Shown: in pieces, positions 1-31,758 of the stretch
Layout of the letters: the number at the start of each line of letters is the position of its first letter
Position numbering within the stretch: the first letter of the stretch is position 1
Source of the DNA: a virus
IMG/VR virus record: IMGVR_UViG_3300009537_000101
Span: 1 to 31,758 of that record
Strand: one strand, 5' to 3'
DNA: 31,758 bases
Position numbers and translations under genes: made by a program
Notes under the pieces: model-generated
Seen by the model: only the letters and a program-made list of their open reading frames with translations
Told to the model about the DNA's origin: nothing
Database searches by the model: none

Positions 1-1
1 C

Positions 2-604
2 GATAGAGTGCGCTTGGGGGAATTGACCATACCCCAAGCCCGTCAAACGCTGGCCCGTCAGAACGTGCCGCCGCCTGCTGTTACGCCTGAATTTCCGCAG
101 GGCAAGTATCGTTGCATCGTTCTTGACCCGCCCTGGCCCGTCAAAAAGATAGAGCGGGAAGTGCGGCCCAATCAGGGAATTGAGCTGGACTATCCAACCA
201 TGAGCTTGGCCGAAATTGCGGCCTTGCCGATTGACGACCTTGCCGATGAAATGTGCCATCTGTACCTGTGGGTAACGCAGAAGTACCTGCCCGCAGGCTT
301 TGACTTGGTTGAGGGCTGGGGCTTTAGGTATCAATGCCTGCTCACCTGGAAAAAGAACGTAGGCCCCACCCCCTTCTCCTGGATGTACGATACTGAGCAT
401 GTTATCTTTGCTCATCGGGGCGGGCTGGGGCTTGAGCGGTTGGGCCTGAGACTGTCTTTCGAGGCCAAGGTAACTGGACACTCGGACAAGCCGGATATCT
501 TTTATGAAGAGCGTGTCCTTCCGGTCAGCCCGGGGCCAAGACTTGAGATGTTCGCCAGAAAGGAACGTGATGGATTTACGGTCTGGGGAAACGAAGTGGG
601 ATAA
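2..604 (+). CDS. MT-A70 family N6-adenine DNA methyltransferase (5' end cut by window)
   Basis: This is probably a SAM-dependent adenine-N6 methyltransferase of the MT-A70 family, which acts on phage or host DNA. The catalytic DPPW motif is at residues 40-43 counted from the GTG at base 8, followed by a long beta/alpha region with LYLWVT and a C-terminal PGPRLEMFARK segment typical of the family. The reading frame stays open to the left edge of the window, so base 8 may not be the true start. The first residues resemble the end of a ParB-like or N-terminal extension that these enzymes often carry. The next gene starts within its last 35 bases, so the two are probably translated together. The methyltransferase role is well supported; the recognition site cannot be read from sequence. 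Confidence 0.88.
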   Translation, partial: DRVRLGELTIPQARQTLARQNVPPPAVTPEFPQGKYRCIVLDPPWPVKKIEREVRPNQGIELDYPTMSLAEIAALPIDDLADEMCHLYLWVTQKYLPAGFDLVEGWGFRYQCLLTWKKNVGPTPFSWMYDTEHVIFAHRGGLGLERLGLRLSFEAKVTGHSDKPDIFYEERVLPVSPGPRLEMFARKERDGFTVWGNEVG

Positions 605-1067
605 GGACAAGCGCTGGTCCGATAAGTTTCTGTTTATTGTCAGGGTTATCCTTAAGCGTAATATAGCCCACCTTGTTGGTATAACCGTAGCTCCCGTAAT
701 CCAGGACACAAAACAGGCGACCGACGTTATTATTAGTATTTCCCGCCCCCACGTCGCAGTTCGTATTCGTCGTCAGGGATATGATAAGTTTAGAGACTGG
801 ACCATTCGCTCTTCGCGGGACAGCGGCTCAAAAACCGAACTCGAAAAGCTCAGGGAAGGCTTTGCGGATTGGTATTTGTATATCTGGCTAGGGACGAAAG
901 ATAAGGTCGTCTTTTGGGTGCTTATAGACCTGGACAAAGTAAGAAGAGCCGGTATTCTCGATAAGGAAATGCCTCAAATCCATAATGGGGACGGCACCTA
1001 CTTTGTCGCTATCCCGTTGGCAGAGCTTGACTCGTATGATTGTATCGTTGCCAAGACACAACTGTAG
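570..1067 (+). CDS. Phage hypothetical protein, possible PD-(D/E)XK-like nuclease fold
   Basis: A 165-residue protein, not firmly recognised. I chose the ATG at 570 over the upstream in-frame codon at 504 because GAAAGGA sits five bases before it. The middle reads TDVIISISRPHVAVRIRR, then WTIRSSRDSGSKTELEKL. The Asp, a beta-hairpin with a basic residue, and a following helix with Glu resemble a degenerate PD-(D/E)XK core, with Arg in place of the usual Lys. That would suit a small phage nuclease or a DNA-binding relative. It overlaps the methyltransferase end by 35 bases, so a role beside DNA modification is plausible but only inferred. Confidence 0.6.
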   Translation: MDLRSGETKWDKDKRWSDKFLFIVRVILKRNIAHLVGITVAPVIQDTKQATDVIISISRPHVAVRIRRQGYDKFRDWTIRSSRDSGSKTELEKLREGFADWYLYIWLGTKDKVVFWVLIDLDKVRRAGILDKEMPQIHNGDGTYFVAIPLAELDSYDCIVAKTQL

Positions 1068-1097
1068 TTTGCATATTGCGGGAAGTGGTGGTATGAT
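1060..1097 (+). promoter_or_regulatory. Sigma70-like promoter with AACTGTAGTT operator at the -35
   Basis: TTGCAT at 1069-1074, a 17-base spacer, and TATGAT at 1092-1097. The decamer AACTGTAGTT at 1060-1069 abuts the -35 and is a one-base variant of the palindrome AACTATAGTT found at the other promoters. It lies in an 89-base gap and should drive the small genes from 1157 onward. The decamer overlaps the last codons of the preceding gene. Confidence 0.6.
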
Positions 1098-1156
1098 AGT
1101 AGCCAGGCCAACACAGCGACATCTTTTTGATGAGCTTTCAAGAGTAAAAGGACAAC

Positions 1157-1435
1157 ATGGAATCTAAACTGGAATACCTGTGTGATTTTGCCGAAAACAG
1201 CCCCGACCTGTGGGCTACTTTGATTAAGCAGTCCTATGGCGATGGGGCGGCTCTTTTTCTTTTGGGCCTGCTTTTTCTGGCTTTGGCCGCCTCGCCCTTT
1301 CAGGGAATTTCAGGTCAGATGCGCTTCTTTTTATCCTCTGCACTCTTGATTGCGGGGGTGATAGCCGCAGCCTATGGCGCTCAGCATCTTGTCAACCCTG
1401 AATTTTATGCGATGCGCTTTTTGCTGACGAGGTAA
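1157..1435 (+). CDS. Small two-span membrane protein
   Basis: A 92-residue protein of unknown function. After a polar N-terminus of about 30 residues there are two hydrophobic segments, roughly residues 31-46 (ALFLLGLLFLALAAS) and 56-76 (RFFLSSALLIAGVIAAAYGA), joined by a short loop with Gly and Gln. AAAAGGA lies four bases before the ATG. It is the first gene downstream of the promoter at 1069-1097. A two-helix protein of this size could be holin-like, but it is far from the late genes and nothing else supports that. No confident family. Confidence 0.7.
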   Translation: MESKLEYLCDFAENSPDLWATLIKQSYGDGAALFLLGLLFLALAASPFQGISGQMRFFLSSALLIAGVIAAAYGAQHLVNPEFYAMRFLLTR

Positions 1436-1439
1436 CAAT

Positions 1440-1529
1440 GTGAAGCTGGTGTGCGATATAGAAGTTAAGATTTACCTGTGGCTGTTTGCGATTTTCTTCC
1501 TGTGCGCTTGCGCCAGGTCGCTTTTTTAG
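1440..1529 (+). CDS. 29-residue single-span membrane peptide
   Basis: A GTG start follows GAGGT closely (1429-1433), and the frame runs to TAG at 1527-1529. The peptide begins VKLVCDIEVK and has a hydrophobic stretch YLWLFAIFFLCACA that would span a membrane once. It contains three cysteines. It fits exactly between its neighbours, and its stop overlaps the ribosome site of the next gene, the packing seen elsewhere in this window. Function unknown. Being so short, it could also be untranslated. Confidence 0.4.
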   Translation: MKLVCDIEVKIYLWLFAIFFLCACARSLF

Positions 1530-1538
1530 GAGAATATC

Positions 1539-1826
1539 ATGAGATGGAACAACTATAGAATAACCCAAAATAATGCCGGAACATCGGTTATGACCTTCGG
1601 TATCGAGGAGTATCGGGAAATTACCAATAAAGAAACTGGCGAAACCAAATGGGAGTGGAAGAGTCACTCCAAATATTTTGGTTCGTTAGAGGTTACTGTC
1701 AAGTATCTTGTTGGCCTGATGCTCAAGTTGGGCGAAGGGGACATGGCTGGCCAGCTAGAGGGTCTGGCCAAGCAACTTGCAGCACTGGAGCAGCAGGTAT
1801 TGGAAATGGCTCATGAGCGCGTATGA
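1539..1826 (+). CDS. Hypothetical protein with C-terminal coiled coil
   Basis: A 95-residue soluble protein of unknown function. AGGAGA at 1528-1533 gives a strong ribosome site six bases before the ATG. The N-terminal half is beta-rich and charged (YRITQNNAG... ETKWEWKSHSKYFGSLE). The C-terminal half is helical with heptad-like leucines (LEGLAKQLAALEQQVLEMA), so it likely oligomerises. The pattern resembles small phage accessory proteins that take a strand-rich description of an input and end in a helix, but I do not recognise a named family. The next gene starts 14 bases inside its end. Confidence 0.7.
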   Translation: MRWNNYRITQNNAGTSVMTFGIEEYREITNKETGETKWEWKSHSKYFGSLEVTVKYLVGLMLKLGEGDMAGQLEGLAKQLAALEQQVLEMAHERV

Positions 1827-2010
1827 TAAAGTAGAAGAAAAGTGGCGACTGCTTCGGGCTCGCAAGTGTATCCAGTCTGGTCACGCGAGCGGAACACATT
1901 ATGAATTGGTCTATGCGCTCATGGCCGCCGGAGTGGATTGCCGAGGCATGAGCAATGATGAAATTGAAGGCTTGGCTATAAGTTATCTGGCCAGGGGAGA
2001 TAAAAAATGA
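1813..2010 (+). CDS. Small hypothetical protein
   Basis: A 65-residue protein. I use the ATG at 1813 (MSAYDKVEEKWRLL) rather than the frame-open codon at 1777, because 1777 would bury 50 bases of the upstream gene and the 1813 start gives the short overlap usual here. The first half is basic and helical. The second half (GVDCRGMSNDEIEGLAISYLA) looks like a small helical domain. It ends in the ATGA overlap with the next gene, so translation is probably coupled. Function unknown. Confidence 0.6.
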   Translation: MSAYDKVEEKWRLLRARKCIQSGHASGTHYELVYALMAAGVDCRGMSNDEIEGLAISYLARGDKK

Positions 2011-2042
2011 TGGATTTTGATAAAATGATAGATTTTGATAAA
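2007..2042 (+). repeat. 18-base tandem duplication at gene start
   Basis: Two adjacent 18-base units, 2007-2024 and 2025-2042, match at 17 of 18 positions and encode MMDFDK and MIDFDK. It looks like a recent slip duplication that gave the gene a second start codon. Confidence 0.8.
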
Positions 2043-2291
2043 ATTGTCGAGAGATTTGGCAAGCCAGGGACAGTGGTAAATATGGTGTCGGAGTTGGCTC
2101 TGGTCCAGAACATGTCTCGCGTCTCTACATTGCTGACGGCCAATGTCTTGTTCCCTAGAAACGTTAAGAAGGGTTTTGATTACCTTATTTACAATCAGGA
2201 ACAGGCCACCGAGTACCGGGTGGCCGACTGGACAGAAGCGACCTGGCGGGAGTTCGCTGATGAAGTCGAGGCTATCTTTTCAGAAAAGTAG
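2007..2291 (+). CDS. Hypothetical protein with duplicated N-terminal hexapeptide
   Basis: A 94-residue protein starting in an ATGA overlap with the gene before it. The first 12 residues are MMDFDK followed by MIDFDK, produced by an 18-base tandem duplication at 2007-2042 with one difference between copies. Downstream ATG codons at 2010 and 2025 could also serve as starts. The rest is a mixed alpha/beta soluble protein ending WTEATWREFADEVEAIF. It is the last rightward gene of this block and its final 12 bases overlap the end of the convergent leftward gene. Function unknown. Confidence 0.65.
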   Translation: MMDFDKMIDFDKIVERFGKPGTVVNMVSELALVQNMSRVSTLLTANVLFPRNVKKGFDYLIYNQEQATEYRVADWTEATWREFADEVEAIFSEK

Positions 2292-2420
2292 CCCCATCGC
2301 CACGCCCGTACTAAAGGCGCAGATGCAAACCAGCAGCGTCGAGCCAATCATGCCTGCTAAAATGCGCCGTCTGTATTTTGCGTTGTCCTCAAGCAACTCA
2401 AATCGAATGTTCGTCATCAT
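2280..2420 (-). CDS. 46-residue single-span membrane protein
   Basis: Reads MMTNIRFELLEDN, a basic turn KYRRR, then a hydrophobic segment ILAGMIGSTLLVCICAFSTGVAMGLLF to the end. That gives an N-terminal cytoplasmic tail and one C-terminal membrane helix. Its start lies within the last 23 bases of the upstream leftward gene, so it is likely coupled to it. A longer frame reaches 2519 but would overlap that gene almost fully. It is the last of three leftward mini-genes. Function unknown. Confidence 0.5.
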   Translation of the reverse strand: MMTNIRFELLEDNAKYRRRILAGMIGSTLLVCICAFSTGVAMGLLF

Positions 2421-2595
2421 AAATCGCCAATAGTTGCCAGTATTCAGCTCTGCGTAGCCGGTACATATTTCTAATACTCTCCAGCTTGAGACGAATAAGA
2501 CCTTCCTTGACGAGTTCAATCAGCAAGGCCAGCAGCCCCTCGATGATATCGTTTTGATACTCAATAATCCTGCGGTAGTAGGCTTCCCTATTCAT
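2398..2595 (-). CDS. Small helical hypothetical protein
   Basis: A 65-residue protein, MNREAYYRRIIEYQNDIIEGLLALLIELVKEGLIRLKLESIRN..., with strongly amphipathic helices and many charged residues, ending in DDEHSI. Its ATG lies inside the last codons of the 29-residue membrane peptide upstream, and its end overlaps the next membrane peptide. Translation of all three is therefore probably coupled. It could be a soluble partner of the flanking membrane peptides. No family recognised. Confidence 0.6.
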   Translation of the reverse strand: MNREAYYRRIIEYQNDIIEGLLALLIELVKEGLIRLKLESIRNMYRLRRAEYWQLLAIYDDEHSI

Positions 2596-2677
2596 CTGAT
2601 TCGCTCTCTGGCGTTACCACCCAAATCAATCCCCACAAAAGCAGAAAACTCAGTACGGCTAGTAGTATATCGGACAT
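2588..2677 (-). CDS. 29-residue single-span membrane peptide heading leftward mini-operon
   Basis: Reads MSDILLAVLSFLLLWGLIWVVTPESESDE: one membrane helix of about 18 residues followed by an acidic tail. AAGGAG at 2683-2688 is five bases from the ATG, one of the best ribosome sites in the window. A candidate promoter lies upstream. Its TAG overlaps the ATG of the next gene. The start signal and the coupling make it credible despite its length. Function unknown. Confidence 0.6.
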   Translation of the reverse strand: MSDILLAVLSFLLLWGLIWVVTPESESDE

Positions 2678-2714
2678 TTCTTCTCCTTAGCTGTGGTACA
2701 GCGAAGCTATGGCT

Positions 2715-2744
2715 ATTAAAAGAATACACCGGCCACAATGTCTA
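2715..2744 (-). promoter_or_regulatory. Candidate leftward promoter for the mini-gene trio
   Basis: On the minus strand, TAGACA (2739-2744) and TTTAAT (2715-2720) are separated by 18 bases. Transcription would begin near 2708, about 30 bases before the strong ribosome site. The -35 overlaps one arm of a CTAAAAC/GTTTTAG inverted repeat (2742-2748 and 2765-2771) that also covers the stop of the upstream gene. The -35 is weak, so confidence is moderate. Confidence 0.4.
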
Positions 2745-2767
2745 AAACAGTATCTACACAACCCGTT

Positions 2768-3181
2768 TTAGGCGGCTTTCTCATCTTGACTCTCCATCTT
2801 GCTTATATTTCCAATATGCCAACCGCAACAGGACTCGCAGTAGAAAGGGCGCAGGTCGTCCAGGTCTACGGTAGCGTGCCGTTGCCACATATCAACGCAA
2901 ATGCTCTGAGCCGTCTCTTCGTCCTCGTAAAAGTACTTGCTGCACTGGCCGTGTTCCTCTAAGTAGCCCATCAGGTTACGGATGACGGGGTAGGCCATGT
3001 GTCGCGCCCCTGAGTCGAGACACTTGCGACGTTGCTTGGCTGTTATTCGGTAATGGTTGATAACCCACTGGTCTGGGCCCAGGCCGATGGATCGAGCGAA
3101 GTGATGTATCTCGCTGCCCACCTTGTTGCTAATCAAGGTGTACTCGCTGAATCGGTTGGCCGTCGTTGATACGTAAATCAT
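2768..3181 (-). CDS. DUF4031-like protein with C-terminal cysteine cluster
   Basis: A 137-residue protein. The first 70 residues, MIYVSTTANRFSEYTLISN...IHHFARSIGLGPDQWVINHYRITAKQRRKCLDSGA, follow the DUF4031 pattern: an N-terminal strand, a helix with H.FA..IGL, then a His/Tyr and a K...L..GA helix. Its function is unknown in the family. The C-terminal half adds an extension with FYCESCCGWHIG, which could bind a metal. I take the ATG at 3181 rather than the TTG at 3199, because the predicted transcription start falls on this A and no ribosome site is visible. The mRNA would then be leaderless. Confidence 0.7.
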   Translation of the reverse strand: MIYVSTTANRFSEYTLISNKVGSEIHHFARSIGLGPDQWVINHYRITAKQRRKCLDSGARHMAYPVIRNLMGYLEEHGQCSKYFYEDEETAQSICVDMWQRHATVDLDDLRPFYCESCCGWHIGNISKMESQDEKAA

Positions 3182-3187
3182 AGGGGT

Positions 3188-3237
3188 ATCATACCACAAA
3201 TGAGAGAATTGACAAAACTATAGTTGCGAAGTACAAT
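3188..3237. promoter_or_regulatory. Divergent overlapping promoters sharing one AACTATAGTT palindrome
   Basis: Rightward: TTGACA 3209-3214, 17-base spacer, TACAAT 3232-3237. Leftward: TTGTCA 3210-3215, 16-base spacer, TATGAT 3188-3193, with the ATG of the leftward gene six bases further on. The two -35 boxes overlap on opposite strands. The perfect palindrome AACTATAGTT at 3216-3225 lies in the rightward spacer and immediately behind the leftward -35. One protein bound there could control both directions. Confidence 0.7.
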
Positions 3238-3240
3238 AGC

Positions 3241-3316
3241 TTTACCGGCTGGTTCGGCTAAAAGACAAATCCAATAAGGGTATGTAGAGTTAGAGGGTAA
3301 CGAACCAGCCGGTAAA
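3241..3316 (+). promoter_or_regulatory. 5' leader hairpin with 16-bp perfect stem
   Basis: Arms 3241-3256 (TTTACCGGCTGGTTCG) and 3301-3316 (its exact complement) enclose a 44-base loop. The predicted transcription start is about 3243-3244, so nearly the whole leader folds. The ribosome site AAGGAG (3317-3322) begins one base after the stem, four bases before the ATG at 3327. This suggests mRNA stabilisation or control of access to the start. No known riboswitch class is recognised in the loop. Confidence 0.65.
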
Positions 3317-3326
3317 AAGGAGCATT

Positions 3327-4028
3327 ATGGAAGGATTTTTTCACGTCGCCGACAGGTCGCTTCTTCCCTCACGGCGAGGCCATGACCTGTACCCCACCGA
3401 GCCGACCTTGCCGCCCGTCGCTTGCCCGGCTATCTTGCCGGAAGTTGCCCCCACCGCATCTCGCTTACGAATACTCGACCCAGGCGCGGGCGAAAGCTGC
3501 ATCTGGGGCTTGGCCGCCAAAGAGTTCTTGTCGGAATTCTACGATGTTTGTGTAACCGGGCTGGACTTGCGAGATATTTCCAGGCCGGACGGGGTGGATA
3601 CCTGGTATAAAAGCACTCACTACCTGCGCTTTCCGGCGCACCCGGAGATGAACGGGCTGCACAAGTACGATGTTATCATCGGTAATCCGCCCTTTGGCCC
3701 TCAAGTTGGTGGAAAATCCATGATAGAGTGGTTTATTCGACATAGCTACGACAATCTATTGGCCGAAAATGGCATCTTGGCATTTCTGGCCCGCCAAGCC
3801 TTTGCTTCGGGACAAAAAAGGTATCGTAGCTTCTTTCCTTCTTACCCTATCTACCAGGAATACAGACTATCTACCAGGCCGTCTTTCTACAAGTCCGCGA
3901 TGGGTAGCAGTACGGCTCTGACCGACTATTCTATTTTTGTCTGGAAGAAGGATTATCAACCAGAGAACGTCCATAGGTGGGAATGTCGCCATTTGTTGCA
4001 TCCGAGGTACAATTATGAAGATGGATAA
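3327..4028 (+). CDS. SAM-dependent DNA methyltransferase (probable N6-adenine type)
   Basis: A 233-residue enzyme with a SAM-binding motif ILDPGAGES near residues 49-57 and the amino-methyltransferase catalytic motif NPPF at 120-123, followed by a helix and LAFLARQAF. This order (FxGxG-like motif before (D/N)PPY/F) fits gamma-type N6-adenine or related N4-cytosine methyltransferases. No separate target-recognition domain is visible, and its length suits a stand-alone phage enzyme. It likely methylates phage DNA against host restriction. It is the second DNA methyltransferase in the window and lies behind the hairpin leader and operator-controlled promoter. The next gene begins in its last 14 bases. 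Confidence 0.85.
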   Translation: MEGFFHVADRSLLPSRRGHDLYPTEPTLPPVACPAILPEVAPTASRLRILDPGAGESCIWGLAAKEFLSEFYDVCVTGLDLRDISRPDGVDTWYKSTHYLRFPAHPEMNGLHKYDVIIGNPPFGPQVGGKSMIEWFIRHSYDNLLAENGILAFLARQAFASGQKRYRSFFPSYPIYQEYRLSTRPSFYKSAMGSSTALTDYSIFVWKKDYQPENVHRWECRHLLHPRYNYEDG

Positions 4029-4224
4029 AAATGTTTTGGGTAAGGTTGTCGTGGTCTTGACCGAAGGCGAGTTTATGGGCGCAACAGGTCGGGTAGACCA
4101 GGTTGGCAGTGACGATACCTGTCTCGTTAAATTCTTCGTGCCTGTTCATATCCACGATTCGGAAAAGGTAGTATCGTATCGTTTTGGATTGAACGAGGTC
4201 GAACTTGTTAAGCAATGGGAGTAG
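4015..4224 (+). CDS. Small KOW/SH3-like barrel protein
   Basis: A 69-residue protein from the ATG at 4015, with GAGG at 4004-4007 as ribosome site. The sequence LGKVVVVLTEGEFMGATGRVDQVGSDDTCLVKF has the alternating strands and the G...G.V pattern of a KOW or SH3-like barrel. Such barrels bind nucleic acid or protein. The resemblance is by pattern only. It overlaps the end of the methyltransferase and is followed after four bases by the next gene, so it belongs to the same short operon. An upstream in-frame codon at 3937 would run deep into the methyltransferase gene. Confidence 0.6.
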   Translation: MKMDKNVLGKVVVVLTEGEFMGATGRVDQVGSDDTCLVKFFVPVHIHDSEKVVSYRFGLNEVELVKQWE

Positions 4225-4228
4225 AATT

Positions 4229-4603
4229 ATGGACTTACCCTTCTTATCTGTAGCCCGTATTGGCGTTGGTTTTGTCAGGGGAATTGTTTTTGGCGAGTGG
4301 GACGAAAAATATGCCGAAGTGTCCCTGCATTTAGTTGGCGTGACGCCCTTTACAACGCACAGGCTGGCTTTGGCCGGGCTTGTCACGTTTGCTGACGATA
4401 CAGTTCTGTTTGACAGCGGTCAGATTGAAGGCTGGTTTCCGGCAACTTTAACCTTCCCCCCGGAGTCGGGCATTGGGGCGAGTTGCTTTGAGATAAAGAC
4501 CAGCGTCGTGCCTAAGAAGTACTGGCATAATCCAAGTAGGGACTTGTTTGAAATGGTGGTTGTAACCAGGGACGTGCCAGAGAGGAAAGTTGAGCATGCC
4601 TAA
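4229..4603 (+). CDS. Hypothetical protein
   Basis: A 124-residue protein from the ATG at 4229, with GGGAG eight bases upstream. It looks beta-rich (VGFVRGIVFGEWDEKYAEVSLHLVGVTPF, then LVTFADDTVLFDSG) and ends with a short charged tail. No membrane segment, no recognised motif. It is third in the rightward operon that starts with the methyltransferase. An in-frame codon at 4205 is less likely because it would overlap the previous gene and lacks a ribosome site. Confidence 0.6.
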   Translation: MDLPFLSVARIGVGFVRGIVFGEWDEKYAEVSLHLVGVTPFTTHRLALAGLVTFADDTVLFDSGQIEGWFPATLTFPPESGIGASCFEIKTSVVPKKYWHNPSRDLFEMVVVTRDVPERKVEHA

Positions 4604-4652
4604 TATCGGGACGGGGGAAGAAGAGCTTGACAACTATAAGAAGGTAGACTAA
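4596..4652 (+). CDS. Possible 18-residue peptide ending in the terminator
   Basis: The ATG at 4596 overlaps the stop of the gene before it, GAGGAAAG lies eight bases upstream, and the frame reads MPNIGTGEEELDNYKKVD to a TAA at 4650-4652. The last codons form the left arm of the terminator stem, so ribosomes reaching the stop would disturb that stem. This may be chance; length alone gives little support. Confidence 0.3.
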   Translation: MPNIGTGEEELDNYKKVD

Positions 4653-4676
4653 AATACAGTCACCTTCTTTTTTTTG
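4638..4676 (+). terminator. Rho-independent terminator of the rightward methyltransferase operon
   Basis: Stem AAGAAGGT-A-GACT (4638-4650) pairs with AGTCACCTTCTT (4658-4669) with one bulged A and a seven-base loop, and is followed by a run of T. It ends the 3327-4652 transcript. Confidence 0.8.
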
Positions 4677-4697
4677 TTTCATTTTGTTTTCTCCTCC

Positions 4698-4737
4698 AAA
4701 AGAGCCGGGTCGTGGCAGCCCGGCTCTTTTATTTTTT
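4698..4737. terminator. Strong bidirectional terminator between convergent operons
   Basis: AAAAGAGCCGGG (4698-4709) and CCCGGCTCTTTT (4719-4730) form a perfect 12-bp stem with a nine-base loop. A T-rich tract follows on the plus strand. On the minus strand, the tail of the stem itself supplies TTTT. It lies at the end of the long leftward operon, whose last stop codon (4729-4731) touches the stem, and backs up the rightward terminator before it. Confidence 0.85.
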
Positions 4738-5304
4738 GTATCGTGTAATGGCATAGGCAGCGCTTTTGCTGCGCTTGCCATGATTCCTTATCCTGGCCCA
4801 AAACTTACGGTTGCCCCAAAACTTGCGGTTAAATTCCTTGAAGTCCCTGGTTAAAACATCGGCTATCACATGCCCCGTATCCGACAGGGACATCCCAAAC
4901 CACATCAGTATCAAAAAGCGCAACAGCCAGCTCGGGTGATAGCTAAATACGAGCATAACCATCCCCACCGGCAGACAGAGCATCAAGAATCTTGGCAATG
5001 TGCCTAGTAGTGGGATATGACTGAACATAAAAATGTGCCATATCTTGAGCCTGGACCAATGCTTTTGTCTCAAGCCAAAGCGATGCGGCACAAGTTTGGC
5101 GTAGGTCCTTAGCCCCAAAAACTCGCCCAGGACGCCAAACCTGCGGTGGTTGATGTCCAGATCGGGCGTTAGTTCGGGTAATAACGTGACCAAAATACCG
5201 GCTTCAATCGCCAGCATGTCAGACCAACTGACGACAGGTGCGGCTATCAATGCCCCGGTAGCTATCCAACGTGTAATTTGGCGATGCACTCGGACGTTGG
5301 GCAT
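4729..5304 (-). CDS. DUF2227-like integral membrane, putative metal-binding protein
   Basis: A 191-residue membrane protein. It opens MPNVRVHRQITRW, followed by hydrophobic segments near residues 15-27 and 32-42, then LLPELTPDLDINHRR, a basic loop, two further spans (about 105-140), and LSDTGHVIADVL. The H near the N-terminus, the PDLD motif and the D..H pair late in the protein match the DUF2227 pattern of predicted metal-binding membrane proteins. Their function is unknown, though they resemble membrane-bound metal-dependent hydrolases. It is the last gene of the leftward operon and overlaps the upstream small membrane gene by TAATG. The family call is by pattern. Confidence 0.7.
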   Translation of the reverse strand: MPNVRVHRQITRWIATGALIAAPVVSWSDMLAIEAGILVTLLPELTPDLDINHRRFGVLGEFLGLRTYAKLVPHRFGLRQKHWSRLKIWHIFMFSHIPLLGTLPRFLMLCLPVGMVMLVFSYHPSWLLRFLILMWFGMSLSDTGHVIADVLTRDFKEFNRKFWGNRKFWARIRNHGKRSKSAAYAITRYKK

Positions 5305-5492
5305 TAGCTGTCCGGGTCTTTGCTTTCATTATTCTTCTTTTCTGTGCCATCATTAGTCAAGATGACCAAAGCCAGGACAAGCGAGATAATCAACGTGCCA
5401 ATGGCATAGCCTACGTTGGCTTCTGCGTAAATGGCGTAACTCGAAAAGATCAGAGTCGTAGCCCAGATAAAACCGATTAAGATTTGTTTCAT
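5304..5492 (-). CDS. Small two-span membrane protein
   Basis: A 62-residue protein with two hydrophobic helices, about residues 4-22 (ILIGFIWATTLIFSSYAIY) and 27-46 (VGYAIGTLIISLVLALVIL), and a charged C-terminal tail. AGAAAGGA precedes the ATG by six bases. Its stop overlaps the start of the DUF2227-like gene (TAATG), so the two membrane proteins are probably made together and may interact. No family recognised. Confidence 0.65.
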   Translation of the reverse strand: MKQILIGFIWATTLIFSSYAIYAEANVGYAIGTLIISLVLALVILTNDGTEKKNNESKDPDS

Positions 5493-5504
5493 GATAAATC
5501 CTTT

Positions 5505-6032
5505 CTACTTGTAATACTTCTCATTCCCATCGTAAATGTATTCCTTTACCTGAATAGACGGTAGTCCCAAACTTGGCATCAGCCAGTCGCACACCCCCTG
5601 CGGTCGGGCTACCAGATTCTCGTAAATAATGGGGGTGTAGTTGCCATATCCAAAGGCTTCTGTTTGCTCATGGATACGGCGATACGCTTCTTTGATATTA
5701 TGAATGGCCGACTTGTAATCTGCAACATGACCGGCGGCAACCTGCGACAGGGCCATCGAGTGTATGTCTCTGTGCATAATCAAGACTTGCCCAATGTAGC
5801 CAAAGGGCGCGATTTTTTCACCGAGAAGTCTGAGATTAGGCCAATGTCGGCCATTGCTGGCAGGCCCATGTGGGTAGCTGCGTAGCCAGACGGCATGTTG
5901 CAGGTTAGCTGGTATCTCTTTATCCAGCCTTTGAAACATGTCGCCGTCGCCATAGCAGCCGGCCTCAATAAGTAGGCGCGTCATAAGCCGGTTGCCTGCG
6001 CTCTCTGGGCCAATAACAAAGAAGAATGTCAT
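5505..6032 (-). CDS. Sulfotransferase-like protein
   Basis: A 175-residue protein resembling PAPS-dependent sulfotransferases. The N-terminal MTFFFVIGPESAGNRLMTRLL corresponds to the 5'-phosphosulfate loop (usually GxxRSGTT), here with Glu-Ser-Ala-Gly. The segment VLIMHRDIHSMALSQ corresponds to the 3'-phosphate-binding region with its conserved Arg and Ser. The protein ends YIYDGNEKYYK, like the D.N.KY ending of many family members. It is shorter than most sulfotransferases (250-300 residues), lacking some of the variable middle. A substrate cannot be inferred; the distant glycan cassette suggests a sugar. The start overlaps the upstream gene by ATGA. Confidence 0.68.
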   Translation of the reverse strand: MTFFFVIGPESAGNRLMTRLLIEAGCYGDGDMFQRLDKEIPANLQHAVWLRSYPHGPASNGRHWPNLRLLGEKIAPFGYIGQVLIMHRDIHSMALSQVAAGHVADYKSAIHNIKEAYRRIHEQTEAFGYGNYTPIIYENLVARPQGVCDWLMPSLGLPSIQVKEYIYDGNEKYYK

Positions 6033-6253
6033 TTTGCTTTTAGTTTCCTGTTAAGCTCATGCTGCTTGACGCCATCCACCACCAAATACCCACCGTTGCC
6101 AGGAGGCAGTGGTTGGTAGCTGGCGAGGATGCTAATACTGGAGGTGGCGCAAACGATTTCGCTGATATGCCCATTGGGGCCGACGCTAAAGCCTTTCGGG
6201 AACAAATTGAGCAATTCCAACACCGTTAAATCTTGATTAAGGTAACTGTCCAT
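6029..6253 (-). CDS. Small hypothetical protein after FtsK-like gene
   Basis: A 74-residue protein from the ATG at 6253 (MDSYLNQDLTVLELLNLFPKGFSVGPNGHISEIVCAT...). This start gives a TAATG overlap with the upstream ATPase gene; the longer frame to 6286 would overlap by 34 bases. The fold appears mixed, with an N-terminal helix and later strands (GYLVVDGVKQHELN). It shares an ATGA overlap with the sulfotransferase-like gene downstream. Function unknown. Confidence 0.6.
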   Translation of the reverse strand: MDSYLNQDLTVLELLNLFPKGFSVGPNGHISEIVCATSSISILASYQPLPPGNGGYLVVDGVKQHELNRKLKAK

Positions 6254-7476
6254 TATCCATTCACGCTTTCTGGTGCGCTCTGCCACTTGCCTGCTTTGAT
6301 ATAGTCAAGGACAAGCACAACCGCTTGTCCGTAATCGTTAGCCAGGACGTACCCGCGCACGACGCTGTTCTTTCCCAATTTCGGCCTAAATGCTCCGGCC
6401 AAAGCAAAATTGCGATAGGCATGCTTCACTTCTTCGGCGGTCATATTCACGCTTTCGACTATCTTGTTAATACCCAGGATCATTTGACCTGGTTTTAATC
6501 CCTGACAGGCCGTAACAAGTAGTTGCAAGCGTGTATCCTCTTCGGCCTGGATGCCGATGATTTGGCTAACAACTTTATCAATGTCGCCCGGCAAGTTGAG
6601 CAAGGGGGTGTACCCTTTGCGGTACAGTGTTCGATGGCCCGGCTCTTTAAGGACAAACTCGCCTGCGGCCAGACTATCTACGCTGTAGGGGATACTGTTG
6701 GAACGCATCACCAGTTGTCTGCCGTCGTTCTGACTTTCCATTCGCAAACAAATCTTTCGTTCCAACTGAGATGTAATGTTGCGAGGGATGCTCTCAAACT
6801 GCGGGCGTTGCGTTGCGAAAACAACGGCGCCAGCGCTGCGAAGCTGAGCCGCAACCTTGTGCAAGACTGAGACCGCCCGGCTTCTGAGTTTGGCGTCCGA
6901 CTCATGGGCCGTCAGTTCGGCTACTTCGTCAATGATAATAACCAGTCGCTTTGAGTTGTTTTGCAAGTTACTGGCCAGCTCTTCCAGCTTGTCCAAGATA
7001 GCCGTTGTCCCCAAAGTACTAGGGTAGTAGTTTGTAACCGGCTGCCACAGATGCAGCCAGTCTCCCTTGTGATGTTTGAGGTCAAACAGGTGTATGTCGT
7101 ACTTCACAAGGGTATCTGGCCTGCTTACAAGCTGATAAATGATGTAATTCAAGAGGCTGGTCTTGCCTGCGCCGGTGATGCCTGCGATTAAGGTGTGGTA
7201 CTTGTCCAGGTCTATTCGCAAAGTTGGCCGTATTTCGGCGTCGGTCAGGAATATTTCCAGGCCGGACAGCCGGGGCTTGTAATGAACTTGGGGTATACGT
7301 ATATCTTTAGCATGGCGAGTGACTCGCCATATCCATAGTTTTGCGTACTGTAACAGACGTAATACAACCAGGCCCAGGCCGTACAAGGTTGTGCCGCACA
7401 CCACATCAATGCGGATGCCAACTTTACGTAGTATCATATACAGGATTAGGACGGGTAGCCAGATGCTAATCGTCAT
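6253..7476 (-). CDS. FtsK/SpoIIIE-type DNA translocase ATPase
   Basis: A 407-residue membrane-anchored ATPase. From the ATG at 7476, chosen because GGAGG lies upstream and the overlap with the previous gene is short, residues 3-17 and 27-41 are hydrophobic. A Walker A motif GITGAGKTS follows at 99-107, Walker B LVIIIDEVAEL at 178-188, and FATQRP around 219-224, the usual FtsK/SpoIIIE order. The C-terminal 100 residues (about 310-407) may contain a winged-helix region, as AEEVKHAYRNFALAGAF suggests. Phages rarely carry FtsK-like pumps; plasmids and conjugative elements do (TraB/TraSA-like or coupling proteins). Role inferred: moving double-stranded DNA, in segregation, transfer or ejection. 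Confidence 0.85.
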   Translation of the reverse strand: MTISIWLPVLILYMILRKVGIRIDVVCGTTLYGLGLVVLRLLQYAKLWIWRVTRHAKDIRIPQVHYKPRLSGLEIFLTDAEIRPTLRIDLDKYHTLIAGITGAGKTSLLNYIIYQLVSRPDTLVKYDIHLFDLKHHKGDWLHLWQPVTNYYPSTLGTTAILDKLEELASNLQNNSKRLVIIIDEVAELTAHESDAKLRSRAVSVLHKVAAQLRSAGAVVFATQRPQFESIPRNITSQLERKICLRMESQNDGRQLVMRSNSIPYSVDSLAAGEFVLKEPGHRTLYRKGYTPLLNLPGDIDKVVSQIIGIQAEEDTRLQLLVTACQGLKPGQMILGINKIVESVNMTAEEVKHAYRNFALAGAFRPKLGKNSVVRGYVLANDYGQAVVLVLDYIKAGKWQSAPESVNG

Positions 7477-7693
7477 AGTCCCACCTTCCTCCAACAACCA
7501 TAATTGCGCGGGGGGCGCTGCCTTTCGCAAAATCTATGCGACCATCCCCGTACAGGGTTATCAAAACGTCTTTGGCATGCGACGTGGACGAGGCCAGGCC
7601 TGCCTCTACAATCTCGCGCAGGGTGGGCGAAATACCATCATGCTCTCGCTTATAAGTTACGATAAATTGGAATACTCTGTCTTTCCTAGCCAT
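7466..7693 (-). CDS. LexA-type winged-helix DNA-binding protein, no protease domain
   Basis: A 75-residue protein, MARKDRVFQFIVTYKREHDGISPTLREIVEAGLASSTSHAKDVLITLYGDGRIDF..., closely following the LexA N-terminal winged-helix pattern: helix, G.SPT.REI, S.S.....L..L...G.I. The self-cleaving peptidase domain of LexA is absent, so it would not respond to RecA that way. I start at 7693, which overlaps the upstream stop; an in-frame codon at 7708 is also possible. Lying between a membrane protein and the FtsK-like ATPase, it could regulate the operon or bind the palindromic operators. That is inference. Confidence 0.75.
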   Translation of the reverse strand: MARKDRVFQFIVTYKREHDGISPTLREIVEAGLASSTSHAKDVLITLYGDGRIDFAKGSAPRAIMVVGGRWDYDD

Positions 7694-8354
7694 AAACCGC
7701 CTTGTCAATCACCGTGCGCGTCGCTTTTTTGGCGTAATCCTTGTCTACCAGGTCATCGTACAGCGCTTGCCGGATAACCTGAGTCAAAGCCATTTCTTCT
7801 ACCTGGGCTTGCTTGGCCGCCGCCGGTGCGCCGCGAATCTTCTCGATAGTGTAGGCAAAGCGCGGTGATATTTTTTTGCCGTCAATAAAAGATTGAGACA
7901 TGGAACGAGTGACAGTTGGGGTCATCTGCTCGCCCGTAATCTTGCCCCAGAGCCGGTAGTACCACTTTTGGTCAAAGAAGATGGTTGGCGAGTAGCCGGT
8001 AATTGGCTCGTTGACCGCCTTCCTCGACAGCCAGCCCCAAAACTTGTGGATACGCCCGCCGCCGTTGGCTTCGTCATAGGTCACAACGTAAATCTCGTTG
8101 TACCACTCGTAACACTCGACAATTGCCTTTTGCGACAGCAAGAGCAGCACGACCAGAACGGCGATAGCGTAGCCGGTGGGCCAGACGTAATCTTTGACTA
8201 TGCCAAAAAAGGACCAGCTAATTGCCAGGCCCATGTAAATGCGAAAGACGGCCTCGCTGACCTCTTCCACAACTTCAAACAGGGCGCGTCGCCCCCACCA
8301 GGCAATTTTGAGATTAGGCTGTATCTGCTGACTTATGTTCTGTGGAAGTTTCAT
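7686..8354 (-). CDS. Membrane protein with PH-like domain
   Basis: A 222-residue protein with an amphipathic N-terminus, two membrane helices at about residues 36-51 and 59-76, then a strand-rich segment NEIYVVTYDEANGGGRIHKFWGWLSRKAVNEPITGY, which resembles the bacterial PH (bPH2-like) fold often attached to two membrane spans. The C-terminal 60 residues are helical and charged. It sits two genes upstream of the FtsK-like ATPase, so it may be a membrane partner of it. Overlaps with both flanking genes imply coupled translation. The PH assignment is by pattern only. Confidence 0.6.
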   Translation of the reverse strand: MKLPQNISQQIQPNLKIAWWGRRALFEVVEEVSEAVFRIYMGLAISWSFFGIVKDYVWPTGYAIAVLVVLLLLSQKAIVECYEWYNEIYVVTYDEANGGGRIHKFWGWLSRKAVNEPITGYSPTIFFDQKWYYRLWGKITGEQMTPTVTRSMSQSFIDGKKISPRFAYTIEKIRGAPAAAKQAQVEEMALTQVIRQALYDDLVDKDYAKKATRTVIDKAVYG

Positions 8355-8613
8355 CGAAAATCTCGTATCGCCCGGCGGTCATGACTCGTCCGCCCCGGCT
8401 GCGGTGTATCTTAATCGTACCGGCCTGGTCCATCTTAATAAGATAACCGCGAATGGTCGCCTTGAGGTGCAATGCCCCAAAACGCTCATTCAAGGCCGCT
8501 GCAATTTCTTCCAGGGTGGGCAGATACCTTTTTTTGTCGCGGTAGAAGAGTAGTATCTCTTTTATCGCAACTAGCTTTTCATCCAGGCTTACTTCTTGAA
8601 CCAACTCTTCCAT
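8314..8613 (-). CDS. Second winged-helix DNA-binding protein
   Basis: A 99-residue protein. Residues 10-85 (LVAIKEILLFYRDKKRYLPTLEEIAAALNERFGALHLKATIRGYLIKMDQAGTIKIHRSRGGRVMTAG) fit a winged helix of the LexA/MarR-like type, with a recognition helix around ATIRGYLIKM and a basic wing KIHRSRGGR. The tail is acidic. Together with the LexA-like gene at 7466 it makes two small regulators in one operon. It overlaps the gene before by 25 bases and the gene after by 41. Target unknown; the palindromic decamers are natural candidates. Confidence 0.65.
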   Translation of the reverse strand: MEELVQEVSLDEKLVAIKEILLFYRDKKRYLPTLEEIAAALNERFGALHLKATIRGYLIKMDQAGTIKIHRSRGGRVMTAGRYEIFDETSTEHKSADTA

Positions 8614-9059
8614 TCTTCCTTGTCCTCTACAACCCGATAATGTACGCCATGATATTTGCCTACAGTTCTAAGTTCACCTGCGTATTCGGGCAGGCCGTTG
8701 GCAAATTCCCCGGCTACCCACTTTTCCAGATAACCGTGAGTCCATAATACACTCAATCGCCGGGCCAGCTTACGATGGTGGCGTGGGGGAATTACAACCT
8801 TGAGCGCTTCCGCAAACGAGAAGATGTCGTGCCGGTAGACGGCCTTGAGACGTTTCAGGATGCGGATATGGTCGTTGTAGATACGGTAATGTCCCCATCC
8901 GGCCCAATCTACGTCGGCCTTGACCAACGGCCCCTTACGGCGGCGATACAGGCCCAGTTCTCTTTCACGGTCAGACAGGTCGCCCGCAAAAAGCTCTTTT
9001 GTCTCTTCGTGGACAACAGTATCTTGGGCCTCATAGTTAATTTCGAGCCATTTCATCAT
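8589..9059 (-). CDS. Hypothetical protein, possible winged-helix C-terminus
   Basis: A 156-residue protein from the ATG at 9059 (MMKWLEINYEAQ). An in-frame codon at 9080 is also open but lacks a ribosome site. The N-terminal half is charged. The central and C-terminal part (HIRILKRLKAVYRHDIFSFAEALKVVIPPRHHRKLARRLSVLWTHGYLEKW) is basic and helical with a helix-turn-helix-like spacing, followed by a two-strand wing (YHGVHYRVVED). DNA binding is plausible. It is third in the leftward operon, between a nuclease and a regulator. Confidence 0.55.
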   Translation of the reverse strand: MMKWLEINYEAQDTVVHEETKELFAGDLSDRERELGLYRRRKGPLVKADVDWAGWGHYRIYNDHIRILKRLKAVYRHDIFSFAEALKVVIPPRHHRKLARRLSVLWTHGYLEKWVAGEFANGLPEYAGELRTVGKYHGVHYRVVEDKEEWKSWFKK

Positions 9060-9330
9060 AACCTGTCCAGAGAGCGTCAATGGCGACTAAGGCATCTTCA
9101 ACGCTCTCGACAATGGCCGCATGGCCTTGCCACTCGCTGTGCCATATCTCCTGGTCGGGCGTTAGCTTACCCTTGGGCATCTTGACTTCTATCAGGTACG
9201 TTTTTCCCCTAAATCCAACAGACAAATCCGGGTAGCCCCCGCCGACATTACTCGTTATCGTCACCGTTGCCCCGACTGCTCTTAGAGCGTCCACTATGTC
9301 GGATTGGTTTTGGTCCGTCCGCTTTATCAT
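9037..9330 (-). CDS. VRR-NUC family nuclease (PD-(D/E)XK fold)
   Basis: A 97-residue protein matching the short phage VRR-NUC family: an N-terminal helix DQNQSDIVDALRAVGA, a strand, GYPDLSVGFRGKTYLIEVKMPKGKLTPDQ with PD as the first acidic position and EVK as the second, then Q..W...W and a C-terminal helix. In this fold the Asp and the Glu/Lys pair bind metal and cleave DNA, often at flaps or junctions. The ATG at 9330 fits the domain start; a TTG at 9354 is possible. It overlaps the preceding gene's end by more than 80 bases, an unusually long out-of-frame overlap, yet the domain itself needs most of that stretch. Confidence 0.85.
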   Translation of the reverse strand: MIKRTDQNQSDIVDALRAVGATVTITSNVGGGYPDLSVGFRGKTYLIEVKMPKGKLTPDQEIWHSEWQGHAAIVESVEDALVAIDALWTGYDEMARN

Positions 9331-9550
9331 CGGTCTTGGTCTCTTCTTTGGCAATAACTACTGGTTCGATAACAGTTTTTGGCACAACCTCAAAGCCAAG
9401 CTGGTCAATCAAGTCCAATATAAACTCGGCCTGCTGCCAGAAATTTCGCTTAAAGGCTTCCTGCTCAGTCGTCCACGAGTCCTGAACGACTCGCTGACGG
9501 TAAATAATGCGAGCTAATTGCTCTTTGAATGGGGTTTGTATATCCATCAT
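9248..9550 (-). CDS. First gene of leftward operon, hypothetical
   Basis: A 100-residue protein: an N-terminal helical part (FKEQLARIIYRQRVVQDSWTTEQEAFKRNFWQQAEFILDLIDQLGFEVV) followed by a disordered, basic and acidic tail (KTDDKADGPKPIRHSGRSKSSRGNGDDNE). Two consecutive ATG codons, 9550 and 9547, follow GAGG; the second has the better spacing. The tail is encoded by the same DNA as the start of the nuclease gene in another frame, which may explain its low-complexity composition. Function unknown. Confidence 0.65.
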   Translation of the reverse strand: MMDIQTPFKEQLARIIYRQRVVQDSWTTEQEAFKRNFWQQAEFILDLIDQLGFEVVPKTVIEPVVIAKEETKTDDKADGPKPIRHSGRSKSSRGNGDDNE

Positions 9551-9559
9551 GACCTCGTA

Positions 9560-9590
9560 AGTTTAGTTGCCCCCAAACTACAGTTGTCAG
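9560..9590 (-). promoter_or_regulatory. Leftward operon promoter region with AACTGTAGTT operator
   Basis: On the minus strand, a -35-like CTGACA (9585-9590) overlaps the decamer AACTGTAGTT (9576-9585). A weak -10-like TAAACT at 9560-9565 would need a 19-base spacer, with transcription starting within a few bases of the ATG at 9550. The decamer match is clear; the hexamers are poor. Confidence 0.45.
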
Positions 9591-9620
9591 TTTATCACAG
9601 AGTTTGATTTCGGTCAAGCA

Positions 9621-9652
9621 GTCGAGTCTAAATTTAGACTCCGTTGACATAA
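9621..9652. repeat. 32-base element with 18-bp perfect palindrome, copy 1 (inverted relative to copy 2)
   Basis: Contains the perfect palindrome GAGTCTAAATTTAGACTC at 9624-9641, flanked by GTC and CGTTGACATAA. The whole 32 bases is the exact reverse complement of 25823-25854. Here it lies directly upstream of, and overlaps, the -35 of the late promoter. I found no third copy by eye. Confidence 0.9.
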
Positions 9653-9671
9653 CTATAGTTCCTGCTATGAT
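9644..9671 (+). promoter_or_regulatory. Late operon promoter with AACTATAGTT operator, leaderless start
   Basis: TTGACA 9644-9649, 16-base spacer, TATGAT 9666-9671. The palindrome AACTATAGTT occupies 9651-9660 within the spacer. The ATG at 9678 lies six bases after the -10, where transcription should start, and no ribosome site fits. The -35 also overlaps the 32-base palindromic element. Confidence 0.7.
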
Positions 9672-9677
9672 AGACCT

Positions 9678-10190
9678 ATGTCAACAGATGGATACGGCGA
9701 GTATGGGCGCAATGTTATCCAGGCCGCCGAAGAAATATTTGTTCAATCTAATATGTCTCTGCGCGAATTTTGTCGCCAGAGCGAGCGACTTGTGGGCAGG
9801 CCCCTTGATTACGAGCGGATGCTTAAGTTGGCCCAACGCCTGAATTGGACGACCAAGCAGGCCGCTCATAAAGCCGAAAGCGGCGGTCCCGATATAGACC
9901 ATGAGATACAGACAATACGCCGCATCGTTTACGAGCAGATTGTCTTGTCGTCTCAGCGCGGCCTGGTCATTACCGGCGAGGTCGAGATAGGTCTTGTCCA
10001 GGCGGCCTTAACCGGCCTGGATGTAACCGTGCATCAACTCAATCCGCAAGGGCCTGACCCACAACTGGTCAACAGCTATATGAACCTGCTCGCCAAATCG
10101 AATTACACGCCCACCACCACCATCTCGGCCAAGACGCCTCTGGAAAAAGCGCAGGACATCATTCGGGAAGAGATGGAAAATGCAGACTGA
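9678..10190 (+). CDS. Candidate terminase small subunit
   Basis: A 170-residue protein immediately upstream of the large terminase, overlapping it by 11 bases. Such a position and size are usual for the small subunit, which recognises phage DNA and regulates the large one. The N-terminal half holds two helical segments that could form a helix-turn-helix (SLREFCRQSERLVGRPLDYERMLKLAQRLNWTTKQAAHK). The central part (QTIRRIVYEQIVLSSQRGLVITGEVEIGLVQAALTGLD) is suited to ring oligomerisation. The tail is Thr-rich and helical. It is the first gene of the late operon and appears leaderless. The assignment rests mostly on position. Confidence 0.6.
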   Translation: MSTDGYGEYGRNVIQAAEEIFVQSNMSLREFCRQSERLVGRPLDYERMLKLAQRLNWTTKQAAHKAESGGPDIDHEIQTIRRIVYEQIVLSSQRGLVITGEVEIGLVQAALTGLDVTVHQLNPQGPDPQLVNSYMNLLAKSNYTPTTTISAKTPLEKAQDIIREEMENAD

Positions 10191-12006
10191 CATCCCCCTG
10201 GAAGAGTGGCAAATCCGCGAGATTGCCCGTTGCATGAAGTCGCCCGAATACTACATCGAGACATTTGGCTGGCTGGAGCAAAAAGCATCAGCCGGGGTTT
10301 CCGAGAGTTCGGGTATCATCCCCTTTCAACTTGGCAGTCGTCCACCGACCGAAGAAGAGATTGATAAGCGGGATGTGCCGCCCGAAGCCCAATTCTGGTT
10401 TCAGCGCCAAATCCTGCGATGGCTGCGCGGTAAAGAGGACGTTCTGGCCTACAAAGCCCGACGTGTTGGCTGTAGCTGGATTGCCTGCGCCTATGCCGCC
10501 TGGCTCATTACCTTTCACAAAGGGGTTAAGGTCGTCCTTGTCAGCCGGAAGGAAGCCGAAGCCAAAAAGATGTTAGGCAAGGTCAAGTTCATACTCAGCA
10601 ATCTGGCCTATCACGACAACGACAACCTACGCAAAGCAACAAAAGCCGATTGGCTTAAGCCCCACATTGAATACAGCAACCAGCTCTCGATGGCTGTTGG
10701 CTGGCGCAACGACGCCGGGGACGTAACCATGCTCTCAGAGATAGAGAGCGTAACCACTACTGACGACAGCGCCAGGGGCGACGATGCCACATTCATTGTC
10801 TTTGACGAACTGGCCTTTTACCAATCGCCTGACGAAACCTGGTCGTCGGCCACCAAATCCATGACGCGAGGCGGTCACTGGATGGCTATCTCGACGGCCC
10901 AGAATATCGGCGACGTTTTCCATAGGTTGGTCTCTAAGGCCCAGTTAGCCGAAGCCGGTAAACTGGAAGAGCCGCTTGGCTATCGTTACACCGGCTTCAT
11001 TCACTGGTCGGAAGCCGGTATGACCGAGGCCCAGATAGAACGAGCGTCGGAAGGCGACACTCAAGACAAGCGCGACCGGGAATGGGAAGGCAAGTTCATC
11101 GCCCCCGGTATGTCGGTCTTTGACCCAACACATCTGGCGGCTTGCTATAAGCCGCTCAAGGAATACCCTGAGATAGCCGCGCAGCTGGTAGATTACAGCG
11201 TCAAAGTTAAGCAAGGCAAGGGCGCGGTTATGTACTTTTCGGGGGTTGACACGATTAAGGGTAATGTCCGCAAAAAGTCCAAAGAGAAGGACTGGAATAG
11301 CTGGACTTCTCTGACGGCCAATAACATTCAGGCTTGCCATCACTACAACCAATTCCCAATTAGCAAGTGGGCCGGTAAAACCGTTGACAACGTGCGCGGC
11401 GGCCTGGTCGAGGTCGAAGGCGAGACAACCAAGCTGCACCGCGAATTTCCAGGTCCATGCTACATCGAGAACGAGGGGCCTGGCTTGACCGTAGTTAATA
11501 ACCATCGCCCCCCGCGTGACAGCTTTAGCCAGGTCATCTCTTGGGATATGAAGTCCAAGCACAAAGGCGAAGCCATACGCCGCTTGCAACTCAAGATTGA
11601 AAGCCACACTATCACCATCACCGACTGGTGGACTTACCAGTGCATGATGGTCTTTCAGTATGGCACCACCACCGACAGCTATGACGCCCCGGCCGGCTTT
11701 CAGGCTGACCCGGTTATCTCACTTGCTTTGGCTTCTTATGCCGTTGACGAGTACAGCGCTTTGCAGATTGTGTGGGGTACATCCGTCCAGACCGAACAAA
11801 GCGGCCTGGATATTCTCTTTCCCGACAACGAGCTAGAGCTACCGACCGCGCCGCCACTGCTTGACATTCGGCCTGAGTATGCTAGAATAGACTCAATTGG
11901 ACCTCAGTTGCCAAACGTGCCAAACGACATGGCCGTAAAATATCTGATTGGCGTTGAGGACGAAAATCTACAAAAATATCTTTCCGGGGGCAACGGCAGG
12001 AAGTAG
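10180..12006 (+). CDS. terL: Terminase large subunit
   Basis: A 608-residue DNA-packaging motor. The ATPase half has a deviant Walker A KARRVGCSW at residues 92-100, Walker B TFIVFDEL at 204-211 and the coupling motif STA at 238-240. The nuclease half has a first metal-binding Asp in MYFSGVDTIKG (D357) and a late Asp in FQADPVISLALASYA near 500. It should pump DNA into the procapsid through the portal encoded at 19127 and cut it. Length is usual for the family. The long spacing between TerL and portal, filled with structural and membrane genes, is unusual. The start overlaps the upstream gene. Confidence 0.92.
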   Translation: MQTDIPLEEWQIREIARCMKSPEYYIETFGWLEQKASAGVSESSGIIPFQLGSRPPTEEEIDKRDVPPEAQFWFQRQILRWLRGKEDVLAYKARRVGCSWIACAYAAWLITFHKGVKVVLVSRKEAEAKKMLGKVKFILSNLAYHDNDNLRKATKADWLKPHIEYSNQLSMAVGWRNDAGDVTMLSEIESVTTTDDSARGDDATFIVFDELAFYQSPDETWSSATKSMTRGGHWMAISTAQNIGDVFHRLVSKAQLAEAGKLEEPLGYRYTGFIHWSEAGMTEAQIERASEGDTQDKRDREWEGKFIAPGMSVFDPTHLAACYKPLKEYPEIAAQLVDYSVKVKQGKGAVMYFSGVDTIKGNVRKKSKEKDWNSWTSLTANNIQACHHYNQFPISKWAGKTVDNVRGGLVEVEGETTKLHREFPGPCYIENEGPGLTVVNNHRPPRDSFSQVISWDMKSKHKGEAIRRLQLKIESHTITITDWWTYQCMMVFQYGTTTDSYDAPAGFQADPVISLALASYAVDEYSALQIVWGTSVQTEQSGLDILFPDNELELPTAPPLLDIRPEYARIDSIGPQLPNVPNDMAVKYLIGVEDENLQKYLSGGNGRK

Positions 12007-12011
12007 GCCCG

Positions 12012-12275
12012 ATGCCCCTACCCTCAAACATTCAACCTAAACTTATCAGCCAGTCCAGGACAATCCGTTTTGCCGCGCTGAAGCCCATCCTGTTGCCACT
12101 CACGTTTCTGGTTGTCCAATGGCTGGCTCAGACGTTGGATTTACAGGCCGATGATAAAACAGTCCAAACGATAGCTGAGGCTGTAGTAACGGCCATACCG
12201 TTTGCTATAGCTGAGATTTGGCTGCGCTTTGTGACAGTTGCCCCGGTGGTGATCTCACAGCCTGAGAGCGAATAA
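12012..12275 (+). CDS. Small two-span membrane protein, holin candidate
   Basis: An 87-residue protein with a polar, basic N-terminus (IQPKLISQSRTIRFAALK), a membrane helix at about residues 25-41 (PILLPLTFLVVQWLAQT), a polar link LQADDKTVQ, and a second helix at about 53-75 (IAEAVVTAIPFAIAEIWLRFV), with a short acidic tail. Size, topology and position next to the terminase fit a class II holin, which would open the inner membrane at lysis. No endolysin lies nearby, so this is a guess from shape. The gene starts five bases after TerL. Confidence 0.6.
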   Translation: MPLPSNIQPKLISQSRTIRFAALKPILLPLTFLVVQWLAQTLDLQADDKTVQTIAEAVVTAIPFAIAEIWLRFVTVAPVVISQPESE

Positions 12276-12358
12276 TGTCCAGAATTTTGTATATGAATAA
12301 AACAATTTTTTTAGGGGCAATTACGCCAGGTAGTTCTATCTCCTGGCAATATAGATAA
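12275..12358 (+). CDS. Possible 27-residue peptide
   Basis: The ATG overlaps the stop of the membrane gene before it (TAATG) and the frame reads MSRILYMNKTIFLGAITPGSSISWQYR to TAA. The DNA around 12325-12347 also forms a hairpin (GCCAGG/CCTGGC). A further small hairpin, CGGC/GCCG, lies at 12363-12377 just before the next ribosome site. It may be a peptide, or leader structure without coding. Confidence 0.3.
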   Translation: MSRILYMNKTIFLGAITPGSSISWQYR

Positions 12359-12390
12359 GCTACGGCGAATTTTGCCGGAAAGGTAGTACC

Positions 12391-12924
12391 ATGAGAGAGT
12401 ATAAACGTTTAACAATTCTACCAGAAGTATTTCAGAGAAACTGGATGGCCCGCCTTGAACCTGCTGACCCTAATCCCAACGGTGCATTTCGGCTGGTCGA
12501 GTGTGTACCAATTACCGGGTCAGGCGACCTGAGATTAGTTGTGATGGTCGTTGATGAGGACGGATTCCCAATTCCAAACGTGCAGGTAGCATTTAGCTAT
12601 GACACGGCTCAGCAATTTACTGTGTCAGAAGATTTCACCTGGAGTCCACCGAGCTACCTGGCGGATGTATTTCCAACGAAAGGTTCCGGCGAAATAGAAC
12701 ACATCGCCGGTTCAACGGTTAAAAAGGGGCAGCCGGGCGGCGTCACCGTATTTATTTTAGAGAGAAACTATTCCAGCGATTATGTGACCGGCGCTGGCGT
12801 TTTATCCAACCATACCGGGATGAGAATGACATTTCAACTACAGAGACCCGGTGTAGTAACTATCGTTGATAGGCTACACAATCTCGAACAACGATTGACG
12901 GTTTTGGAAGATGCGCGATCTTAA
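12391..12924 (+). CDS. Structural-type protein: beta domain plus C-terminal coiled coil
   Basis: A 177-residue protein. Residues 1-60 are strand-rich. The central DLRLVVMVVDEDGFPIPNVQVAFSYDTAQQFTVSEDFTWSPP resembles a carboxypeptidase-regulatory or Ig-like sandwich, as found in virion and adhesion proteins. Then comes GMRMTFQLQRPGVVTIVDRLHNLEQRLTVLEDA, a short strand followed by a coiled coil able to trimerise. GAAAGG precedes the ATG. The C-terminal module is repeated in the small gene at 13093. A fibre or baseplate decoration role is plausible but not shown. Confidence 0.6.
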   Translation: MREYKRLTILPEVFQRNWMARLEPADPNPNGAFRLVECVPITGSGDLRLVVMVVDEDGFPIPNVQVAFSYDTAQQFTVSEDFTWSPPSYLADVFPTKGSGEIEHIAGSTVKKGQPGGVTVFILERNYSSDYVTGAGVLSNHTGMRMTFQLQRPGVVTIVDRLHNLEQRLTVLEDARS

Positions 12925-13096
12925 CAGTTGCCGGGGCATAATGCTGGCCTTGTTTTACACTATAATTTTCTGGCTGTTTGTGGCTTTAGTGTATCTGGTT
13001 GGTTGGCCTGTCGTCCTGGCGGGTCTGGTTGCGGGTTTATTAGTTGTCTGGTTCAGCTATTTGTTGACGCTGAGACGTACACGGATTTGGAAATGA
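12911..13096 (+). CDS. Small two-span membrane protein
   Basis: A 61-residue protein (a second possible start is M11 at 12941) with hydrophobic segments at about 12-29 (LALFYTIIFWLFVALVYL) and 31-50 (GWPVVLAGLVAGLLVVWFSYLL), then a basic C-terminus TLRRTRIWK. It overlaps the previous gene by 14 bases and ends in ATGA with the next. It could be a second holin-type protein or an anchor. A longer frame shifted by two bases, starting at 12928, is not credible at its N-terminus. Confidence 0.55.
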   Translation: MRDLNSCRGIMLALFYTIIFWLFVALVYLVGWPVVLAGLVAGLLVVWFSYLLTLRRTRIWK

Positions 13097-13221
13097 TGGT
13101 GATCGCATATTACCTGATCTTGCACCTGACGTTTCAGTGGCAGCGTCCTGGAGTTACATCTTTGCACGAACGTTTGACGGCTATCGAAGAAAGTCTTGGG
13201 AGACCGGAGACGAGAGATTGA
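13093..13221 (+). CDS. 42-residue coiled-coil peptide related to the end of the 12391 gene
   Basis: Starts in an ATGA overlap and reads MMVIAYYLILHLTFQWQRPGV followed by TSLHERLTAIEESLGRPETRD. The segment TFQWQRPGV...RLTAIE matches TFQLQRPGV...RLTVLE at the end of the gene at 12391-12924, so it looks like a duplicated C-terminal trimerisation module, either as its own gene or as the remnant of a larger copy. An N-terminal extension in the same frame (from 12928) is antisense-like noise from the membrane gene. Function unknown. Confidence 0.45.
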   Translation: MMVIAYYLILHLTFQWQRPGVTSLHERLTAIEESLGRPETRD

Positions 13222-13612
13222 CGAATATGGCAATATCGGCCTGTTGATTATTGCGGCAACTGGCGCTTTGTGGGCGACCTTTAAAGTTGTCATTCCCGAG
13301 TTCTTTCGCTGGTGGACAGCCTATAGAGTGGACCAAGAGGAACACCGGCAATTATTGGAACAGTCCGACCATAAATTAACAGGGATGGAGCGACTAAGCG
13401 AAATCAACCGGCTGGCCTACCTGGAGGACCAACTGACGATGATTGCTTCTGAGAGCCAGTCTCAACTGGACCGGTCTAATGAATTTGGCCGTAGCGTCGT
13501 TCAGGCTGAGTTGACCGAGCTACGTTCAATCCTGACCGACGTAAATAGTAAGTTATCATTGCTTATCAGGATAGTTGAAGAGGTTTATGATAGAAGCGCT
13601 GTTAAGGAATAA
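13196..13612 (+). CDS. Membrane-anchored coiled-coil protein
   Basis: A protein of up to 138 residues. After a basic N-terminus comes one hydrophobic segment (GLLIIAATGALWATFKVVIP, about residues 15-34), then a long charged helix with heptad leucines to the end (YRVDQEEHRQLLEQSDHKLTGMERLSEINRLAYLEDQL... LTELRSILTDVNSKLSLLIRIVEEV). The start is TTG at 13196 and overlaps the gene before it; ribosome support is modest. A single span plus a periplasmic or cytoplasmic coiled coil resembles spanin or holin accessory shapes, but no lipobox or signal cleavage site is seen. Confidence 0.6.
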   Translation: MGDRRREIDEYGNIGLLIIAATGALWATFKVVIPEFFRWWTAYRVDQEEHRQLLEQSDHKLTGMERLSEINRLAYLEDQLTMIASESQSQLDRSNEFGRSVVQAELTELRSILTDVNSKLSLLIRIVEEVYDRSAVKE

Positions 13613-13691
13613 AACATTCCTGATTATACTGGCCGAACCTCTGGCCGAACTAATACGAAATGAGATTTACAAAATTGTTCATATTCGTTGA
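13587..13691 (+). CDS. Possible 34-residue peptide
   Basis: The ATG at 13587 follows GAAGAGG at a short distance and overlaps the end of the coiled-coil gene. The frame reads MIEALLRNKTFLIILAEPLAELIRNEIYKIVHIR to TGA at 13689-13691, overlapping the start of the next gene. It is amphipathic rather than fully hydrophobic. It fills an otherwise empty 47-base gap, which supports it slightly. Confidence 0.38.
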   Translation: MIEALLRNKTFLIILAEPLAELIRNEIYKIVHIR

Positions 13692-14025
13692 GCATCCCTG
13701 GATGCTATACTTGATTTCGGCCAACAACATATATCATGCCCTGTTCTGGTCATTTTTGGCCTGTATAATGACGATTAGTCTTTTTAATGGTGAGAACGGG
13801 ATTACGCGCAATCTGGCTATCGTTTTCGCGGTATTTGCCCTGGATAAAGTTGTTGGCCTGATGTTTGTAATAAAGGTGGTAGATAGTGAAATATTGCTGA
13901 TATGGGGTGTGGTCCAGACTACGTTGCTGTCGGTTTTTATGTCTTTGGTTATAATACAGTATATTAAAACGGCTTTCCCTGTTATCAAAAAGAAAATAAA
14001 GGACAGTTATGGCGACTCTCTCTGA
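13660..14025 (+). CDS. Multi-span membrane protein
   Basis: A 121-residue protein with hydrophobic stretches near residues 13-21, 27-43, 52-71 and 78-101, so three or four membrane helices, and a basic C-terminal tail IKKKIKDSYGDSL. Codon use is more A/T-rich than in the terminase and glycan genes. It may be a holin-like or superinfection-type membrane protein; nothing specific is recognised. The ribosome site is weak (no clear SD), so translation may depend on overlap with the small frame at 13587. Confidence 0.55.
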   Translation: MRFTKLFIFVEHPWMLYLISANNIYHALFWSFLACIMTISLFNGENGITRNLAIVFAVFALDKVVGLMFVIKVVDSEILLIWGVVQTTLLSVFMSLVIIQYIKTAFPVIKKKIKDSYGDSL

Positions 14026-14470
14026 CAGATTCAAGCCCGGTTTTCTAAAAGTTCGGGACATCGTTAAGGCGGCTCAGAGCAGGCAACCTTTGGAGGACGC
14101 TCTGGTAAAAAACTTACGAGAGCTAAAAGCACATGCTGACGAGATAATACTTGCCATTCATGAGTCCAATGCGGCCCTGGGTCATTTGCGGGAAATATCG
14201 GTATCTGAATTGGACGCGGCTTTCAATGTCGCTCAAATAGCAACGGTGGCCGTCAATATGGATGAAATTTACCGATTGGACAAGAGCGAGATGGAGAAGC
14301 ACATCCTGTTAGCCAATGAACCTGTATTGGCTTACGGCCTGTCGCTAATGCTGGAAAAAATCAGCACAGAGGAACTAGGGCGACTGTTGGCCCAGGCTTC
14401 ACCCGATGTTCTGGGCAAATTGTATCAGGCGGTGGATGAGGCATGGGAGCAGGGCCAGGATGAGTCATAG
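14009..14470 (+). CDS. Helical hypothetical protein
   Basis: A 153-residue soluble, mostly helical protein: LEDALVKNLRELKAHADEIILAIHESNAALGHLREISVSELDAAFNVAQIATVAVNMDEI, and later YGLSLMLEKISTEELGRLLAQASPDVLGKLYQAVDEAWEQ. AAAGGACAG precedes the ATG. It begins inside the last 17 bases of the membrane gene. The repeated helical pairs suggest a bundle. No family recognised, though its place among virion and membrane genes hints at a structural or lysis-related part. Confidence 0.6.
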   Translation: MATLSDRFKPGFLKVRDIVKAAQSRQPLEDALVKNLRELKAHADEIILAIHESNAALGHLREISVSELDAAFNVAQIATVAVNMDEIYRLDKSEMEKHILLANEPVLAYGLSLMLEKISTEELGRLLAQASPDVLGKLYQAVDEAWEQGQDES

Positions 14471-14555
14471 CAATATTTTTATTATTGTTTCGCTGATGGT
14501 GTTAATCATGAGCATTTGTACGTTTATTATTTTTGTAATCGCCTTTTTGATTTAA
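14460..14555 (+). CDS. 31-residue single-span membrane peptide
   Basis: Starts 11 bases inside the previous gene's end and reads MSHSNIFIIVSLMVLIMSICTFIIFVIAFLI, almost wholly hydrophobic. CCAGGA is directly before the ATG, which favours coupled translation. It is the third membrane-type mini-protein between TerL and the fibre genes. Function unknown. Confidence 0.5.
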   Translation: MSHSNIFIIVSLMVLIMSICTFIIFVIAFLI

Positions 14556-14597
14556 GGAAATTTCTATCGTTATTAGTGCTGTTATAAGGATTAGATT

Positions 14598-15074
14598 ATG
14601 GCCGGTGGTCCGATAAATCCAAACAATGCGTATCCTGTTCACTCAACCTGTTTTCCAGACCTAACGCCTACTCATCGAGAGCGAGTGTTAGCCGTTTCAG
14701 GAACGATAGACGGAACGGCTGATGTAGATTGGGAATTGACATTTGACATTCCCAATGTGCTGCCGAGTGGAACACCCACATTCAAACTCAGAAGTCAGGC
14801 AAATTCAACGTCGCAAGTTGTACGGGTCGAGATTAGTTGGGTAGCCGTTGCCCGGACTACGGCTTACGGCACGACCAAAACATCTGAGGGTGAGCAAAAC
14901 ATCACTTTGTCTGGCACAGCTAATACACCGGTTGAAACATCTATCACATTGGATGCAACAACTGTTCCGGCCGCAGGGCAGCGATTGGAAGTAAACATAC
15001 GTTTTCACGGAACAGATGCAGCCTGGACAGCAAACGTTAAATCGCTCTATAAATTGTCTTTAGGTTATGTGTAA
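14598..15074 (+). CDS. Beta-sandwich structural-type protein
   Basis: A 158-residue protein with alternating polar/hydrophobic strands and few charged helices: TIDGTADVDWELTFDIPNVLPSGTPTFKLRSQANSTSQVVRVEISWVAVA, then NITLSGTANTPVETSITLDATTVPAAGQRLEVNIRFHG. This is the composition of a jelly-roll or Ig-like virion domain, similar to phage proteins that cap or decorate fibres. AAGGA lies about eight bases upstream. It is first in the fibre gene block. No exact family recognised. Confidence 0.6.
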   Translation: MAGGPINPNNAYPVHSTCFPDLTPTHRERVLAVSGTIDGTADVDWELTFDIPNVLPSGTPTFKLRSQANSTSQVVRVEISWVAVARTTAYGTTKTSEGEQNITLSGTANTPVETSITLDATTVPAAGQRLEVNIRFHGTDAAWTANVKSLYKLSLGYV

Positions 15075-15086
15075 GGGAGTTATCAA

Positions 15087-15383
15087 ATGGCACTGACCAC
15101 AGAACAAAAACAAAAGGCGGCCACCGCTTTAGCGCAGATTATTTTCAACGATGGGGAGATTACCGCTCACTCGGATGGTGATGTTTGTATCAACGTTATC
15201 CAGAGCATCGAGACAGCGATGACAACAGTTATCTCAACTATTCCCGGCGGCTGGCAATCCAAAACTATTTTGCAGGCTATTGTTGATAATATGCCCGAAC
15301 CTTTTCAGACGGCTTCGACGGCCCAGCAGAAGGCAGATGCTTTTAAGATTTGGGCTGACCTGAAAGCGGGTCGAATTATATAA
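15087..15383 (+). CDS. Small hypothetical protein in fibre block
   Basis: A 98-residue protein, helical at both ends (TTEQKQKAATALAQIIFNDGEITAHSDGDVCINVIQSIETAMTTVI and TAQQKADAFKIWADLKAGRII). GGGAG precedes the ATG. The next gene starts directly at its stop codon with no gap, so the two are likely produced together. It could be a chaperone or a structural adaptor for the adjacent lectin-like protein; nothing in the sequence decides. Confidence 0.6.
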   Translation: MALTTEQKQKAATALAQIIFNDGEITAHSDGDVCINVIQSIETAMTTVISTIPGGWQSKTILQAIVDNMPEPFQTASTAQQKADAFKIWADLKAGRII

Positions 15384-16163
15384 ATGGGCCGCTTGTTTGT
15401 ACCTGCATCCAGTCAGTATCTTAATATAAACAGCGCGGTGATTACCAGCGGCTATCCCTGGACATTATCAGCTTGGTTTAATTCGGATGATGCTACACTG
15501 GCGCAGGTTATCTTGATGATTCTGTACGACCCGATTGCCACAGGGTTCTATCATCGTATATGGATGCACCTTGCGGGAAATGTGGCAGGCGACCCTCTCA
15601 GGGGAGGCGTTTCGCAAGCGGGTAGTCATTATGAGGTCACTACTACTACCGGCTGGACTGCCGGTGTGTGGAATCACGCCTGTTTTGTTGGCGCATCAGC
15701 TACCAGTCGCAGCATTTTTCTGAATGGCGGCGGCAAGGCAACGACTACGGTCAGCGCCACCCCCGGCACGATGGGTATAACTCATATTAGTGCGGATTGG
15801 AATTTAGGCAATAAATTTTCAGGGATGCTTGGCGAAATTGCAGTCTGGAGCGTTGCTCTGACTGATGAGGAAGTATCAGCATTAGCCGCCAAGGTTCCGG
15901 CGTCTGAAATCCGACCCGACAGCATTAAAGCCTATTGGCCTTTGTACGGTATACATTCGCCGGAAGTGGACCAAAAGGCCAACGTCTATCCAATGACTCT
16001 TAATGGTTCGCCTACTCGGAGTGACCACGCGCCGGTTATTTGGAGACCGGATTGGTTAACAAGTTTAGAAACACTAGAACCTGCGGGGGTGGGCATAGTC
16101 GGTCCATTGTTAGGCGGACGATTGGTAAAACGAGGCGTGTTGCAAGGCAGGCTAGTTAGATGA
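15384..16163 (+). CDS. LamG/concanavalin-A-like lectin-domain structural protein
   Basis: A 259-residue protein. Residues 1-195 follow the LamG/laminin-G-like jelly roll: SQYLNINSAVITSGYPWTLSAWFNSDD, W...... GVWNHACFVGASATSRSIFLNGG, and GMLGEIAVWSVALTDEEVSALA, the hallmark ending of these lectin domains. The remaining 60 residues (LEPAGVGIVGPLLGGRLVKRGVLQGRLVR) are Gly/Leu/Arg-rich. Phages use this fold in tail tip and fibre proteins to bind host glycans. It is followed, with an ATGA overlap, by the large fibre gene, so it likely contributes to host attachment. Confidence 0.8.
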   Translation: MGRLFVPASSQYLNINSAVITSGYPWTLSAWFNSDDATLAQVILMILYDPIATGFYHRIWMHLAGNVAGDPLRGGVSQAGSHYEVTTTTGWTAGVWNHACFVGASATSRSIFLNGGGKATTTVSATPGTMGITHISADWNLGNKFSGMLGEIAVWSVALTDEEVSALAAKVPASEIRPDSIKAYWPLYGIHSPEVDQKANVYPMTLNGSPTRSDHAPVIWRPDWLTSLETLEPAGVGIVGPLLGGRLVKRGVLQGRLVR

Positions 16164-18646
16164 CAATAAATCTGGGAATGGTCAGGCCAGGCTCGACAAT
16201 CTACATACCATTTGATACCTTTGCCGGTTCAACGGGCGCAAGTATTACCATGTCCGATTTAGCCGTTGGTGATATTAAGATCTACAAAAATGGCAGCGTG
16301 ACCGAAAGAGCATCTACGACTGGTTTTACCCTGTTAGATACGGATGGCATTGATTTTGACAGCTTGACAGGTATTCACGGTGTTTCGATTGACCTATCGA
16401 GCGATGCGACCAGCGGATTTTATACAGCCGGTGGCCGGTATTTTGTAGCCATTTCAACAATTACCGTTGACAGCCAGACTGTTTCATTTGTGGCGGCTAC
16501 ATTCCAGATTGGCTATCCTGATGCTTTAATCAATACGACAATAGCAACTCTCAGCACGCAGACCTCATTTACCCTGACAGCAGGCCCGGCAGAGGCCAGC
16601 GCCCTGATTGGTTGTCCGGTTGTCATCCACGATATTGCCAGTGCTGTACAGTTGGCCTATGGCATTATCACAGCGTACGCGGTGACAACCAAGACTGTGA
16701 CATTGCTGACTGCGCCGACTTTCACAGTCGCAGCAGGCGACAACATTTCGGTATTTATGCCAGCCAATAGCCGTTGGATTGGCGCAGCGTTGCCTGCTAA
16801 TGCCACAATTGGCACAGTATCCACATTAACCGGACATACGCCGCAGGCCGGCGATAGTTTTACCCGCATCGGGCCAACCGGAAGCGGGCTGACCTCGTTG
16901 GCCCAAGCTGCGGTTGCGACCGAAGCCCGGTTAGCCGAGTTGGACGCGGCCAATTTGCCTACCGATGTGGCAGCCGTCAAGACTGACACAGCAGCTATCC
17001 TGACCGACACCGGCACGACGCTTGACAATCACCTGACTGACATTAAAGGGACGGGGTTCGTTGCGGATACTCACAGTCTGACCAATATTGAAGGCTACGC
17101 CGACCTGATTGACGACGCCACAAGCGGTCTGGCTAAAATCGCAACGGATGTGGCGGCGACCCTGGTTGACACAAATAGCCTAAATGACACCAAGATTCCA
17201 GACACGATTAGCCTGGCCAATATCAAGACTCAGGCCGATACCGCCTTGACTGACTATGACCCACCTACCAGGGCTGAATTAACAACTGACACTAACAGTG
17301 TTCTGGCTATTTTACAAGGCTTGGTCCTGGTCAATGGCACGATTGGTTCAACCGGCAATGATACAACCCATCTACATCTTGACGGCCTGACATACGGCGA
17401 TGACGAGATTAACGACCATTTACTTGTTATTTACGACAACAGCAATTCCGAGTATCACGCTCGTTGGATTAGTGACTGGGCCGATACCGGGGATTTGGCG
17501 ACGGTGGCGACGCTGCCCTTTACCCCCGAGGACGCAGTGGATACCTACTGGCTGCTTCCGGTCAGGCAAGATGTGTCAGGCGGCAGTGGCCTGGACGCAG
17601 CAGGCGTCAGGGCTGCCGTTGGCCTGGCTGCGGCCAACCTCGATACACAGCTCGGAACGATAGATGCCAACGTTGATTTAGCTCTGGCCGACACCAATGA
17701 ACTGCAAACGGATTGGGCTGATGCAGGACGACTGGACACTATCCTTGACAACAGAGCCAGTCAAGCCACAGCAGACGCTATCGAAACCGATACTCAGAAT
17801 ATTCAGACACGGTTGCCAGCCGCTCTTGTAGGCGGGGCAATGGATAGCGACGTATCCAATATGCAGGCCGGAACGATTACAGCGGCGGCGATTGCGACTG
17901 ACGCCGTAGACGCTGACGCTCTGGCTGCCGATGCCGTAACCGAGATACAATCCGGCCTGGCAACGGTCGCCAATCAGACAGCTATCGAAGGCAAAATAGA
18001 TGTGGTAGACGCCAATGTTGATACTTTACTTACTCGCATTACTGCTACTTTGTTCAGCGGCATTACTTCTATTGCTGGCTGGCTAAGGTTGCTGGCCCGC
18101 AAAGATGCTGCTGCTACAACGGACTGGGCCACTGAATTGACCGAGATAAATGTTGATGGCGGAAGCGGCGCAGGCGGCTTTGTGGCTACAACGGACAGCC
18201 AGGAAGGAATTAGGGACAATACGGCCTGGAATACGGCCACCGGCTTCTCGACTCATACGGCGGCCAACGTCAGAACCGAGATGGATGCTAATAGCACACA
18301 GTTGGCGGCTATCGTGGCCGATACCAACGAGTTGCAAACGGATTGGGTCAACGGTGGACGACTTGACCTGCTTATTGATGCAATCCTGGCCGACACCGGC
18401 ACGGACGGCGTAGCTGTTTCCACAACCGTCCAGCAAGCCATTGCCGACGAAATACTCAAGCGGGGCATATCCAACGTAGAGGATACGGCGGACGCGACCA
18501 GCATAGCCGCCTTAGTCCTGGCCGCGTTCGAGTCGGCCATCAGCGGCATGACATGGACAATCTACAAGACTGACCACTCAACCACATTTGCTACCAAAAC
18601 AGTTACGACCGACGCAACTGCTGACCCCATTGTGGAGGTTGACTGA
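16160..18646 (+). CDS. Large tail-fibre-like protein with repeated helical segments
   Basis: An 828-residue, low-charge protein with Thr/Ala/Asp-rich composition, a common profile of phage fibre proteins. Residues 1-220 form a strand-rich head (VRPGSTIYIPFDTFAGSTGASITMSDL...). From about 250 on there are degenerate coiled-coil/loop repeats such as AAVKTDTAAILTDTGTTLDN, IDANVDLALADTNELQTDW and VDANVDTLLTRI. A strand-rich insert near 385-475 contains HLHLDGLTYGDDEIND. The C-terminus is a short strand domain. The likely role is a trimeric fibre that binds the host. It overlaps both neighbours by a few bases. Confidence 0.8.
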   Translation: MTINLGMVRPGSTIYIPFDTFAGSTGASITMSDLAVGDIKIYKNGSVTERASTTGFTLLDTDGIDFDSLTGIHGVSIDLSSDATSGFYTAGGRYFVAISTITVDSQTVSFVAATFQIGYPDALINTTIATLSTQTSFTLTAGPAEASALIGCPVVIHDIASAVQLAYGIITAYAVTTKTVTLLTAPTFTVAAGDNISVFMPANSRWIGAALPANATIGTVSTLTGHTPQAGDSFTRIGPTGSGLTSLAQAAVATEARLAELDAANLPTDVAAVKTDTAAILTDTGTTLDNHLTDIKGTGFVADTHSLTNIEGYADLIDDATSGLAKIATDVAATLVDTNSLNDTKIPDTISLANIKTQADTALTDYDPPTRAELTTDTNSVLAILQGLVLVNGTIGSTGNDTTHLHLDGLTYGDDEINDHLLVIYDNSNSEYHARWISDWADTGDLATVATLPFTPEDAVDTYWLLPVRQDVSGGSGLDAAGVRAAVGLAAANLDTQLGTIDANVDLALADTNELQTDWADAGRLDTILDNRASQATADAIETDTQNIQTRLPAALVGGAMDSDVSNMQAGTITAAAIATDAVDADALAADAVTEIQSGLATVANQTAIEGKIDVVDANVDTLLTRITATLFSGITSIAGWLRLLARKDAAATTDWATELTEINVDGGSGAGGFVATTDSQEGIRDNTAWNTATGFSTHTAANVRTEMDANSTQLAAIVADTNELQTDWVNGGRLDLLIDAILADTGTDGVAVSTTVQQAIADEILKRGISNVEDTADATSIAALVLAAFESAISGMTWTIYKTDHSTTFATKTVTTDATADPIVEVD
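17655..18420 (+). repeat. Degenerate internal repeats in the tail-fibre gene
   Basis: The peptide ADTNELQTDW followed by a Gly/Arg-Leu-Asp segment occurs twice, near 17688-17760 and 18318-18390, and (I/V)DANVD occurs near 17662 and 18009. A DTG...DTGT motif recurs as well. The repeats are diverged in DNA, so they are old duplications within the fibre shaft. Confidence 0.6.
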
Positions 18647-18819
18647 TGCGCGACATTGTGCGATGGGTTCTTCACTGGTTGTCGGCTTTACCAGAGGTAA
18701 CATCTCACTTTCTGGAGGCAACGGTCTATAGTGGCAATATATCGGGAAAGGTCGAGAGCGGGAATACAACCGGCGAGGTATCCAGTGGCAATACCACCGG
18801 AAAGGTCAGAGGAGTCTAA
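18646..18819 (+). CDS. 57-residue protein with three nine-residue repeats
   Basis: The ATG overlaps the fibre stop (TGATG) and the stop overlaps the next start (TAATG), so it is fully embedded in the operon. Residues 1-27 are a helical, partly hydrophobic lead (RDIVRWVLHWLSALPEVTSHFLEATV). Residues 29-55 are three repeats of SGN-x-x-G-x-V-x: SGNISGKVE, SGNTTGEVS, SGNTTGKVR, each 27 bases long (18730-18810). Short Gly/Val repeats of this sort can make beta-solenoid turns. It may be a small fibre-tip or baseplate component. No family recognised. Confidence 0.55.
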   Translation: MRDIVRWVLHWLSALPEVTSHFLEATVYSGNISGKVESGNTTGEVSSGNTTGKVRGV

Positions 18820-19130
18820 TGTCTCTACCCAGAGCAATCAAGGGGGCGCGAAATACGGGCTTGACCATAACCTGGCAACATCCTGATGGAACAGCCCACA
18901 ATTTGACCGGCGCAACTCTGACCGGCGTGATTAAAAACGATGCCGGAACGTCCAGGGCCATTGACGGCACGTTGGCCCTATCCGACGCGGCTAACGGCGT
19001 CTTTACCTGGACTTATGGCGCAATTGATGTGGGAACCGCAGGTACATTCCTGGTCCAGTTCAAGGCTACTATCGGCGGACAGTATGACCTGACCTACTCT
19101 GAGAAGTGGGTGGTCGAGGCAGCCTTATGA
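18819..19130 (+). CDS. BppU-like baseplate/upper fibre domain protein
   Basis: A 103-residue protein. The pattern LTITWQHPDGTAHNLTGATLTGVIKNDAGTSRAIDGTLALSDAANGVFTWTYGAIDVGTAGTFLVQFKATIGGQYDLTYSEKWVV fits the N-terminal BppU/baseplate-upper-protein type fold: paired strands, DG in a turn, G.y.v.f....g......E.w.v. In phages this domain joins receptor-binding proteins to the baseplate. It directly follows the fibre genes and starts in a TAATG overlap with the repeat peptide, consistent with a shared assembly. The family call is by pattern. Confidence 0.65.
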   Translation: MSLPRAIKGARNTGLTITWQHPDGTAHNLTGATLTGVIKNDAGTSRAIDGTLALSDAANGVFTWTYGAIDVGTAGTFLVQFKATIGGQYDLTYSEKWVVEAAL

Positions 19131-20815
19131 CATGCTTAAGATGCGGTAAATCGCTCAATCGGGGTAAGAAGTACTGTTCCCGCGATTGCTCAAACAAACA
19201 CAAAGTCGAATTGCAAAATCAACAGATTTCGGTTCGCTCTCATGTCCCCCGCGAGCTGGAACAAGCTGTCAAGTCCTACCTGCCCGATGACCAGGCCAAT
19301 CTAGTCCTGTCTGAGATGGCGATTGAGCTTGAGCAACGCCCCATCCAATTCCCCATTCGCCTCGAGCAATCCAGCCTGCGCGATATTGTGCTGTCAATGG
19401 AAGGCAGTCGGGACATGCGCCCCGGCTCTCGGCTGCGCTACGACATCATTGACCAGATGATACGCAGCGGGCCGGTGATGTTCGCCATCGAGATGAAGCG
19501 GGCGCAAGTAACTCGCGTCTTTAGCAAGGGTAGATACAAAGTAGTTTCACCTGACAAAGAGCTGGCCGAAGTCGCCACAGCCGCGCTGGACCTTATTTTG
19601 CCCAAGATGGCCAATGACTTTACTTGGTCAGCCTTTGCTTATGGCACATCATTCCAGGAAGAGGTCTGGGAATGGAAGAGCAAGTATCAACTGGGTCTGT
19701 CCAAATCCAAAGCCGCAAGCACAGAGTTCCTTGTCCCTAAAGTCCCGGCTTCGGTCAACCCCCGCAGCGTAGCCCATATTCGACGCGAGAAGGGCAGCCA
19801 GCGTTTTGATGGCTTTGCCCAACGTAGAAGTGATGGTATATTGCAGGACTTGATTAACGTAGATGCTCGTTCCGCGTTAGTTATTCCATTGAACGAACGC
19901 TTTGGTAATTTATGGGGCGAGAGCTTCCTTAAGACGCTCTACCTGTCCTGGCTATGGTACGAAATCGTCTTTAGAACAATGTTCCGATACATGGAACGAA
20001 TGGCTATGCCGGTTACGGTAGGCCGCGCCCCAAGCCGGGCAACCGTAACCATCGAAGGCTCAACCACGCCGGTACGGGCTATGGATCTGGCCTTGACTCT
20101 GGCTGGAAATGTAGCCAAGTCCAACGCGGTCGCCATCCCCTCGGACCGAGACGAGCAGGGCAACTATTTGTGGGATTTGGGCTACCTGTCTGCCGATGGC
20201 GGTCGGGTAGATATGTTTTTATCGGTGCTGGAATTTTTGAGCAACGATATGATTAAGTCGGCCCTGTTTGGCGAAAACACCGTTACCCGGCCTTCGGGTG
20301 GGGTGGGTAGTTACAATCAAGCCCAGATACATGCCGAAGCCTCGGCCTGGACAACCGAGATGCTGGCTATTCTCTTTTTGCATTACATCAACCTGTACTT
20401 TATGCCCGACTTCTCGCTTTACAATCGCGGCGAGAATGGCCCGCCGATTTACATGGTCACACAAGCCATTGACCAACAAGAGCGAGAGATGTTGATGAAG
20501 ATACTCAACACGGCGGGCAGCTCTGATGAAGGCAAAATCTTTTTTGAGATGCTGGATTGGCGCAGAATGGCCGAAACGGGTAATATTCCCGTTCTCAAAG
20601 AGAGCGAAGTCACCAAACGGCGGCAAGACCGCTTCGATGACAATATGGAACGGCAAAAGAAGCAGCAGGAAGTGATGAAAGAATTTGCTAAAGAGAACGA
20701 GCCGCCCCAGAACAATAACGGCCAACAGCCGCCAAGCAATCCGCAAGTTAAACAGGAAGATATTGACCGGCTGCCACTTATCTTAGGACCAAGCGAGTTA
20801 GAATATGTTGGATAA
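19127..20815 (+). CDS. Portal protein (DUF935-like) with N-terminal zinc finger
   Basis: A 562-residue protein from the ATG at 19127, which overlaps the previous stop. The body matches DUF935/phage-portal type proteins: SGPVMFAIEMKRAQVTR, WSAFAYGTSFQEEVWEW, then SALVIPLNERFGNLWGESFLKTLYLSWLWYEIVFRTMFRYMERMAMPV, and VEFL-like helices with ALFGENTVTRPSGGVGSYNQAQIHAEA. The last 60 residues are disordered and Gln/Pro-rich. Before it sits MTCLRCGKSLNRGKKYCSRDC with Cys 3, 6, 17 and 21, a CxxC-CxxxC zinc finger not usual for portals. The portal forms the ring through which TerL pumps DNA. It lies 7 kb from TerL. Confidence 0.85.
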   Translation: MTCLRCGKSLNRGKKYCSRDCSNKHKVELQNQQISVRSHVPRELEQAVKSYLPDDQANLVLSEMAIELEQRPIQFPIRLEQSSLRDIVLSMEGSRDMRPGSRLRYDIIDQMIRSGPVMFAIEMKRAQVTRVFSKGRYKVVSPDKELAEVATAALDLILPKMANDFTWSAFAYGTSFQEEVWEWKSKYQLGLSKSKAASTEFLVPKVPASVNPRSVAHIRREKGSQRFDGFAQRRSDGILQDLINVDARSALVIPLNERFGNLWGESFLKTLYLSWLWYEIVFRTMFRYMERMAMPVTVGRAPSRATVTIEGSTTPVRAMDLALTLAGNVAKSNAVAIPSDRDEQGNYLWDLGYLSADGGRVDMFLSVLEFLSNDMIKSALFGENTVTRPSGGVGSYNQAQIHAEASAWTTEMLAILFLHYINLYFMPDFSLYNRGENGPPIYMVTQAIDQQEREMLMKILNTAGSSDEGKIFFEMLDWRRMAETGNIPVLKESEVTKRRQDRFDDNMERQKKQQEVMKEFAKENEPPQNNNGQQPPSNPQVKQEDIDRLPLILGPSELEYVG

Positions 20816-21194
20816 AAACCTATTTCATCCTGACCTGTTTCAATTTGTGCGTGGTATTCCGGTCAAAAAGACCGAGATAGAACGCATCGAGCAGGAAGTT
20901 GGGGCGGTCCTATTTGACGAAAGCAAATTTACACGTTATAGTGATAGGGTCAATTGCGCTAAAGTCATTTTTGAGCTGGACCGGATTTTAGCCACAGTCC
21001 GCAAAAAGCTGGACTCGCCGGATTACTGGGGCGAAGTTGACATCGGTAATCCAAGTTACATCTTTGTACCAGCCCGCTTTGAGGGCTTTAGCACGAAACC
21101 AACCCCGGACAAGCCAGTAGGCATTGTGGGTTGGTTCGCCGTCAAGCGGCATTTCAAGGGGGCAAAACTTGACAAGGCTGGCCGTACTCTCTGA
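20805..21194 (+). CDS. Hypothetical protein after portal
   Basis: A 129-residue protein that starts in the last 11 bases of the portal gene. The N-terminal part is helical (KKTEIERIEQEVGAVLFDESKFTRYSDRVNCAKVIFELDRILATVRKKLD). The second half has strands (GNPSYIFVPARFEGFSTKPTPDKPVGIVGWFAVKRHFKGAKL). Position after the portal could suggest a head-completion or adaptor role, but there is no recognisable motif. The first glycosyltransferase starts inside its last 26 bases. Confidence 0.55.
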   Translation: MLDKNLFHPDLFQFVRGIPVKKTEIERIEQEVGAVLFDESKFTRYSDRVNCAKVIFELDRILATVRKKLDSPDYWGEVDIGNPSYIFVPARFEGFSTKPTPDKPVGIVGWFAVKRHFKGAKLDKAGRTL

Positions 21195-22500
21195 TAGTCC
21201 GGTTCTTCACACCGGCTTCGCCACCGTCATCCGGCCCATGCTGGATATCTGGCACGATTTAGGCTTTGAGATTTACGTCTATGGCTTTATGGATAGCCTG
21301 GGCGACCCCGAAGGTATCTTCCCTTATTCAATTCAACCCACCCCACCGATGGACGAACTAGGTCATCATACTTGCGGTTTTTTTTTGCGTAAGGTTAAAC
21401 CGGATGTTATCTTTATCTTGACCGACCCTGGCAATATCGCCCCCTACGCAGGCCAGATGTACGACACGGGCATTGCCGATTGGAAAAGAGACGGCCAAGA
21501 CTATCGTCCGCCTGTTGTGGTTTACACCCCCATCGAGAGCAGGCCTTCGCCGGTCTTGCATGGCGAAGGCCTGTATTTGGTTGAAGAGCTGGGCGGCAAG
21601 GTTGTCGTTTATTGTCAATCGGCTAAAGAGATGATTACCGACCAGTTTCCCGACTTGCGCCCGGACGTGGTTTTTCACGGACATGACCATGCGCCCTTTG
21701 CTCAGTTCAAGCCCGAAGAACGAAAGTTACTACGCCGTCTGGCTGGTCTGGACGATTATTTCATGGTGGGCAATGTGGGGGTCAACAAGCGCACCAAGGG
21801 TATCACCACCCTTATCTATGCCGCCGTCGAGCTACGCAAGATGAGGCTGGATGAAGGTATTAAATTCTATTGTCATACCAATCCCACCAAGTCCACAATG
21901 GACGGCTACCACCTACGCGACCTGACCAAGTACTATGGCGTAGCCGATATGTTTTTGTTCAAGCAGGAACTTCAATCGAGCTACTGGAAGGGCGTCCCCT
22001 ATGACAACGGAACACTGCAACAGTGTCTCGAAATTGGCGACAAAGTACCTGAGACGCCCGAAGGCCGGGGTTATTTGTGGGGCCACTTTGATTTAATTTC
22101 CAAGTACAATTGCTTTGACCTGTACGCCGATTGCAGCCAGATAGAGGGCTGGGGACTGGGCATGGCCGAAGCAATGGCCTGCGGCGTACCTTGCTTGAGC
22201 GTTAACGATAACCATGTGCGGCAAGAGATACACAGCGCCGGCGCTTATATGATGCAGCCCAGTCCTTTTCGGATGTGGGACACCTGGCACACCGATATGC
22301 GACTGGTTCACATTGACCCATTGGTAGTAGCCGAACATATCCTGATGTTCAAAAATGACGCCGAATTACGCAAAGCCTATTCTAAAAAAGGCTATGACTT
22401 TGCCCACGAGTACAAGTGGGCTGACTCGGCTAACCAGATGGCAAAAATTATCAACGACACTTACGAAAGGCACTTGAAAATATGGCAAATGTCCTTGTAA
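21169..22500 (+). CDS. GT-B fold glycosyltransferase (GT4-like)
   Basis: A 444-residue enzyme opening the glycan cassette. I place the start at TTG 21169 because AAGGGGG lies just upstream and residues LTRLAVLSDSPVLHTGFATVIRPMLD fit the first strand and Gly-loop of this fold; an upstream codon at 21124 would lengthen the overlap. The C-terminal nucleotide-binding half has FMVGNVGVNKRTKGITTLIYA and QIEGWGLGMAEAMACGVPCLSV, with the EX7E pair of GT4 enzymes. It likely transfers a sugar from a nucleotide donor to an acceptor in a surface polysaccharide or virion glycan. Donor and acceptor cannot be read. Confidence 0.82.
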   Translation: MTRLAVLSDSPVLHTGFATVIRPMLDIWHDLGFEIYVYGFMDSLGDPEGIFPYSIQPTPPMDELGHHTCGFFLRKVKPDVIFILTDPGNIAPYAGQMYDTGIADWKRDGQDYRPPVVVYTPIESRPSPVLHGEGLYLVEELGGKVVVYCQSAKEMITDQFPDLRPDVVFHGHDHAPFAQFKPEERKLLRRLAGLDDYFMVGNVGVNKRTKGITTLIYAAVELRKMRLDEGIKFYCHTNPTKSTMDGYHLRDLTKYYGVADMFLFKQELQSSYWKGVPYDNGTLQQCLEIGDKVPETPEGRGYLWGHFDLISKYNCFDLYADCSQIEGWGLGMAEAMACGVPCLSVNDNHVRQEIHSAGAYMMQPSPFRMWDTWHTDMRLVHIDPLVVAEHILMFKNDAELRKAYSKKGYDFAHEYKWADSANQMAKIINDTYERHLKIWQMSL

Positions 22501-23486
22501 CCGGCGCGGCCGGATTTATTGCCCACTGGCTAGTTCGGGAATTACTCGAGAGCGGACATGGCGTTCTAGGCATCGATGACCTGTCCGGTGGCAAACACAA
22601 CGCCGAATCCGTAGCAGAGCAGTGCCGCTTCTTTGACCTGCGCGATGCGGACAAGGCCGGACAGGTCATCGCCAGTTTCAAGCCCGATTATCTCTTTCAC
22701 CTGGCGGCCAACGCCAGAGAAGGCGCATCCTTCTATCAGCCGCGCAGTATCGTTACTCGCAACCTGCAAGCCTATATCAATGTCCTCGTCCCGGCTATCA
22801 AGCACGGTCTTAAACGGGTAATTCTATTCTCGTCTATCTCGGTCTATGGCAAGCAGCCTGTTCCCTTTTCGGAAACAATACTACGCAAGCCGGTTGACCC
22901 CTACGGCCTGATGAAATCCACTATGGAACAGATGACCGAGATGCTGGCCGCCTGCCATGATTTCGAGTACATTATTCTCAGGCCGCACAACGTTTTTGGG
23001 CCAGGTCAGTGTCTATCCGACATTCACCGCAACGTCTTTGCGATTTGGATGAACCGCATTATGCGCGACGAACCGTTGCAAATCTATGGCGACGGTCAGC
23101 AGAAGCGGGCCTTTAGCTACATCGAGGACAGTCTGCCTTCTTACATGAGGGCCATGACCTGTAAACCGGACAAGATTTACAATATTGGCAGCGATATTCC
23201 CATACCAATTATTGACGCGGCTCACATGGTTACTTTGGTAATGGGCAAAGACCCTGACAAGTACCCCATCGAACATCTGCCTGGTCGTCACAAGGAAGTC
23301 GAGGTCGCCTATTCATCTATTGCCAAAGCGCAGGTACAACTTGGCTTGAAGCGACCGAGCAAGGATAGCTTCAAGACTGGCCTGGAGAAGATGGCAACTT
23401 GGGCTAAAGAGCAGGGGCCGCAGGACTGGGCTACGACTGACAAGCTGGAAATAACGAATGAAAAAACACCGGAGAACTGGCTATGA
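22482..23486 (+). CDS. NAD-dependent sugar epimerase/dehydratase (extended SDR)
   Basis: A 334-residue GalE-type enzyme. TGAAGFI at residues 7-13 is the NAD-binding Rossmann motif; SSISVYG at 117-123 and Y141-x-x-x-K145 (YGLMK) form the catalytic set of extended short-chain dehydrogenases. It would act on a nucleotide sugar, for example a UDP-sugar 4-epimerase or a dehydratase. The exact reaction cannot be told. Length is usual. It overlaps the upstream glycosyltransferase by 19 bases and the next one by ATGA, so it probably provides the donor for the cassette's transferases. Confidence 0.87.
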   Translation: MANVLVTGAAGFIAHWLVRELLESGHGVLGIDDLSGGKHNAESVAEQCRFFDLRDADKAGQVIASFKPDYLFHLAANAREGASFYQPRSIVTRNLQAYINVLVPAIKHGLKRVILFSSISVYGKQPVPFSETILRKPVDPYGLMKSTMEQMTEMLAACHDFEYIILRPHNVFGPGQCLSDIHRNVFAIWMNRIMRDEPLQIYGDGQQKRAFSYIEDSLPSYMRAMTCKPDKIYNIGSDIPIPIIDAAHMVTLVMGKDPDKYPIEHLPGRHKEVEVAYSSIAKAQVQLGLKRPSKDSFKTGLEKMATWAKEQGPQDWATTDKLEITNEKTPENWL

Positions 23487-24316
23487 AATCAATGGTTGTC
23501 GTAATTCCAATCATGGGCCGCTTGAACGACCTAAAGCCTTTTTGGGGACTGTTGCTCAACAACACCCTGCATGCTGACCTGTTTATCGTCTCGAATACCC
23601 CGCCTGACGTTCGAGAACAAGAGCAGGAAGAGCTGTTCTTCGCCAAGTATATTAAACCCCATTGGCAGGGAGATGTTCACTACTATCCGCAGGCTGATAA
23701 CATCGGCGTCATCGAAGCCATGCAGCTTGGGTACGAAAAAACCGACCACGAAATAGTTGCATATTTACATAATGACCTGTATATTTACGAGGAAGGTTGG
23801 GACACTGACGTTATCTATCAGTTCGAGACGCTAGATCAGCCGGGGCTGATCGGTTTCTTCGGCGGCGAAGGTATTCATTCCAATTCGGGCCGAAATGATG
23901 TCTGGTCTAACATGCTCGAAGCCGAGATACACGGCGGCCGCTTCGGTGCTTATGGCGAAGCCAAGGAAGTAGCCGTTCTGGATGGCATGGCCATGATAGC
24001 ATCGCGTGAGATGCTGGATGTGCGCGATGGCTTGGATACTGACTTCAAAATCCATCACTTCTATGACCTGGATTTGTCGCTGGAGAGTCTGGACAGGGGG
24101 TACAAGAACTACATTATCCCCATCGCTATCCATCACCACAGCGGCCAGACGGCTAATTACCCGGACTTTAACAGGTGGGCCAACAGGTACATGGATATGG
24201 ATGACCAACCTAACGATGGTCAAAACGCGATTTACTTAGCAAACAGGATGCGCTGGGTCAGAAAGTGGGTGGATAAATTGCCCTACCACGTATCGCAAGG
24301 CAAGTTTGGGGGCTAA
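23483..24316 (+). CDS. Glycosyltransferase family 2-like protein (GT-A)
   Basis: A 277-residue protein. VVVIPIMGRLNDLKPFWGLLL is the first Rossmann-like strand and helix, AYLHNDLYIYEEGW near residues 94-107 holds a D-x-D-like HND metal motif, and VAVLDGMAMIASREMLD and HFYDLDLSLE lie in the acceptor half, as in GT2 enzymes. No membrane helices. It probably adds a sugar to the glycan made by this cassette. ATGA overlap with the epimerase gene and 16 bases before the next gene. Confidence 0.8.
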   Translation: MKSMVVVIPIMGRLNDLKPFWGLLLNNTLHADLFIVSNTPPDVREQEQEELFFAKYIKPHWQGDVHYYPQADNIGVIEAMQLGYEKTDHEIVAYLHNDLYIYEEGWDTDVIYQFETLDQPGLIGFFGGEGIHSNSGRNDVWSNMLEAEIHGGRFGAYGEAKEVAVLDGMAMIASREMLDVRDGLDTDFKIHHFYDLDLSLESLDRGYKNYIIPIAIHHHSGQTANYPDFNRWANRYMDMDDQPNDGQNAIYLANRMRWVRKWVDKLPYHVSQGKFGG

Positions 24317-24331
24317 GGATGGCTATGATTT

Positions 24332-25171
24332 TTGAAGGTTATCATTCACAAGTTCAACGACTATGACCGGCGACGGTCAATTACCTTGGTTCCCCTGGGC
24401 GACATTCACATCGGGGCCGATGCTTGTAACGAAGGTCGGCTCAAGAACGTTATCAAAAGAATAGAAGATGACCCCAACTGCTTCTGGATTGGAATGGGAG
24501 ACTATGCGGATTTTATTCAGCGCAGCGACCCCCGCTTCAACGTTGGCGGCCTGGCCGACTGGATACAGATGGCCGACCTGGTTGACCTGTCCAGGGCGCA
24601 GCGTGACCGCTTTTTGGGCTTTATCAAGCCCATTGCCCATAAGTGTCTGGCTTTTTTGCAGGGCAATCATGAAACGTCCATTACCAGGCACTACGAGCGC
24701 AATGTCTACTACGAGATGACCATGGCCATCAGAGAGATGGGCGACCTGGACGACATTGCCCTTGATTACAACGGCTGGCTGGCTCTTAAGTTTTACGCAG
24801 GCAAAAAAGAGTCCAATACCGTCAGAATTTATCTGCATCACGGCTTTGTTGGCGGCAAGCTGGCTGGGGCCAAAGCCCTGAATATGCAGCGTATGTTGTG
24901 GGTCTTTGACGCCGATTTAATTCTAATGGGCCACTCGCACAATGTTGACATCTCGGCCCAGCAGGTGACAGGACTGAGCGATTATGGTAAAATTGTTGAA
25001 AAGCGACGAATTGGTGCCTATACCGGCACATTCCTATCGTCCTTCTCAGAAAGCGGCTCAACCTATGCCGAAGTTAAGGGCTACTTTCCACAACCTAACA
25101 GTGGAATTGAAGTCCAGATTGTCAGGCCCTTATCCCATGACTCAAGAATCGAAGTCACCAGTAGTATCTAA
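24332..25171 (+). CDS. Calcineurin-like metallophosphoesterase
   Basis: A 279-residue enzyme with the complete metal-binding set: GDIHIG at 23-28, GMGD at 54-57, GNHE at 111-114, HHG at 169-171 and GHSH at 200-203. These bind two metal ions and hydrolyse phosphodiesters or phosphomonoesters. The start is TTG, with AAGGA some 11 bases upstream. A competing short ATG frame (24319) is only 15 codons long. In a glycan cassette it may remove a phosphate from a sugar or lipid intermediate; alternatively it may be a DNA- or nucleotide-active phage enzyme. Confidence 0.85.
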   Translation: MKVIIHKFNDYDRRRSITLVPLGDIHIGADACNEGRLKNVIKRIEDDPNCFWIGMGDYADFIQRSDPRFNVGGLADWIQMADLVDLSRAQRDRFLGFIKPIAHKCLAFLQGNHETSITRHYERNVYYEMTMAIREMGDLDDIALDYNGWLALKFYAGKKESNTVRIYLHHGFVGGKLAGAKALNMQRMLWVFDADLILMGHSHNVDISAQQVTGLSDYGKIVEKRRIGAYTGTFLSSFSESGSTYAEVKGYFPQPNSGIEVQIVRPLSHDSRIEVTSSI

Positions 25172-25763
25172 ATACCCCACGCCCGCACCCCCTGTTAGAA
25201 TATTGCAAGACCCGGATGAAATTAGGGAACTTTTGACGATATTTAGAGCCATTAAGCCCATTCACATCCTTGAAATAGGTTCGTTTGCCGGGGGAACGTT
25301 GTGGTATTGGCTTTACTTCTCGCGCATATCCAGAGTCATGTCGCTGGATATGGTTATGACCGACGGGCAAAGCAGCAGCCAATTATCAGGTATGGCCAAG
25401 TGGCCCGATTGGGCGGCCAATTCCGGTAATGAGCTTATCACCTACCAGGGCGATTCAACCAGCAAAGAGGCCCTGCAATTTGTTAACGAATGGTTTCCTG
25501 ATGGAATTGATTTTATCTTTCTGGACGGCGGCCACGACTCCCAAACCGTGAGTAAGGATATTACCAACTACTACCCCCTGGTTAAGCCGGGCGGCGTCTT
25601 TGCCATGCACGATATTGCGGTGCCAGAACAGAACAGCGAAGGCATCGCCTGTCGCCAGGCTTGGCGCAGTATTCGCGGTTGGGGGAGAGACAGTTTAGAA
25701 ATAATTCATGGCGAGGGCGTCAGCAATGGCATTGGTCATGGAATAGGAGTGATTTATGTATAG
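25137..25763 (+). CDS. SAM-dependent methyltransferase (Methyltransf_24/CmcI-like)
   Basis: A 208-residue class I methyltransferase from the ATG at 25137 (upstream in-frame codons would lengthen overlap with the phosphoesterase). HILEIGSFAGGTLWYW at residues 43-58 is the SAM loop, DFIFLDGGHDSQTVSKDI at 125-142 follows, and VKPGGVFAMHDI at 149-160 carries the metal-binding-like end, the pattern of Methyltransf_24/cephalosporin hydroxylase-like enzymes common in polysaccharide clusters. It overlaps the previous gene by 35 bases. It likely O-methylates a sugar; the acceptor is inferred. Confidence 0.82.
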   Translation: MTQESKSPVVSKYPTPAPPVRILQDPDEIRELLTIFRAIKPIHILEIGSFAGGTLWYWLYFSRISRVMSLDMVMTDGQSSSQLSGMAKWPDWAANSGNELITYQGDSTSKEALQFVNEWFPDGIDFIFLDGGHDSQTVSKDITNYYPLVKPGGVFAMHDIAVPEQNSEGIACRQAWRSIRGWGRDSLEIIHGEGVSNGIGHGIGVIYV

Positions 25764-26094
25764 CAGGCGAAGTTTTCTAAAAAAGATTAGTCAAACCCTG
25801 ACTGCTTTGGCCAGTCTTAGCCTTATGTCAACGGAGTCTAAATTTAGACTCGACAAAGAAACACCCATCCCGGATTTAGCCAAGGGTAGTCCCCGTTCCT
25901 GGTCAACGCCCTTTGGTTGCAACGCTGCTTCTATCTGGCCTGATGACAGGCCCGGGGATATTGAAGCTGTTCATAGAATGTGGCTTGCCAAATATGGCGC
26001 CGACCTCGAGCTAAGCCCAAGGCAACGCAAATTAGTTGACGAAGCCTCGGCTAAAGTCGCTCAACGCCTACTCACAGATATATTTCGCTCATGA
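25756..26094 (+). CDS. Tat-signal exported protein carrying the 32-base palindromic element
   Basis: A 112-residue protein. SRRSFLKK at residues 3-10 is a textbook twin-arginine motif, followed by a short hydrophobic ISQTLTALASLSLM, so it should be exported folded. The mature part contains one Cys and ends in a helical region (SPRQRKLVDEASAKVAQRLLTDIF). Residues 23-33 (L-MSTESKFRLD) are encoded by the second copy of the 32-base palindromic element at 25823-25854, just after the signal sequence. It overlaps its neighbours by a few bases. Tat substrates are rare in phages. Function unknown. Confidence 0.65.
   Translation: MYSRRSFLKKISQTLTALASLSLMSTESKFRLDKETPIPDLAKGSPRSWSTPFGCNAASIWPDDRPGDIEAVHRMWLAKYGADLELSPRQRKLVDEASAKVAQRLLTDIFRS
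25823..25854. repeat. 32-base element with 18-bp perfect palindrome, copy 2 (inverted relative to copy 1)
   Basis: The palindrome GAGTCTAAATTTAGACTC is at 25834-25851; all 32 bases equal the reverse complement of 9621-9652. Here it lies inside a coding sequence and encodes MSTESKFRLD in frame. Identity over all 32 positions, including bases outside the palindrome, argues against coincidence. Confidence 0.9.
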
Positions 26095-26339
26095 CAAGCA
26101 TCGCCCAAAAGACCATCGGCCAGCTTATAGACGAACTGGTAACAACCAACGTCAAAGTTTATCACCTAATCGACGCCGAGATTGAAGCTCAGGAAGCCAA
26201 TGATTACGAAGAGGCAGGCAGGCTTGGCGAGAAAGTTATCAAACTAAACAAATCTCGCAATCAACTGATCGCAGCAATTGACGAATATTTCGGGCAATCA
26301 GATGCCCAACAGGTTAAACTTTATGGCAAGTTATCTTAG
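26091..26339 (+). CDS. Small helical hypothetical protein
   Basis: An 82-residue protein, all helix by pattern: IGQLIDELVTTNVKVYHLIDAEIEAQEANDYEEAGRLGEKVIKLNKSRNQLIAAIDEYFG. It starts in an ATGA overlap with the Tat-signal gene and the next gene starts inside its end. I looked for the DSL motif of an acyl carrier protein, which an FkbH-like enzyme nearby might need, and found none. Similar short helical proteins occur in phages; no function is known to me. Confidence 0.65.
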   Translation: MTSIAQKTIGQLIDELVTTNVKVYHLIDAEIEAQEANDYEEAGRLGEKVIKLNKSRNQLIAAIDEYFGQSDAQQVKLYGKLS

Positions 26340-26784
26340 GTGTTTCTGGTCTATCTGGGTACATAAATGGTGGGTGGCTGTTGCTGCCTGGCGGCTAGGC
26401 GGTATCCCCTGGCATCGCATCTTATTCCACGATTTCAGCAAGTTTCATCCCAAAGAATTCTTTGGGTATGCTAATAATTTTTTTGGCGACAGAAGTCAAA
26501 AGTTTCTCTGGAAGCTGGCCTGGCTACATCACCAGAATCACAATGACCACCATTGGGGCTATTGGGTCAACCGGGGTTATTATGAAGTAAACGAACTGAT
26601 TGATATGCCCGAAGTCTCTATTCGGGAAATGGTTGCCGATTGGCAAGCGGCCCAGCGTACCTATACCGGTCATTGGGATAGTCAGGAGTGGCTAGAGAAG
26701 AACCTGGATAACATTCCCTTATCAGTCCCCACCCGAATTACCCTCGAGCGCATTTTAGTCAACGAATTGGGCTACAGGATATGA
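26323..26784 (+). CDS. DUF5662-like protein
   Basis: A 153-residue protein from the ATG at 26323 (the frame-open codon at 26278 would overlap 60 bases). HKWWVAVAAWRLGGIPWHRILFHDFSKFHPKEFFGYANNFFG and AWLHHQNHNDHHWGYWV carry the His/Asp-rich signature I associate with DUF5662: HK.y......G.p..R.l.HD.SKf...E...Ya, then HH...N.HHW.YW. The conserved His and Asp suggest a metal-bound, possibly hydrolase-like, site. Function unknown for the family. It lies between the Tat gene and a GT9-like transferase with coupled overlaps. Confidence 0.78.
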   Translation: MASYLRCFWSIWVHKWWVAVAAWRLGGIPWHRILFHDFSKFHPKEFFGYANNFFGDRSQKFLWKLAWLHHQNHNDHHWGYWVNRGYYEVNELIDMPEVSIREMVADWQAAQRTYTGHWDSQEWLEKNLDNIPLSVPTRITLERILVNELGYRI

Positions 26785-27557
26785 TTTGCTTAACACACCC
26801 TGGCAAGATGGGCGACCTGCTTTTTAGTCTGGCAACCGCCCGCGCCTTGTGCCAGAAGTTTGATTGCCAGGCCGACTTTGCGACCAGTGAGTATTGTCGC
26901 CCATTGATACCCCTTCTTGAATATCAGCCTTACATCAACAAAGTCTTTGTGCCAGACAAGTATGTGATTGACAACTTCGGGCAAGGCGTTCAGCCCTGGC
27001 GCATGCCGGTCTACGAAGGCGACGAGTACGAGCATGTATTCCACCTGGGTATTAGTCGTTGGCCTGACCGCAACATGGTTGATTTCTATGGCTTGCAGGC
27101 TGGCATCGAGCCGCAAGAGTACGTCATTGACGTACCACCCAGACCCAGCGATGACTTCTTCGATGACAAAGGCATTACCGTCGAGACGTTTTTGCAAGGT
27201 TACGCCCTTATCTCTTGTTCGCCCATCCTCTCTACAGACTGGTACTGCCGGATTATCGAAGTTATCTCTGAGTTCAAGCCGGTTGTTCAATTGGGCGGTC
27301 CGGGCGAACGATTATTGCCGGGCGTGGTCAATACCAAGTACGTTAATTTACTTGATACAGCCGCTTTGATGAGATGGGCCAATCTTTATACCGGCTGCAC
27401 CGGCCCCTCGACCTGCATGTCCATGGCCTTCCCTAATTTGAAGTCGGTTATTTGCCTGCCCGAAGCCGGAATGGACCATCGTCACAATGTCCGGCGTGAC
27501 CATGTAACCTACGTTATCGGACAAGGCCTGGAAGATTGGATAAAAGCTATCCGATGA
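26781..27557 (+). CDS. GT9-like (heptosyltransferase-type) glycosyltransferase
   Basis: A 258-residue protein. MICLTHPGKMGDLLFSLATARALCQKF matches the N-terminal signature of ADP-heptose:LPS heptosyltransferases (G..GD.l...P..r.l). YTGCTGPSTCMSMAFPNLKSVICLPEA matches their late T.DS...H.A.A motif in altered form. It is shorter than typical GT9 enzymes (about 330-350), so one part of the acceptor domain may be reduced. It probably adds a sugar of the same glycan. Overlaps by ATGA on both sides. Confidence 0.72.
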   Translation: MICLTHPGKMGDLLFSLATARALCQKFDCQADFATSEYCRPLIPLLEYQPYINKVFVPDKYVIDNFGQGVQPWRMPVYEGDEYEHVFHLGISRWPDRNMVDFYGLQAGIEPQEYVIDVPPRPSDDFFDDKGITVETFLQGYALISCSPILSTDWYCRIIEVISEFKPVVQLGGPGERLLPGVVNTKYVNLLDTAALMRWANLYTGCTGPSTCMSMAFPNLKSVICLPEAGMDHRHNVRRDHVTYVIGQGLEDWIKAIR

Positions 27558-28699
27558 TAACCAAAGACAGCACCCACAACCTACTGGTGGATTGCCTGCT
27601 TAAGATGGGTAAATCTTTTGAAGTTGCCCAAAATAACTCAGTGGTGATGGCCAGCCTTCTGGCCCTCATTGAAGAAGAACTAAAGGCCAGGCACGGCATG
27701 GTCTGCACCTTGAAATACGCCATGCGCGACTGGCGAACATTGAATAATCACATCTGGTATAGTTTGCCGCGCAAAGTTATTGTCACCGACCTGGATGAGA
27801 CATTGTGGAGAGGCGTCTTGACCGAAGGAGATGTGATTAAGCCTGATTTACCTTATCAGGACTGGTTGCTGGAGCAGTATCGCAATGGCGTTCTACTGGC
27901 TATTTCAAGTCACAACGACCTGGACGTTATCAAGCCTCGCTTTGAGGCTTACAGTCCTCGCCTGGATTGGGATTACTTTACGGTTGTTAAGATTGACCAC
28001 AGCCCAAAGCAAGGTCATATCTATGACATCTGCCAAGAGCTAAACATGTCCCCGTCCGCCGTTGTTTTTATTGATGACCAATCCTACAATCTCAGGTCGG
28101 TTAAAGCGGCCTGGCCGGAAGTTTTGACCGTTTATCCAAGTCAGTATCCCCTGCTCAATTGTTTTACAGAGGATGGCACTGATGAAGATATTAAAAGAAG
28201 CGACATGTATCAAGCCGAAGAATTACGCCAAGAGCTAATGACCGCCGATAATTGGAAAAGAGAGCTTGAGCTTAAGGTGTCCATCGAGCCATTGCTACCG
28301 CGCAGTAAGGAATCCGAGCGAGCCTTGCAGCTACTCAACAAGGCTAATCAGATGAACTTGTCTACCAAGCGTCGTAATAAGGTCGAGATGTATAACGATC
28401 TGGTAAGTTTTAATTACGATTGGTGGATTGTCCGGGCCGAGGACAAGTTTGGGGACTACGGCATTATCGGGGTTATCTCAGTAGCCGTGCATAAGGTAAT
28501 GGACTTTGTGCTAAGTTGCCGGGCTATGGGACGAGGCATCGAGGACGTGATGGCTCGCCATGCGATTACGAACTGTTGGGGCAACCCTGTTTTTATGTGC
28601 TATCCGACCGAGTTAAATAGGCCCATGCAAGAATTTGCGGACAGGGTAGCCAGATATGGTATTCCAGAGATACCGGATTGGATTGAATATGCCGCTTAG
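27554..28699 (+). CDS. FkbH-like HAD-superfamily protein
   Basis: A 381-residue protein from the ATG at 27554. An N-terminal helical part is followed by the HAD core: VTDLDETLW at residues 77-85 (DxDxT), and later FIDDQSYNLRSVKAAWPEV. The C-terminal part, LNKANQMNLSTKRR...WWIVRAEDKFGDYGIIGVISV...LSCRAMGRGIEDVMARHAI, matches the GNAT-like end of FkbH proteins (Q.NL.T.R, D.FGD.G..GV, SCR..GRG.E). FkbH enzymes load a glyceryl unit from 1,3-bisphosphoglycerate onto a carrier protein. No carrier is visible here, so the acceptor may be host-encoded or a sugar. Confidence 0.85.
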   Translation: MITKDSTHNLLVDCLLKMGKSFEVAQNNSVVMASLLALIEEELKARHGMVCTLKYAMRDWRTLNNHIWYSLPRKVIVTDLDETLWRGVLTEGDVIKPDLPYQDWLLEQYRNGVLLAISSHNDLDVIKPRFEAYSPRLDWDYFTVVKIDHSPKQGHIYDICQELNMSPSAVVFIDDQSYNLRSVKAAWPEVLTVYPSQYPLLNCFTEDGTDEDIKRSDMYQAEELRQELMTADNWKRELELKVSIEPLLPRSKESERALQLLNKANQMNLSTKRRNKVEMYNDLVSFNYDWWIVRAEDKFGDYGIIGVISVAVHKVMDFVLSCRAMGRGIEDVMARHAITNCWGNPVFMCYPTELNRPMQEFADRVARYGIPEIPDWIEYAA

Positions 28700-29333
28700 G
28701 ACTGGAGCATTTCCTTTTCTACCAGGGGATATCCCTCTTGTCCTTATTGGCGGCGGGGGGTTGGCCAGAGAAGTAATGTCCTATCTCATTGATGAGGGCA
28801 TTGCGGTTATGGGGTACTGCGACATAGAAGAGAAGCATCTGGACATACCCTGGCTAGGGCCGGAAGAGTCCTTGTTTTCGCCTGGTGCCTACAACTATCT
28901 AATTTGCGTAGGCGATATTGCCACCAGAGAGAAGATATATCAGAGTTTTATAAGTCCTCATGAGGTTATGCCACTGGCATTTCATCATGCGTCTGCTTAC
29001 GTTTCTAAGACGGCCCGGTTGGGTTATGGCTGCATTGTCGGGCCAAACGCCACAGTTGCGGGCAACGCCCGGCTTGGTTTTGGCAACTTAATCAACTTCG
29101 GGGCGGGCCTCGGCCATGATGTGAAAATGGGTAGCAACAGCATCATTGCCCCCGGCGCACAGATACTTGGCGGCGTCACAATGGGCGACAATAACTACAT
29201 TGGGGCAAACGCTGTTGTCTTGCCTGGTTCGGTGATAGGTAGTGATTGCATTGTTTCAGCCGGACAAATCGCCAACGATATGACAGATAAAAAGATGCTT
29301 ACCCTGCAGGGGGGAATGAGGAGTATCGAATGA
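28689..29333 (+). CDS. PglD-like sugar O/N-acyltransferase (hexapeptide repeat)
   Basis: A 214-residue protein from the ATG at 28689, 11 bases inside the FkbH gene. The N-terminal LVLIGGGGLAREVMSYLIDEG is the Rossmann-type dinucleotide-like lobe of PglD/NeuD enzymes. From about residue 95, ARLGYGCIVGPNATVAGNARLGFGNLINFGAGLGHDVKMGSNSIIAPGAQILGGVTMGDNNYIGANAVVLPGSVIGSD is a left-handed parallel beta-helix with [LIV]GxxxxI repeats. It would transfer an acyl group, usually acetyl, to an amino or hydroxyl sugar. It fits next to the FkbH enzyme as a sugar-decorating step. Confidence 0.86.
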   Translation: MPLRTGAFPFLPGDIPLVLIGGGGLAREVMSYLIDEGIAVMGYCDIEEKHLDIPWLGPEESLFSPGAYNYLICVGDIATREKIYQSFISPHEVMPLAFHHASAYVSKTARLGYGCIVGPNATVAGNARLGFGNLINFGAGLGHDVKMGSNSIIAPGAQILGGVTMGDNNYIGANAVVLPGSVIGSDCIVSAGQIANDMTDKKMLTLQGGMRSIE

Positions 29334-30124
29334 AGATTAGTATCGTCACCATCGCTTACAATCTACCCGATAGTACCCGTAAGTTGTTCCAGACCGCCAT
29401 GCTGGACAGCGACAAGCACGACATTGACTTCTGGCTATATCTTCACTCGTCTCATGAAGCGACTGTCGAGGCCTGCGAAGAGATGTCGGCCACCTACCCG
29501 ACCAGTTACTTCCCTTACGGTACTAATCGCGGCTTGTCAACCAGTTGGAACGAGGGCATCCACGATGCTTACGAAGCCGGGGCTGACGTAGTAATCGTAT
29601 CTAATGATGACATCTTCTTTCGGGCCGGAGACATAGACAAGATAGCCCGTAAGTCCTACGCCAATCGAGATAACTATGTTGTCTCTTGCGCCGGGTATCA
29701 TTTGGGTTTTGATGGCCGTTGGCAAGCAACGCACGGCTATAGTTGCTTTGCCATTAACCCGATTAGTCTGGAGATTGTGGGCTGTTTTGATGAAAATATT
29801 TTTCCGATATATATGGAAGATTGCGAACATCATTATCGGGCGACCATCTTGGGCCTGGTTGAAGAGAACTGCGCCGACACCCACGTAACCCATGCCGGAA
29901 GCAGCGCCATCAATAAGGATGACAGATTGGCTATCCAGAATCTTATTACTCAACCCAAAAACGGAATCTACTACCGCTCCAAATGGGGCGGCATCAATGG
30001 CTACGAGATTTACAAGCACCCCTTTGATAATCCTGGTTTTTCGCCGTATATACCCTACGAGCGTCGCCATGCGCCTTATGGCCCCGGCTATGACCGAACC
30101 GACCAATATATCGTGAGCATCTAA
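29330..30124 (+). CDS. Glycosyltransferase family 2 protein
   Basis: A 264-residue GT-A enzyme. KISIVTIAYNLPDSTRKLF is the first strand-loop, YFPYGTNRGLSTSWNEGI follows, and VVIVSNDDIFFRAGD near residues 87-101 has the NDD metal motif. Further on, EIVGCFDENIFPIYMEDCEHHYRATILG corresponds to the ED-containing acceptor-side segment of GT2 enzymes. Probably inverting, metal-dependent, cytoplasmic. ATGA overlap before, TAATG overlap after. It is the fourth glycosyltransferase of the cassette. Confidence 0.84.
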   Translation: MKISIVTIAYNLPDSTRKLFQTAMLDSDKHDIDFWLYLHSSHEATVEACEEMSATYPTSYFPYGTNRGLSTSWNEGIHDAYEAGADVVIVSNDDIFFRAGDIDKIARKSYANRDNYVVSCAGYHLGFDGRWQATHGYSCFAINPISLEIVGCFDENIFPIYMEDCEHHYRATILGLVEENCADTHVTHAGSSAINKDDRLAIQNLITQPKNGIYYRSKWGGINGYEIYKHPFDNPGFSPYIPYERRHAPYGPGYDRTDQYIVSI

Positions 30125-30813
30125 TGAACTTCAAGCACAGAAAAGGCACGTCCGATTGGGGCGTCATCCAAAACACCTATCTCAACAATGACTATCGCTT
30201 GCCAAACAAGTTTCCTGTCCGGGCTATCGTCATTGACGTGGGGGCGCACATTGGTACGTTTGCCGTAGCTTGCGCCGAACGCGGGGCCAGTAAGGTTATC
30301 AGCTTTGAGCCTGACCTGGAAAACTTCTATTACCTGGAAGAAAACACAGGTCAATATCGCAACATCGTTTTGTGTCATCACAACGCAGTTTGGTCACGTT
30401 CGACAAGAATGATGACGGCCAATGGCTATCCCGTTGAGCCATCGGGCGAAGTCAACTGCGGCGGATTCTCGCTTGTTACCCATGAGCCGGTTGAGGATAC
30501 AAGGGATATAAGCGCATTGGCTATTGACACTATCCTGGATAACTTCGATGAAGTTCATACCCTTAAACTGGATTGCGAGTCGTCAGAGTGGCCTATTCTC
30601 TACGCCAGCAAGCAACTCTACAAAGTCCAGAACATTATCGGTGAATTTCATGAGCCGCCCGCAGGGATGGATTATATTGATGATTTCTTCCATCCCTTTC
30701 ATGAGTACAATATCGAGTACTTAGTTGAGTATCTAAAAGACCAGTCATTTCAGACCGAGTGGTACAGGCACGGTAAAAGTAATTTAGGTATGTTTTTTGC
30801 GAGGCAAACATGA
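30124..30813 (+). CDS. FkbM family methyltransferase
   Basis: A 229-residue SAM-dependent methyltransferase. AIVIDVGAHIGTFAVACAERGASKVISFEPDLENFYYLEEN (about residues 34-74) is the FkbM SAM-binding pair, with IDVGAHIG at 37-44 and FEPD at 61-64. LKLDCESSEWPILYAS is the catalytic-region segment. FkbM enzymes O-methylate sugars or polyketide hydroxyls, and they often accompany glycosyltransferases, as here. Overlaps with both neighbours are coupled. Combined with the PglD-like enzyme it points to a decorated, rather than plain, glycan. Confidence 0.86.
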   Translation: MNFKHRKGTSDWGVIQNTYLNNDYRLPNKFPVRAIVIDVGAHIGTFAVACAERGASKVISFEPDLENFYYLEENTGQYRNIVLCHHNAVWSRSTRMMTANGYPVEPSGEVNCGGFSLVTHEPVEDTRDISALAIDTILDNFDEVHTLKLDCESSEWPILYASKQLYKVQNIIGEFHEPPAGMDYIDDFFHPFHEYNIEYLVEYLKDQSFQTEWYRHGKSNLGMFFARQT

Positions 30814-31334
30814 AAGAAACACCCATTTATAACTGTCCGTTATGTGATGGCGAATTTATGGCTAAGGAACGAGTTGATAACTGCTGTCCCCACTGCGGCA
30901 TAGAACTGAAACATGAACGAATTAACATTCGCCTGGGCGATAAAAAGAAACTTGGCTACAGATACGTCCTGGCCAGGCCTAACAGCGAGTCATCTCGGAA
31001 TATTATTGCCAGCCGCCAGCCGCCAGCCGTAGAAGAATCTGAGTCCGAAGAAGGCGAAATGATTAGCAAGGTTGGCGAATGGCCCAAGATTTATCTGGTT
31101 AAACAAGGCGAACAGGTTGAACCAGGCAAGATGCAGGGTGGCGAGTATTTGCTTATCTTTGGCGAAGAGGTCCATATCGGTTGGATTTATTGCCCTAAGT
31201 GCCTACACAAGCTATTTCAAAACATGGCTGTGACCACCCGTATTGACCAAGAGCAGCACTGTCGGCGGTGCAAGGCGCTGGTCAGAGTGCGCTGTAATCC
31301 CGACCCGCGCCAGCACCGGATTGTTTATACTTGA
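30810..31334 (+). CDS. Protein with two zinc-ribbon motifs
   Basis: A 174-residue protein. CPLCDGEF at residues 9-16 and CCPHCGIE near 25-32 form one zinc ribbon (two CxxC). YCPKCLHKL and CRRCKALVRVRC near 127-160 form a second. The region between is acidic and disordered (EESESEEGE), followed by a strand-rich segment. Such dual ribbons can bind nucleic acid or hold partners, but no family is identified. It is the last gene of the long late operon; its TGA stop lies inside the next promoter's TTGACA. Its ribosome access is coupled to the upstream gene by ATGA. Confidence 0.6.
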   Translation: MKETPIYNCPLCDGEFMAKERVDNCCPHCGIELKHERINIRLGDKKKLGYRYVLARPNSESSRNIIASRQPPAVEESESEEGEMISKVGEWPKIYLVKQGEQVEPGKMQGGEYLLIFGEEVHIGWIYCPKCLHKLFQNMAVTTRIDQEQHCRRCKALVRVRCNPDPRQHRIVYT

Positions 31335-31359
31335 CATATTATATTTTTCCTGCTAACAT
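31331..31359 (+). promoter_or_regulatory. Sigma70-like promoter of the head-gene operon
   Basis: TTGACA 31331-31336, 17-base spacer, TAACAT 31354-31359. It shares TTCCTGCTA with the late promoter at 9644-9671 but has TATTATATTT where that one has the operator, so it lacks a good decamer. A partial match, AACTACATTG, lies at 31366-31375 around the predicted start. Confidence 0.5.
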
Positions 31360-31385
31360 AGTAGGAACTACATTGAACTTCTCAG

Positions 31386-31419
31386 AAAGTCCGTAGAATA
31401 AAGAACTGCGGGCTTTTTT
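31386..31419 (+). terminator. Rho-independent terminator or attenuator before the head-gene operon
   Basis: AAAGTCCGTAG (31386-31396) pairs with CTGCGGGCTTT (31406-31416) with two G-U pairs and a nine-base loop, and a T run follows. It ends the long late transcript. It also lies about 20 bases after the predicted start of the promoter at 31331, so it may attenuate that promoter. Confidence 0.7.
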
Positions 31420-31443
31420 GTTTTCCCCGCGCAAAAACCAAGA

Positions 31444-31758
31444 ATGTCCAAACTAAATAAGCTGACCGAGGAAATCTTAACGTCCTGGGAAGGCAACCCA
31501 CCACAACTAAAGAGGGGGCAGACTCTTGAACGAGCCGCTCGCTCTTTTGCTTTGCTTAGACTCCAGGTCGAAGAAAGTAATGAAGATGACGAGAATGAGT
31601 TTGAAGGCTTCGGCCCGACGCTCATTGCCGCCGCCGTGACCTCTAAGCCGCATTTAAGACAGCGCGGCCACGAAATCAAGATGGTCGAAATAGACGGCAA
31701 GCCCATTGTCGAGATACCCCTTATTCGCAAGGGCGTCTACTCTCACCCTTGGGTGGGC
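31444..31758 (+). CDS. N-terminus of a probable prohead protease (truncated by window)
   Basis: A partial gene, 105 codons to the window edge. The N-terminal 90 residues are mostly polar and helical (LTEEILTSWEGNPPQLKRGQTLERAARSFALLRLQVEESNEDDENEFEG...). The last visible residues, VEIPLIRKGVYSHPWVG, resemble the start of Mu protein I-like prohead proteases, which open with a strand, then G.w.HP.yG. There is no classic ribosome site immediately upstream. If correct, the head genes (protease, scaffold, capsid) follow to the right. The call is tentative because the catalytic part is outside the window. Confidence 0.5.
   Translation, partial: MSKLNKLTEEILTSWEGNPPQLKRGQTLERAARSFALLRLQVEESNEDDENEFEGFGPTLIAAAVTSKPHLRQRGHEIKMVEIDGKPIVEIPLIRKGVYSHPWVG

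Follow-up and report, generated by a model that had tools for sequence, protein, structure and literature searches.

We identified a 32-bp element that occurs twice, as exact inverted copies, in a phage genome fragment, with one copy flanked by promoter-like sequences and the other lying in frame within a coding region. Our preferred reading, to which we assign a probability of roughly one half, is that the element acts as a regulatory site at the DNA level, copy 1 serving as a dyad operator and copy 2 as a copied site for the same protein. The duplication is real, but it is a fairly ordinary regulatory feature.

Genome layout and relatives of the phage

The window analysed here is the whole of an IMG/VR virus record (31,758 bases), which is apparently a fragment, as an ORF runs off its right end. 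Leftward genes extend from 9550 to 4729 and rightward genes from 9678 to 31334, with an intergenic gap between 9550 and 9678. The rightward genes encode a terminase (PF03237), a lectin-like protein, a Mu-type portal (PF06074), glycosyltransferases, an epimerase and methyltransferases, while the leftward genes encode a VRR-NUC nuclease, an FtsK-like ATPase/translocase and a LexA-type DNA-binding-domain protein. The terminase genes are as follows:

9678..10190, + strand: first gene of the rightward operon, terS-like (putative terminase small subunit, by its position upstream of terL)
10180..12006, + strand: terminase large subunit (PF03237, 4e-8; phrog_2, 1.6e-20)

No close relative with usable similarity was found in IMG/VR (searched by TerL, portal, Tat-like ORF and epimerase) or in GTDB genomes (searched by the Tat-like ORF), in collection searches whose tools may omit records very near the window itself. 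An alignment-based TerL search returned only matches of 19-29% over part of the protein, with no other gene in common with the window. No Rfam families were detected in the window. Two terminator-like hairpins were observed at 4636-4730, between converging + and - operons; a promoter-like match at 4627 overlaps the first of them and is better taken as part of the terminator.

An exact 32-bp inverted repeat

The two copies of the element are located as follows:

9621..9652, + strand: copy 1 of the 32-bp element, GTCGAGTCTAAATTTAGACTCCGTTGACATAA
25823..25854, - strand: copy 2 of the 32-bp element, inverted, coding for MSTESKFRLD in a + strand ORF

In a repeat search, positions 9621-9652 matched the reverse complement of 25823-25854 (100% complementary arms, 16,170 nt between them), whereas the runner-up inverted repeats in the window were either exact over 15-16 bp or matched at 78-94%. 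The longest exact inverted repeats in 20 Markov shuffles measured 14-24 nt, and the naive chance expectation of such a 32-bp pair was 2.7e-11. The original prediction of an exact inverted 32-base pair 16.2 kb apart, with matching non-palindromic flanks, was thus confirmed at 32/32 bases. The match stops sharply at both ends, with no similarity beyond the 32 bp: the left flanks differ between copy 1 (GGTCAAGCA) and the matching side of copy 2 (GTTTCTTT), as do the right flanks (CTATAGTT in copy 1 and GGCTAAGA in copy 2). No third copy of the 32-mer was found in the 31,758-base record at up to three mismatches.

The 18-bp palindrome within the element has its next best match in the window at 6 mismatches. 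Perfect palindromes of at least 18 bp were present in 17 of 100 shuffles, and a lone one is unremarkable; the signal is carried by the second copy with its identical flanks. An unrelated perfect 18-bp palindrome, CCCAAAGAATTCTTTGGG, lies at 26449-26466 inside a DUF5662 ORF. Palindromes of 6 bp are depleted 2.3-fold in the window (183 versus 417 expected), and the 18-bp palindrome persists nonetheless. GATC is scarce in the window as a whole (14 occurrences, 129 expected), and GAATC/GATTC is likewise depleted while GAGTC/GACTC is not. The depletion of GATC and of 6-bp palindromes suggests strong avoidance of restriction or methylation sites.

The original prediction had called for the 32-mer to be sought in related phages and host genomes, and this revealed no recurrence across IMG/VR, GTDB, phages and plasmids. 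The full 32-mer was not found in IMG/VR or in the phage or plasmid collections, and the 18-mer followed by TTGAC within 12 bp was not found in 84,980 GTDB species genomes. The 18-mer had one match in IMG/VR, in a contig from an unrelated phage (535-560), where a T run follows it and it forms the stem of an intrinsic terminator; this is a coincidence at about the chance level that we estimate for a collection of this size. A looser pattern, TCTAAATTTAGA-N3-8-TTGACAT, matched 15 stretches in IMG/VR (about 8 distinct sequences), in phages that had no gene similarity to this phage beyond a distant terminase, while IMG/VR yielded nothing for the promoter pattern TTGACAWAACTATAGTT-N5-6-TANNNT. No mention of the 12-bp core of the 32-mer was found in the literature searched.

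Copy 1 and the divergent promoters

Copy 1 lies in the intergenic gap together with the following features:

9624..9641, no strand: 18-bp perfect palindrome GAGTCTAAATTTAGACTC, candidate dyad operator, between the -35 boxes of the divergent promoters
9644..9671, + strand: predicted rightward promoter PR, TTGACA-16-TATGAT (11/12, TG before the -10; promoter scan)
9589..9617, - strand: predicted leftward promoter PL, TTGACC-17-TAAACT (9/12, TG before the -10), for the operon from 9550 to 4729

The palindrome is 2 bp from the PR -35 and 6 bp from the PL -35, and its centre falls at about -45.5 and about -50.5 from the PR and PL starts, respectively, which are predictions from the -10 positions. 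The claim that copy 1 overlaps a late promoter held up, with the -35 TTGACA (9644-9649) inside copy 1 and the -10 outside. Perfect -35 boxes paired with at least 5/6 of a -10 occurred 4 times in the window, PR among them, versus 0.2 in shuffles, in a consensus scan that is not proof of a promoter. The predicted PR start (about 9678) coincides with the ATG of the terS-like ORF, and the terS-like message is possibly leaderless. Since both predicted starts lie outside copy 1, copy 1 is outside both predicted transcripts; this, together with its position outside any plausible gene, argues against an RNA or protein role at copy 1. An RNA hairpin as the common function of both copies was rejected because copy 1 is outside both predicted transcripts.

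The original prediction had listed four options for the element, namely a partition or centromere-like site, a repressor operator, a recombination site and a mobile palindrome. The position of copy 1 between PL and PR makes the repressor operator the best supported of these. The palindrome is not a regulon-wide motif, as the other strong promoters, at 3209 and 31331, lack it, and only copy 1 lies at a promoter. The promoter-like site at 31331-31359 has TTCCTGCTA in common with PR and is followed within 60 bp by a terminator-like hairpin (31388-31420), a combination that could possibly represent a small RNA or attenuator before the ORF running off the right end (31444-).

The proximity to terS also bears on a quite improbable alternative, that the element serves DNA processing, for example as a site for partition or packaging (pac/cos-like). 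Packaging sites are often located just upstream of terS, where copy 1 lies, and the leftward operon encodes an FtsK-like translocase. That protein is a candidate link at most, however, and a packaging site is normally single, so that a second one, within a gene and 16 kb distant, would send the cut to the wrong place. For the partition or centromere-like option, no ParA/ParB family was recognised among the scanned ORFs of the fragment. An XerCD dif-like reading of the CATAA/TTATGT edges was set aside, as by eye neither copy has a second arm at 6-bp spacing.

A second palindromic motif at promoters

A further palindromic motif was found beside copy 1:

9651..9660, no strand: AACTATAGTT palindrome in the PR spacer, second candidate operator
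9576..9585, no strand: AACTACAGTT, one mismatch to AACTATAGTT, at the predicted PL start

The window has two exact AACTATAGTT sites, at 3216 and 9651, both in spacers of strong promoters. The 32-mer stops 2 bp into the site at 9651, which is why copy 2 lacks AACTATAGTT. As judged from these positions, promoter-associated dyads appear to be a habit of this phage, and the number of regulatory motifs in this region is probably two or more. If one operator serves more than one promoter, AACTATAGTT is a better candidate for it than the GAGTCTAAATTTAGACTC dyad, and as an operator in general it is no worse a candidate.

The site at 3216-3225 belongs to another pair of divergent promoters, whose -35 regions overlap (3209-3237 on the + strand and 3215-3188 on the - strand), where it lies in the + spacer, as in PR. 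A 16-bp exact inverted repeat (3241-3256 / 3301-3316) begins at about the predicted start of the 3209 promoter and forms a 5' leader stem of a methyltransferase-like gene (3327-4028).

Copy 2 within the Tat-like ORF

Copy 2 is contained in the following ORF:

25756..26094, + strand: 112-aa ORF with a twin-arginine-like N-terminus (SRRSFLKK), AGGAG upstream

This Tat-like ORF begins MYSRRSFLKK and overlaps both the preceding and the following ORFs; no convincing family match and no homologue were found for it. Translation bore out the prediction that copy 2 codes for MSTESKFRLD in frame inside the Tat-signal gene, and the promoter scan detected no promoter-like site around copy 2. Frame-specific codon scores favour the same frame on either side of copy 2, so the contig is coherent through it. 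This coherence bears on the suggestion that the repeat is an assembly or amplification artefact, as might be suspected for a metagenomic contig represented here by a single assembly, with a repeat near k-mer length. Given that the ORF through copy 2 keeps its coding frame on either side, and that the -35 of copy 1 pairs at proper spacing with a -10 outside the repeat, we consider an artefact most improbable.

Removing exactly 32 bp from the Tat-like ORF in silico left 33 residues followed by a stop, while removing 30 or 33 bp kept the frame. A plain 32-bp insertion is therefore unlikely, as its removal gives a frameshift and an early stop, while copy 2 could have replaced a stretch of equal length or been inserted along with one additional base. 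The proposal of a mobile palindrome that had inserted into a coding region fared poorly, because such an element should recur elsewhere yet was not found in IMG/VR, GTDB, phages or plasmids, and a clean 32-bp insertion breaks the Tat frame.

Copy 2 is, on the sequence evidence, most likely a copied second binding site, perhaps an elongation roadblock, or a neutral copy. In the neutral case copy 1 would still be an operator, but copy 2 would be a scar without function, left when template switching or patchy recombination duplicated the 32-bp segment into the ORF, and tolerated as the frame stays open. We view this account as possible but tentative. The sharp 32-bp ends with no similarity beyond them, the lack of a promoter at copy 2 and the absence of further copies are consistent with a scar, as is the codon usage of the copied stretch, which ranks low for the operon (8th percentile). 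This percentile is not extreme, however, and equally low scores occur elsewhere in the ORF. Furthermore, a clean 32-bp insertion would shift the frame, so that the copying must have come with a further base change or have replaced a segment of equal length, and there is zero divergence over the 32 bp, though recent copying accounts for that. A dyad operator would not require the 14 bp that the copies have in common beyond the palindrome, and plain copying fits these as well as function does.

Possible inversion of the intervening segment

Exact inverted repeats bounding a 16.2-kb segment could also be recombination sites, with the segment inverting as a phase-variation switch; inversion would give the Tat-like ORF another tail and cut the genes at 26091-31334 off from PR. 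The original prediction held that such an inversion would flip the block away from its promoter. The inverted isomer constructed in silico contradicts this, since either repeat provides an identical -35 and the -10 is part of the segment itself: an identical promoter (TTGACA-16-TATGAT, 11/12) is rebuilt before the terS-like gene, and the block stays on but points left, into the leftward operon. In addition, 32 bp is short for efficient general recombination, and no recombinase or transposase was recognised among the scanned ORFs of this fragmentary record. We therefore regard an inversion switch as improbable, and the check removes a tempting yet mechanically unsound phase-variation claim. A very improbable variant is an invertible or loop-forming pair that carries the late promoter's -35 and acts as a rerouting rather than an on/off switch, with the structural block transcribed but reversed, the glycosyl- and methyltransferase genes disconnected, and late transcription entering the leftward operon.

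Candidate regulators and proposed mechanism

Two proteins of the leftward operon are candidates for binding the dyad:

7466..7708, - strand: small stand-alone LexA-type DNA-binding-domain protein, no protease part (PF01726, E 2.8e-5, just above the gathering cut-off)
8314..8613, - strand: 99-aa winged-helix-like protein, weak second candidate (predicted structure)

The LexA-type protein is plausibly the best named candidate for binding the dyad, judging from its domain match; its TIGR00498 match is partial and below the cut-off, and its structure model, built without an alignment, was too poor for use. The 8314-8613 product may be a second winged-helix protein, on the basis of a predicted structure with a mean pLDDT of 68.5 and a TMq of about 0.57 to the LexA-DNA structure 3jsp, with no match at E < 0.001.

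Under the operator reading, a dimeric DNA-binding protein, probably phage-encoded and possibly of LexA type, would bind the palindrome GAGTCTAAATTTAGACTC at copy 1. Once bound, the protein would compete with RNA polymerase at the adjoining -35 of PR, the strong promoter of the terminase/structural genes, and its effect on the weaker PL could be either repression or assistance. Copy 2 would be a physical duplicate of this segment, together with its -35, placed in the Tat-like ORF of the operon that PR drives. That protein would be expected to bind there too, and transcription could then be slowed or blocked before it reaches the glycosyl- and methyltransferase genes downstream. We infer the binding itself, the identity of the regulator, the direction of regulation, the order in which the copies arose and the function of copy 2 from the arrangement described above. 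If both copies bind one regulator, the operon would be controlled at its start and again within coding sequence about 16 kb further downstream; few systems with such a layout are known. Taken together with the LexA-type protein, the GAGTCTAAATTTAGACTC dyad and the AACTATAGTT sites may offer a testable regulatory circuit in a phage for which the collections searched yielded no close relative.

Comparison with known systems

Copy 1 is arranged like the operators at divergent promoters of temperate phages, among them lambda OR (CI/Cro) and switches of the LexA and CI types: in both, a perfect dyad lies between divergent sigma70 promoters beside the -35 boxes. As in lambda-type switches, small putative HTH proteins are encoded in one of the two operons. 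Unlike those switches, however, the present region has a single dyad rather than multiple sites, it has candidate regulators, it splits a leftward operon from a terminase/structural operon, and lysogeny of this phage would be conjectural. Gin/Pin-type invertible segments are likewise bounded by short inverted repeats, but here no recombinase was recognised, one repeat lies in an unrelated ORF, and the promoter is regenerated on inversion.

For copy 2, the repressor-type protein C.Kpn2I provides a precedent as an intragenic elongation roadblock (PMC6237814). Both systems combine a site beside the -35 of a strong divergent promoter with a site in a coding region, with binding and roadblock being predictions in our case; in the C.Kpn2I restriction-modification locus, however, one site does both jobs, whereas here two sites lie 16 kb apart. 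Phage stoperators are intragenic or non-promoter repressor sites that stop elongation (PMC6550527, PMC9283540), and those of the cluster A mycobacteriophage L5 similarly repeat a promoter site at non-promoter genome positions. The L5 stoperators are asymmetric, 13-14 bp long, present in 20 to 30 copies per genome, mostly intergenic and oriented with transcription, whereas the element described here contains a palindrome and is present in two copies of opposite orientation, one of them in a gene, and thus falls outside the L5-type definition (PMC6550527).
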